Source: Arcuatula senhousia (taxonomy: Eukaryota > Mollusca > Bivalvia > Mytilida > Mytilidae). Taken from it: a stretch of DNA of 64,000 nucleotides. The stretch's first letter is position 1; every line of letters begins with the position of its first letter. Below, piece by piece: positions 1 to 64,000 of the stretch. The notes beneath the pieces were generated by a model that had not been told where the DNA came from, made no database searches, and saw only the letters and a list, made by a program, of their open reading frames with translations. A program made the position numbers and the translations under genes. The stretch is from contig OZ020304.1 in NCBI GenBank assembly GCA_963971305.1, forward strand, positions 2,356,001 through 2,420,000, written 5' to 3'.

Positions 1-298
1 GTAAATATCGCTTCAAAATTTTTTTTCGTATTATTAATAAGCTCCTTTTGCTCTATCACCCTGCAAAATTTCAGAACCCTGCGCACCTAGGTAACCGAGA
101 TATTGCAATGTCCTATATTATGACCTCATCCTGTTTCCATGGAAACGGCAGCCATTTTGAACATTCCGATAAGTGCATGCACACCTTTGGGACCTACTCT
201 ATCAACATATGAAATTTCATAAAGATCCATTGAGTAGTTTCCGAGAAACCTTCCGGACAAGTTCATGTCCGGAAGAAAAAAAAAGAATAATAATAAGA
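1..298 (+). repeat. Family B array unit, 3' part (cut by window start)
   Basis: The sequence matches the 3' two thirds of the family B units at 14.9-20.3 kb: the stretch around CGTAAATATCGCTTC, the pyrimidine-rich CTCCTTTTGCTCTAT, CACCTAGGTAACCGAG, and an end in a purine-rich run followed by AATAATAATAA. It is a diverged copy. Its head lies left of the window. No coding function is seen. Confidence 0.75.
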
Positions 299-346
299 AA
301 CAGAGTAAAAACAATATATCTCCCAAACATAGTGTTTGGGAGATAT
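299..346 (+). repeat. Tail module, B type (perfect-stem variant)
   Basis: Leader GAAACAGAGTAAAAACAAT is followed by a hairpin at 316-346 with arms ATATCTCCCAAACA and TGTTTGGGAGATAT around a 3-nt loop. Unlike most B tails its stem is perfect. It directly abuts the head of the next unit. Confidence 0.8.
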
Positions 347-805
347 AACTAGCTATAATTTGTGTTGGGATGCCAACACACAAGTCGCCCAAAATCGCCT
401 TGGATACTTTTTCTTCCCATTCAGTACAATAAAATATGTATAGAAATCAAATTTCATTGAAATCGGAAAAAGTTCACATTTTTAAGGGGGGCGGGTGTAG
501 TAAAATGGCCGCCATTTTGAAACCGGAAGTCAGATTTCAAATCTGGTCGCAGATTTGAATTCAGCATACCCGCTTTACCCAGGTTACCAATTTTCAAGAC
601 GATCCGATGAAAAAAAAATTTCCGCCCACTTTTTCCGACGGCCGCCATTTTGAAACGGCGGCCATCTTGAAATTTTCAAAACTTGATTACACGCCTTTGA
701 GTGACCCACTATCCAATCCAACAAGTGTTATTCAATTTCCTTGAACCGTTTTCTTGTATTAGGGAGGACAACTTTACGATAAAGAATCAGAAGAATAATA
801 ATAAT
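347..805 (+). repeat. Family A array unit 1
   Basis: Starts AACTAGCTATAATT, then a perfect 7-bp hairpin GTGTTGG-GATG-CCAACAC (362-379), then head arm AAGTCGCCCAAAA (382-394). The body has paired GGCCGCCATTTTGAAA motifs and ends GAAGAATAATAATAATAA. The apparent reading frame on the minus strand starting MAAVGKSGRK is a by-product of the GGCCGCCAT motif, not a gene. Confidence 0.85.
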
Positions 806-1259
806 AACTAGCTATAATTTGTGTTGGGATGCCAACACACAAGTCGCCCAAAATCGCCTTGGATACTTTTTCTCCCCATTCAGTACAATAAAATATGTAT
901 AGAAATCAAATTTCATTGAAATCGGACAAAGTTCACTTTTTTTTAGGGGGGCGGGTGTAGTAAAATGGCCGCCATTTTGAAACCGGAAGTCAGATTTCAA
1001 ATCTGGTCGCAGATTTGAATTCAGCATACCCACTTTACCCAGATGACCAATTTTCAAGACGATCCGATGAAAAAAAAATTTCCGCCCACTTTTTCCGACG
1101 GCCGCCATTTTGAAACGGCGGCCATCTTGAAAATTTCAAAACTTGATTACACGCCTTTGGGTGACCCACTATCCAATCCAACAAGTGTTATTCAATTTCC
1201 TTGAACCGTTTTCTTGTATTAGGGAGGACAACTTTACGATAAAGAATCAGAAGAATAAT
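806..1259 (+). repeat. Family A array unit 2
   Basis: Near copy of unit 1: hairpin at 821-838, head arm at 841-853, same body, ends in an AAT tract with no tail module. Confidence 0.85.
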
Positions 1260-1746
1260 AACTAGGTATAATTGTGTTGGGATGCCAACACACAAGTCGC
1301 CCAAAATCGCCTTGGATAGAGTTCCATTCAAATCAGTGCATCAAAATAAGTCTAGAAATCAAATTTCGTTGAAATCGGACAAAGTTGACGTTTTTAGGGG
1401 GGCGGGTGTAGTAAAATGGCCGCCATTTTGAAACCGGAAGTCGGATTTCAAATCCGGTCGCAGATTTGAGCTCAGCATACCCACTTTACCCAGATGACCA
1501 ATTTTCAAGACGATCCGATGAAAAAAAAATTTCCGCCCACTTTTTCCGATGGCCGCCATTTTGAAACGGCGGCCATCTTGAAAATTTTAAAAGTGCATTA
1601 CACAACTTTGAGTGACCCACTATCCAATCTCACAAGTGTTATTGAATTTCCTTGGACCGTTTTCTTGTATTAGGGAGGACAAATTCTCGATAAAGAATCA
1701 GAAGAATAATAATAATAATAAGAAAAATAATAATAATAATAATAAT
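1260..1746 (+). repeat. Family A array unit 3
   Basis: Head hairpin 1274-1291, head arm 1294-1306. The body is as in unit 1 and ends in a long interrupted AAT tract that leads into an A-type tail. Together with that tail it is a candidate complete element: head, body, microsatellite, tail. Confidence 0.85.
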
Positions 1747-1797
1747 AAGAAACGGTGCAAAAACAATAAGTCTCCCAAACTTTGTTTTGGGCGACTT
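1747..1797 (+). repeat. Tail module, A type
   Basis: Leader AAGAAACGGTGCAAAAACAAT, then a hairpin at 1768-1797. The 3' arm TTTTGGGCGACTT is the exact reverse complement of the family A head arm. The 5' arm AAGTCTCCCAAA carries one mismatch (T for G at position 6). Confidence 0.85.
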
Positions 1798-1804
1798 AAT
1801 AATA

Positions 1805-2409
1805 ATTAAAAATAATCGTGTTGGGATGCCAACACACAAGTCGCCCAAAATCGCCTTTAGATAGTATTCCATTCAATTCTGTGCATCAAAATATGCCTAG
1901 AAATCAAATTTCATTGAAATCCGACCACTTTGAAAATTTGCTGATATTTGGCCGCCATTTTGAAACGGCGGCCATTTAGAAAATTTCCAAACTTCTTGCA
2001 CAACTTCAGATGGTGCTTAATCACTCTGCAAAGTTTCATTAATCTCATTCAAAGCATGTCAGACTATACCCTCGGACAAAATTGATGATTTTTCATGGGG
2101 GGGCGGGTGTTGTAACATGGCCACCATTTTTAAACGAAAGCTCGGACAAAAATTCTAATTCCAGATTTGAGATAAGGACACCCCATTTACCCTTAGATAT
2201 CATTTTGAAGACGATCCGATAAATATTTCTCGATGTTACTATTTTTAGAACGGCAGCCATTTTGAAATGGCGGCCATTTTGACACATTTGTCCGACCACT
2301 GCAACCCCGCTTTTGATGATCTATATGTGTGCCAAATATCAAGCCCCTGTCTCGCTCACTGTTACGGCAATTCTCCGGAAAAGTAACTGTTAAGAAGAAT
2401 AATAATAAT
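1805..2409 (+). repeat. Family A' array unit (long variant)
   Basis: Uses the family A head (hairpin 1818-1835, then AAGTCGCCCAAAA) after TTAAAAATAATC, but a longer body of about 600 bp with several GGCCGCCATTTTGAAA motifs. Ends GAAGAATAATAATAATA. Confidence 0.8.
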
Positions 2410-3407
2410 AACTAGAATTGCCATTGCCAGCAATAGCAGATGTCGACCGTTGCCTTATCTTTTACGACATATTTGACACTGTTGGCAGCCATTTTAATGA
2501 TTTTTTAATATTTGACTCCATATTCCCACTCGCCATCCTTCAAACACCCTAAGATATCAAGTTTCGTTAAAATCTGAGAAGTTTCAATAATTACGGAATT
2601 GGCGGCCATTTTGAATTTTTTAGAATTTTTGGACTCGCCATCATTTGAAACTCCTAAATATAAAGTTTCGTTAAAATCGGAGAATGTTCACTTTTTACGG
2701 AAAATGGCGGCCATTTTGAATTTTTCGACATTTCTGACCTCGCGTATCAACTCGCCATCCTTCATATTCCTTAAATAAAAAGTTTCGTTAAAATCGGAGA
2801 ATGTTCAATTTTTACGGGAAATGGCGGCCATTTTGAAATTTTTGAATCGGTCATCCTTGAAAACTCTTAAAAATAAAATCTTGTTAAAATTTTGAAAAAA
2901 AAAAATTGGAAGTGGCGGCCATTTTGAATTTTTTGAACTTTTTGAACTCGCCATCCTATGAAACACCTAAATATAAATTTTCGTGGAAATCAAAATTTTT
3001 TTCATTTTTACAGGAAGTGGCGGCCATTTTGAATTTTTCGACATTTCTTACTCCGCGTATGAACTCGCCATCCTTCATATACCTTAAATATAAAGTTTCG
3101 TTAAAATCGGAGAATGTTCAATTTTTATGGGAAATGGTGGCCATTTTGAATCTTTCGACATTTTTTTCGTCACGCCTCAACTCGCCATACTATAATATGG
3201 CTTTAAATAAATTTTTGTTCAAATCAGAAAACGCGACTTTTTTTACGTAAAATGGCGGCCATCTTGAAAATGGCAGCCATCTTGGTTCTGAAAAGTTCTA
3301 CTGCAACAGATATCATGATCACGTATCATCATACCAAGTTTGGAACCGCAATATAAAACGGTTCTTTAGTAATGACGCGGACAAAAATTGGCGACAATAA
3401 GAATAAT
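2410..3407 (+). repeat. Family C array unit 1
   Basis: Head AACTAGAATTGCCATTGCC contains the stem ATTGC/GCAAT and then the head arm ATGTCGACCG. The body is about eight monomers of 100-115 bp, each with AACTCGCCATCC, a stretch like AAAGTTTCGTTAAAATCGG and GGCGGCCATTTTGAAT. It leads into a C-type tail. Confidence 0.85.
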
Positions 3408-3471
3408 AATGAAAAAAAATAAACGCGACAATAACAATATGTCTACCGAATAACTGCGTTTCGGTCGACAT
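3408..3471 (+). repeat. Tail module, C type
   Basis: Leader AATGAAAAAAAATAAACGCG then ACAATAACAAT; hairpin 3439-3471 with arms ATGTCTACCGAA and TTCGGTCGACAT. The 3' arm contains CGGTCGACAT, exact reverse complement of the family C head arm. One T/G difference at position 6 of the 5' arm makes a mismatch. Confidence 0.85.
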
Positions 3472-3480
3472 AATAATAAT

Positions 3481-4512
3481 AACTAGAATTGCCATTGCCA
3501 GCAATAGCAGATGTCGACCGTTGCCTTATCTTTTGCGACATATTTGACACTGTCGGCAGCCATTTTATTGATTTTTTTTATTTTTGACTCCATATTCCCA
3601 CTCGCCATCCTTCAAACACCTAAAATATCAAGTTTCGTTAAAATCTGAGAATTTTCAATAATTACGGAAGTGGCGGCCATTTTGAATTTTTTTGAATTTT
3701 TTAACTCGCCATCATTTGAAACTCCTAAATATAAAGTTTCATTTAAATCTCATAATGTTCACTTTTTACGGAAAATGGCGGCCATTTTGAATTTTTCGAC
3801 ATTTCTGACCTCGCGTATAAACTCGCCATCCTTCATATTCCTTAAATATAAAGTTTCGTTAAAATCGAAGAATGTTCAATTTTTACGGGAAATGGCGGCC
3901 ATTTTGAATTTTTTGAAATTTTTGAATCGGTCATCCTTCAAAACTCTTAAAAATAAAATTTCGTTAAAATTTTGAAAAAAAAAAAAATTTTGGAAGTGGC
4001 GGCCATTTTGAATTTTTTGAAATTTTTGAACTCGCCATCCTTCGAAAAACCTAAATATAAATTTTCGTAGAATTCGGAAAATTTTTCATTTTTACAGGAA
4101 GTGGCGGCCATTTTGAATATTTCGACATTTCTTACTCTGCGTATGAACTCGCCATCCTTCATATACCTTAAATATAAAGTTTCATTAAAATCGGAGAATG
4201 TTCAATTTTTACGGGAAATGGCGGCCATTTTGAATTTTTCGACATTTTTTTCATCACGCCTCAACTCGCCATCCTATAATATTGCGTAATATAAATTTTT
4301 GTTTCAATCAGAAAACACAACTTTTTTTACGTAAAATGGCGGCCATCTTTGAAATGGCAGCCATCTTGGTTGCGAAAATTTCTACCGCAACAGATATCAT
4401 GATCACGTATCATCATACCAAGTTTGGAACCACAATATAAAACGGTTCTTTAGTTATGATGTGGACAATAATTGGCGACAATAAGAATAAGAATAATAAG
4501 AATAAGAATAAG
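3481..4512 (+). repeat. Family C array unit 2
   Basis: Same head and monomer plan as C unit 1, diverged by several percent. Ends in a mixed AATAAG tract without a tail module. Confidence 0.85.
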
Positions 4513-5611
4513 AACTAGAATTGCCATTGCCAGCAATAGCAGATGTCGACCGTTGCCTTATCTTTTACGACATATTTGACACTGTCGGCAGCCATTTTAA
4601 TGATTTTTTTAATATTTGACTCTATATTCCCACTCGCCATCCTTCTAACACCTAAAATATCAAGTTTTGTTAAAATCTGAGAATTTTCAATAATGAATAT
4701 GGCGGCCATTTTGAATTTTTTTTGGAATTTTTGAACTCGCCATCATTTGAAACTCCTAAATATAAAGTTTCGTTAAAATCAGAGAATGTTCACTTTTAAG
4801 GAAAATGGCGGCCATTTTGAATTTTTTGACATTTCTGACCTCGCATATCAACTCGCCGTCCTTCATATTCCTTAAATATAAAGTTTCGTTAAAATCGGAG
4901 AATGTTCAATTTTTACGGGAAATGGCGGCCATTTTGAATTTTTTGAAATTTTTGAATGGGTCATCCTTCAAAACTCTTAAAAATAAAATTTCGTTAAAAT
5001 TTTGAAAAAAAAAATTTGGAAGTGGCGGCCATTTTGAATTTTTTGAACTTTTTGAACTCGCCATCCTTTGAAACACCTAAATATAAATTTTCTTGGAAAT
5101 CGGAAAATTTTTCATTTTTAAAGGAAGTGGCGGCCATTTTGAATTTTTCGACATTTCTTACTCCGCGTATGAACTCGCCATCCTTCATATACCTTAAATA
5201 TAAAGTTTCGTTAAAATCGGAGAATGTTCAATTTTTACGGGAAATGGCGGCCATTTTGAATTTTTCGACATTTTTTTCGTCACGCCTCAACTCACCATCC
5301 TATAATATAGCGTAAAATAAATTTTTGTTTCAATCAGAAAACGCGACTTTTTTTACGTAAAATGGCGGCCATCTTTGAAATGGCAGCCATCTTGGTTGCG
5401 AAAATTTCTACCGCAACAGATATCATGATCACGTATCATCATACCAAGTTTGGATCCGCAATATAAAACGGTTCAGGAGTTATGGTTTGGACTAAAATTG
5501 GCGACAATAAGAATAATAAGAATAAGAATAATAAGAATAAGAATAATAATGAAAAAAAATAAACGCGACAATAACAATATGTCTACCGAATAACTGCGTT
5601 TCGGTCGACAT
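4513..5611 (+). repeat. Family C array unit 3 (with tail 5548-5611)
   Basis: Head, eight monomers, AATAAG tract and a C-type tail with hairpin 5579-5611. Nearly identical to the next unit at a spacing of 1,099 bp, so the duplication is recent. The tail is followed at once by the next head with no AAT spacer. Confidence 0.88.
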
Positions 5612-6716
5612 AACTAGAATTGCCATTGCCAGCAATAGCAGATGTCGACCGTTGCCTTATCTTTTACGACATATTTGACACTGTCGGCAGCCATTTTAAT
5701 GATTTTTTTAATATTTGACTCTATATTCCCACTCGCCATCCTTCTAACACCTAAAATATCAAGTTTTGTTAAAATCTGAGAATTTTCAATAATGAATATG
5801 GCGGCCATTTTGAATTTTTTTTGGAATTTTTGAACTCGCCATCATTTGAAACTCCTAAATATAAAGTTTCGTTAAAATCAGAGAATGTTCACTTTTAAGG
5901 AAAATGGCGGCCATTTTGAATTTTTCGACATTTCTGACCTCGCATATCAACTCGCCGTCCTTCATATTCCTTAAATATAAAGTTTCGTTAAAATCGGAGA
6001 ATGTTCAATTTTTACGGGAAATGGCGGCCATTTTGAATTTTTTGAAATTTTTGAATGGGTCATCCTTCAAAACTCTTAAAAATAAAATTTCGTTAAAATT
6101 TTGAAAAAAAAAATTTGGAAGTGGCGGCCATTTTGAATTTTTTGAACTTTTTGAACTCGCCATCCTTTGAAACACCTAAATATAAATTTTCTTGGAAATC
6201 GGAAAATTTTTCATTTTTAAAGGAAGTGGCGGCCATTTTGAATTTTTCGACATTTCTTACTCCGCGTATGAACTCGCCATCCTTCATATACCTTAAATAT
6301 AAAGTTTCGTTAAAATCGGAGAATGTTCAATTTTTACGGGAAATGGCGGCCATTTTGAATTTTTCGACATTTTTTTCGTCACGCCTCAACTCACCATCCT
6401 ATAATATAGCGTAAAATAAATTTTTGTTTCAATCAGAAAACGCGACTTTTTTTACGTAAAATGGCGGCCATCTTTGAAATGGCAGCCATCTTGGTTGCGA
6501 AAATTTCTACCGCAACAGATATCATGATCACGTATCATCATACCAAGTTTGGATCCGCAATATAAAACGGTTCAGGAGTTATGGTTTGGACTAAAATTGG
6601 CGACAATAAGAATAATAAGAATAAGAATAATAAGAATAAGAATAATAATGAAAAAAAATAAACGCGACAATAACAATATGTCTACCGAATAACTGCGTTT
6701 CGGTCGACATAATAAG
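5612..6716 (+). repeat. Family C array unit 4 (with tail 6647-6710)
   Basis: Near-identical copy of C unit 3, spaced 1,105 bp from C unit 5. C-type tail hairpin at 6678-6710. Confidence 0.88.
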
Positions 6717-7988
6717 AACTAGAATTGCCATTGCCAGCAATAGCAGATGTCGACCGTTGCCTTATCTTTTACGACATATTTGACACTGTCGGCAGCCATT
6801 TTAATGATTTTTTTAATATTTGACTCTATATTCCCACTCGCCATCCTTCTAACACCTAAAATATCAAGTTTTGTTAAAATCTGAGAATTTTCAATAATGA
6901 ATATGGCGGCCATTTTGAATTTTTTTTGGAATTTTTGAACTCGCCATCATTTGAAACTCCTAAATATAAAGTTTCGTTAAAATCAGAGAATGTTCACTTT
7001 TAAGGAAAATGGCGGCCATTTTGAATTTTTCGACATTTCTGACCTCGCATATCAACTCGCCGTCCTTCATATTCCTTAAATATAAAGTTTCGTTAAAATC
7101 GGAGAATGTTCAATTTTTACGGGAAATGGCGGCCATTTTGAATTTTTTGAAATTTTTGAATGGGTCATCCTTCAAAACTCTTAAAAATAAAATTTCGTTA
7201 AAATTTTGAAAAAAAAAATTTGGAAGTGGCGGCCATTTTGAATTTTTTGAACTTTTTGAACTCGCCATCCTTTGAAACACCTAAATATAAATTTTCTTGG
7301 AAATCGGAAAATTTTTCATTTTTAAAGGAAGTGGCGGCCATTTTGAATTTTTCGACATTTCTTACTCCGCGTATGAACTCGCCATCCTTCATATACCTTA
7401 AATATAAAGTTTCGTTAAAATCGGAGAATGTTCAATTTTTACGGGAAATGGCGGCCATTTTGAATTTTTCGACATTTTTTTCGTCACGCCTCAACTCACC
7501 ATCCTATAATATAGCGTAAAATAAATTTTTGTTTCAATCAGAAAACGCGACTTTTTTTACGTAAAATGGCGGCCATCTTTGAAATGGCAGCCATCTTGGT
7601 TGCGAAAATTTCTACCGCAACAGATATCATGATCACGTATCATCATACCAAGTTTGGATCCGCAATATAAAACGGTTCAGGAGTTATGGTTTGGACTAAA
7701 ATTGGCGACAATAAGAATAATAAGAATAAGAATAATAAGAATAAGAATAATAATGAAAAAAAATAAACGCGACAATAACAATATGTCTACCGAATAACTG
7801 CGTTTCGGTCGACATAATAAGAATAAGAATAAGAATAATAATAATGAAAAAAAATAAACGCGACAATAACAATATGTCTACCGAATAACTGCGTTTCGGT
7901 CGACATAATAATAATAATAATAATAATGAAAAAAAATAAACGCGACAATAACAATATGTCTACCGAATAACTGCGTTTCGGTCGACAT
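6717..7988 (+). repeat. Family C array unit 5 with three tails
   Basis: Near-identical copy of C units 3 and 4, followed by three consecutive C-type tails with hairpins at 7783-7815, 7874-7906 and 7956-7988, separated by AAT/AATAAG tracts. The third and second tails appear as extra copies added to the unit end. Confidence 0.88.
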
Positions 7989-9034
7989 AATAAGGGCTAA
8001 TTTTCCATGTATTTGTGGTCCGATCTTCATGAAACTTGGTAATAAGGTAGACCTTAGGCTAATGTACTACATAATAAAAAAATTCAGCAAATTGAGACTC
8101 TAAAAAGGGCTATAGGGGTGTCAAAAAGGGGCCAGAAGGGCCTCCAAAACATAATGATTTCACACTAAAATCCATTTATATTGTAATTTGTTCATCCTAT
8201 GGATATGAAATATGCATTTTATAAAAAGACTATTGTGTACCTGACTAAGATATGGCATGTGTTTTAATGTATGAGCTAAAATGGGCAATTAAAGGGGCCC
8301 AAAATAGCATACAGTCACTTTTGCTAAACCGAACAAATGGAAATAAGTAAAAAACTGTATAATGGATATCGTTTAAACTGACATTAAATTTGTAGGTCTT
8401 TTTAAGCTGCATACATAAAATTAAGTTTCTTTCATGTACACGTAAATATTGATTTTACATAATTTTTTTAGATTTTTTTTGGGTTTTTTTTTTGTGAGGT
8501 TAAGTTTTTTTTTTTTTAGGGGGGGGGTTAAGTTTTTTTTTTTACTCGCCTAAACTTGCCATCATTTAAAACTCTTAAATAAAAAATTTGGTTAAAATCG
8601 GAGAATGTTGAAATTATACCGGAAGTGGCGGCCATTTTGTATTTTTGAACTTTTTGAACCCGCCATCTTTCGAAACTCTTAAATATAAAATTTCATCAAA
8701 ATCTGAAATTTTAAAAAAATTTACAGGAAGTGGCGGCCATTTTGAATTTTTCAAAATTTTTGACTCCGCGCCCCAACTCGCCATCCTTTAAAACTCCTAG
8801 ATATCAATTTTTATTAAAATCAGAGAACGTTTAAAATTTTTTACCGTAATGGCGGCCATTTTGAAATCTGAAATTGTCCATTCCGCCCGTGAAGAGCAGC
8901 CATCTTGGTTCCGCGAAGTTTCACTGCAACAGATATCATGATGACGTATCATCCTACCAAGTTTTGATCCGTACTATAAAACTGTTCTATAGTAGAGTTC
9001 CGGACAAATATTTAGTCGGAAGAATAATAATAAT
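7989..9034 (+). repeat. Family E composite unit, copy 1
   Basis: Begins GGGCTAATTTTCCATG without an obvious head hairpin. It contains a GGGGCC-rich section, long T runs near 8,480-8,540, and then C-like monomers with GTGGCGGCCATTTTG. Ends AGTCGGAAGAATAATAATAA. Probably two fused units. Repeated almost exactly at 10,216-11,261. Confidence 0.8.
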
Positions 9035-10215
9035 AACTAGAATTGCCATTGCCAGCAATAGCAGATGTCGACCGTTGCCTTATCTTTTACGACATATTTG
9101 ACACTGTCGGCAGCCATTTTAATGATTTTTTTAATATTTGACTCTATATTCCCACTCGCCATCCTTCTAACACCTAAAATATCAAGTTTTGTTAAAATCT
9201 GAGAATTTTCAATAATGAATATGGCGGCCATTTTGAATTTTTTTTGGAATTTTTGAACTCGCCATCATTTGAAACTCCTAAATATAAAGTTTCGTTAAAA
9301 TCAGAGAATGTTCACTTTTAAGGAAAATGGCGGCCATTTTGAATTTTTCGACATTTCTGACCTCGCATATCAACTCGCCGTCCTTCATATTCCTTAAATA
9401 TAAAGTTTCGTTAAAATCGGAGAATGTTCAATTTTTACGGGAAATGGCGGCCATTTTGAATTTTTTGAAATTTTTGAATGGGTCATCCTTCAAAACTCTT
9501 AAAAATAAAATTTCGTTAAAATTTTGAAAAAAAAAATTTGGAAGTGGCGGCCATTTTGAATTTTTTGAACTTTTTGAACTCGCCATCCTTTGAAACACCT
9601 AAATATAAATTTTCTTGGAAATCGGAAAATTTTTCATTTTTAAAGGAAGTGGCGGCCATTTTGAATTTTTCGACATTTCTTACTCCGCGTATGAACTCGC
9701 CATCCTTCATATACCTTAAATATAAAGTTTCGTTAAAATCGGAGAATGTTCAATTTTTACGGGAAATGGCGGCCATTTTGAATTTTTCGACATTTTTTTC
9801 GTCACGCCTCAACTCACCATCCTATAATATAGCGTAAAATAAATTTTTGTTTCAATCAGAAAACGCGACTTTTTTTACGTAAAATGGCGGCCATCTTTGA
9901 AATGGCAGCCATCTTGGTTGCGAAAATTTCTACCGCAACAGATATCATGATCACGTATCATCATACCAAGTTTGGATCCGCAATATAAAACGGTTCAGGA
10001 GTTATGGTTTGGACTAAAATTGGCGACAATAAGAATAATAAGAATAAGAATAATAAGAATAAGAATAATAATGAAAAAAAATAAACGCGACAATAACAAT
10101 ATGTCTACCGAATAACTGCGTTTCGGTCGACATAATAATAATAATAATAATAATGAAAAAAAATAAACGCGACAATAACAATATGTCTACCGAATAACTG
10201 CGTTTCGGTCGACAT
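9035..10215 (+). repeat. Family C array unit 6 with two tails
   Basis: Near-identical copy of C unit 5, 2,318 bp downstream. Two C-type tails with hairpins 10101-10133 and 10183-10215; one tail fewer than C unit 5 explains most of the length difference between the two C-E blocks. Confidence 0.88.
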
Positions 10216-11261
10216 AATAAGGGCTAATTTTCCATGTATTTGTGGTCCGATCTTCATGAAACTTGGTAATAAGGTAGACCTTAGGCTAATGTACTACATA
10301 ATAAAAAAATTCAGCAAATTGAGACTCTAAAAAGGGCTATAGGGGTGTCAAAAAGGGGCCAGAAGGGCCTCCAAAACATAATGATTTCACACTAAAATCC
10401 ATTTATATTGTAATTTGTTCATCCTATGGATATGAAATATGCATTTTATAAAAAGACTATTGTGTACCTGACTAAGATATGGCATGTGTTTTAATGTATG
10501 AGCTAAAATGGGCAATTAAAGGGGCCCAAAATAGCATACAGTCACTTTTGCTAAACCGAACAAATGGAAATAAGTAAAAAACTGTATAATGGATATCGTT
10601 TAAACTGACATTAAATTTGTAGGTCTTTTTAAGCTGCATACATAAAATTAAGTTTCTTTCATGTACACGTAAATATTGATTTTACATAATTTTTTTAGAT
10701 TTTTTTTGGGTTTTTTTTTTGTGAGGTTAAGTTTTTTTTTTTTTAGGGGGGGGGTTAAGTTTTTTTTTTTACTCGCCTAAACTTGCCATCATTTAAAACT
10801 CTTAAATAAAAAATTTGGTTAAAATCGGAGAATGTTGAAATTATACCGGAAGTGGCGGCCATTTTGTATTTTTGAACTTTTTGAACCCGCCATCTTTCGA
10901 AACTCTTAAATATAAAATTTCATCAAAATCTGAAATTTAAAAAAAATTTACAGGAAGTGGCGGCCATTTTGAATTTTTCAAAATTTTTGACTCCGCGCCC
11001 CAACTCGCCATCCTTTAAAACTCCTAGATATCAATTTTTATTAAAATCAGAGAACGTTTAAAATTTTTTACCGTAATGGCGGCCATTTTGAAATCTGAAA
11101 TTGTCCATTCCGCCCGTGAAGAGCAGCCATCTTGGTTCCGCGAAGTTTCACTGCAACAGATATCATGATGACGTATCATCCTACCAAGTTTTGATCCGTA
11201 CTATAAAACTGTTCTATAGTAGAGTTCCGGACAAATATTTAGTCGGAAGAATAATAATAAT
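10216..11261 (+). repeat. Family E composite unit, copy 2
   Basis: Near-identical copy of 7,989-9,034. With C unit 6 it forms the second copy of a 2.2-2.3 kb higher-order repeat. Confidence 0.8.
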
Positions 11262-12176
11262 AATTAAAGTGCCATTTGTTCCGAGAACAAATGAGAGGTC
11301 TTTCCCGTTAAGTTGACCTTTGACCTTTAACCTTTGTCTTAAAGTCAAGCTCTTCAATTACTGATAAATATATATATATACTTGCTATATTATCTGTAAC
11401 CGTTTAAATGTTATATACAAGTAAATAATGCATTGGATAATGTTTTGGCCGCCATTTTGAAACCAGTCAACCGTTACATGTACTTCTTGGGCTTAAATGA
11501 TAGGTCTTGTCAAGACGGTCATTTTCTATACACATGTCTATTATACTATCTGTTAAGGTTTTCAAGTTATTGGCAAAAAACGTATTTCGCGAAAACCTGT
11601 TTCGGCCGCCATTTCGAAACCGCTCAACCGAATCATGCACTGTTTGGACTCAAATTGTAGGTCTTTTCAAGACAATCATTTTTTGTTCATATTTTGTCTA
11701 TACTATCTCTAACGGTTTTCGAGTTATAAGCAAAAAACCATTTGACGACCGCCATTTTGGCAATGGTAAACGCAAAAAAAATTTTGACCACAGATTCGTG
11801 ATCAGGACCCTCATATCTACCTGGAAACCAAATTTCATCAAAATCGGACAATTTTTACATTTTGCGCCAAGTTTGCGCCATACGCGCGCAACCAGGAAGT
11901 AAATTACAGCATTCTTTTTGCATGATAAATCATCACCAGGATGTAAGCTACCATTTCCATAAAACAGAATCTTGTTAACTATTACCGTTTCTGAGCTTAC
12001 CTGATAACAAGGGTAAACAGCGTTTTGCGCGATTGCGCCAAAATTATAAAGAGTTGGCGCTCACAGGGTTAACCTTGTCGATTCCTGGTAGTGTTGAATA
12101 AGTGTGCCAAATTTCGTTAAGATCGGTCAAAAAACTTTTTGCTCACGAGCGGCAGAAAAAAAAGAATAATAATAAT
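11262..12176 (+). repeat. Family D array unit 1
   Basis: Head AATTAAAGTGC, then a perfect 9-bp hairpin CATTTGTTC-CGA-GAACAAATG (11273-11293), then head arm AGGTCTTTCCC (11296-11306). The body includes TGACCTTTGACCTTT, two GGCCGCCATTT motifs and GGTTTTCGAGTTAT. Ends GAATAATAATAATAATT. Confidence 0.85.
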
Positions 12177-13099
12177 AATTAAAGTGCCATTTGTTCAGAG
12201 AACAAATGAGAGGTCTTTCCCGTTAAGTTGACCTTTGACCTTTGACCTTTGTCTTAAAGTCTAGCTCTTTAATTACTGAAAAAAAATATATATACATTTA
12301 CTATATTATCTGTAACCGTTTAAATGTTATATACAGGTAAATAATGCATAAGATGATGTTTTTGGCCGCCATTTTGAAACCAGTCAACCGTAACATGTAC
12401 TTATTGGGCTTAAATGATAGGTCTTGTCAAGACGGTCATTTTTTATACACATGTCTATTATACAATCTTTTACGGTTTTCAAGTTATTGGCAAAAAACCT
12501 ATTTCGCGAAAACCTGTTTCGGCCGCCATTTCGAAATCGCTCAACCGAATCATGCACTGTTTGGACTCAAATTGTAGGTCTTTTCAAGACGATCATTTTT
12601 TGTTCATATATTGTCTATACTATCTCTTACGGTTTTCGAGTTATAAGTAAAAAACCATTTGACGACCGCCATTTTGGCAATGGTAAACGCAAAAAAAATT
12701 TTGACCACAGATTCGTAATCAGCAACCTTAAATTAACCTGGAAACCAAATTTCATCAAAATCGGACAATTTTTACATTTTGCGCCAAGTTTGCGCCATAT
12801 GCGCGCAACCAGGAAGTAAATTACAGCGTTTTTTTTGCATGATAAATCATCCCCAGGATGTAAGCTACCATTTGCACTAAACAGAATCTTGATAACTATT
12901 ACCGTTTTTGAGCTCACCTGATAACAAGGGTAAACAGCGTTTTGCGCGATTGCGCCAAAACTATAAAGAGCTGGCGCTCACAGGGTTAACCTTGTCGATT
13001 CCTGGCAGTGCTGAATAAGTGTGCCAAATTTCGTTAAGATCGGTCAAGAAACTTTTTGCTCACGAGCAGCAGAAAAAAAAGAATAATAATAATAATAAT
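12177..13099 (+). repeat. Family D array unit 2
   Basis: Copy of D unit 1, several percent diverged: hairpin 12188-12208, head arm 12211-12221. It runs through an AAT tract into two D-type tails. Confidence 0.85.
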
Positions 13100-13203
13100 A
13101 GGCATAACGAAATCAATAAGGTCTTCCCTTTGGAAAGGGAAAGACCTTAATAATAGGCAGAACGAAATCAATAAGGTCTTCCCTTTGGAAAGGGAAAGAC
13201 CTT
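13100..13203 (+). repeat. Two D-type tail modules
   Basis: Each has leader AGGCATAACGAAATCAAT (or AGGCAGAACG...) and a hairpin (13118-13148, 13173-13203) with arms AAGGTCTTCCCTTT and AAAGGGAAAGACCTT. The 3' arm contains GGGAAAGACCT, exact reverse complement of the D head arm. The 5' arm lacks one T, giving a one-base bulge. Confidence 0.85.
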
Positions 13204-13221
13204 AATAATAATAATAATAAT

Positions 13222-13285
13222 AATGAAAAAAAATAAACGCGACAATAACAATATGTCTACCGAATAACTGCGTTTCGGTCGACAT
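13222..13285 (+). repeat. Tail module, C type (orphan)
   Basis: Complete C-type leader and hairpin (13253-13285) placed after D tails, without a family C body beside it. Confidence 0.85.
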
Positions 13286-13288
13286 AAT

Positions 13289-13402
13289 AAGAAACGGGGT
13301 AAAAACAATAAGTCGCCAAAACTTAGTTTTGGGCGACTTAATAATAATAATAAGAAACGGTGCAAAAACAATAAGTCTCCCAAACTTTGTTTTGGGCGAC
13401 TT
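13289..13402 (+). repeat. Two A-type tail modules
   Basis: Hairpins 13310-13339 and 13373-13402. The first has 5' arm AAGTCGCCAAAA, one C short of a perfect partner for TTTTGGGCGACTT (a bulge). The second carries the T/G mismatch form. Confidence 0.85.
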
Positions 13403-13408
13403 AATAAT

Positions 13409-13860
13409 AACTAGCTATAATTTGTGTTGGGATGCCAACACACAAGTCGCCCAAAATCGCCTTGGATACCTTTTCTTCCCATTTAGTACAATAAAATATG
13501 TATAGAAATCAAATTTCATTGAAATCGGACAAAGTTCACATTTTAAAGGGGGCGGGTGTAGTAAAATGGCCGCCATTTTAAAACCGGAAGTCGGATTTCA
13601 AATCTGGTCGCAGATTTGAATTCAGCATTACCGCTTTACCTAGATGACAAATTTTCAAGACGATCCGATTAAAAAAAATTTTCCGCCCACTTTTTCCGAC
13701 GGCCGCCATTTTGAAACGGCGGCCATCTTGAAAATTTCAAAACATGATTACACGCCTATGAGTGACCCACTATCCAATCCAACAAGTGTTATTCAATTTC
13801 CTTGAACCGTTTTCTTGTATTAGGGAGGACAGCTTTACGATAAAGAATCAGAAGAATAAT
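13409..13860 (+). repeat. Family A array unit 5
   Basis: Head hairpin 13424-13441, head arm, two GGCCGCCATTTT motifs, end GAAGAATAAT. Confidence 0.85.
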
Positions 13861-14314
13861 AACTAGCTATAATTTGTGTTGGGATGCCAACACATAAGTC
13901 GCCCAAAATCGCCTTGGATACTATTTCTTCCCATTCAGTACAATAAAATATGTATAGAAATCAAATTTCATTGAAATCGGACAAAGTTCACATTTTTAAG
14001 GGGGCGGTTGTAGTAAAATGGCCGCCATTTTGAAACCATAGGTCGGATTTCAAATCCGGTCGCAGATTTAAACTCAGCATACCTGCTTTACCCAGATGAC
14101 CCATTTTCAAGAGGATCCGATGAAAAAAAAAAATTCCGCCCACTTTTTCAAATGGCCGCCATTTTGAAACGGCGGCCATGTTGAAAAAATCAAACGCACC
14201 TGCAAAACTTTGGATGATGGTCTACAACTTTGCCAAGTTTTGTTGATCGAACTCAAAAATCCTAGGACTAGTTATTAGGACAAGTTCAAGGGTAATAAAA
14301 GGAATAATAATAAT
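13861..14314 (+). repeat. Family A array unit 6
   Basis: Head hairpin 13875-13892; head arm has TAAGTCGCCC. The 3' third differs from A units 1-3 (CCTAGGACTAGTTATTAGGA). Confidence 0.85.
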
Positions 14315-14774
14315 AACTAGCTATAATTTGTGTTGGGATGCCAACACACAAGTCGCCCAAAATCGCCTTGGATACTGTTTCTTCCCATTCAGTACAATGA
14401 AATATGTATAGAAATCAAATTTCATTGAAATTGGACAAAGTTCATTTTTAAGGGGGCGGGTATAGTAAAATGGTCGCCATTTTGAAACCGGATGTCGGAT
14501 TTCAAATCCGGTCGCAGATTTGGGTTCAGCATACCCGCTTCACCCAGATGACCAATTTTCAAGACGATCTGATGAAAAAAAAATTTCCGCCCACTTTTTC
14601 CGATGGCCGCCATTTTGAAACGGTGGCCATCTTGAAAAAATCCAATGCACCTGCAAAACTTCATATGATGTTCTATCATTGTACCAAGTTTCAATGATGT
14701 TACTCAAAAATCCTAGGACTAGTTCTTAGGACAAGTTCAAGGAGTATAAAAGGAAAAATAATAATAAGAATAAT
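14315..14774 (+). repeat. Family A array unit 7
   Basis: Head hairpin 14331-14348 and body as in A unit 6; ends in mixed AATAAG repeats. Confidence 0.85.
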
Positions 14775-14891
14775 AAGAAACGGGGTAAAAACAATAAGTC
14801 GCCAAAACTTTGTTTTGGGCGACTTAATAATAAGAATAATAAGAAACGGGGTAAAAACAATAAGTCGCCAAAACTTTGTTTTGGGCGACTT
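14775..14891 (+). repeat. Two A-type tail modules
   Basis: Leader AAGAAACGGGGTAAAAACAAT; hairpins 14796-14825 and 14862-14891, both with the bulged 5' arm AAGTCGCCAAAA. Confidence 0.85.
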
Positions 14892-14900
14892 AATAATAAT

Positions 14901-15393
14901 AACAAGTGCTGACTGTGTTGGGGATGCCCAACACAAAAATGTCTCCCAAACGAACTCATTTTTGACATCATATTCTGATTCGCCACCTTTTAAAACCCCT
15001 AAATACAAAATTTTATCAATATGGAAGCATGTTGATGATTTTCGCATTTTCGGGCCCGAAAAATCACATTTTCGCAAATAACTCGAAAACCGTAAATATC
15101 GCTTCGGAATTTTTTTCCGTATTATTGAAGAGCTCCTTTTGCTCTATTCACCTACAAAATTTCAGCCTCCTACGCACCTAGGTTACCGAGATATTGCAAT
15201 GTCCTATATTATGAACTTTCGCCAATTACACGGAAACGGCAGCCATTTTAAAATTTTTTATAAGTCCCTCAACAACTCTAGTAACCCATCTACCTTCCTA
15301 CAATGTTTCGTTAAAATCCTTCAAGGCGTTTTGAAGAAAAGGTACGGACACGTTCATGGCGGGAGAAAGAAGAAAAAGAATAATAATAATAAT
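14901..15393 (+). repeat. Family B array unit 1
   Basis: Starts AACAAGTGCTGAC, then a perfect 9-bp hairpin TGTGTTGGG-GATG-CCCAACACA (14914-14935), then head arm ATGTCTCCCAAACG (14939-14952). The body contains TTTTCGCAAATAACTCGAAA and CACCTAGGTTACCGAGATAT. Ends in a purine-rich run and AATAATAATAATAA. Confidence 0.87.
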
Positions 15394-15881
15394 AACAAGT
15401 GCTGACTGTGTTGGGGATGCCCAACACAAAAATGTCTCCCAAACGAACCCATTTTTGACCTCGTATTATGATTCGCCATCTTTTAAAACACCTACATACA
15501 AAATTTTGTCGAAATCGAAGCATTTTGACGATTTTCGCATTTTTGGGCCCGAAAAATCACATTTTCGCAAATAACTCGAAAACCGTAAACATCGCTTCAA
15601 ATTTTTTTTTCGTATTATTGATGAGCTCCCTTTGCTCTATTCACCTACAAAATTTCAGCCTCATACGCACCTAGGTAACCGAGATATTGCAATGTCCTAT
15701 ATTATGAACTTTCGCCAATTACACGGAAACGGCGGCCATTTTGTAATTTTTGAAAAGTCCGTCAACAACTTCAGTAACCGATCTACCTTCCTACAATGTT
15801 TCGTGTGAATCCCCCTATGCGTTTGAGAGAAAACTACCGGACAAGTTCATGGCGGGAGGAAAGAAGAAAAAGAATAATAAT
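15394..15881 (+). repeat. Family B array unit 2
   Basis: Copy of B unit 1; hairpin 15407-15428. No tail module. Confidence 0.87.
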
Positions 15882-16358
15882 AACAAGTGCTGACTGTGTT
15901 GGGGATGCCCAACACAAAAATGTCTCCCAAACGAACCCATTTTTGACCTCGTATTATGATTCGCCATCTTTTAAAACCCCAAGATACAAAATTTTGTCGA
16001 AATCGAAGCATTTTGACGATTTTCGCATTTTTGGGCCCGAAAAATCACATTTTCGCAAATAACTCGAAAACCGTAAATATCGCTTCAAAATTTTTTTTCG
16101 TATTATTAAAGAGCTCCTTTTGCTCTATTCACCTACAAAATTTCAGCCTCCTACGCACCTAGGTTACCGAGATATTGCAATGTCCTATATTATGAACTTT
16201 CGCCAATTACACGGAAACGGCAGCCATTTTGAAATTTTTTAAAAGTCCCTCCGCAACTCTAGTAACCCATCTACCTTCCTACAATGTTTCGTTAAAATCC
16301 TTCGAGGCGTTTTGAAGAAACGGTACGGACACGTTCATGGCGGGAGAAAGAAGAAAAA

Positions 16359-16389
<31 letters not shown>
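15882..16389 (+). repeat. Family B array unit 3
   Basis: Copy of B unit 1; hairpin 15895-15916. A long AAT tract leads into two B tails, making a candidate complete element. Confidence 0.87.
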
Positions 16390-16391
<2 letters not shown>

Positions 16392-16492
16392 GAAACAGAG
16401 TAAAAACAATATGTCTCCAAACTTTCGTTTGGGAGACATAATAAGAAACAGAGTAAAAACAATATGTCTCCAAACTTTCGTTTGGGAGACAT
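16390..16492 (+). repeat. Two B-type tail modules
   Basis: Leader AAGAAACAGAGTAAAAACAAT; hairpins 16411-16439 and 16464-16492. The 3' arm CGTTTGGGAGACAT is the exact 14-nt reverse complement of the B head arm. The 5' arm ATGTCTCCAAAC lacks one C, leaving a bulge. Confidence 0.87.
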
Positions 16493-16495
16493 AAT

Positions 16496-16984
16496 AACTA
16501 GTGCTGACTGTGTTGGGGATGCCCAACACAAAAATGTCTCCCAAACGAACCCATTTTTGACCTCGTATTAAGATTCGCCATCTTTTAAAACCCCTACATA
16601 CAAAATTTTGTCGAAATCGAAGCATTTTGACGATTTTCGCATTTTTGGGCCCGAAAAATCACATTTTCGCAAATAACTCGAAAACCGTAAACATCGCTTC
16701 AAAATTTTTTTTCGTATTATTGATGAGCTCCCTTTGCTCTATTCACCTACAAAATTTCAGCCTCCTACGCACCTAGGTAACCGAGATATTGCAATGTCCT
16801 ATATTATGAACTTTCGCCAATTACACGGAAACGGCGGCCATTTTGTAATTTTTGAAAAGTCCGTCAACAACTTCAGTAACCGATCTACCTTCCTACAATG
16901 TTTCGTGTGAATCCCCCTATGCGTTTGAGAGAAAACTACCGGACAAGTTCATGGCGGGAGGAAAGAAGAAAAAGAATAATAATA
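16496..16984 (+). repeat. Family B array unit 4
   Basis: Copy of B unit 2 with AACTAGTGCTGAC at its start; hairpin 16509-16530. Confidence 0.87.
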
Positions 16985-17588
16985 ATTAAAAATAATCGTG
17001 TTGGGATGCCAACACACAAGTCGCCCAAAATCGCTTTTAGATAGTATTCCATTCAATTCTGTGCATCAAAATATGCCTAGAAATCAAATTTCGTTGAAAT
17101 CCGGCCACTTTGAAAATTTTCCGATTTTTGGCCGCCATTTTGAAACGGCGGCCATTTTGAAAATTTCCAAACTTCTTGCACAACTTCAGATGATGCTTTA
17201 TCACTCTGCAAAGTTTCATTAATCTCATTCAAAGCATGTCAGACTAAACCTTCGGACAAAATTGATGATTTTTCATGGGGGGCGGGTGTATTTACATGGC
17301 CGCCATTTTGGAACGGAAGCTCGGATAAAAATTCTGATTCCAGATTTGAGATGAGAACACCCCATTTACCCTTAGATATCATTTTGAAGATGATTCGATA
17401 AATATTTCTCGATGTTACTATTTTTAGAACGGCAGCCATTTTGAAATGGCGGCCATTTTGACACATTTGTCTGATCTCTGCAACCCCGCTTTAGATGATC
17501 TATATGTGTGCCAAATATCAAGCCCCTATCTCAATCACTGCTACGGCAATCTTCCGGAAAAGTAACTGTTAAGAAGAATAATAATAAT
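16985..17588 (+). repeat. Family A' array unit, copy 2
   Basis: Copy of the long variant at 1,805-2,409: A-type head hairpin 16998-17015, the same two-part body, the same AAGAAGAATAATAATAATAA end. Confidence 0.82.
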
Positions 17589-18620
17589 AACTAGAATTGC
17601 CATTGCCAGCAATAGCAGATGTCGACCGTTGCCTTATCTTTTACGACATATTTGACACTGTCGGCAGCCATTTTAATGATTTTTTTAATATTTGACTCCA
17701 TATTCCCACTCGTCATCCTTCAAACACCTAAAATATCAAGTTTCGTTAAAATCTGAGAATTTTCAATAATTACGGAAGTGGCGGCCACTTTGATTTTTTG
17801 GGAATTTTTTAACTCGCCATCAATTGAAACTCCTAAATATAAAGTTTCGTTAAAATCAGAGAATGTTCACTTTTTACGGAAAATGGCGGCCATTTTGAAT
17901 TTTTCGACATTTCTGACCTCGCGTATCAACTCGCCATCCTTCAAATTCCTTAAATATAAAGTTTCGTTAAAATCGGAGAATGTTCAATTTTCACGGGAAA
18001 TGGCGGCCATTTTGAATTTTTTGAAATTTTTGAATCGGTCATCCTTGAAAACTCTTAAAAATAAATTTCGTTAAAATTTTGAAAAAAAAAATTTTTGGAA
18101 GTGGCGGCCATTTTGAATTTTTTTAACTTTTTTAACTCGGCATCCTTTGAAACACCTAAATATAAATTTTCGTCGAAATCTGAAAATTTTTCATTTTTAC
18201 AGGAAGTGGCGGCCATTTTGAATATTTCGACATTTCTTACTCCGCGTATGAACTCGCCATCCTTCATATACCTTAAATATAAAGTTTCGTTAAAATCGGA
18301 GAATGTTCAATTTTTACGGGAAATGGCGGCCATTTTGAATTTTTCGACATTTTTTTCGTCACGCCTCAACTCGCCATCCTATAATATTGCGTAATATAAA
18401 TTTTTGTTTCAATCAGAAAAAGCGACTTTTTTTACGTAAAATGGCGGCCATCTTTGAAATGGCAGCCATCTTGGTTGCGAAAAGTTCTACCGCAACAGAT
18501 ATCATGATCACGTATCATCATACCAAGTTTGGAACCGCAATATAAAACGGTTCTTTAGTTATGATGTGGACAATAATTGGCGACAATAAGAATAAGAATA
18601 ATAAGAATAAGAATAATAAT
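17589..18620 (+). repeat. Family C array unit 7
   Basis: Same plan as C unit 2; diverged from the 4.5-10.2 kb copies. As at 2,410, it directly follows an A' unit, so the A'-C pair at 1.8-3.5 kb and 17.0-18.7 kb is itself a duplicated block. Confidence 0.85.
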
Positions 18621-18797
18621 AATGAAAAAAAATAAACGCGACAATAACAATATGTCTACCGAATAACTGCGTTTCGGTCGACATAATAATAATAAGAAAC
18701 GGGGTAAAAACAATAAGTCGCCAAAACTTAGTTTTGGGCGACTTAATAAGAAACAGAGTAAAAACAATATGTCTCCAAACTTTCGTTTGGGAGACAT
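18621..18797 (+). repeat. Three tail modules in a row: C, A, B types
   Basis: C-type hairpin 18652-18684, A-type 18715-18744 (bulged form), B-type 18769-18797. Tails of three families lie side by side with only AAT spacers, showing that tails move or duplicate independently of bodies. Confidence 0.85.
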
Positions 18798-18800
18798 AAT

Positions 18801-19288
18801 AACAAGTGCTGACTGTGTTGGGGATGCCCAACACAAAAATGTCTCCCAAACGAACCCATTTTTGACCTCGTATTATGATTCGCCATCTTTTAAAACACCT
18901 ACATACAAAATTTTGTCGAAATCGAAGCATTTTGACGATTTTCGCATTTTTGGGCCCGAAAAATCACATTTTCGCAAATAACTCGAAAACCGTAAACATC
19001 GCTTCAAATTTTTTTTTCGTATTATTGATGAGCTCCCTTTGCTCTATTCACCTACAAAATTTCAGCCTCATACGCACCTAGGTAACCGAGATATTGCAAT
19101 GTCCTATATTATGAACTTTCGCCAATTACACGGAAACGGCGGCCATTTTGTAATTTTTGAAAAGTCCGTCAACAACTTCAGTAACCGATCTACCTTCCTA
19201 CAATGTTTCGTGTGAATCCCCCTATGCGTTTGAGAGAAAACTACCGGACAAGTTCATGGCGGGAGGAAAGAAGAAAAAGAATAATAAT
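18801..19288 (+). repeat. Family B array unit 5
   Basis: Copy of B unit 2; hairpin 18814-18835. Confidence 0.87.
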
Positions 19289-19773
19289 AACAAGTGCTGA
19301 CTGTGTTGGGGATGCCCAACACAAAAATGTCTCCCAAACGAACCCATTTTTGACCTCGTATTATGATTCGCCATCTTTTAAAACACCTACATACAAAATT
19401 TTGTCGAAATCGAAGCATTTTGACGATTTTCGCATTTTTGAGCCCGAAAAATCACATTTTCGCAAATAACTCGAAAACCGTAAACATCGCTTCAAATTTT
19501 TTTTTCGTATTATTGATGAGCTCCCTTTGCTCTATTCACCTACAAAATTTCAGCCTCATACGCACCTAGGTAACCGAGATATTGCAATGTCCTATATTAT
19601 GAACTTTCGCCAATTACACGGAAACGGCGGCCATTTTGTAATTTTTGAAAAGTCCGTCAACAACTTCAGTAACCGATCTACCTTCCTACAATGTTTCGTG
19701 TGAATCCCCCTATGCGTTTGAGAGAAAACTACCGGACAAGTTCATGGCGGGAGGAAAGAAGAAAAAGAATAAT
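19289..19773 (+). repeat. Family B array unit 6
   Basis: Almost identical to B unit 5; hairpin 19302-19323. Confidence 0.87.
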
Positions 19774-20250
19774 AACAAGTGCTGACTGTGTTGGGGATGC
19801 CCAACACAAAAATGTCTCCCAAACGAACCCATTTTTGACCTCGTAATATGATTCGCCATCTTTTAAAACCCCTAGATACAAAATTATGTCGATATCGGAG
19901 CATTTTGACGCTTTTCGCATTTTCGTGCCCGAAAAATCACATTTTCGCAAATAACTCGAAAACCGTAAATATCGCTTCAAAATTTTTTGTCGTATTATTG
20001 AAGAGCTCCTTTTGCTCTATTCACCTACAAAATTTCAGCCTCCTACGCACCTAGGTTACCGAGATATTGCAATGTCCTATATTATGAACTTTCGCCAATT
20101 TCACGGAAACGGCAGCCATTTTGAAATTTTTTAAAAGTCCCTCCGCAACTCTAGTAACCCATCTACCTTCCTACAATGTTTCGTTAAAATCCTTCGAGGC
20201 GTTTTGAAGAAACGGTACGGACACGTTCATGGCGGGAGAAAGAAGAAAAA

Positions 20251-20284
<34 letters not shown>
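19774..20284 (+). repeat. Family B array unit 7
   Basis: Copy of B unit 3; hairpin 19787-19808; a long AAT tract leads into three B tails. Confidence 0.87.
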
Positions 20285-20286
<2 letters not shown>

Positions 20287-20512
20287 GAAACAGAGTAAAA
20301 ACAATATGTCTCCAAACTTTCGTTTGGGAGACATAATAATAAGAAACAGAGTAAAAACAATATGTCTCCAAACTTTCGTTTGGGAGACATAATAATAATA
20401 ATAAGAAACAGAGTAAAAACAATATGTCTCCAAACTTTCGTTTGGGAGACATAATAATAATAAGAAACGGTGCAAAAACAATAAGTCTCCCAAACTTTGT
20501 TTTGGGCGACTT
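20285..20512 (+). repeat. Four tail modules: three B, one A
   Basis: B hairpins 20306-20334, 20362-20390, 20424-20452, then an A hairpin 20483-20512. Leaders and AAT spacers are as in the other tails. This ends the main array. Confidence 0.87.
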
Positions 20513-21458
20513 AATAATAATATGATAATGGCTCTGCCCTAAAAGCTCGCGAAGATACAAAATCAATATAATAGGTGCAACCAAAACTAGGTTTAACCTT
20601 AATTGGATCTGAAAAAATGTCAAAATACCCTCGACTGGATCAATAGCTAAGAGGGTCCACTTTTGGATAAGAATTTAATAATTTATTTGAAAAAAAATGT
20701 ATTATCCGAAAAAACGCCAAGATATGGTTTGCGGCCGGGACAACATCATCCATAACTTAATCGACCCTTCAGTCACATCATATCAATCGACAAGCAGACG
20801 ACATCAAAATGTCACCGCTCTTCTGCCAGGTTTTGTTATATTATTTGTATACCCGTATCTATAATTGCCAAGTACTGTCTGCAAAAAATTGACTTAGAAA
20901 CCTGGTGGAAAATGACGACGTATCCAAATGAACATTTAACTTTGTCAGTTTGAGGGACCACAGAGGATAAGGATGGATTAGGATTTTATTTTCAGATCAG
21001 GTAGGACCAAATTATCATACATATGTAGAAAAACAGTTGCTGATCACTAAATATTTTAATGAATCTGTGTTATGAAAAGTTCCGAAATTTGATTGACAGA
21101 ACTCCCACCATTTTTCTGCGCATGACTATGCATTATGGGTAAAAGGTCACGAATTCTCGCGAGAGAAAGCCATATTTCTGTAAAAACAAAACAACTAGTG
21201 TTCGTTCGTTAGATAGTTATTATTTATTGAGAAAGTTATTGTCATTAACAACAAGAAAAGGTTTTGTTTTGTTACCGTTTGTAAATAAATAAGTGAAAAT
21301 AAAAAATCTCGCTAACGCGAGACCCGGTATTTTCGTAAATTCCCAATGCATTCCGAGAAGCGAGACAGAATTTATTTTCAACCATCGTATTTTGAGTCTC
21401 GTGCAATTTGGCAGACTCTGTACAATAGTGAGCTTCGCTTCGCTCGCATAATAATAAT
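20513..21458. other. Non-array spacer, possible promoter-like stretch
   Basis: About 950 bp with no array unit and no exon that I can support. It holds the palindrome TCTCGCGAGA at 21,155-21,164, a known core-promoter motif of many animal housekeeping genes, preceded by ATTATGGGTAAAAGGTCACG. At 21,307-21,322 there is a hairpin TCTCGC-TAAC-GCGAGA, and at 21,430-21,450 a self-complementary GAGCTTCGCTTCGCTC next to the next AAT tract; this pair may be the head and tail of a further small element. The PCID2 5' exons were sought here and not found. Confidence 0.4.
21155..21164. promoter_or_regulatory. TCTCGCGAGA palindrome
   Basis: Perfect 10-bp palindrome matching a motif known from TATA-less animal promoters. 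It lies about 1.3 kb before the first visible PCID2 exon, but no transcript start can be shown. Confidence 0.35.
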
Positions 21459-21750
21459 AAGAAACGGTGCAAAAACAATAAGTCTCCCAAACTTCGTTTT
21501 GGGCGACTTAATAATAAGAAACAGAGTAAAAACAATATATCTCCCAAACATAGTGTTTGGGAGATATAATAAGAAACGGTGCAAAAACAATAAGTCTCCC
21601 AAACTTTGTTTTGGGCGACTTAATAATAATAAGAAACGGTGCAAAAACAATAAGTCTCCCAAACTTTGTTTTGGGCGACTTAATAATAATAATAATAATA
21701 AGAAACGGTGCAAAAACAATAAGTCTCCCAAACTTTGTTTTGGGCGACTT
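21459..21750 (+). repeat. Five tail modules: A, B, A, A, A
   Basis: Hairpins at 21480-21509 (A), 21537-21567 (B, perfect-stem variant also seen at 316), 21592-21621, 21652-21681 and 21721-21750 (A). No unit body is present, so this is a free-standing cluster of tails in AAT repeats. Confidence 0.87.
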
Positions 21751-21754
21751 AATA

Positions 21755-21900
21755 ATGAGATGTGGAATAAGTGTACACAACACAACCTACATCACAAACG
21801 ACAATTTTAAAAAAAATCCACAATTGAAAATAGCCAGCAGCCTTCAATGTGACAAGTGGTTGCTGCTCGCCGTTTTTCAATTGGCCCTGGATTGAAAATA
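21755..21900. repeat. Dispersed repeat, GATGTGGAATAAGTGT family
   Basis: Starts GATGTGGAATAAGTGTACAC and contains AAAATCCACAATTGAAAATA and CAGCCTTCAATGTGAC. The same words occur, partly in reverse, at 30,140-30,178, 54,079-54,391 and 57,704-57,772. Confidence 0.65.
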
Positions 21901-22500
21901 AACTATATATGATTCAACCCCAATCCTAAAGTGCAATGAAAGACCCTCTTTTTGACAAAAAAACAATCAACATAAATTCGATGAAATACAAACACAAGCT
22001 TTGATAAAGAATCCTGGCTTAGGACAGCACATTTAAAATGCGACAGGGTTAAACTAGTTTTTTTGAAGACTGTACATGTATATATGTAGACTGGAAAAAT
22101 ATAGAAAGCTAAGCAGAGCTTAATAAATTTATCCTTTTAAATCAAAGTTATTGTCCAATTTAGATAATGCTACTTTCATGACTTTAGTGTGATGAAAGTT
22201 TACCAATGCAGAACATTAAACATATTAAAAGAGTTTATTACTTATACTATGATCATACAGGGCTGTCAAGTTTTTGTGAGCTGCATGCATGAGATTCGAC
22301 GAAAAATTGAAAGATCAAAGGAAAAAATTAAAAGGTCAAAGAAATTTGCCGCCAAATTGCCAACTAGATGCGTGAGTCTCACGTGAGTTGCGTGACACTT
22401 GACAGGTCTGGATCATACCTTGTCAAACAATTTCTGTCTTATTACTATTCAGTTGTTCTTTTATTTATAATGATTGATTAACGAACGTTTATATTTGCAG
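21901..22500. other. Intron-like AT-rich DNA, no feature seen
   Basis: I see no exon, RNA gene or clear element here. A short stretch at 22,250-22,420 (GGGCTGTCAAGTTTTTGTGAG ... CTTGACAGGTC) is weakly inverted and may be an old repeat. Confidence 0.4.
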
Positions 22501-25500
22501 GTGCTGTTGGGCAGTGTCAAATCATGATTTTATTGAAGCTTATGGTTGTCAATCAATTGTTGCACAGTATCCTTTGGAAATACAAGAAAATTTCATTAAA
22601 ATACATTATAAAGAGTGACACATTATCCCTATACCAGCAAAAATGTAAAAGTCTACAATGGAAAATTAGTAAGAAAAAAACACCAAAGTACATATAGAAA
22701 ACATGAGAACATGTCAGATAACAGGAAACTAATTTCGATATAACAGAGATTTCACCATGTCCTTTCATCCGTCTGTCCATCTTTCTACACTGACAGACTA
22801 TTTTTGTCTCGCCTGCGAATTTAGTCGCTGAAGGCGAGACATAGGTATTACTTTCTGGTGATGACGACGGCGTAAACTTTTTTGTAAGACTTTTGTGGAA
22901 AATGAATTACAAGAAAAGTATAATAGCTAAGCATCTGATATTTTGTATACAGACAGTTGGGGTTATGGTCTACCCAACTAGCACCATGTCGTTTGACCCT
23001 GACCCAAATTTCATGGTTCAGGGACTCTCTGAACTTAGATGTTTTTTTGGGCCAAAAAAACCCTGTATAGGACTTTTGTGGAAAATGAATTAAGTGAAAA
23101 GCATAATACAGTAGACTCCACGAAATCGGATATCGGCTACTTGGATATATCGGCAAATGGGATAGAATTTCAAAACACCAAACCATTTCCTATTCTTTCT
23201 ATATATTTTTGATCGGGAAATGGGATATCGGAACATTGGATATATCGGCAAATAGGATAGAATATTCCTCCAAAATGTTGCCATTTTGTATAAAAATCGG
23301 ATATTTTTTGTATTTCAGAAGATTCGTGATGACCGGAAGTTTGACATAAGTTTTCACCAACATTTGCATTCAACTCTCTGTTTATGATTTTTAATAAACA
23401 ATGTATATTGTATTTACTAATAAAGATGTTTTTATTCAAACACATGTTTTTATTTAAGCAATAAAAGATCTATCTTCTGTGTGTTTATTTTCTTGCACAC
23501 CTGTTAATCATGATTATCGTACATGCCGGAAGTCAAAATAAAAATGTTTTGAAACCTTTCAAGTTGTTATTTATGAAATTCTATGTTGGCACAGCTAATA
23601 AAATATATTTCAAAATGATATTGTGTTGGTACAAAATAAATTTATAAGTGGTGAAGTCTGTGTATATTTTGTGTGTGGGTAACACATAGGTCATTGAAAT
23701 TACAGGTGTACTTATTACGTCATGACTGTAAACAAATCATGTGAGCTGTGTAATGCTAACATTTCAACTGACTTCCTTCATTGAAGGTTTTCAATTTTAA
23801 AACATTGATTTTCCTCTACTATGATGCCAATCTTGAAAAGGATGTCTCAATAAATTTGAAATAAATCCAAGACGATGCATGGACAACCACATGGCTAATC
23901 AACATTTTGTAAATCACTAGTCGCCATTTTGAATATTCATGAGCTGCTATAATCTCATATTTGATTGACAAATGTAGACAATTTTGACATCTTTATGGAA
24001 ATGTGATCCTGAAATGCATTATTTTACGATTTAGATTTAATATGAATGAATACCAGCTTTTTAAAATCTTGTACATTGATAAAGAAAAAATGTTGATTCC
24101 TGTTAGAGATTAATAAATTTTCTACAATGTAAACAAAGATGGACGACCTCAGTAAAACACATGTTATGGAGGGAATATAAGTACACAAATTGATGAAAAT
24201 TCTTTATTCATTAATAAAATAACAATAGCTATTCACTAAATCCTTTATTCTTGCATGATACAACAAATATATAATATGATGGCATCCTCAACATGGAACA
24301 CTTGGACAAGACTTGGAGTTACGTATCCAAAACAGATATTCGATCTCCTGAAATGGCAAATCGGATATCCTGGGTAATCGGATATTTTTTCCTGACAAAT
24401 TCGATATCCGATTTGGCGGAGTCTACTGTAGCTAGGCATCTCATATCTGGTATACAGACACTTCGGGTTATGGGCTATGCAACTGACCCCATTTTCATGG
24501 TTCAGAGACTCTGTGAACTTGGATTATTTTTGGGGCAAAAAACTTCTTTGTAAGACTTTTGTGGAAAATAAATTAAGTGAAAAGTAAAATAGCTAGGCAT
24601 CTGATATCTGGTATACAGACATTTAGGGCTATGGTCTATGCAACTGACACCATGTCATGTGACCTTGACACAATTTCATGGTTCAGTGACTCTGTGGACT
24701 AATTTTTGGGACAATTAAAACTTTTGTGGAAATTAAATTGAGATAGAAGTATAATAGCTAGGCATCTGATATTTGGTATACAGACATTTGGGGTTTTGTT
24801 CTTCACAACTGACATCATGTGACCCTGACCCCATTTTCATGGTTCAGTGACTTTGTGAACTTAGATGATTTTTGGGTGGCAAATGAAAAGTTTAATATTA
24901 TAGCTAGGCATCTGATATTTGAGGAATATGGTATACACAACTGATGTCACCATGTAATGTGACCTTGACCCCATTTTCATGGTTGAATGACTTAGTGTAT
25001 GTCTGTCTTTTTTATTGTTTCTCAAAAACTATGGTATCTAGAACACACTTCAGACATTTTTGTGATGGTTAAATGGAATTCTGTCACCTGTCACATGGCC
25101 CAGCTACACGTTCAATGAGTTCTGTGATGGTGCCGACAGGCGAGACATACTTTAGTGTCAACTCTTGTTAGTGTCAACATTGAAAATTTTTCATAACAGA
25201 TTTGAAGGATGGTACATACATGTAGCTTAAGCAAAATGAGTTGTACCATGTCTCCCATTTCCAGGTAAATTGTTCACATACTTTTAAGTTTTCCAAAGGG
25301 TTGAATAAGGGTATACATAGCAAGACTAAGACTTAGTTAGTTTCTACTTAAATATTTATTTCCTTAACTAATAAGAGCGTTTATTAAGATATTTCAGAGT
25401 CAGAAGGATGAGAACTGGTCATTACCGATGATGTTTAATATATTTATAGATCTCAGGCTGTTTGCTAATAGTGTAAGTATTAAATACTTCTCTTTCTCCC

Positions 25501-28500
25501 CAATCAAAAGACAACTCCCAGGTTTATAATAGGTTAAGTTGTAATATAAATGTAAATATGTATTGAGAATAATGTACATGTATCCATCGTGTAAACCCAA
25601 AGTGCACATTAAGCCCCATCTAAGAAAGTAGAGGGGCATATAGTGTTTGGGAGTGTTGTCTGTCTGTCCGTTACAAATTGCGAGGTGGGGAATTATGTCT
25701 TTTGGACATATTCTGGATTTTTAATACATATATTCTTAACCCATTTAAAATAGCTTGTTAGACAACATGATTAAAGTGCAATAGAAGGAAAATATTTAAA
25801 CTATTTTAGATATTTCTGTTTATTTTCAAATTAATGTTAACATATTGATTAATTTTTAAATAAATTTAGAGAAAATGAGCTTACAGTAATTCTTTATTGT
25901 ATGTGTCAGGGTGATATCCAGGCTGTACAGAAGGGGAAAGGAAAGATGGGAGATAGACTAGAAAAGGCAGCTGATCTGATCATGGGGTGCTTCAGAGTGT
26001 GTGCTAGTGACAAGTAAGAATGTTAACGATTAATTATACCCCTGCTTCAAAGAAGAGGATGGTATACTGGATTACATATATCTGGTTTTTTTTGTCCTTC
26101 CATCTGCAACAAAACTTTGATAACAGTTTTCCCAGCAACTAGTTTTCACAACCACTTGAAGTTTTATGTGTGATCCTACTACCGGTAGATCTTGTATTAC
26201 AAATACCAATTTTAAGTCTCCATCTAAAATATTCAAAATCATGTCCCATACGGTCATACCATAGAAATACACTGGTTATAAAAAAATGTAGATAAAGCAA
26301 CTCTTTGCTACTAAATCTTAAAGGATTTAAGACCTAATTCAAAAATTGATCCTGAACTTTCTATAATTTCAGCCGAGCTTCAGTGGATGACTCTAAGAAA
26401 TGGGGGATGTTGAATCTTGTCAATCAGTTGTTCAAGATATATTTCAAGGTAGGTACTTATTATTTCCTTCTGCTTACTAGGAATCAACATGTCTGCCTTT
26501 CCGTCTGTCCATATGCATGTATATTCTAATCAAACAACTCCCAAACAGAAAGATGATTTTTTTTTATATAAAGGAAGAAAGTACATCATATGGAAATGTA
26601 GAATTTTCATTGCTCTTGAAATATCATGTGGGGTGGTATATTTTCCATTATAGAGTTTTGAGCTGGCTCAGAGTATTCCTAAGTGAATTATTACATTAAA
26701 TTAAAGTAGCTCTTTTAAAGTGACGTGTTTTATAGTTAAAATATGACATTTTTACACTTTTGTTTTGTAGATCAATAAGTTACATCTATGTAAGCCTTTA
26801 GTGAGAGCTATAGACAGTTTTGTAGATTTACACTTTTGTTTTGTAGATCAATAAGTTACATCTGTGTAAGCCTTTAGTGAGAGCTATAGACAGTCTACCA
26901 ATGAAAAACAGATTCTCCCTGTCTCAACAAGTCACATTCAAGTAAGTATAGAATGCATAGAAGGTTAAAATCTGCAAGGGTTGTTCCTGGAAACTTACTT
27001 TTATAAACATTAAACAACATAGATTTTTGTAATTTCTATGTTACAACTTAAGTTTGCATTGTTGATTTCCGTTTGGTTGATTTTGTGTTTCTTCATGCTG
27101 TTCTTGTTCGTGTTTACCGGTTTGGTCGTTGCCCTTTCGGACTTTTGACACTCAAATGCCCCATTGGTGCCTCTTTTCCTCTTCTATGAAAACATCCACA
27201 TGGCTTCAATAAACATAAGTGATCCCTGCTCATTACTTTTGATAGGAATATAATTTTATAATGTTTGCTGTCATTTTCCAGATACTATGTTGGGAGGAAA
27301 GCTATGTTTGACAGTGACTATAAAGGAGGTAGGTCATTGAATAAGAAATACTATAAACACACTTATTTTTGCCAGGTATTTATTATACCCCCTGCAAACA
27401 AAGTTTGGGGGGTATATAGGAAACACCCTGTCCGTCCGTCTGTCTGTCCATCTGTCTGTCCATATAACTCGCGAGCGTTTCTCCTCCTAGACCCCTTGAA
27501 GGATTTTGCTGAAACTTTACCTGAAGGAAGTACATCATATGTAGATGTGTATGAAGAATTTTCATCGCACTTGGACATCATTCAGGGGAGATAATTGGAC
27601 TTAGACTTTTTAAATACATTATTCAATGGGAGACCTCATAAGCGCAACTCCTCATAAATCGCTTGAAGGATTTGATGAAACTTTACATGAAGGAAGTACA
27701 TCATATGTAGATATGCATGAAGAATTTTCATCACAATCAGACATCTTTCAGGGGAGATAATTGGACTTAGCCTTTTTAAATACATTATTCAATGGGAGAC
27801 CTCATAAGCACAACTCCTCCTAAACCACTTGATGGATTTTGATGAAATTTTACCTGAAGGAAGTACATCATATATAGATATGCATGAAGAATTTTCATCG
27901 CTCTTGGATATCATTCAGGGGAGATAATTGGACTTAGACTTTTTAAATACATTATTCAACAGGAGACCTCGTAGGCGCAACTCCTCCTAAACTGTATGAA
28001 GGATTTTGATGAAACTTTACATGAAGGATGTACATCATATGTAGATGTGCATGAAGAATTTGAATTACTTTAAGTTATCATCGAGGGGAGATAACTGGAC
28101 TTGAAAATTTTTTTTACAGTACAGGGTCCAATATGAAGCGGGAGGTCTCCTTTTGTGAGCTCGTTCACAGTATTACTTGTTTTCACAGATTTTGTGGCCA
28201 GGTATTTTTCGCCAAATAAGATACCAGTGAAATGAAACAATATGAAAGAAATGAATAGAACATTAATTGAAAATGTACAATAAGATACCCAAAAACTTTG
28301 GAGAAATTGTAAATTCGTGAAAATAACTTACCCACAAAAATAAGCACTTATACAGTAGTAAATAGTGAAAAATATCTCAGACATTTTACTTCAAGTAGTC
28401 CATATCAACGAAGCACACATTCAAGAAAAGGAAATTCTTCAAAACTGGACCAGTATCTCACATGTTAAAAGTGTCTACTTACTTAATTTTGTATTTGCAA

Positions 28501-31500
28501 TGGTTATTTATAGCTCCACTGGCAATCGTCTTTGTGTAGAGTTGATACATATATATATATATATAGGAATAATGTCGTCTTTCCATCCCTCCATCTACAT
28601 ATCTTGTAAGAACAACTTCTTCAAAACTGCTCAATGGAATTAGGTCAAACTTAGCACATTAAAAAAACATGATATGCAGATGTGCATGAAGAAATTTCAC
28701 TGCTTACTGTTTCCAAAGTTATGCATTTTCAACTTTCACCTGTTAAATGAAGCATGCATTTCCTCAGTATATATAATGTTGTTATAATTGTTTGCATTTT
28801 GTCTTTGTAGCTGAAGAGTTTCTATCATTTGCCTTTGAGAGATGTCACAAGAGCAGTAAAAAGAATAAAAGAATGATTCTAATCTATCTTTTACCTGTTA
28901 AAATGTTGCTGGTAAGAATAAAAGAATGATTCTAATCTATCTGTTACCTGTTAAAATGTTGTTGGTAAGAAAAAAGAATGATTCTTATCTTAACTCATGT
29001 AACTGTTAAAATTGTGTTGGTAAGGGTCAAACACAAGAGCAGTAAAAAGAATAAAAGAATGATTCTTATAAATCTGTTACCTGTTAAAATGTTGCTGGTA
29101 AGGTTCAGACTAAAAGGCAACACATATTTATATGAAAACTTAAATATGAGCCAATCAGTGAACAATTTTCTTTAGACAAAATATAAATAAATGATAACAT
29201 AGATCATGTAGATAGCAGTGAAATATTTCTTTGTGATTTCTGTGTAGACATTATTTTGTCTCAAACTAAGCAATATTTGTCTAAGAAAATGCAGACATGA
29301 AGGTTTGAAATGTAGCCATAAACTTGGCATCGTTCATGAACTACTGGGTTGTTTAATTAGTACTTAACTGATTATAACAATCTGACACTGTGTTATAAAT
29401 TGGTCATTACAGGGTAAGATGCCCAAGCCTGGTGTTCTGAAGAAGTATGACTTGTTACAGTTTGCTGAAGTTGCTAGGAGTGTTAGGTATGTTATTGAAT
29501 CATGGTTATGCCAGAATAAATACATTTGAAAAAGCATTCATTCTTAACATACTTGTTAGTATTAGGCAATACTTATGATGTAGTGCAGTACATTTTATCT
29601 GCATAACTTAGAAAATTTCACACATAGCAGCTTAAATAAAAAAATTTGCAGAAAAAGTCCTGAAAACCCTGACAAATAAATGTTGAAGACTTCTTAACAA
29701 CTTATATTGGAAGCTGCTGGCGTTTGTCCATTGTGGTTTTTGTCTCGCCTGCGAAGCAGAGTGGGACATAGGTGTTACTTTACCGGTGGCAGCGACGGCG
29801 GCGTTAACTTTTTGGAAAAGTTTTATGAGCACCTCCATATCTCAAGAACTATAAGTCCTAGCTTGATGAAACTTGGTATGCATATGCCCCAGTAGTAGCT
29901 TAGCACAGTTGCATCTCCATCTTTTGACCTTGACCTTGATTTTCTGGTTGAGTGACTTTGATTATTTTTATTGCATATATTAGCAATGTTTAAGTTCTAT
30001 AAACATCTTTTGATCTCAGAAACTGAAAATCCATGTAAATTCAAAATGTAGTGGAAGTAAGAAAGAATAATCGTTTCTGATGGTGCCTGCAGGCGAGACA
30101 TACTTTAGTGTTAACTCTTGTTCTAAATTGCTGCTTGTTATGTGGGCCGTTTCGTGTACACTTATTCCACATCTCATTATTTTCTATTCAATCCTCTTAA
30201 AAGAAAATGGCAGTGTATTTTACTTGGTACATGTATATGGATTTCATCTATAAACCATATGTATTATTGATGGTTTACACCTGTGTCCTTTAGATTTCTA
30301 TATTAATCCTTACATTTACAGATGGAATATGGATACTTTAAGTAAAATGAATACAATTAAAGCTATTTTCCTTGTGTATATTTCTGGACAGGAAACTTTT
30401 TTATCTACGCCTTTATTGACCTCTTTATACTGTGAAAGTATGTTCATGGGGTACCAATTTTTGTGGGTCAGACAAACCACAAAATTATATTCCCAACAAA
30501 CAGAGAATTTAACAATGCTTTTGAAAGATAGTTTTTTAAACCACTAATTAATGAATCCACAAATATGGATTTTTACTTTGAATCCATGAAAATTGATACC
30601 CACAATTTAAGTACTTTCACAGAAATGCATTTTGTAAATTAACATTTCAGCACAGGGAACTTATTGAAATTGAATGAAGCTTTGCAGAGAAATGAAACAT
30701 TTTTCATCAAGTGTGGAATATTCCTGATTCTGGAAAAGCTTAAGATCATTACATATAGGAACCTATTTAAAAAAGTGTAAGTGCCATATTTATATGAAAA
30801 TATGGGGCATAAAATGATGGATGTAATTGGGCAAGTGGACACCAAGCCTGCAGGGAAAATATTTTTAACGCTTTCCTCAGCAACTACTTGTTGTGGACTT
30901 AATATTTTTGAGCTGGTCTGTCACTCACTTACTTCCTGTTGAACAAAATGTGACCATTTTTGCTGTAAACCTATTTTCAGCTCATTAATTAATGTTCTAC
31001 AAGCTAACTCCAGCACATGCCCTTTTGAATATGCTCTCAACATCTTTAAACTGTACACATAGGTGAAAGACTTCTATATGAATAAAAGATTATCTGTTAC
31101 ACACACTGGGAAAGCAGGTTTTTTTTAGCATGAACATCTTATGTGTTCAATCTAATTAAGTTTGTAAGAAGAGTGTGTTTTTGCTTTGGTATATCGTATT
31201 TTTTGTCAAAAAATTATAACCATGTATATTCCTTAACTTTTGAAAAACATATTCCTACTGCTACTTCTATTTTTCTTTTTTAGGTACCTTATATTACAGA
31301 CTCATCAGTTGCCAATAGTATCATTTACAGCAGCTCTCCAAATGATGCAGGTTTGTTAACAATTAGAGACAGACCAAGACCATTTGCTAAGTGGGGGCCC
31401 ATTGGTTTACAATAGAGGAGATTGTCTCCATTTTGGTTCAAAGATTTTTGTCTCGCCTGCGAAGCAGAGCGGGACATAGGTGTTACTTTACCGGCGGCGA

Positions 31501-34240
31501 CGGCGGCGGCTGTGGCGACGGCGGCGTAAACTTTTTGGAAAAGTTTTATGAGCACCTCCATATCTCAAGAACTATAGGTCCTGGGTTGATGAAACTTGGT
31601 ATGCATATGCCCCAGTAGTAGCTTAGCACAGTTGCATCCCCATCTTTAGACCTTGACCTTGATTTTCCAGTTGAGTGACTTTGACAATTTTCAATACATA
31701 TAATAGCAATGGAAGAATTTTGCGAGCAACTCCATATCTCAAGAACTATAGGTCCTAGGTTGATGAAACTTGGTATGCATATGCCCCAGTAGTAGCTTAG
31801 CACAGTTGCATCCCCATCTTTTGACATTGACCTTGATTTTTTGGTTGAGTGACTTTGACAATTTTCAATACATATAATAACAATGGAAAAGTTTTGCGAG
31901 CACCTCCATATCTCAAGAACTATAAGTCCTAGGTTGATGAAACTTGGTATGCATATGTCCCAGTAGTAGTTTAGCACAGTTACATCCTCATCTTTTGACC
32001 TTGACCTTGATTTTCCGGTTGAGTGACTTTGATTTTTTTTATTGCATATATTTGCAATGTTTAGGTTCTATAAACATCTTTTGATCTCAGAAACTGAAAA
32101 TCCATGTAAATTCAAAATATAGTGGAAGTAAGAAAGAATTATTGTTTCTGATGGTGCCAACAGGCGAGACATACTTTAGTATTAACTCTTGTTTATGTAA
32201 CCAACTAGAGTTTTTTTTCTGTCCCCCACCTTTCTACCAAAGCAAGAAAGAATAAAATTTGATTTTCTGCCCTTTTGTCATTCTGTCCAGATTGGTTTCA
32301 AGAGCATAACTTTTGAACACCCTGATAGAATATTTAGAAATTTTAAAGTGAAATTACAAAGCATGACTTTAGTGAGAATGCTTGATAGAATTTCATGAAA
32401 CTTACCAAACCATGCTCTTGTTTAGCCCTTTTACCTGCATATATAGATTTAAGACTTAATAGAAATCTTTTCTCAGTGTGATGTCTCAATTTTAAACATT
32501 TGTACTAATGGAAGCTGTTACACATGTGTGCCTGATATAGATTAAAATGACCAATAAACAAGTATCAGAGATTATCTGAAGACAGTAGCAATGGTTAATC
32601 TCTGCTACTGTGAGTAATTCGGTTTAAGGGCATCAGTTTTTGTGAATTGGGAATAAATTGCATATTCATGGATTCACAAACTTGTGGTTTTAACAATTTT
32701 TTATTGTCCCCCGCCGCAACGCGTCGGAGGGACTTAGTAATGGTCTCCGTCCGTCCGTCTGTCCGTCCGTCACGTTTTTTGTGGGTGCAACTCCTCGGAC
32801 ACTACTGAACAGATGTTGCTGAAACTTTACACACTGATAGGATACAATTAGTAGATGATCATCCCATATTTGAAATTTTCAAAATGGCCGTCGTTTCCAA
32901 GGAAATGGAAGAAAGGTCAAAATATAGGACATTCAATATCTCGGTTACCTAGGTGCACAGGGTTCTGAAATTTTGTAGGCTGATAGAGCAAAAGGTACTC
33001 TATAATAATACGAAAAAAAAATTTGAAGCGATATTTACGGTTTTCGAGTTATTTACGAATTTGTGATTTTTCAGTCCAAAAAATGGGACTTTGTCAAACG
33101 TTTTTGTGGGTGCAACTCCTCAGACACTACTGAACAGATGTTGCTGAAACATTACACACTGATAGGGTACTATTAGTAGGTGATCATCCCATATTTGAAT
33201 TTTTCAAAATGGCTGCCGATTCCATGGAAACAGGGAAGAAAGGTCAAAATATAGGACATCCAATATCTTGGTTACCTAGGTGCACAGGGTTCTGAAATTT
33301 TGTAGGCTGATAGAGCAAAAGGTACTCTATAATGATACGAAATAAATTTTGAAACAATATTTACAGTTTTCCAGTTATTTACGAATTTGTGATTTTCGGT
33401 CCAAAAAATGGGACTTTGTCATGTCAAACATTTTTGTGGGTGCAACTCCTCGGATATTATTGAATTGATGTTGCTGGAACTTTACACACTGATAGGGTAC
33501 TGTTAGTAGGTGATCATCCCATATTTTGACAACCAATATTAATCGTTTTTCAGAAAATATATCTCTTAAATTGACATACCACACAACTTTTATGCGGCGG
33601 CGGGGGACACATGGCTACGCGTAGCAATCTTGTTGTTTTAAAAGCAATGAAAAATTCGTTGGGAATCTTACTTCCTGGTTTGACTGACCCATGAAAACCG
33701 GGAAATTTGGTACCACACAAAAGGTAGGTTCATCAGAATTTTTGTTTATTTTTAGGTGGATGACATAGACAACGATGAAACAGCATGTATTATAGCCAAC
33801 CTGATCTATGAGGTAACTTACTGTCTAACATACATGGTTAGGTGTTTTATAGAACTTTCTCCCATTCATAGCTACAGAATCTATCTGTTAAAAGTGCACA
33901 TGTAAATTAACTGACAGGGGTAATACATAAATGCAATACATAAATCATGATATGATTTCTATAGAGAATGAATAACTTAGATATTTAATTTTTCTTCATC
34001 TTTAAAAAAGAAATTGTGCTAATAGGATCTTTCTCTGCAAAATGTGATTATTCAGCATATAGTTCGTTGTTACATGAAAATCATATATATTGGAAGCTTG
34101 CAGAATTTTTGTTAAAAGATTTAAAGTTCTCATGACATCTACATGTTTCATTTCAGAACAAAATCAAGGGCTACATTTCCCACCAGCACCAGAAACTTGT
34201 TGTCAGTAAACAAAATGCCTTTCCAGTGCTGTCATCTTGA
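22501..34240 (+). CDS. PCID2: PCID2, PCI domain-containing protein 2 (5' end missing)
   Basis: PCID2 (yeast Thp1) is a PCI-domain subunit of the TREX-2 complex, which couples transcription to mRNA export at nuclear pores. Twelve exons join in phase: 22501-22566, 25376-25472, 25910-26013, 26373-26448, 26847-26941, 27282-27328, 28811-28911, 29413-29486, 30651-30776, 31284-31350, 33756-33812, 34157-34240 (TGA). They give about 330 residues. Recognisable blocks are [68 protein letters not shown] and the C-terminal [19 protein letters not shown], in the order of human PCID2 (399 aa). The PCI/winged-helix part is in the second half. About 67 N-terminal residues are missing; their exons were not found to the right of 20.5 kb and may lie left of the window. 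Introns hold many mobile elements, and two exons carry tandem copies of their splice ends. Confidence 0.95.
22805..25175 (+). mobile_element. GTCTCGCC-family element with ~170-bp tandem units
   Basis: The head has the inverted pair GTCTCGCC/GGCGAGAC (22,807-22,842) followed by GACGACGGCGTAAAC. The body is a series of ~170-bp units sharing ATAGCTAGGCATCTGATAT and CATTTTCATGGTTCAG. The tail at 25,125-25,170 reads GACAGGCGAGACATAC and ends TCAACTCTTGTT; CAGGCGAGAC complements the head start GTCTCGCCTG. It lies in a PCID2 intron and is split by a TIR transposon at 23,109-24,428. Confidence 0.8.
23109..24428. mobile_element. TIR transposon with TA target duplication (Tc1/mariner or pogo type)
   Basis: Terminal inverted repeats start CAGTAGACTCC and end GGAGTCTACTG, flanked by TA on both sides (23,107-23,108 and 24,429-24,430). 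Subterminal words such as CCGATATCCGAT occur at both ends. It interrupts a ~170-bp unit of the GTCTCGCC element: removing it restores ATAGCTAGGCATCT, as seen intact at 24,590. No transposase frame is visible, so it is a non-autonomous copy of 1,320 bp. Confidence 0.85.
26771..26846 (+). repeat. Duplicated splice acceptor and exon start in PCID2
   Basis: A 76-bp tandem copy of the end of the intron and the first 48 bp of the [10 protein letters not shown] exon. The upstream acceptor (TTTTGTAG at 26,763-26,770) leads into a frame that reaches a stop codon TAA within the second copy, so only the downstream acceptor at 26,846 gives PCID2. Confidence 0.85.
27040..27190. repeat. Dispersed repeat, TTTTGACAYTC...GCCCCATTGG family
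   Basis: Shares GACACTCAAATGCCCCATTG and a T/G-rich left part with 35,630-35,770. It lies in a PCID2 intron; class unknown. Confidence 0.55.
27385..28182 (+). mobile_element. ATACCCCC-family element with ~175-bp tandem units
   Basis: The head hairpin at 27,385-27,415 pairs ATACCCCC..CAAAC with GTTTGGGGGGTAT, with a 2-nt bulge. CCGTCCGTCTGTCTGTCC follows, then four ~175-bp units with GGAAGTACATCATATGTAGA and AGGGGAGATAATTGGACTT. It ends GTATTACTTGTT. The tail arm is not clearly complementary to the head here. It lies in a PCID2 intron. Confidence 0.75.
28866..29106 (+). repeat. Four tandem copies of a PCID2 exon end with its splice donor
   Basis: The exon end AAAGAATGATTCTAAT...AAAATGTTGCTGGTAAG occurs at 28,866-28,916 and again, degenerate, at 28,917-28,970, 28,976-29,026 and 29,034-29,106. 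Each copy keeps a GGTAAG donor. Only the first keeps the PCID2 frame; reading through it into the next copy meets TGA. Confidence 0.85.
29738..30122 (+). mobile_element. GTCTCGCC-family element, short copy
   Basis: Head GTCTCGCCTGCGAAGCAGAG, one internal unit with GATGAAACTTGGTATGCATA, tail CAGGCGAGACATACTTTAGT ending AACTCTTGTT. CAGGCGAGAC complements the head GTCTCGCCTG exactly. It lies in a PCID2 intron. Confidence 0.85.
30430..30622. mobile_element. Small TIR element (MITE), CTGTGAAAGTA ends
   Basis: Starts CTGTGAAAGTA and ends TACTTTCACAG, with inner GGGGTACCAATTTTTGTGGG matched in reverse by GATACCCACAATTTAAG. A member of the TTTGTGGGT MITE family also seen at 53,238. No coding capacity. 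Confidence 0.75.
31445..32193 (+). mobile_element. GTCTCGCC-family element with three ~150-bp units
   Basis: Head GTCTCGCCTGCGAAGCAGAG, a GGCGGCGACGGCGGC stretch, then three units of ~150 bp with CTCCATATCTCAAGAACTAT and CCCCAGTAGTAGCTTAGC. Tail CAGGCGAGACATACTTTAGT ends AACTCTTGTT. The unit number differs from the copy at 29,738 (one unit), so copies vary by unit count. Confidence 0.87.
32624..33720. mobile_element. TTTGTGGGT-type MITE split by an insertion
   Basis: The left part at 32,624-32,700 (TCAGTTTTTGTGAATTG, CATGGATTCACAAAC) and the right part at 33,636-33,720 (GACTGACCCATGAAAACC, GGTACCACACAA) are the two halves of one element like 53,238-53,447. The GTCCCCCGCCGC element lies between them. 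Ends are approximate. Confidence 0.55.
32703..33635 (+). mobile_element. GTCCCCCGCCGC-family element, carries a reversed family B body
   Basis: The head GTCCCCCG ... CGGAGGGAC folds with a one-base bulge. The tail at 33,596-33,607 reads GCGGCGGGGGAC, exact 12-nt reverse complement of the head start, followed by the palindrome GCTACGCGTAGC and AATCTTGTT. The body has two ~270-bp units containing GTTACCTAGGTGCACAGGG and GATATTTACGGTTTTCGAG, which are the reverse complement of array family B bodies. It lies in a PCID2 intron. Confidence 0.85.
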
Positions 34241-34443
34241 TGCTAAGTGTAGATAACAAAGGATCCAAACATTCTCACCACTCAGTGAGAGGTGATGTTA
34301 GGAAGGCGCTACTAAAAGAACTCTTGGCAAAAATTGACATTGGCTCAAGCGCCAATTTGTGTTCTTTTGGTATGAAAGGACATGTCATAACTGCTATAGA
34401 TAAAGTCCTTTCAGGACTCTAAATTTACCATTGTAACAAAGTG

Positions 34444-34449
34444 AATAAA
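34444..34449 (+). promoter_or_regulatory. PCID2 polyadenylation signal candidate
   Basis: AATAAA about 200 nt after the PCID2 stop codon, followed by a GTTTGTGTTGTTTTG GT-rich stretch. Confidence 0.6.
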
Positions 34450-34599
34450 TATAGTGACTTTGTAAAGTTTGTGTTGTTTTGAAGTAGTGGTGTTTCTAAA
34501 AAATGATTTGATTTAAATGCCGATATTACTTTCAGTTTTAGGAGATTTTTATATATAATATTCTTTTTCTCTGTTATTAAAATAACGCACATTTAACAA

Positions 34600-35160
34600 G
34601 TTTTCAGTGCAATAATAATTCATGGCGACAGAAATAATGTCCTGTTTCATCACATGACATCATAGTAATCAAGTGCTTCGACCTGCTATAATTAAGTATC
34701 ACCGACTGCCCATGATACATATAGAATATTATGTACTTTCCTTTTTGATACTATCTATATCTAGTTGAGTATAAGATGAGTCTGATACGAGACTAGATGT
34801 TGATAGTATCAAAAAGAAAAGTAAATGTATAAAATATTATTTTTATTGGTAATCAAAAAACACACACATTTAACAACCTTCCAGTACAAAAATGTCACAT
34901 GACGTCACAAATTACATCACATTTAATCGCATAACGTCACAGCTATCAAGTGCTCCCACCTGATATTTCCTTGTACCACGGACTGTCCATGATACTAAAA
35001 AATATCAGGCAGATGAGATCAAAAGGAAAAGCCGCTAATTCCTGATAATAAAAAATATCAGGCAGATGAGATCAAAGGGAAAAGCCGCTAATTCCTGATA
35101 ATAACAAATATCAGGCAGATGAGATCAAAGGAAAAAGCTGCTTATTACCAATATTTTGTT
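34600..35160. repeat. Intergenic short repeats, ~60-bp units at the right end
   Basis: Two diverged halves share CACATGACATCA / CACATGACGTCAC and AAGTGCTTCGACCTG / AAGTGCTCCCACCTG. At 34,990-35,155 a ~60-bp unit with AATATCAGGCAGATGAGATC is repeated three times. Class unknown. Confidence 0.6.
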
Positions 35161-36430
35161 TGACCCTCTCTGTCTGTCACTGTTGTTTTCCTGCAAAGCA
35201 CAACTCTTCATTTACTACTAGATAGATTTTAATGAAACTTTATCAGAAAGACATTCATTATATGAAGATATGCATGCAGAAATATCATCTCTCTTAGATA
35301 AGCTAGGGAGATAATTGGACTTCCAATTTTCTCAAGAGACAAGTATAAACAGAGTTATCTTCCATTACCTTGCTTAAAGTTTTAGGTCTTGTTTGTTTGT
35401 GCTAACCAGTTTTTAATTGAAAACAAATCCCTAAGACTTGAGAGAATTCATCCAAATAATAGTTTTATGCTTTGAAATAAGCTTTGAGATATGAAGCAGA
35501 TTTTCTGTTTATAATTTAGTTAATTGTATAATGTTATTAAGCAGTTTTGAGTTTATACTGATCAATTTGGTTAGCACATTACAGCACATGCCTTAATTGT
35601 TGTGTTAAGGTTTGCAGCTGAGTTCACTCTTGTTAGGACTAGAGTTTGCGTTGTTAATTGATATTCAGTAGTTTTTGTGCTTCTATGTTTTATATGTTGT
35701 TTGTTTTCTTACTGCCTTTATAGAATTTTGACATTCGGATGCCCCATTGGTACCTCTGCTTCTTTTATGAGCACCTCCATATCTTAAGAACTATAAATCC
35801 TAGGTTGATGAAACTTGGTATGCATATGCCCCAGTAGTAGCTAAGCACAGTTGCATCCCCATCTTTTAACCTTGAACTTGATTTTCAGGTTGAGTGACTT
35901 TGACAATTTTCAATACATATAATAGTTGACCTGCTGCAGATGGAAACAATAAAACATTCTACAAAATGCAAACAAAATGTAGTTTCGGGGGAGTTGATGC
36001 TTCCATGACCTATAATGCGTCGATAAAGTCCCATAATTGGAATAAAATTTTGATGACTCTAAATTACCTAATGATATGATCACTAATAATCCTACAAAAT
36101 TTCAGCAAAATCCATTGAGCAGTTCTATGACCTAATATGAATAAAGTCAATAAAGTCCCATAACTCCTATAAAATTTATCGGAGCAAAATAACTTCTCCA
36201 TTTGATCAACTACATATGACTTAAAATCTTTAAAATTCATTCAATGGTCTCAGAGGAATTGCCACAAAGTGTTCCTATGACCTAAAATTAACAAATTGGA
36301 TAAAGCCCCAAAACTCCTATAAAATTAATTTTGTCGAATCAAAATTGTATTAAAAACGAAAGAATATGGAATATGTCCCAGAAAGACACGATCCACATAT
36401 TGAAATGATTTTGATAAATGTACAAAAGCA
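35161..36430. repeat. Intergenic remnants of dispersed elements
   Basis: 35,165-35,335 resembles units of the ATACCCCC family (AATGAAACTTTATCAGAAAG, AGGGAGATAATTGGACTT). 35,630-35,770 is the partner of 27,040. 35,770-35,935 is one unit of the GTCTCGCC family without head or tail. 35,970-36,330 holds ~120-bp repeats with AAAGTCCCATAA. None has coding capacity. Confidence 0.6.
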
Positions 36431-36441
36431 AAAGTTTCACT

Positions 36442-36483
36442 GCGTGTGAAGCGCTTTTCTGGATTTACCTTCATCAGACACGC
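36442..36483 (-). ncRNA. Hammerhead ribozyme-like motif (type I order)
   Basis: On the minus strand: stem I GCGTGT, core CTGATGA, a weak stem II (GG..CC around TAAAT, closed by A-A), core GAAA, a self-complementary stem III AAGCGCTT without a loop, then C at the expected cleavage position and ACACGC, which pairs perfectly with GCGTGT. Short loopless stem III is known for type I hammerheads of Penelope-like elements and retrozymes, which act as dimers. The weak stem II is a reason for doubt; activity is unproven. Confidence 0.5.
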
Positions 36484-37906
36484 TAGGAGTCGAAAACTTG
36501 GAAAACCGGTAGAGTATTATAGATCTGATAAAACAAAAATAGATGCCATATATATTAAAACCAATGACCAAGGAGATAAATTTATCAAATAGAAATAGCC
36601 AAAACTTTGTCAAATTTTGAAAATATGTAAAATGTGTCTTTCCAACACATATTCCAGTAATCGAAATATATAAGAGCATACAACTGAAGCACGGGGAGTC
36701 GGGGAAGCTTTCTACGACCTCCACACGGCACTAAAGCCAAACTCTGAAATAAATGTGTTGTAATGTGATCAAAACTACATATGATGACAAACAATGATAC
36801 AAAATTTCAGTAAAATCCGTTGAGCCTTTTCAGAAGAATTGTGTCCACAAAAGTGTGAAGGATGCACAGATAGATGAAGACAATTCCTCTGGCTTAGAAA
36901 TGTGGCAAGGGGGCCAATAATGAACATGGCAACATTTATAACATCCTTTGAGGGTTCTTTGGTATATATGCTACTGGATGTAAAAAAGATATAGAGACAA
37001 GATTGAGGTTCATATTTAATACCAGTACAATTTATACACTTTACACAATGCAATATACAATTTTACTTAAAAAATTTATGTACAATATGTTTTTTTTCCT
37101 CCAAATGCCACAAATAGAGTAAATATAATATATATTGGCTAGCCTGTTTTATGTTTGTGATATGACTTTTGTTTTAAATGATATGACCAAATGTCACTTT
37201 AAAAGGTGTTAATCATGCTAATGTCACCTGTGTTTTACAGGATCATTTACAGGAAAAATTTGAGCTTTGCACATTTGCTTGACTATAGTGCTATAAGATA
37301 AAAATTTCAACAAAATATCAAAAATTTAAAAAGTCATGAACTTGCTGAAATAATTTCAAATAGACAGAAAATGACACCTTTTTCTCCTATTCACATCAAA
37401 AGGAAAATCATCTGTGAAATGAATTATATAGGAAAGGGTATGAGATCAATGATTTATTAAAGAAAATCGAATTGAAGAAAAGGGGGGTGGGTGGTGAAAG
37501 TAGTGTCTCCCTTGTGTTTTTTTTTTTGTACCGCACATTGACTCTAACAAAATATTGATAGAGGGGACCAAGTCCCTGTGAGGCATTTTAAGTTGGATCA
37601 GTAAAGAGACCAGATTTACAAGAGATTTTTATTCCTGAAATTTAACTCTTAACCAATTTGAAAAAATACAATTCCAAATCCCTGGACGTAAGAACTTTAC
37701 ATCTCTTGATGTCAGCAACATTTTTCAATTCATAAGCATGTTGCTTATTGTTAAAAATATCATACAAATAAATGCATTATAGTTAAAAATATTTCACAAT
37801 TTGATAAACACTACACATATAAACAAACATTGTTGAAACTTAACTGTCATATTAAGTCGAACATTGGTGTAATTTAATACAGACCCAATTCTTCCCATCT
37901 ATTATT
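36484..37906. other. Intergenic DNA, little seen
   Basis: AT-rich sequence with no exon recognised. At 36,780-36,890 there are fragments of a tandem-unit element (AAAATCCGTTGAGCCTTTTCAG). A G-rich, T-rich stretch lies at 37,475-37,530. Confidence 0.35.
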
Positions 37907-39463
37907 AGCTCACCTGGACCGAAGGTCCACGTGAGCTTTTACCATCACTTGGCGTCCGTCGTCGTCGTCGTCGTCGTCGTCTGTCGTCGTCTGTAAACAA
38001 TTTTTCAAATGTTAACTTGTCCAACACCATAAGTCCAATTGCAACCAAACTTGGTATAGTTGTTTAGTGGTATTATGTGTACAAAACTATCGTTCGTATT
38101 TTTGATTCGTAAAAAAACATGGCCGCCATGGCTAAAAATAGAACAGGGGGGTCAAATTACAGTTTTTTGCAAATAACTCAAAAACGGTAACAGATATCAA
38201 AATTCTGGCAAGGGTAAAAGTGATCAGCACCTCAAGATCTACCTGTCTAGAAATTTTCAAGAAGATCCAACAACCGATGTAGGAGTTATTGCCCTTTTTC
38301 TGGATTTTTTCAAAATTTTGCACTTATTTAGCCCTATATCTTGAAAACTATACAAGTTATTTTAAAAATTCAAAATGCAGATGATTGAGCAGGTCAAGAT
38401 CTACATTTCATGTAATTAGGTCAAAGCTGTAGAACCATTTCTTTTAGGAGTTATGGCCCTTAAAGTGTCAAATTTACCGTTTTTCATTACTTTTCCCCTG
38501 AATTTCAAAGATAAACTTGTCTGACACCATATATCCAACTTCAACTAAACTTGGCACAGTTGTTTAATAGCATATATGCTACAATTCTATCGTTCAAATT
38601 TTTGATTCGTCAAAAAATATGGCCGCCATGGCTAAAAATAGAACATAGGTGTAAATTGCAGTTTTTTGCTAATAACTCAAAAATGGTTACAGATATCAAA
38701 ATTCTGATGGAGACAAAAGTGATCAGCATCCCAAGATCTACCTGCTATGAAAGTTTTAAGAAGATCAAACAACTGATGTGGGAGTTATTGCCCTTTTTCT
38801 GGATTTTTTTCAAAATTTTTCACTTGTTTAGCCATATATCTTGAAAACTATACAAGATATTTCAAGAATTTGAATTGCATATGATTAAGCACATCAAGAT
38901 CTACATTTCATGTATTTAGATCAAAGCTGTAGGATCATTTCTTTTAGGAGTTATTGTCCTTAAAACAACAAAATTTACCATTTTTCATTACTTTTTCCCT
39001 GAATTTCAAAGATTAAATTGTCTGACACCGTAAGATCAACTGCATTTTAACTTGGCACACTTGTTTAATAGCTTATATGCTACAACTCTATTGTTCAGAT
39101 TTTTGATTCATGAAAAAACATGGCCACCATGGCTAAAAATAGAACATAGGGGTAAATTGCATTTTTTTGCTAATAACTCAAAAATGGTTTCAGATATCAA
39201 AATTGTGCAAGAATCAAAAAAGATCAGCATATTAAGATCTACCTGTGCTGAAATTTTGGAAAAGATCTGACTGCTGATGTGGGAGTTATTGCCCTTTTTC
39301 CTAATTTTTGCCAAATTTTGCACTTATCAAGCCCAATATCTTGAAAACTAACCAAGATATTTCAGAAATTTAAATCGCATATGGTTATGCACAATAATAT
39401 CTACAAAATATATGTGTCTGTGTAGTTCAGGTGAGCGATTCAGGCTCCTGGGAGCCTCTTGTT
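37907..39463 (+). mobile_element. AGCTCACCTG-family element with three ~500-bp units
   Basis: The head hairpin at 37,907-37,937 pairs AGCTCACCTGGACC with GGTCCACGTGAGCT across GAA with one C-C mismatch. A CGTCGTCGTC run follows. Three units of ~500 bp start near 38,010, 38,510 and 39,010 and share CATGGCCGCCATGGCTAAAA and GCTAATAACTCAAAAATGG. The tail at 39,428 reads CAGGTGAGC, complement of head GCTCACCTG, then a terminal hairpin AGGCTCC-TG-GGAGCCT and CTTGTT. It lies just past the SPRYD7 3' end. Confidence 0.88.
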
Positions 39464-39965
39464 CTTTTTATTCAGTGTTTGGACAAACAACCTAATATTT
39501 CAGATAGTAACTTCTTAGAATGAAATCAGCATTATAATATTAAGCACTCATTGTAACAATCATTAAAATCATTGACTAAGGTTATAATTAGAGTACATAA
39601 AATATCTAATGATGACCTTTCAATGTAAGAACAACAAATTCTGTAGCATCCATTATCTAATGCTTACATTTGGTAACACTTTCAACAGCAGTAATTTTAT
39701 TGTCACTAACAGAAAGGATTCTCTATGTATTGTTTAAAAATTGCAAAATATTTGTCTGTAACATTTAACAATATTTGATACAGCACTGACTCAGCGCTGA
39801 TACAGCTAATGTTATACAACCTCTATTTTAGTATCACAATCATTGAGTAAAGCTTTATAATTATGACTATGCTAAGCCTTATTAATAATGACTGTTCTAT
39901 TAAGTAAAGCTTTATAAAAATGACTGTTTTAAACTTTGTAACGACTGTTGAATTGAGTACCATCT

Positions 39966-42900
39966 TTATAATAACGACTGTTCTATCATTATACTGTCAA
40001 AGCCATCAGGTGGTTGGTGGTAAAATTTGTCAAATTGCATGTCTAAAACAGCACCCTCGTCAACTGAAAACAAAAATGTTTCTTGGTAAATGAAATATAC
40101 AGGTAAATTTTCCTCATGTGAACTTTTCTTAAATTAGCTTCACATTAACTTCATGTAAACTTAACATGAAACCAAATTGCCTGTGCATTTAAGCAGTCTG
40201 AAATAGATATTTGAAATATAAAGGGGAAAATATCTAATCCTTGAAAGTTTTAAATTAAAACATGTAGCAACACAATAACAACCAAAACTGTCATTCCTGA
40301 CTGCTGCACAATATTCCTCGCATTCAAAAATGAAAGTTTTCAGTTCAAATTTATACATGTTATAAGATATTTTATTAGCAAATTATTGCGTCAAATATTG
40401 AGCATATTATCATTGTTAAATATAAATATGTACAATAAAATAAAGTTTTAAGCAAAATAAGTAAGCTTTAAACATTTGTATGATTGGTAAAATTATAATT
40501 AAATAATAATCATAATAGTAATAAAAATGATAATAAAAAAATTGTGTTATTTAAATTAGGTATTTAAACTAAAGGGGAACTTTTTTAGAGAAAGAAACAA
40601 ACAACAATTACTGATATCCCCATGACATATTTCTTGAGGAAACACACTGATCCTATATCAATAATAATGATTATAAAAATCCTCTATTGTTCAATATTTA
40701 ATATTTGGTTTCTAATATAATGAAAGGTTGATGTTATTTTCAATAATAGTTTTATTAAATCTTTATCTTCTGCTGACATGAGCCAAATAAATTTATTTTT
40801 GTTTGAGAGATTTTCAAAATTCTTATACATTTTTTTATATTAATGCAAATAAATCTTTACGTTCATTTTCATAGATGTTACATTCGGTAAAAAAGTGTAA
40901 TTCATGTTATATATTGATGCAAATTGCTTAATGTGACAGCAGGATTTTTTTATCAAAAATTTTAATAGATAATGTGTGCTGGCTATCTGCTGTACAATTA
41001 TTTTTACCCATGTACATGATGTATTTCTATACTGTTGACCACTCTTCAATTGTAAAAGTTTAAGTAATATTTTATAACTAACCATAGAAAACTGGGAACA
41101 CTGTGCCTTTTATCCCAGTGAACGGAATATTCAGGCTCTCACCATTCAAGTAGAAATTCATATGGACATGGTCATAGGATATACCCTGAAAAATAAAAGA
41201 TTTGGAATAAAATAACTTGCTCATCACAATAACATTTTCTGTATACCTTAAATTGGTGTAAATTTTCTTAATTAGAATGGATAAAAGTTGTAATTTTACC
41301 TTCATACAAACTTTTATAAGGATTCAATGACAACTACATAAAAATAGGATGTCTAATGGGACATTTAATGATATCCCGCCACGATATTCATCAAAAGTTA
41401 AATATATTTGTATACTATACCGTAAAGAGACAGAAAAGAAATGAGTTATCTTTCTAAGACCAGAAAATTTCATCATTTTCAAATTTGGAAAATTGAAAGT
41501 GGTAAATCTATAATAATGTTTTTCGGATCATCCTGAAAATTGATCTTGACCTGTATTTTATTGCACTCTACAGCTGTGCATAATATCATTCAAATCCTTT
41601 GACGTGTTTTCAAGTTATCATTCGGAAACCTTCGGGGGACGGACTGACTGACAGACGGACAGACACCAAAATAAAGTGATGGTATAACATAATACCTTGC
41701 CACTTCATGTGCCGGGTATAAAAACAGCAATGTGATGAATCTTTTTTTTTTTCAACTTTTATTTAGGAGAATATCAAGTGTCTGTAAAAGTCAGCACAAT
41801 ACATAAGTAAAATTTCAATGACATACACCTTTCCGCAATGTTCATGCCATCACATCTAAGTGCAACAATATCTCAGAACAGAGAGTAGATCTTATGTGCT
41901 CATTAAGAATAATCCATTTATATTAGACTCCATATTGGGAAAAACTTTGATAAATTATCTCCCTTTAATGATATCTGAGAGCAATAAAATTTCTTCATGC
42001 AAATCTCCAGATCATCTTTTTATACGACCGCAAAATTTTTGCGATCGTATAATGTTATGGCAATGTCATCGTCGTCGTCGTTGTCGTCTGGGGACACTTT
42101 GGTTTCCTCGGATAACTTGAGTAAATGTTGACCGAATGTTATGAAATTTTGATATGATGTTTGTTACCACTAAAGGAAGGTTGTTATTGTAATTGGGGAT
42201 TGTGGCCCCTACCATTTTAGAAAAAAGGGCCAAAAAGGGCTAAAGCGAGTGTATTGACAAAACTGTTGTAGAATGTTTATTATTCATTTGATTTTGAATA
42301 TTCTTTATTTATTGAATTCATTATTAGATTCTGTCAACAAAATGTGTCAATGGTTTTGATATATATTGCACTGTTACATTGCTACTGGGGGTCAAAAAAG
42401 GGACCACACCCAAAAAATTGACTTTTTTATTTGTGGTCCGATTTTTAAAATCTTTTTATCAATATAATCCTTGTGAAAATCGCCATTTTTTAAAGTTTGT
42501 CAAGGCAAATAGATATATAAGAGAGCCGGTGGTGTAGTGGTTAACGTTAATACCCCATGCACGTTAAAGACCCCTTTGTAGAGTTCGATAAGAGTAGGCT
42601 CAATGGGGGCCGCTGCAAAGGCCACACTCGCAAGCTGCTAGCTGGAGAAGGATTTACATAAGCGTTAAGCTTGTTTCCCAATCCAGGATAAATAAATATG
42701 TTTAAACTAAATAGTTATATACCAAAAATTAAGTTGTATTGGACCTGCCTATTGTTATGAAGTTCTAATATGATGATTATATCCACAAAAGGAATGTTGG
42801 TTTTGTAATTGGGGTTTGTGGCCCCTACTGTTTTAGAAAAAAGGGCCAAAAAGCCCTAAAACGGGTGTATTGACAAAACTATTTTAAAAATGTTTATTAT

Positions 42901-45878
42901 TCATTCGATTTTGAAAATTATTTTTTTACCGAATTCATCATTAAATTCTGTTTTCTATATGTGTCAATGATTTTGATATGTAATTCACCATTATATTGCT
43001 ACAGGGGGCTAAAGACAGGCCATGCCCATAAAATCAACTTTTTTTATTTGTTGTCCGATTTTCAAAATCCTTTTTTCATTGGATTCCTTGTGAAAATTTC
43101 TGCCTTATTTTTTAATTGGATTTGCAATATCTTTTACAGTTTTTGACAAATTAGGGGTCAAAGGGCCAAAATTGTAAATTAATACATGTATATAAATAAG
43201 GCTTTTTGTATTAGATGTTGATGTAATTATATATGTGTCAAAAATGCATTTTTGGGTCCACCACAAGATGCATATGTCAAAAAGCTTTGTAAGTCCACCA
43301 TGGCAGTCTTGTGACCAAAGCAATGGACTATCCATATTGGGCCTCCAACGTACAGGGTTCAACTTGTTGCGGTCGTATCATGCTGCGCTCGGCGTAGCTT
43401 TTTATTTTCTTTTTATAAAGTTTCATCAAAATCCATCAAGTACATGTCGTTTAGGAGGAATTGCACTTCATTAAAATATTTTCAAGGGTAACAATTTTCA
43501 CGGTTTCTCCAAAAAGACATTTCTTTGCATTTGAATGTTTGCACATATTTCTAGAAAGAACGGATATTAAATCAACACTTCATGGGATTTTAATTATCCT
43601 GCATGCTGGTTGACTGCAATCCATGAAAACACAAAATACTGAAACCACAGTACAAGATGGACGGACAGACAGACAAGTATGCAGTATCTATCCAAACTTG
43701 ATTTGCAGGTAGTGTGTAAATAACTTACTAATACATCTCCTTCAGAAACAGTGTGATTCAATGTTCCTTTTTGTTCATTATTATGATACATAACCCCATC
43801 ATGTGAGACGATCCATGACTCACTATCCTGACCCAATGGCACCTTGTTGACGTTACATCTCTTTGTGGCTAATCCTACACCCCAGACTCCTGAAATAATA
43901 AAAATAATGTTCATCGTCATTGATGGCATGCCCTTGCTGCGTATTGAAGACCTTACTTTGACTTTTGGATGAAGAATGGCAATAAATGTGCTGGTCTTTT
44001 GCCATATTTGCATATTGTTTGAATTCAAATTTCATACTTTAATTTAGGCACATGTCTTTGTACTTAATAATAACTTTTGTTTCATAAATGCTTTTTTGTT
44101 CATATTTCTCATGAAATAAGTACTGTTGGGTAATTTAATACACATGTACGTCTAAATACCCGTAGTCACATTATTATTCAAATTACACTAAATGTGTTAT
44201 ACTTTTTAATTATATTTTTTATAAATGTATTTATTATGTATATGATATTCTAAGGATGATATTTTTATCATAATTTCAATGTGTAACCCAGCAGAATTAT
44301 TAAATCATGTGCTCCAAAAGTGTAAGCAGCTGCTTGTTGTAACCTGTCAGATGCTCCTGAAGGATAAACAGTTCCTGCTAAAATATTGTAACTGAGATTA
44401 TTGATTGAATAAGATGCTCCAGATATATAAACAGTTCCTACTTGATGTAAGCAGATTATTGATTGAATACGGTGCTTTGGAAGGGTAGGTATTTCCTGCT
44501 TGTTATAACCAGATTATTGATAATGATTGAGTCACATGATATACCTGTACTTTGTAGCTTGACTTCAAAATAAGCTTTGTCCTGGGCTATGGGTGCATTA
44601 GAGAGGGCAGCACCACTCCCACATATCCTTTTACCATTCTTGACAATAACAACATCATTTCCTGAAACACAATGAAATAAGCCCTTTGAAAGTTTGTCTT
44701 AATAACATTGATTAAAAAATCCTGAGAACATATATCAAGCTCTTGTTAAACACTTGTCAATAACCTACAAAAATATTCCCAAAAATAACAAATGGATCTC
44801 CTCTGTCATGTCTGTATCAAAATATTTAAAGAACTTAGGTTTCAATTAAACTTTCAAAAACACTGACATGACTGAATAAGACAGTTTTCTTTTAATTTCA
44901 ATGCCGTCTTCTACAGAGTAAATGAACCAGTAGCCCATTAAACCAGTAAATGATGTAGAAAAATGAAAGAACAATGTTGGAGATGGACATGGTTATAATC
45001 TTCTCTATTCTTCTAAAGAGAAGTATCATGCATGTCATGAATAATAGCGTATAGCGGGTTATTTTCGCTGGTCGATGAAAATTGCGAAAATAAATCCCGC
45101 TTAAATATCAATTTGACGCAAATCATATACAAACACATTCTCAATCTGCTAATATAAAACCAACAAAATTTTTTCAAATACCTTATCACAAAATGAGCGA
45201 AAATTTACCCCCGCAAAAATAACCCGCAAGACAGTAAGACAAAATTTCAGGTTACAATTGCGCATTAGCAAATCCCGGTCACCGGTAAGTTTTTGAACCA
45301 AACATAAAGCGTAGGAGAAAATACAGAAATGATTTCCATTGGTTGATATATTTGTTGTTTCTAAATATAGCACCAAGCAAGCTTTTGGGTAATACTGGCA
45401 AAGAAATTCTGAAGTCACCTATGCGCTTATAATAATGTAAAAATGTGCATTTAAAATAACGTTAAAAAAGCACCCCCCTCTTTTTGGCCAAAAATTACGC
45501 CCATAAACGCCGCACGAACCCCAATATTTTATTGGCTAAAAATAAACATATGCATGTCAACACAAAGGTTCTGTGCCAAACAAATTTAAATTCGGGTAAG
45601 ATCTATTTTTAAAAAAATCGAAAACCAGGGTACCCCCTATGGAAAATGCATTGTAAATCAATACGCAATTGTAACCTTCATAGGACACTATTTTGCTTTA
45701 CAACATCTTGTATATACATATATATTTATGGATTTTTTCATACATGTCATATAAAGATGATATTTTTATTACCCATCAGATTGGTGTCTAGTTGTACAGT
45801 TGGAATCTCCTTTAAAGGAATATGTCCAGAATTGGAATTCCATAATCTAAGACAACAGATACACTTTGCCATGGACAT
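39966..45878 (-). CDS. SPRYD7: SPRYD7, SPRY domain-containing protein 7
   Basis: Five exons on the minus strand join in phase: 45878-45773 (ATG), 44661-44545, 43889-43729, 41185-41083, 40063-39966 (TAA). They give 194 residues, against 196 in human. The N-terminus MSMAKCICCLRLWNSNSGHI is cysteine-rich as in vertebrates and is followed by PLKEIPTVQLDT. The SPRY fold covers most of the rest, with DVVIVKNGKRICGSG, AYFEVKLQSTGVWGVGLATK, HDGVMYHNNEQKG, YDHVHMNFYLNGESL and GIKGTVFPVFYGV. The C-terminus is KFYHQPPDGFDSIMIEQSLL. The family's function is not known; SPRY domains bind protein partners. It is transcribed away from FIS1, with 348 bp between start codons. The 41186-43728 intron holds two mobile elements and a SINE. 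Confidence 0.96.
41346..41720 (-). mobile_element. ATACCCGGCAC-family element fragment
   Basis: The head on the minus strand reads TATACCCGGCACATGAAGTG with inverted partner GGTAT, followed after ~60 bp by GTCTGTCCGTCTGTCAGTC. The body is one ~250-bp unit. The tail end is not clear. It lies in a SPRYD7 intron. Confidence 0.6.
42018..43403 (+). mobile_element. ATACGACCGC-family element with two ~600-bp units
   Basis: The head hairpin at 42,021-42,051 pairs TATACGACCGCAAAA with TTTTGCGATCGTATA with a single mismatch. CGTCGTCGTCGTTGTCGTC follows. Two units share TTGTAATTGGGGATTGTGGC / TTGTAATTGGGGTTTGTGGC. The tail at 43,367 reads TTGCGGTCGTAT, exact 12-nt complement of head ATACGACCGCAA, then hairpin GCTGCGC-TCG-GCGTAGC. 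A SINE at 42,522 separates the units. It lies in a SPRYD7 intron. Confidence 0.87.
42522..42703 (+). mobile_element. tRNA-derived SINE
   Basis: GAGCCGGTGGTGTAGTGG carries a Pol III A box (TGGTGTAGTGG), and GAGTTCGATAAGAG about 50 bp on resembles a B box, at tRNA-like spacing. A non-tRNA part of ~110 bp and an AATAAATATG-rich end follow. It interrupts the ATACGACCGC element, so it inserted later. The B box is imperfect. Confidence 0.65.
45054..45227. mobile_element. Small TIR element, GCGGGTTATTTTCGC ends
   Basis: GCGGGTTATTTTCGC at the left and GCAAAAATAACCCGC at the right are inverted repeats around ~145 bp. No coding capacity. It lies in the first SPRYD7 intron. Confidence 0.6.
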
Positions 45879-46226
45879 AACTATTTTCCCCCTGAAATCC
45901 GGGATTTTAATTACAGTTGAATAAGTATTTTTTTACTATTATTTAGTTCAGAAAAAAGATTTTCCATGACAATGGTTTAACATGTTTACTTGCTCTTTGT
46001 TTAAGAGAAAAATGAAACGACTTTTTCCCATGAAATAGTCATTATTTGGGAAGAATTTGATTTAAAGTCTTCATATGTAGCTCCTGTCCAATTCCGAATT
46101 TGTTCCAGATTTACACAGTCCACGTAAGCGTAATCTTTTGAACGTTTGAAGCAAAGGGTAAATAAAAGTGTGATATAAGGATCATAATAATTTTGATCAA
46201 TAAAAAAAAAAGAAAACAGGGGAGAA
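45879..46226. promoter_or_regulatory. Shared SPRYD7/FIS1 promoter region
   Basis: The 348 bp between the two start codons (SPRYD7 ATG at 45,878 on minus, FIS1 ATG at 46,227 on plus) must hold both 5' UTRs and both transcription starts unless there are further non-coding 5' exons. It is AT-rich with no CpG island and no mobile element, in contrast to the introns on both sides. Confidence 0.7.
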
Positions 46227-49200
46227 ATGGACAGAATTGTTAATGAAATATGTGATGAAAGTGATTTAAAAGTAGGGTACAAATTACTTTAAATCATATC
46301 TTAATACTAGAACAAAAAATTACAAATGGCATTCTACTCCAACTTGTAGAAAAAAGCTCACAGTCGCAGTTTTGATGCAAAAAAAAAAAAAGAAATTAAA
46401 ATACATGTATAAGAAAAGCATTTGCTTGTTTAAAAACCTAGTGTAGATACAAAAACAAAATCCATGTCATGAGAAGGGATTCTTTTGATCAATGGGACGA
46501 TCTTTGATTTTCATGTCTTGATTGTCAAAACCATGATACAGTGATCAGGTGATAGACAACTTGAGTCAAAAACGGTGGTGCCTAAAATGTGTAACCCGTA
46601 CCCGTACCATTTTCGGCTCATTTACCTGTACCCGTACCCGCACCAGTTTTCAATTTTGACTCGTAAACAGCGAAAACGATTTGAAACTTTCTGAAATTGC
46701 ACATGAACATGATGAAGATAAATGATAAGTTATTCAATGAACTGGTATCATTTGTTTTTGAAATCGTTAATCTAATTTTCAAAAATCAATGATGTTAGAA
46801 AATTTTGGTGCCTAAAATGTGTAACCGGAAGTTTACACTTAGACAAATGTGCCAAAGAAATGATAACTTTTATCTTCTTAAAATTTTACCTCTTTATTCG
46901 TTAATTGGTTTCTTTTAATTGTTTAATGTTATATTCAATATTTATAACGAATATTTTGTAAATTGACTCTTGTATGAATCTTTTTAATCTTAATTTTTAT
47001 ATAAGAAATTATCAAAACTTTGGCCCGGATTTTCGCCGGGTACGGGTAATTTGTAAACATTGGATAAATAGTAAAATTTTGAAACGGGTGGTTATTGATT
47101 TCAAATAAAACTTTCATACACTAATTGCTGATATATTTTTGTAACTTTTAAATTATGTTTTAAACAAATATGCTTCTTATTTGATCAGAAAAGACCCAAT
47201 ATGTCATCGGGTACGGGTAGATTTTCAATGTTGGTATCGAGTAAAAACATTAAATATATCAAATTATGAATGCTAGTTTTGATGTTTGGAGATATATAAA
47301 TCATAATTGGTATATTTAAAAGACCCTTGTCAAATCTTAGGACGATTGACATCGTTTTCTCTACAGTCGAAGCGAATTTGTGAAATTTTGACAAATCTGG
47401 GTGCGGGTACGGGTACGGGTACGGGTTACACATTTTAGGCACCACCGTCAAAAACTGGTAATGGTAACGTGTCTTAAAACTTTTGACACTGGATTGTCTC
47501 TCACGTACTGGTGATAATTTTTCGTGTGTAATATTTGTACAAAATGTTTATAAAAAATTCTGATTATTATTATATCAATGATTGTCTATGACCATAAATA
47601 GACCTGTATGTTAATCAGGTTGAGTCTTCTAGATTTTATTTGACCTATCAATCAATCAAGATTTTATAAAATTGACCTTTCAAATGGGAGAAAATAGTTA
47701 AACTTTTTCGACATTTTTTTTGAAAAGTTCTGAACATAACCATATTTTCTTTAACTTCCTCGCTCACATTTCGTCAATACCAAATAGTTTTGGTTTTCAA
47801 CGTAGTTTTATTTGACATGGGTAAATTCTCCTTAAAAAGTAATGATATGTTCCACATTTTGACTTCTTTTTCATTCGGTGCATTGTCAATGGACAATAAC
47901 AAAGGTAAACATAACACTAAAATCTCCCTACTGGACAATGCTCTCCGGGGGAAAATTGGTGTCATTTATACCTTAACTTTTTATCTTATATTGATGCAAA
48001 GAGACTAACAAATTTTTCACCGCTCATTTTTAACATTTGTTCAGCAAGTCAGTTTTTGTTCAATTATTTCTTAAAAAGCACGTGTTTGTGGTCGTAGTTA
48101 CTTATATACTCTCAAAAACAATTGGTCAAAAGTTTGATGTAAACATCATCCTTAAAAGGTAAATTCCTCGACCTGTTAGTACTAATATGAGGCAGGCTTA
48201 ACCTGTGACGCTCCCCAAGTTACAAACATATCTCTAAATATTTTTGAATAATAGATATTACTTGAGGACGCTGTGTGCCAGTAAAAGATCACCCTGACAA
48301 ATCTTTATCATGCCATGGGTTGAAACAATTTGTATTCAAAAATAAAAACAATAAGCTACCTTTACTTGTGGGTCACATGTGTGTTTAATGACGTCTGAAG
48401 TTTTCTAAGAAAAAAACTTTAAAAAGACACTGTAAGGTCAGGAAGACTTGCATGTTAAACCTGAAGTTGAAGGAAAATTCAGGTTATAGTACAACAAATA
48501 TATTGACATCTCTACCATTATTACCCCCTTCGGGAGTGTACATGTAATATGATGCAGGTTAAACCTGTGACGCTCCCGAAGTTTGAACGTATCCTTAAAT
48601 ATTTTACAAGCAAAAATAAGTATTCAAATGTTTATTGGGCAATTAATTGAAACAAATTCATATTCGAAAATAAAAACAAAGTAGCTTTTCTTGTGGGTCC
48701 TGTGTGCTCTTAATGACGTCAGGAATTTTCAAAGAAAAAAGTGTTAAAAAGACGCAAAAAGTCCGGGAAACCGCGCGTGGTTTACCGGACGTTGAAGGAA
48801 AATTGAGCCCATAGTACAACTAGAATATTGACATTTCTACCATTATCACTCCCTTCGGGAGCGTATAACTATGCCATGACTGAAGACTGACTGATTGGGG
48901 AGTTTAATAATGTAACTTGTTATTAATGTGTCACTACCTAAGCTTGTCCCTTAATTAGAAGCCAACCAGTGGTTGAAAAATGACTTATCCACCCAAAGTT
49001 ATCATACTTGTTTAAACAGTATGGCTATTCAATTTGGGTTAAAATATAGAGGAATTGTACATAATCAATATGATATTTCTTTTTTATCAAATGAAAGTTC
49101 ATCATGTTCATAAAAGGCATATCATTCATGTTAATGTATGTAGCATGAAACAACAAACAAATACAATGTAGCAACATACAGTCAGGGGCCTAACTTAAAT

Positions 49201-52200
49201 CAGTGATTTTTTTTATCACTTGTTTAAGTATTATTAAGTTATTTTCCTTTCAAAGCTAGAGTTACCTCTCTTTCAAAATCACTTGTTCGAGTATTACAAA
49301 TGAATCACTTATAACAGTGATTTTATTATAATGTTCTTCATTTTAAATGCTATGGAGAGAAGTCTGAGTCTTATTGTATAATTAAAGATAGAACACACCC
49401 CTGTCTAGATAATGGGCAGGACATAACCCTGAACTGAATTTTGGATAATTACCCTCCAAATCACTTGTTTAAGTATCATATTATTTTTTACCTTTAAAAA
49501 ATCACCTTTTTAAGTAATACTTTGTTAGGTAACCCCTGCTATCTTCAGGCATCATGAACATGCCTTTTTTTATCGCCAACATGGGTAATTGATTACATAA
49601 TCAGAAACCTAAGATATTGAAGTTAATGGGAAAATTATTGCCACAGCTGGCAAAATTCAGAAAGTGAAGTAATGGGTTGTTACTTTTGGCCTTCCTTTTA
49701 TCAGAAAATCACATATTTTGGGGAAGTACTGATAACAGGTGGCAGGAAAATCTATAATTTTGTCATTTTAAAGAAGCTTATTAAATCTTTTTTTCAATAT
49801 TAATCAATTAACATAAATTTTTTGAAACTGTTCTTTTGTAAATTTAGATTTTTGGATACTTGAACAAGTGATTTATAAATCACTCATTTAAGTAATGCCC
49901 CTGACTGACATAATTAAAAGCATGACATTGGATGTTTTGGGTTTTTTGTGCACAAATAAAAAAATAATAATCTTTCTAAAGTAGCAGTCTTGGTGGCATT
50001 AAGAGATCCCACTTTAACAAGTAAACATAATTTTAGTTTTTAGAGTTAATATTTCAAAATTTAATGTTTAACATGTACAGAGAACATGGAGAAAGAGACA
50101 GAAAACTTTTCAGCCAATTATATATAATTATATTTTGGATCTTGTTACATTAAAGAGCTGGCTTATAATAATAGACATGATAGACAAAAGACAATATTTT
50201 TTTGCATATAAATATATTTATATTAAATGGTTCTAGCACAAAAGAATACACATGGATTAAGCAAATATGTCAAACATGTGTATAACAGCATACATTATTT
50301 TATACTCCTTTTAGGGTTCATATCCTGTCCTGCTTATTTTAGGTGTAATCTCCAGCTCTTTCAGGACATCCTCATTTGACCAAAAAAATATGATTTTTCA
50401 TACTTTTTTCGATATTTATTCAATTATAAAAATATTTAACAAATTTTTGGCAGTTGTCATTGAATAATTTACAAAAATTGTAACAAGTAAACATTCATGA
50501 CATTGTAATTAAAGGTTTGTTGCATTATTTATCTGCTGATTGTACAAACAGTTAAGAGATTCACAGGTGAAGCCTGGTAATTTTGTTGTATAGTTGTATA
50601 ATCAATTGAAATTTCAAAATCTACATGTATAGTGCCCAGTTTTTGAAAACAGATTGATTATACACAGACATTGTATGTGTAACTTAATTTAAATAATTAA
50701 AACTTGATTGACATGTGACACAAAATTAATATTAAACTACATATTGTTTTAGAGGTTTTAATACGACCGCAAAAAAATTTGAGGATTGATTTTGGGGGTC
50801 CCCCTTTTTTCGTTTCGAAATTAGGGGCCAAAAATTAATATATTTTATTTGTTTCCGCCATAACTTTGGTCCTACTTGGCCTATTGCTGTGAAATTTGTC
50901 AAGAATGTTTCTTACAATAAAAGAATGAACCTGATGATTTTCGTTCCCCTTTTTATTTCCCGTTATGTAGTTAGGGGCCAAAAGGGGCAAAAAAATGAAA
51001 CTTTTTTATTTGTGGTCCGATTTTGAAAGTTTTTTTGCATGTTTGTTCTGGTCAAATAGGGGATACAAAATTAAGAATGAAATTTTGGGACCCCCCCTTT
51101 TCCCCCTATCACATAATAAGGGTCCAAAAGGGGCCAAAATCAAAACTTTTTTTATTTGTGGTACAATTTTGAAATTTTCTTTTGCATGTTTGTTCATGTC
51201 AAATAGCAGATGCAAAATTGAGAATTCATTTTTGCGACCGCCCTTTTTCCCCTGGTTATGTAATTAGGGGCCAAATGGGACAAAAATCGAAACTTTTTTA
51301 CTTGTGATCCGATTTTGAAAATTTTTATTGCATGTTTGTTCTTGTCGAATAGTGGAAACAAAATTGAGAATTAATTTTTGTGACCCCCGTTTTCCCCCCT
51401 ATTATGTAATTAGGTCCAATAGGAGCCAAAATCAAAACTTCTTTATTGTGTAAAAAAACATCAATGTTAATAGATTAACCAAGAATAGGGTCTATATTTC
51501 TTAATATAAAATTGAGCGGCGTTGTTAAAATGTTATAAATATGATATTGCAAGTATAATTTTTTTCCATTTGCTTTTAAAATAGTTAAAATCTAATGAAT
51601 TCCTTGTAAAATGTGGGTGGAAAGTCCACCAAAGAAGGCATATGTCAAAAACCTTTGTCAGTCCACCATGGGCTGCATGTGTCCAGAGCAATTGACTATC
51701 CATATTTGGCCTAAAAGGTACAGGGTTCAACGTGTTGCGGTCGTATCATGCTGCGCTCAGTGAAGCTTTTTTTTTCATTTTTGTTATAAATTGTATTTCA
51801 TAGTCATTTTGGATAGTGTCATCAAAATGTGAGTTTTCTGTGGTTTTTTCTTCTAATATATGTAATCATGGTAATGTTCCATGCAGGCTTCTGATTTGGT
51901 ATAATGAAGTCATACATTTTCACACTTGCCTGTATATGAAGAAAAATTAAATTAAAACTCCTTATAATTTTGGCTGTTTTTTCTTTCAAGAAATTTCAGA
52001 TTTTGTACCAAGAACAGATGAAAAGAGGAGTGGTAGATGAAAAAGCCCAGTTTGAATATGCTTGGTGTTTAGTCAGAAGTAAATATGCTGTTGATACGAA
52101 AAAAGGCATCTCCTTATTAGAAGGTAAAAAGTAACCTTACATGCCCTACAGTGCTGTAGTTTATTTACTTATGCAGATAAAACCATATGCATGTTTTATT

Positions 52201-55200
52201 TTTGGCAATGCAGTATTCATGTTGTTGTCTTTTCTGGTCTGTGGGTACTACATGTAGTTCTAAATTGGTGAAATCCTCATACATGTATGCGGCATATTCA
52301 CAAATAGACCCAAGTCTGTCACAGAATTATATAACTATTCAATTAGGTGGACTAGTATAATGATAAAAGAGTTCGGTTTTCTCTGGAACTTCCACCTATA
52401 TAAAAAAAGATTGGCTATATGATTGCAGCTGTAAATATGTAGGTCCATTTCTTCAAGATCTAAAGTATTATACATGTACATGTATTTACATCCATGATCC
52501 TCTGTAAAACTGATGCTATCAGGCTGCCCTGAACTTGCAGTGAGGTAAGAGTTTTGCTCCATGTTGAAGGCCTCCCTTAGTCCTCTGATGTGAGAATGAA
52601 GAACAGCTTTGTTTTATTTCAATATATGCTGTGTGATTTTGTGTCATGCACATTTATTTCACATCCTTTTCTTTCAATAAACTCTTCAATTTTACTCATA
52701 GATTATGATAAGAACCAGATAACTGTGTAGAAAAGATTCTGTTTAATACATTTCTATATACCAACCTTCTGGCATAAGATGTTTTTAAATATCTGTGTTT
52801 TGTAGGTATTTTTGCTTTTTATAATTTTCCTACTTAATAAAATGACTTTTTTTCTACAGATTTGTTTAGAAGAATAAAAGATGATGAAGGAAAAAGAGAT
52901 TACCTGTTCTGTTTATCTATAGGTTATACAAGGTTAAAGGTCAGTGTAGTATGTCATACTTAAGTTAAAGGTTAGGAGAATATTTGTATAACTTAACCAT
53001 CAACTACAACTTAATTAAGAGTTTCTATATATTATTTTTTGGAGCTTTTTTTATATGATTTCATTGAGTGCAGAAGAACATGAGGAATATAAACTAAATT
53101 ATTTATCGTTGTGTGAATGAGATAGTCAGACTCAGTGACTGTTTGGGTTTTATGCTCTGAGCAATGAAGGGAATCTTAGTACATGTGGGAAACTGGGTCA
53201 CTGACAAACCTGTGCAAGGTGGTTTTATTTTAAATTACTATGGATTTGTTTATTTTCGTGGGTACTAACTTTTGTGGGTTGATGAAAATTAATTAGTTCC
53301 TGGATTCTTAAATTCATTGTAATGACATCTGTAGCGTACAGTTCCATGTTAAATTTCTTTTTCGTTAGGTATCTAATTTTGTTGCTCAAGACCACCCATG
53401 AAAACCACAAAAAATGATACCCCACGAATTATAATGAAACCACAGTACATAGATTTAAATTTTTATTTGTAGAAGACAATGATGTAATAGATGAACTTGA
53501 CATGGCATTCACTAGAAAATTAACAGATCTGAAAGCTTAAAAATTTTTTTAATTATTATTTGGCTTTAATTGATGTCTTTATTATATATTTTTAGGAGTA
53601 TGAAGATGCACTTAAATATGCTAAAGCTTTGTTAAAAGTAGAACCAGAGAACAGACAAGCACAGAGTTTAAAACTCTACATAGAAGATAAAATGAAAAAA
53701 GGTATAAAAAAAATAGAAGCTGTATTATAAACCTTGACATGTGAAAACAAAGATGTCAGAATTGTTGCATCTCTTTCCACCCTGAAGAAAAGTACTGTTC
53801 TTCAAAACATTTTACAAATTAAATACAAAATGTGAAAGCAGTATAACACAAGATTAATTTAGTTATTTGTATAGATGCATATTTCAAGGCAGCAGCATCA
53901 GAATCAAACCATAGAAGGGTAAAAAACAAAAGCATTGAAGGGAAAGTACTCAAATCCAAAACACTAATTTCACTTTAACAAGAATTCACAATAACACATC
54001 AACAAATATTAGAAAAGCTTTTGATTTTGACAAAAGAGATTTGTCATAAGTGACAAAATCTCTGTAAGTAAGTGCAGTTAAAAAATCCACAATAGAAAAT
54101 AGACAATAGCCTAGCCCTAATGTGACCGAGTGTGGAAATTTGAAGATAGAGATAGTGGTTGCTGATCTTAAAATATCAACAAAGACCTCTGTATAGACAT
54201 AGAACATGATTTTAAATAACACAAACTTTGGCAATGATTTCTTTTATATTTTTAATCTTTGGCCAATGAAAGACAGCGAGCAATGACCATTGGTCACATT
54301 GAAGGCTGCTAGCTGTTCATTGTGGATTTTTAAATTGCAACTTTTTTATGTAGGTTATGTGGCATACACTTATTCCACATCATTATTGTCCATTACAAGA
54401 CAAAAATAATACAACTGCTTTTGCTTTTTAACTGATCATAGTCATGTAATGCACGATTAAGACATAGCTTCCATGTCTTTTCTTTCTCCGTTGAAACAGT
54501 TGTTAGTTTGTCCCTGTGCACAATAACTAATTTATTTCCAATGAGATACGTACTGGTGTCACTGAAGTTTTTGTCTTGTATATAATTTTATTGGATTTAG
54601 ACCTACATTAAACTGATTGTTGGCATTGTGATGGATGTGTAAAGGCATTTTAAGGCATTTCTATCACATGTTATGGAATTCTATTTGCTGTTTTAAATCT
54701 AAGCATGAATTACAATAAATGATGAAAAGTGGGGAAAAGTGTACATGACACTACATAAATTGTACTTCATTACCTAATAGCAATTTGAAAATCTGACATA
54801 AAAAGAGGACTTTGGCCTAGCTTCTACATTAAAACAAGTTGTTTGACATCTTGAATTGGTTTGTAGTCAAGAGTGTTTTGGTCAAACATTAAGTATATTT
54901 GTGTTCAGGGTGTAAGAGTAGATTGCCTTGAATGCAAATTTTCAATATTTCTCCTTTTGGTCTAGATAAAATTTTAAAAATATTAGGTTGCCCTGCCCAA
55001 AACTAGGGTGCTTTGGGCAACTGGTTAACCTATTATTTCCAACTCTGCTGTGTTCTATTTAGAAAATTGGTAGATGCATCTAAAAGATGCTCAGCATTAG
55101 ACACTCCCATCTACCTTAAATGAATGAGTATTTTATATACATGTATATATAATCATGGCTTTTAGTGTTTATCTTGTTTCTATATTTTATTACAGAGGGG

Positions 55201-55290
55201 CTTATGGGCATGGCCATTGTGGGCGGAGCAGCACTGGCTGTAGGAGGACTAGTGGGACTAGGAATAGCTCTTACCAAAAAACTCCATTGA
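46227..55290 (+). CDS. FIS1: FIS1, mitochondrial fission 1 protein
   Basis: Tail-anchored adaptor on the outer mitochondrial and peroxisomal membranes that takes part in DRP1-dependent fission and mitochondrial quality control. Five exons join in phase: 46227-46271, 51991-52123, 52860-52939, 53596-53701, 55196-55290 (TGA). They give 152 residues, the same as human FIS1. The short first exon encodes MDRIVNEICDESDLK. Then come the two TPR-like helix pairs, with FEYAWCLVRSKYAVDTKKGI and YTRLKEYEDALKYAKALL, and VEPENRQAQSLKLYIEDKMK. The C-terminal membrane anchor is GMAIVGGAALAVGGLVGLGI, followed by the basic end ALTKKLH, typical for the family. Intron 1 (5.7 kb) holds at least five mobile elements. 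Confidence 0.97.
46574..47446. mobile_element. MITE with 9-bp target duplication and GGGTACGGGTA motifs
   Basis: Ends GGTGGTGCCTAAAATGTG and CACATTTTAGGCACCACC are perfect inverted repeats that continue into GTACCCG/CGGGTAC repeats. The 9-bp sequence GTCAAAAAC flanks both sides (46,565-46,573 and 47,447-47,455). Internal partial ends occur at 46,808, 47,035 and 47,207. 873 bp, no transposase. The duplication length fits MULE or Merlin types. It lies in FIS1 intron 1. Confidence 0.88.
48190..48870. repeat. Two tandem ~330-bp copies with CTCCCGAA/TTCGGGAG ends
   Basis: Each copy starts near CCTGTGACGCTCCC(C/G)AAG (48,200; 48,563) and ends CCTTCGGGAGYGTA (48,527-48,540; 48,852-48,866). The words TGTGGGTC, TTAATGACGTC and GGAAAATT are in both. 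The short inverted ends suggest two copies of a small element in tandem. FIS1 intron 1. Confidence 0.65.
49179..49907. mobile_element. MITE with CAGTCAGGGGC ends and 5-bp target duplication
   Basis: The left end CAGTCAGGGGCCTAACTTAA and the right end TTAAGTAATGCCCCTGACTG are inverted repeats that go on as TCAGTGATTT / AAATCACT. ACATA flanks both sides (49,174-49,178 and 49,908-49,912). 729 bp. Several inner ATCACTTGTTTAAGTAT words. No coding capacity. FIS1 intron 1. Confidence 0.85.
50756..51775 (+). mobile_element. ATACGACCGC-family element with partly deleted head
   Basis: Begins ATACGACCGCAAAAAAATTT but lacks the partner arm and the CGTCGTC run, so the head is truncated internally. The body is ~120-bp units with GGGGCCAAAA and TTTATTTGTGGTCCGATTTT. 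The tail at 51,735 reads TTGCGGTCGTAT, still an exact complement of the head ATACGACCGCAA, then hairpin GCTGCGC-TCA-GTGAAGC. FIS1 intron 1. Confidence 0.83.
53238..53447. mobile_element. MITE, TTTCGTGGGT family, TA target duplication
   Basis: The left end CTATGGATTTGTTTATTTTC and the right end, read in reverse, CTGTGGTTTCATTATAATTC are similar, with GTGGGTACTAACTTTTGTGG matched by GTGGGGTATCATTTTTTGTG. TA flanks both ends. Related copies: 30,430, 32,624/33,636 (split) and, degraded, 55,600-55,770. FIS1 intron 3. Confidence 0.75.
54079..54391. repeat. Foldback copy of the GATGTGGAATAAGTGT family
   Basis: AAAATCCACAATAGAAAATA at the left and, reversed, AAAAATCCACAATGAACAGC at the right enclose CTAATGTGACCGA and ATTGGTCACATTGAAGG. 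Then TACACTTATTCCACATCATT closes the right side. FIS1 intron 4. Confidence 0.65.
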
Positions 55291-57197
55291 TAATAACTTT
55301 ATTTTATATGAAATCTGTTAATTATATATTATTGTTACTGAATAAGGGGAAATTTTCGTGAGGGAGTTTCTTTTGCTGTTTTCACATTTTTAATATCTTT
55401 CTTAAAAGAACATACATTAATTTCCATTTTAAAAACATGTACCAATAAAAGATAAGATAGTACCCCCTAAAATTAACACAAAATTTAAGCCTTATGGAAA
55501 TTAGTTCATTGTACAGTAAATTGATCATCTCAGTGTCAAGTTTTAAGGTTTTATGTATTTATTTCATTTTGAGATATGTTGTAAAAGTCTCAGATTAAAT
55601 GTAGTTAACTTTTATTTGTGGACATCCATTTGTGAATTTGGAACATTAGCATATATATGGATTCATGAATTTGTTGTTTTGCTAATTTCATTTAAGAAAT
55701 CATTTGGAATACAATTTCATGGTTCACCTCACCCACAAAAATTGAAACCTCACGATATATACGTAAAGAGATCTTTAAAGTAAAACTAAATATTTTGTCA
55801 CAATCAGTGGAAATGACCTTGAGTTGTATATCACTGTAATAAAAACATCCACTGATGGTGTTATTTCATCAAAGGTTGCAAGTGCACATGTAAGTCATTT
55901 GACAATTTTTCAAAATAAAAATAAATGTAATAAAAAAACTACTGAACTGGTGTGATCATTCTCATATAGTCAAAACAAGGCAAAGACAAACCAGAGAAAA
56001 TGAAGATTGCAATAGTCCACGCTTGGTACAGGCATCAAAGATAACGTTCAAATGTACATGTAAGCCATTTTATCATGTTGTTCTTAAGGGGAATTGGTAT
56101 AGGATGTTCATATTTCCCACATTACCTCTGACTAATGAGAAAATGTAGATTATTCAAGAGCAAACATGTGCCATTTACATGGTTCCTTGGAGCCTTTCGT
56201 TCTAATGAGTTGGACCATTACAGTGTTCTCCCAAGGAAATTTTAATAGCATCCTGGTATTTTCTGGGGTTTTTAATCAAATAAGCATCTTTTGCTTTGAA
56301 AAAATAGCATCACATGTTATGATATATTAAAAGGATTTCAGATAGCATCACATTTGAACCAGATTGCATCACATGATGCTAAAAGGGCCTAGGGAGAACA
56401 CTGCATTCTTGTACTTTTGTGTATGTCTTTTTACTTAAAAACATTTATTTGAACATTGTTTTAATTATTATTTTTTGTGATATAAAAATTTGTCATCATT
56501 TGAATTTGTTTTTCCATTTATGTCCAATTTATGTAGGAATTATATTTACCAATAAGTCTTGCATTTATCATCTTTGTTACTGTTACATTATTTTTGATTT
56601 GAAAACAAGGATTCTAAGATGATAATTGTTGTTCTTTTAGTTCAGTTTTTAGTATCCTTTTCAGCAGTAAAGTATTTGTGAGTTATTAAACGAAATGACT
56701 TGTTGGTTAATGTATTTATTTATGAATTGTGATATTTTATGTGTAGAGTGCTGTTATAGTAATTTTTGTTATCCAATGAATCATCTCAAATCTGTAATAA
56801 AATGATTTATTCAGTTAAAGTTAGTTTTTCCTTCTTATGCATCAAAAGCTGAACACAGCTTATTATCCACAAGCTGCACAAAGTTAGGGAGGGAATATAT
56901 ATAGCCTTTTATCCTGCAATGAGCTATTTCATTGTACAATACAGCTATACAGATATTGTTTGATGATATCCGTGCATTAGCAGGATATTACTTTTGTGTT
57001 GACAGGATATCACTTCCACTGGTCCCACTTCCCAGTATGAGCATTGCCAAGGTATAACATCGGGAACCAGTAACGTTACAGCACATGCTTTGGCGCAAAC
57101 TTTGACATGTTTGATGAGTTCACTTGTTTTTGCCCAAAAATCAATATTTTCAGCTTTACAGTTGGCAATTTCGGGTTGCAGGATAAACACAATATAC
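55291..57197. other. FIS1 3' UTR and intergenic DNA
   Basis: AATAAA signals follow the FIS1 stop at 55,444-55,449 and later. A degraded MITE of the TTTGTGGGT family lies at ~55,600-55,770. No further exon was recognised. Confidence 0.5.
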
Positions 57198-57326
57198 GTA
57201 CATTGCCAATCATATAACAATTATTTGTGCTTGCTACGAAACATGATAATTAAGCTCGCTAAAAGCTCGCCATTATCATGTTTCTAAAGCTCGCACAAAT
57301 AAATGTTATATTTTCTGGCAATGTAC
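57198..57326. repeat. Long near-perfect inverted repeat (foldback), ~62-nt arms
   Basis: The left arm 57,198-57,259 (GTACATTGCCAATCATATAA ... AAGCTCGC) and the right arm 57,265-57,326 (GCTCGCCATTATCATGTTTC ... GGCAATGTAC) pair over ~62 nt with a 5-nt centre TAAAA and a few mismatches. It would form a strong hairpin as RNA or single-stranded DNA. Confidence 0.85.
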
Positions 57327-57703
57327 ATACATGTATATTGTATATTTGTTCATTCATATGGACGTATGATTCTTGTTTTGTGTCAATAATTTAAGAACTA
57401 CACATTATAGAGAGATAAAATTTGGTCAGTGGTTGTCAGCACCCATACCAAAAAAAGGTCACTTTGATCTACATTTTTCACATGAATGACTCCAGTTTAA
57501 GTTTTGTTAAGGGTCATATCTTAGCAACTGCAAATTGTAGAGATAATATGATATTTGGTTAGTGGTATATCTTGGACACTAACCAGGATACTTTGACCAT
57601 GAATGACTCGGGTTAAAGGTTTAGTAAAGGTACATACCTACAAGTGTTAAGGGGATGATATTTGGTGAGTGGTTACATCTTGAATTGAAACTTGTTGACT
57701 GTT

Positions 57704-57772
57704 GTCCATTGTGGATTTTTAAATTACGGTTTTTATTTGTAAGTTGTATTGCATACACTTATCCCACATCTC
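57704..57772. repeat. Fragment of the GATGTGGAATAAGTGT family
   Basis: TTGTCCATTGTGGATTTTTA and GCATACACTTATCCCACATC are the reverse of words in 21,755-21,900. Confidence 0.55.
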
Positions 57773-57906
57773 TAAACCGTCTATCAGAGTTGCTAAGCAA
57801 AATAACTTTGTGATGGTCAGACGGACTTGACTAAAACAATGTCTCTTACCATCAAAGGCATTATTCCAACACTCATTAAAAATAACAATTTAATTAGAAA
57901 TGTATG

Positions 57907-60900
57907 TTAATGACATCCCATCAAAAGTGAGTTATTAGAAGATAACATTGTCACAGGGATCACTGTATAAATCACACTGGGCGGTAATTCTTCTGTTAAC
58001 TCTGAAACAAACAAAAACTTGGTTATAAACATTTTTAAACTTCATCTGATGTTGTGGTCTATAAAAGACTATTCAAAGATACTAAAGCCAAATTTTAAAA
58101 TGCCTGCCATTAGAATCTTGAAAAATACACTTCTGTCTAAAATTCTTGCAAGGGTTATGAAATGAAGAAGGAATGTGTTGACGGGACACAGATGTCCCTG
58201 AATAGGGCCCCAAACAGAAAGTAGAAGTCCGTCAGGTCTTAAAATTGCTTAGGATGTACAGTTTGTCATATTAGAACGTAGAAGTCAGATAGGTCTTAAA
58301 TTCTCTTAGAATGTAAACATTATCATACTGATCTACCCTGCTAAATTTCAAATCATTTTTATATACATGTACTGTTTTTGAGAGAAGCCTCACAGAAATT
58401 TGTACAGACCAATATAAAGAAAACTATATGCCCCAACATGTTGTCACAGGTACATAAAAATATAATCTTTTTATATTATATACTGAATACTTTTCTTTAA
58501 ATGTTCTTGTTGCAAGACTGATCTCCTACATATGAATTCTGTGTAAAAGTATTTCTAACAGGTAGTTAATGATGTGTTTTTTTAGTTGTGGGTAGTAAAC
58601 CTACATTGTCTTACCTTGTATGATTGTTTCATAAGATTTATAAATAGAAACAGGAAGAAATATTCTAAGAGTAGGCAACGACTGTAAGTCCACACTAGAT
58701 TTACTGATGAGATCTTTATAACAGTCACAGAAACACTTGACAACATACTTCTCCTCTATATACTGGGTATCATCTGTTTTCTCTGAAATAACGAAGATTT
58801 TTATAGGTTAATCTACTTCAGCGTTTCTTTAAAAATTGTGGTTTTTGTTCATGTATTCAAGTCAGCAGCCTGGTAGCTAGACTTGGTTTAGGTGAATTGT
58901 GTTGCTTTTATGTAATCAAGTATTTACTGCCTTTGACTATGTACTGGATACCTAAATTGCACAAAAATCCATATAAATCTCGTTCTATCTCTGCTTTAAG
59001 TAAGTGTTCTTTGACCCATATTTCCAAAGTTCTATCTCTTACTTTAACTACTATGAAGAAATTTATTATTCAATACTGTGAAAGGGTATTCGAAAACAGT
59101 GAAATTAATTATTTTTGGAGCGTGAAAAATTCTCTTGATGTTTTGGACAAGCTTCGTGCATTTGAAAATACTTTCCATACCGTTGATAGTTACGATTTTT
59201 CTACTTTATATACTAACCTTCCACATAATCTGATTAAAAAGAAATTTGAATATTTGGTTAAATGGTGTTTTGACAAATCTAAAAGTGATAATATCTGTTC
59301 CAGAGTTTCAAAATCATTTAGTAAATCATTTTTTAGTAACGAGACTCAAAAAGGTTACATTAACTGGACTGATGCAGAAACTATTACTGCTATAAATTAT
59401 TTGTTAGATAATATTTACATACGTTTTGGTAAACAAATTTATCGCCAAATTATTGGTATTCCTATGGGTACTAATTGTGCGCCACTCATAGCCGACCTTT
59501 TCCTATACTGTTATGAATCACAATTTATGGCTAAATTACAAAAAGACCCCAACAAACATATAGTATAGAGTGTTATTAACTTTCCAGCAGCATTATTATG
59601 TTGGTGTCAAAAATTTGAAATTTTGGGTTGCTGCTCCTTCCCAAATATACTAGTTCAATGTGCATGCTATGCTATGTCTGACAACTAAAAAATTTTAATG
59701 TTGATTTTAATCTGATGTTAATCTGTCTTAAGAAATGATTTTCCAGGTCTCTAATAAAGGTGAAATAGTGTATTAGAAGTGCAGAGTTTACTATGTTTAA
59801 AAGTCTAATAGTTAAATGTGAAAAGGGGAATATCACTTTAAAGACATACAACCTATCAATTTCGCAATTTTTTACATTGAATAACTAGAAAAACTGTGAG
59901 CCGCAGCTCACAACTAAATACCCCCCACCCCCCTTAAATAAAAAGCTTCGCCGAGCGCAGCATGATACTACCGCAACATGTTGAACTCTGTACGTTTTAG
60001 GCCTAATATGGATAGTCTATTGTTCTGGACACATGCAGCCCATGGTGGACTGACAAAGGTTTTTGACACATGCTTCTCTGATGGACTTTCGACCCAGGGG
60101 GTAAAAATATAAATTTTGAATGTTGTATTCTACTCTTTAAAAGAATAATGTTTGGGGAAAAAATTAAAAATCGAACCAGAATTTTCCTAAAATTATGATT
60201 ACAGCCCCAAAAATTTATTCTTAAATTTAGAATCCCTACCTGACAAGAATAAATTTTCAAAAAAAATTTTCAAAATCGGACCACAAATAAAAAAGCCCCA
60301 TTTGGCCCCTAATTACGTAATAAGGGGAAAAAAGGGGGGTCGCAAAAATTAATTCTTAATTTTGTATTCGCTATTTGACAAGAACAAACATGCAAAAAAA
60401 AATTTCAAAATCGGACCAGAAATAAAAAAGTTACAATTTTGGCCCCTTTTGGTCCCTAATAACGTTACAGTAAAAGGGGACACAAAAATATATCTGCTAC
60501 TTGACAAGAATAAACTTGCAAAAAAAATTATCAAAATCGGACAAGAATTAAAAAAGTTTCGCTTTCGGCCCTTTTTAGCCCCTAATTACGTAACAGGTGA
60601 AAAAGGGGTGGGGGTCGCAAAAATAAATTCTCAAATTTGGATTCACTACTTGACAACAATAAACTAGCAAAAAAAATTTCAAAATCGGACCACAAATAAA
60701 AAAGTTTCGATTTTGGCCCCATTTGGGCCCTAATTACGTAATAGGGGAAAAAAGGGGGGTCACAAAAATTAATTCTTAATTTTGTATCCGCTATTTGACA
60801 AGAACAAACATGCAAAAAAAATTTTCAAAATCGGACCAGAAATAAAAAAGTTACAATTTTGGCCCCTTTTGGTCCCTAATAACGTAACAGTAAAAAAAGG

Positions 60901-63652
60901 GGACACAAAAATATATCTGCTACTTGACAAGAATAAACTTGCAAAAAAAATTATCAAAATCGGACAAGAATTAAAAAAGTTTCGCTTTCGGCCCCTTTTA
61001 GCCCCTTATTACGTAACAGGTGAAAAAGGGGTGGGGGTCGCAAAAATAAATTCTCAAATTTGGATTCGCTACTTGACAAAAATAAACTAGCAAAAAAAAA
61101 TTTCAAAATCGGACCACAAATAAAAGTTTCGATTTTGGCCCCATTTGGCCCCTAATTATGTAATAGGGGAAAAAAGGGGGGGTCGCAAAAATTAATTCTT
61201 GATTTTGTATCAGCTATTTGACAAGAACAAACATGCAAAAAAAATTTTCAAAATCGGACAACAAATAAAAAAGTTTTTATTTTTGGCCCCTTTTGGCCCC
61301 TAATTACACAACGGAGAAAAAGGGGGCGCAAAAATTCATCAGGTTCATTCTTTTATTGTAAGAAACATTCTTGGCAAATTTCACAGCAATAGGCCAACTA
61401 GGACCAAAGTTATGGTGGAAACAAGTAAAATATTTGAATTTTTTGCCCCTTTTGGGCCCCTAATTTCGAAACCAAAAAATGGGGGACCCCCAAAATCAAT
61501 CCCATTCATCCTTGTATGGTAAGGAACATCACTGTCAAATTTCATAGCAATTGGATGACTAGAACTAAAGTTATTGTGGAAACAAACAAAAAAGTAGTAT
61601 TTTTGGCCCTTTTTTGGCCCCTAATTTCTAAACGAAAAATGGGGGGACCCCCAAAATCAATCCCATTCATCCTTTTATGGTAAGGAACATCATTGTAAAG
61701 TTTCATAGCAATCGGATAACTGGAACTAAAGTTATTGTGGAAACACTAAAAAGTTAACAGACACCGACGACGACAACGACGACGACAGCATCATACCATA
61801 ATACCGCCGCAAATTTTTTGCTGTCGTATAAAAATTAATCAGATAAAATTTAGAATAGGAGATGCACATCTACATTATGTCACAAAGATTGTGTGTAGGT
61901 TTCATGAAAATCCATCAAGGGGAGGAGTTGCGGATAAGAGATGGGCACCTCCATGTAGTCGAATGGCTGAGTGCATGTATTGCTATGGGAACCCCCAAAA
62001 TCATTCTGATCAAACTTTCAAATAGTAGGTGCACATCTATATTATATAACAAAGATTATGTAAAAGTTTCATGACAATCCATCAAGGGGTTTAGGATGAG
62101 TTGTGGATAAGAGATGGGTACCCCCATGTAGTCGAATGGCTAAGTCCATGTTTTGCTATGGGAAACCCCAAAAATCATTCTGATCAAATTTTAAAATAGT
62201 AGATGCACATCTACATTTTGTCACAACAATTGTGTGTAAGTTTCATGAAAATCCATCAAGGGGTTTAGGAGGAGTTGCGGATAAGAGATGGGTACCCCCA
62301 TGTAGTCAATGGCTAAGTCCATGTTTTGCTATAGGAAACCCCAAAAATCATTCTGATCAAATTTTAAAATAGTAGGTGCACATCTACATTATTTAACAAA
62401 GATTGTGTGTAAGTCTCATGAAAATCCATCAAGGGGTTTAGGAGGGGTTGCGGATAAGAGATGGGTACCCCCATGTAGTCGAATGGCTAAGTCCATGTTT
62501 TGCTATGGGAAACCCCAAAAACCATTCTGATCAAATTTTAAAATAGTAAGTGCACATCTACATTATGTCACAACAATTGTGTGTAAGTTTCATGAAAATC
62601 CATCAGGGGGTTTAGGAGGAGTTGCGGATAAGAGATGGGTACCCCCATGTAGGCAAATGGCTAAGTCCATGTTTTGCTATGGGAAACTCCAAAAATCATT
62701 CTGATCAAATTTTAAAATAGTAGGTGCACATCTACATTATGTCACAAAGATTGTGTGTAAGTTTCATGAAAATCCACCAAGGGGTTTAGGAGGAGTTGCG
62801 GATAAGAGATGGGTAACCTGAAGTGTAACGGAAGGACGGACGGACGGACGGACGGAAGGACGGACACCCCTATCACTATATACCCCCTACTTTTGAAGTG
62901 GGGGGTATAAAAAGTACATATATTAAAAATATACTATCTAAAACTTACCTTTCCCAACATAAAAACTCAATTGCAGTTTTCTATAAAATAATCTTATTTT
63001 AAGTATTCGTGTTGATTAAGTAATGTCCAGCATAAATATTTACTTTTGGTAAACTGGGTACTGTTAAATTGAGAAATGAAATGTAAACAAACCAGGCAAA
63101 GAGAAAACGAAATCAGTAAATTAAGAAAAACTACTGGTGTTGGCTAAAATCCATTCAGTTTTCTTTTTTTACCAGTTTCGGTTGATTTTGTTTCCTTTCT
63201 TTACAGATTTCCGTTGCTATTTTACTGTTTACGTTTCAATCTTTACCAATATCGTTTTTGTTCCGCTCCCTTTCGTTTGGTTACTTTTTGTTTCTCAGTT
63301 AACCGACAACCGCAATTGTTTACATTCTATAATTAGTTGGTCCTCTTTTTTGACATTGCGTTTTTTTCTTCAGTTTTCTGTCGAAAAGAATACTTTCTGG
63401 TAGGTTTTTTTAAAAATTCAACAGTTTCTTCAAAGGTTTTACAATGTATTCTTCAAATAGTGAGAATTTCATTTTTTTTTTAAATTGCCAAAATGATAGG
63501 TTCTATGTCTTTAAAGTGGAAAAATATGAAGATTCAACAGCAAAGCAAAACAATAAACTTACCTATTTTTATAATACAGGAAAATGACTCATTAGTGACT
63601 ACATATTTACTAATTGACTGTAGAAGATCAGAGATTTGTACAACTGTATCTA
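57907..63652 (-). CDS. Unidentified gene, last three coding exons
   Basis: Three minus-strand exons with good splice sites join in phase: 63652-63563, 58782-58615, 58001-57907 (TAA). They encode ~115 C-terminal residues: DTVVQISDLLQSISKYVVT..., then KYVVKCFCDCYKDLISK, LPTLRIFLPVSIYKSYETII and ELTEELPPSVIYTVIPVTML, ending SNNSLLMGCH. All three introns/exons are phase 1, and no stop interrupts the joined frame, which argues for a real gene. I do not recognise it. The pattern of short beta-like segments ending IYTVIPVTML reminds me weakly of the RidA-like C-terminal domains of long diphthine-ammonia ligases (DPH6), but I cannot support that name. It runs toward FIS1; upstream exons lie right of the window. 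Its 4.8-kb intron is full of mobile elements. Confidence 0.75.
58860..59571 (+). pseudogene. Penelope-like element reverse transcriptase fragment
   Basis: An open frame of ~223 codons has YWIPKLHKNPYKSRSISALS, YDFSTLYTNLPHNLIKKKFE and IIGIPMGTNCAPLIADLFLY, the fingers region and motifs A and B of Penelope-type reverse transcriptases. It stops just before the place where the YxDD catalytic motif is expected; that motif and any GIY-YIG endonuclease domain are absent downstream. It is therefore a truncated copy. It lies in opposite orientation inside an intron of the minus-strand gene. Confidence 0.87.
59895..59912. repeat. Short perfect hairpin TGTGAGC-CGCA-GCTCACA
   Basis: A 7-bp perfect stem between the Penelope fragment and the next element. 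It may be a leftover terminal hairpin of another element; no partner was found. Confidence 0.4.
59941..61830 (-). mobile_element. ATACGACCGC-family element, 1.9 kb, minus orientation
   Basis: Read on the minus strand: head TATACGACAGCAAAAAATTT with partner GCGGCGGTAT (61,830-61,801), a GTCGTCGTCGTTGTCGTCGTC-like run, a unit body rich in GGGGCCAAAA and ATTTGTGGTCCGATTTTG, then tail TTGCGGTAGTAT and terminal hairpin GCTGCGC-TCG-GCGAAGC (59,960-59,944). Head and tail have drifted and no longer match perfectly. A ~420-bp section (60,340-60,760) is duplicated at 60,760-61,180. Confidence 0.82.
61860..62909 (-). mobile_element. ATACCCCC-family element with six ~170-bp units, minus orientation
   Basis: On the minus strand the head hairpin (62,909-62,879) pairs TATACCCCCCACTT with AAGTAGGGGGTATA with one mismatch, followed by GTCCGTCCTTCCGTCCGTCC. 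Six tandem units of ~165-175 bp share CATCAAGGGGTTTAGGAGGA and GGTGCACATCTACATT (plus-strand spelling). The tail end is not seen; the element may abut or be cut by the neighbour at 61,830. Confidence 0.8.
62910..63562. other. Intron DNA, no feature seen
   Basis: AT-rich, with a T-rich, pyrimidine-rich stretch at 63,150-63,420. The open frame there (LTDNRNCLHSIISW) shows no family I recognise and looks accidental. Confidence 0.4.
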
Positions 63653-63686
63653 CTGAAAATTAAATATACAAAATTATTAACATATT

Positions 63687-64000
63687 GTTTGGGGAAACTG
63701 TGGAACTGAAGGTATTTACAAAAATACTTTAACTTAAAAAAAAGAGCTGCTAGGTTAATTTTAGATGCAGAACCCTTATCGCCATCAGAACCTCTTTTTC
63801 AGAAAATTGGGATGGATGACAAAAAATATCATAAATATCTAATGATCCAAAAAAGTCTAACTGAAAAAGCTCCCATTTACCTAACAAACATGTTCACATT
63901 CTCGAACAACACCCAAGATTTGAGAAATAATGTGTCAAAGAAAAGGCTTATTGTACCAAAGCCTAAAACAGAAATCTATAAAAGATCCTTCCAATACTCA
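63687..64000 (+). pseudogene. LINE reverse-transcriptase C-terminal fragment, frameshifted, cut by window end
   Basis: VWGNCGTEGIYKN (from 63,687) and then, one frame over, NLKKRAARLILDAEPLSPSE, KIGMDDKKYHKYLMIQKSLT, KAPIYLTNMFTFSNNTQDLR and PKPKTEIYKRSFQYS match the C-terminal region after the RT palm of CR1/L2-like non-LTR retrotransposons. A frameshift near 63,725 shows it is dead. It runs past the window end. Confidence 0.83.

Follow-up and report, generated by a model that had tools for sequence, protein, structure and literature searches.

The window analysed here is a stretch of 64,000 nucleotides from the bivalve Arcuatula senhousia (contig OZ020304.1 of assembly GCA_963971305.1, positions 2,356,001 to 2,420,000), and part of it is crowded with repeat units of two kinds, termed heads and tails, that are set in AAT microsatellite. 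This raises the question as to whether heads and tails are parts of the same elements, what those elements are, and how units of several families came to be interspersed. The explanation that we favour is that the repeats are very probably nested, non-autonomous DINE-1/HINE (Helentron/Helitron2-like) elements on the minus strand, with at least five end families. The whole nest occupies 349..21750 (minus strand) and seems to continue past the left edge of the window.

Heads and tails carry matching arms

Exact searches of the plus strand found 24 heads and 29 tails in families A to D (8 heads and 11 tails for A, 7 and 6 for B, 7 and 10 for C, 2 and 2 for D), with every exact match of an arm lying in the expected head or tail context. 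In all four families the head arm is the reverse complement of the tail arm. A preliminary description, made from the letters alone, had proposed four complementary arm pairs and a head-tail match in every family, and both proposals are borne out by these counts. A fifth arm type, b, was read from the sequence in two tails, near 331 and 21554; no b-type head was seen in the window.

To put the lengths of the matches in perspective, six end pairs were compared with 400 base shuffles each. The longest exact complements are 13, 13, 13, 14, 10 and 11 nt, compared with shuffle means of 5.2–5.5 nt and shuffle maxima, pair by pair, of 8, 11, 9, 9, 10 and 10 nt. The A and B complements stand clear of these maxima, while the 10 nt of C only equal the maximum of its own shuffles and the 11 nt of D lie one above theirs. 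Folding heads and tails together, as the preliminary description had recommended, gave predicted duplex energies of -13.6 to -18.0 kcal/mol where the arms of the two ends are cognate vs. -3.2 to -10.5 kcal/mol where they are not.

The elements lie on the minus strand

The tail is the 5' end and the head the 3' end of elements on the minus strand, which is the reverse of the polarity first proposed. A plus-strand reading with the head as the 5' end was dropped, since only the minus strand gives the published order of CTAG/T, hairpin and both subTIRs. Read along the minus strand, a tail reads TTA/WGTC..., with the subTIR arm, a partial inverted repeat and, after a short segment specific to each family, an ATT tract; a head consists of the subTIR, a hairpin and then CTAG, CTTG or TTAA, with TT following it. 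The body carries repeated AAAATGGCYGCC units and lies between (ATT)n and the 3'-subTIR. The 5' ends begin with WGTC, WATC or AGGTC. The 3' terminal letters are CTAG in 14, CTTG in 6 and TTAA in 4 of the 24 ends; D and A' termini (A' being a subtype of A) are TTAA and B termini are CTTG in 6/7, which is not CTRR.

A separate hairpin beside the head arm is present in each family, 7–12 nt from the 3' end in the six ends folded, but that of C is weak (z = -1.0, with 32 of 200 shuffles folding as well). The tail arm does lie within a hairpin, formed by the subTIR and the neighbouring inverted repeat; this hairpin is perfect in the folded b end and has a mismatch or bulge in the folded ends of A, A', B, C and D. 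Among these ends, the match between the two subTIRs has been preserved more strictly than the 5' hairpin.

In all 11 uninterrupted elements that were inspected, an AAT/AAG tract lies between body and 5' segment. The A element at 1262..1797 (all coordinates of elements refer to the minus strand) shows the complete layout, with its 3' end CTAG at 1262, the 3' subTIR at 1294-1306, an ATT microsatellite at about 1705-1750, and then the 5' inverted repeat and the 5' subTIR at 1785-1797. The C element at 2412..3471 has its 3' end at 2412, its 3' subTIR at 2440-2449 and its 5' subTIR at 3462-3471. Two further uninterrupted elements are nested in members of their own families: a D element at 12179..13147 within D 11264-13202, and a B element at 15884..16439 within B 15396-16492.

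This anatomy is that of DINE-1/HINE elements, for which subTIRs, an inverted repeat near the 5' subTIR, a microsatellite, a 3' stem-loop and a T-rich target are described in the portions of the literature considered (PMC4067079, PMC7492417, PMC2374699). The earlier guess of a non-autonomous Helentron-type element thus holds as to the component parts, which match DINE-1/HINE, and fails as to their polarity. Set against the approximately 11–15 bp of DINE-1/HINE subTIRs, those of A (13), B (14) and D (11) are exact matches within the range and that of C (10) is one short. The ends do not follow the canonical Helitron1 set of 5'-TC, 3'-CTRR and an A/T target, of which the A/T flank is compatible.

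The elements lie in ATT tracts in a single orientation

All 24 3' ends are followed by TT, and in 22 of them the plus strand has AATAA or AAGAA directly alongside; the ends at 382 and 5642 instead abut the 5' end of another element with only AA between. TTA precedes each of 31 5' ends, and the sequence before the arm is TTATT or TATTA in 29 of these and TAGTT, the end of a neighbouring element, in 2. The ATT tracts agree with the T-rich or TT insertion of DINE-1/HINE elements, with flanks that fit both A/TT and T/A breaks, and insertion inside a microsatellite hides any target-site change. On the plus strand, AAT/AAG tracts account for 4.6% of the sequence in 1-21752 vs. 0.6% of the rest of the window, and no AAT-type tract of at least 14 bases occurs on that strand beyond 21700. 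The other strand has 56 short tracts with 351 bases.

All heads and tails that were found have a single orientation, with the element strand along the T-rich strand. As an A/T rule alone would permit both orientations in an AAT tract, it is probably the T-rich strand itself that is read at insertion.

Heads and tails are ordered like brackets

If newcomers had inserted into older copies, heads and tails should be ordered like opening and closing brackets. The largest non-crossing matching within families pairs 23 of the 24 heads. Three kinds of shuffle were used for comparison; with 300 of each, at most 19, 19 and 20 heads found a partner. When the order is instead resolved as a strict stack, 19 pairs close, and the three kinds of shuffle (2000 each) yield no more than 11, 10 and 14. 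Treating the A subtypes as families and the E units, described below, as C heads gives 25 matches for 26 heads, vs. a maximum of 19 in 1000 shuffles, and the subtyped matching without E gives 23/24 heads, also with a shuffle maximum of 19. The parse reaches a nesting depth of up to five elements enclosing one.

The subtypes of family A follow the same order. A tails carry GGTGC or GGGGT, and CTTTG, CTTAG or CTTCG, and A bodies fall in three groups by their ends (grouped by eye). Body and tail subtypes agree in 8/8 matched pairs: the CAGAAG body with a GGTGC tail in 4/4, the AAAAGG body with GGGGT/CTTTG in 2/2, and A' with GGGGT/CTTAG in 2/2. One A' element, at 1806..13339, contains some 11 kb of C, E and D elements within its microsatellite and is closed at 13327 by a 5' end of the CTTAG subtype. 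The clearest nested case is a run at 16498..18797 that reads B(A'(C C)A')B), with heads B 16534, A' 17018 and C 17619 followed by tails C 18675, A 18732 and B 18784; the closing A 18732 is of the A' subtype.

The E units are relatives of C by sequence and are paired with C tails by the parse. The right part of E1 (7995..9012) is 70-80% identical to C bodies, with no recognised 3' subTIR, and E2 (10222..11242) repeats E1 at 99.9% identity. In the parse the two are closed by the C-type 5' ends at 10206 and 13276, of which E2 takes 13276. The left ~540 bp of E1/E2 resembles nothing else within the window. We considered E1/E2 as foreign inserts and dropped this, the right part aligning to C bodies; on their sequence, the two read as C-type elements of which the 3' end was probably lost or replaced.

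The parse leaves one head (B 14939) and six tails (b 331, C 7979, b 21554, A 21609, A 21669 and A 21738) unmatched. Only two of these are internal anomalies, namely head B 14939 without a tail and tail C 7979 without a head. At the outer edge of the nest, 21485..21750, five 5' ends are stacked (A 21497, b 21554, A 21609, A 21669 and A 21738); the first of them is taken by the parse as the partner of head 382, and for the remaining four the window offers no head. The window start, judged by eye, falls in B-like sequence, which leads one to expect the heads belonging to these four tails and to b 331 further left, past the window edge. A segment close to the outer edge, at 20522-21450, has no other match in the window.

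Local duplication has contributed to the array

Several units are near-identical: C3 to C6 are 99.9-100% identical and B2 and B5 100%. Other copies are more diverged, with identities of 94-96% for C, 88-99.8% for B, 95% for D and 79-98% for A; A'1 and A'2 are 94% identical, and A' is 63-67% identical to A. The 99-100% identity of some C, E and B copies indicates that part of the array grew by local duplication. Local duplication also contributes to the uniform orientation of the units.

This raises the possibility that tandem growth accounts for the whole array, with the head-body and tail units as two satellite monomers in an AAT matrix that were shuffled by unequal exchange between microsatellites, in the absence of any transposition into the tract. 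The near-identical C, E and B copies are what such growth would produce, and C5-E1 and C6-E2 look like one block that was copied, the first with an extra C tail. Tandem growth does not lead one to expect mixed nests such as the A'- and C-containing run described above, nor the agreement of subtypes in pairs up to 21 kb apart. Moreover, the bracket counts exceed those of all shuffles even without the near-identical copies: with ten near-identical C/E rows dropped, 20 of 22 heads are matched (shuffle maximum 16), and with four identical B rows dropped too, 18 of 20 (shuffle maximum 14). The dropped rows included the tail that the full parse assigns to head 3511, so that one miss in the reduced sets is artificial. 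We therefore consider tandem growth on its own a very improbable account of the locus.

A second alternative is chimeric rolling-circle transposition alone, in which a transposition event is initiated at the 5' end of an outer element and terminates as soon as it meets the 3' end of an inner one. Such movement has been proposed for the FoHeli elements of Fusarium, where, in the part of that report considered, several 5' ends travel with one 3' end (PMC5148889). The stacked 5' ends at 16426/16479, at 20321/20377/20439 and at 21497-21738 are in line with this, and the unmatched tails could stem from it. On its own, however, it would not give stacked tails that mostly go with heads of the same family and subtype, in order, as is the case for 23 of the 24 heads, making it a highly improbable sole cause. 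It may well act in addition to nesting.

A further observation concerns recurring nested pairs. The junctions of A'1 with the C1 that it holds resemble those of A'2 with its C7, and B2 holding B3 resembles B6 holding B7. This is as expected of a composite moving as a unit, and these composites may have moved in this way.

A model for the growth of the nest

In the reading that we prefer, that of nested DINE-1/HINE-like elements, each element would run in the order 5'-subTIR, partial inverted repeat, (ATT)n, body, 3'-subTIR, hairpin and CTAG (or CTTG/TTAA)-3', and would insert in ATT tracts where the upstream sequence ends in A and the downstream sequence starts with TT. Because an ATT tract lies just inside each 5' end, a newcomer would land in an older copy with neither end damaged, and the newcomer's own tract would renew the target. 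Repeated landing would then build a nest with the order of brackets, each 3' end opening a pair that a 5' end later closes, and local duplication would have copied some units too. Nested insertion into the internal microsatellite would cut 5' ends from their bodies, so that the tails look free-standing. The preliminary description set such tails apart from the standard picture; given the bracket-like order of heads and tails, they need no separate origin. Transposition would presumably depend on the Rep/helicase of an autonomous partner outside our view, and the matching of the subTIRs could help to bring the two ends together, either by pairing or as twin protein-binding sites.

A bolder version of the model, which we regard as unlikely, is that selection has maintained the internal ATT tract as a landing pad: elements would target the T-rich strand of their own tract, and a safe site would thereby be common to all families, with no harm to the ends of other copies and with ordered nests as the outcome, which could move as composites.

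On the preferred reading, the order of the insertions can be read off the nest, in which the brackets give relative ages without a clock. They also link each 5' end to its own 3' end, so that co-variation of the arms can be tested within one locus. The locus offers a concrete way for a transposon to use its own microsatellite as a target and to spare other sequence, and it suggests to annotators of repeats that an isolated HINE end may be one half of an element that was split.

Comparison with known elements

Neither hairpin ends nor microsatellite targets are confined to Helitrons. An unrelated hairpin-ended class, e.g. an IS200/605-like single-strand transposon or an AAT-targeting retroelement with arms that act otherwise, is nonetheless scarcely credible here: a Mutator-like family does target TA microsatellites, according to the part of its description considered (PMC4486113), but subTIRs with a 5' partial inverted repeat, a 5'-proximal microsatellite, a 3' hairpin and CTAG/T make up the DINE-1/HINE/Hel-2 set, and a search of 1-22000 against Rfam, at gathering thresholds, was negative.

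The preliminary description held that placement in microsatellite is no part of the standard picture. This needs correction, since a microsatellite beside the 5' subTIR is a standard DINE-1/HINE feature in the published sections considered (PMC4067079, PMC7492417, PMC2374699, PMC4344730). Compared with the DINE-1/HINE elements in the excerpts of two of these papers (PMC4067079, PMC2374699), the elements in the window have an ATT microsatellite that is itself the insertion target, a 5' flank that ends in A, and CTAG at 14/24 3' ends. Cg_HINE of the oyster Crassostrea gigas (PMC7492417) in the available text shares the left module of 5' subTIR, complementary inverted repeat and microsatellite, as well as the right module with 3' subTIR and palindrome. 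Unlike the elements in the window, Cg_HINE has mostly 4-nt microsatellites and occurs in both orientations across the genome; its insertion into repeats and other transposable elements is reported, whereas that text does not describe its own microsatellite as a target. Oyster Helitron/Helentron loci likewise have truncated or tandemised Helitron parts within other Helitrons, but, as far as the relevant sections of that review go, lack an ordered nest and a microsatellite target (PMC12628747).

Similar relations exist outside molluscs. Lepidopteran Hel-2 elements (PMC4344730) share the 5'-IR, the subterminal inverted repeats, a microsatellite downstream of the 5' repeat, the 3' hairpin, the CTAG end and A/T flanks, and differ in their (CTGT)n microsatellite and 5'-TC end, with no nest described in the sections considered. 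The Helitron2-type FoHeli elements of Fusarium (PMC5148889) share ATIRs with hairpins, and self-insertion and surplus 5' termini are reported and modelled for them; they are fungal, and the portion of that report considered has one nested example and no ordered multi-family nest in a microsatellite. In a literature search on nested or microsatellite-targeting Helitrons, covering mostly open-access papers, no title or abstract described several families nested in order within the elements' own microsatellite. The elements themselves belong to a known kind and are ordinary; what stands out is the nest, which has formed in a landing site that the elements bring with them and has spared their termini. 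Insertion into a microsatellite as such is shared, to go by the title of a 2010 report by Coates et al., with Helitron-like elements of Lepidoptera, which are said to disrupt (GAAA)n microsatellites.

Coding content and sequence searches

The listed stop-to-stop open reading frames of the window, among which frames that run over its edges do not count, include none of the size of a Rep/helicase; the longest has 253 aa and is RT-like. Five of the 20 listed frames were compared with Pfam, which gave a SPRY match above the cut-off in one, five matches below the cut-off in another, and no match for the other three, the RT-like frame included.

DNA pattern scans of viral contigs for the C end, the A end and the shared 5' segment gave 0 matches. 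When genome contigs were scanned for the same 5' segment, a single locus was hit, L001, in a record labelled as coming from a symbiont of the mussel Bathymodiolus septemdierum; this contig is probably mussel DNA. L001 and the A/B 5' segment give 12 alignments of 31-53 bp with 82-97% identity, which consist in part of the search pattern itself. Beside the match, within an AAT tract, lies a 5'-type hairpin with different arms (z = -5.2).

Repeats and coding fragments in and around the nest

Within the nest of stacked DINE-1/HINE-like elements, a 0.9 kb unit, X, lies between A-type 5' ends (window 20522-21450), and no similarity to its sequence was found across the rest of the window. AAT tracts lie on either side of X, and a GCTTCGCTTCGCTCGC motif is present at its end. 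A 5'-type hairpin (a 5' subTIR arm plus a neighbouring partial inverted repeat) with arms of different sequence is found within an AAT tract at positions 29-75 of L001, a genome-contig locus matching the shared 5' segment. The L001 contig is recorded as a mussel symbiont and is probably host DNA within a bacterial assembly.

Outside the nest, two satellite-like arrays with units of about 130-150 bp, at 60208-61329 and, inverted relative to it, at 50823-51775, have a common flank (59936-60073 and 51638-51775), a further copy of which lies at 43266-43407; arrays and flank together perhaps represent another mobile family carrying repeats. Tandem arrays with a period near 174 bp are present at 61845-62807 and 31536-32183.

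A homologue search with an ORF fragment at 58807-59568 returned 1978 homologues (E <= 0.001); the fragment itself has no Pfam match at 0.01. Among the 120 matches listed, three are named, all "hypothetical protein", and one protein contains PF00078, a reverse transcriptase family; the fragment is possibly Penelope-like. Finally, an ORF at 43594-44031 (minus strand), possibly a host-gene exon, has a Pfam match to the SPRY domain (E 3.2e-6, above the SPRY cut-off).
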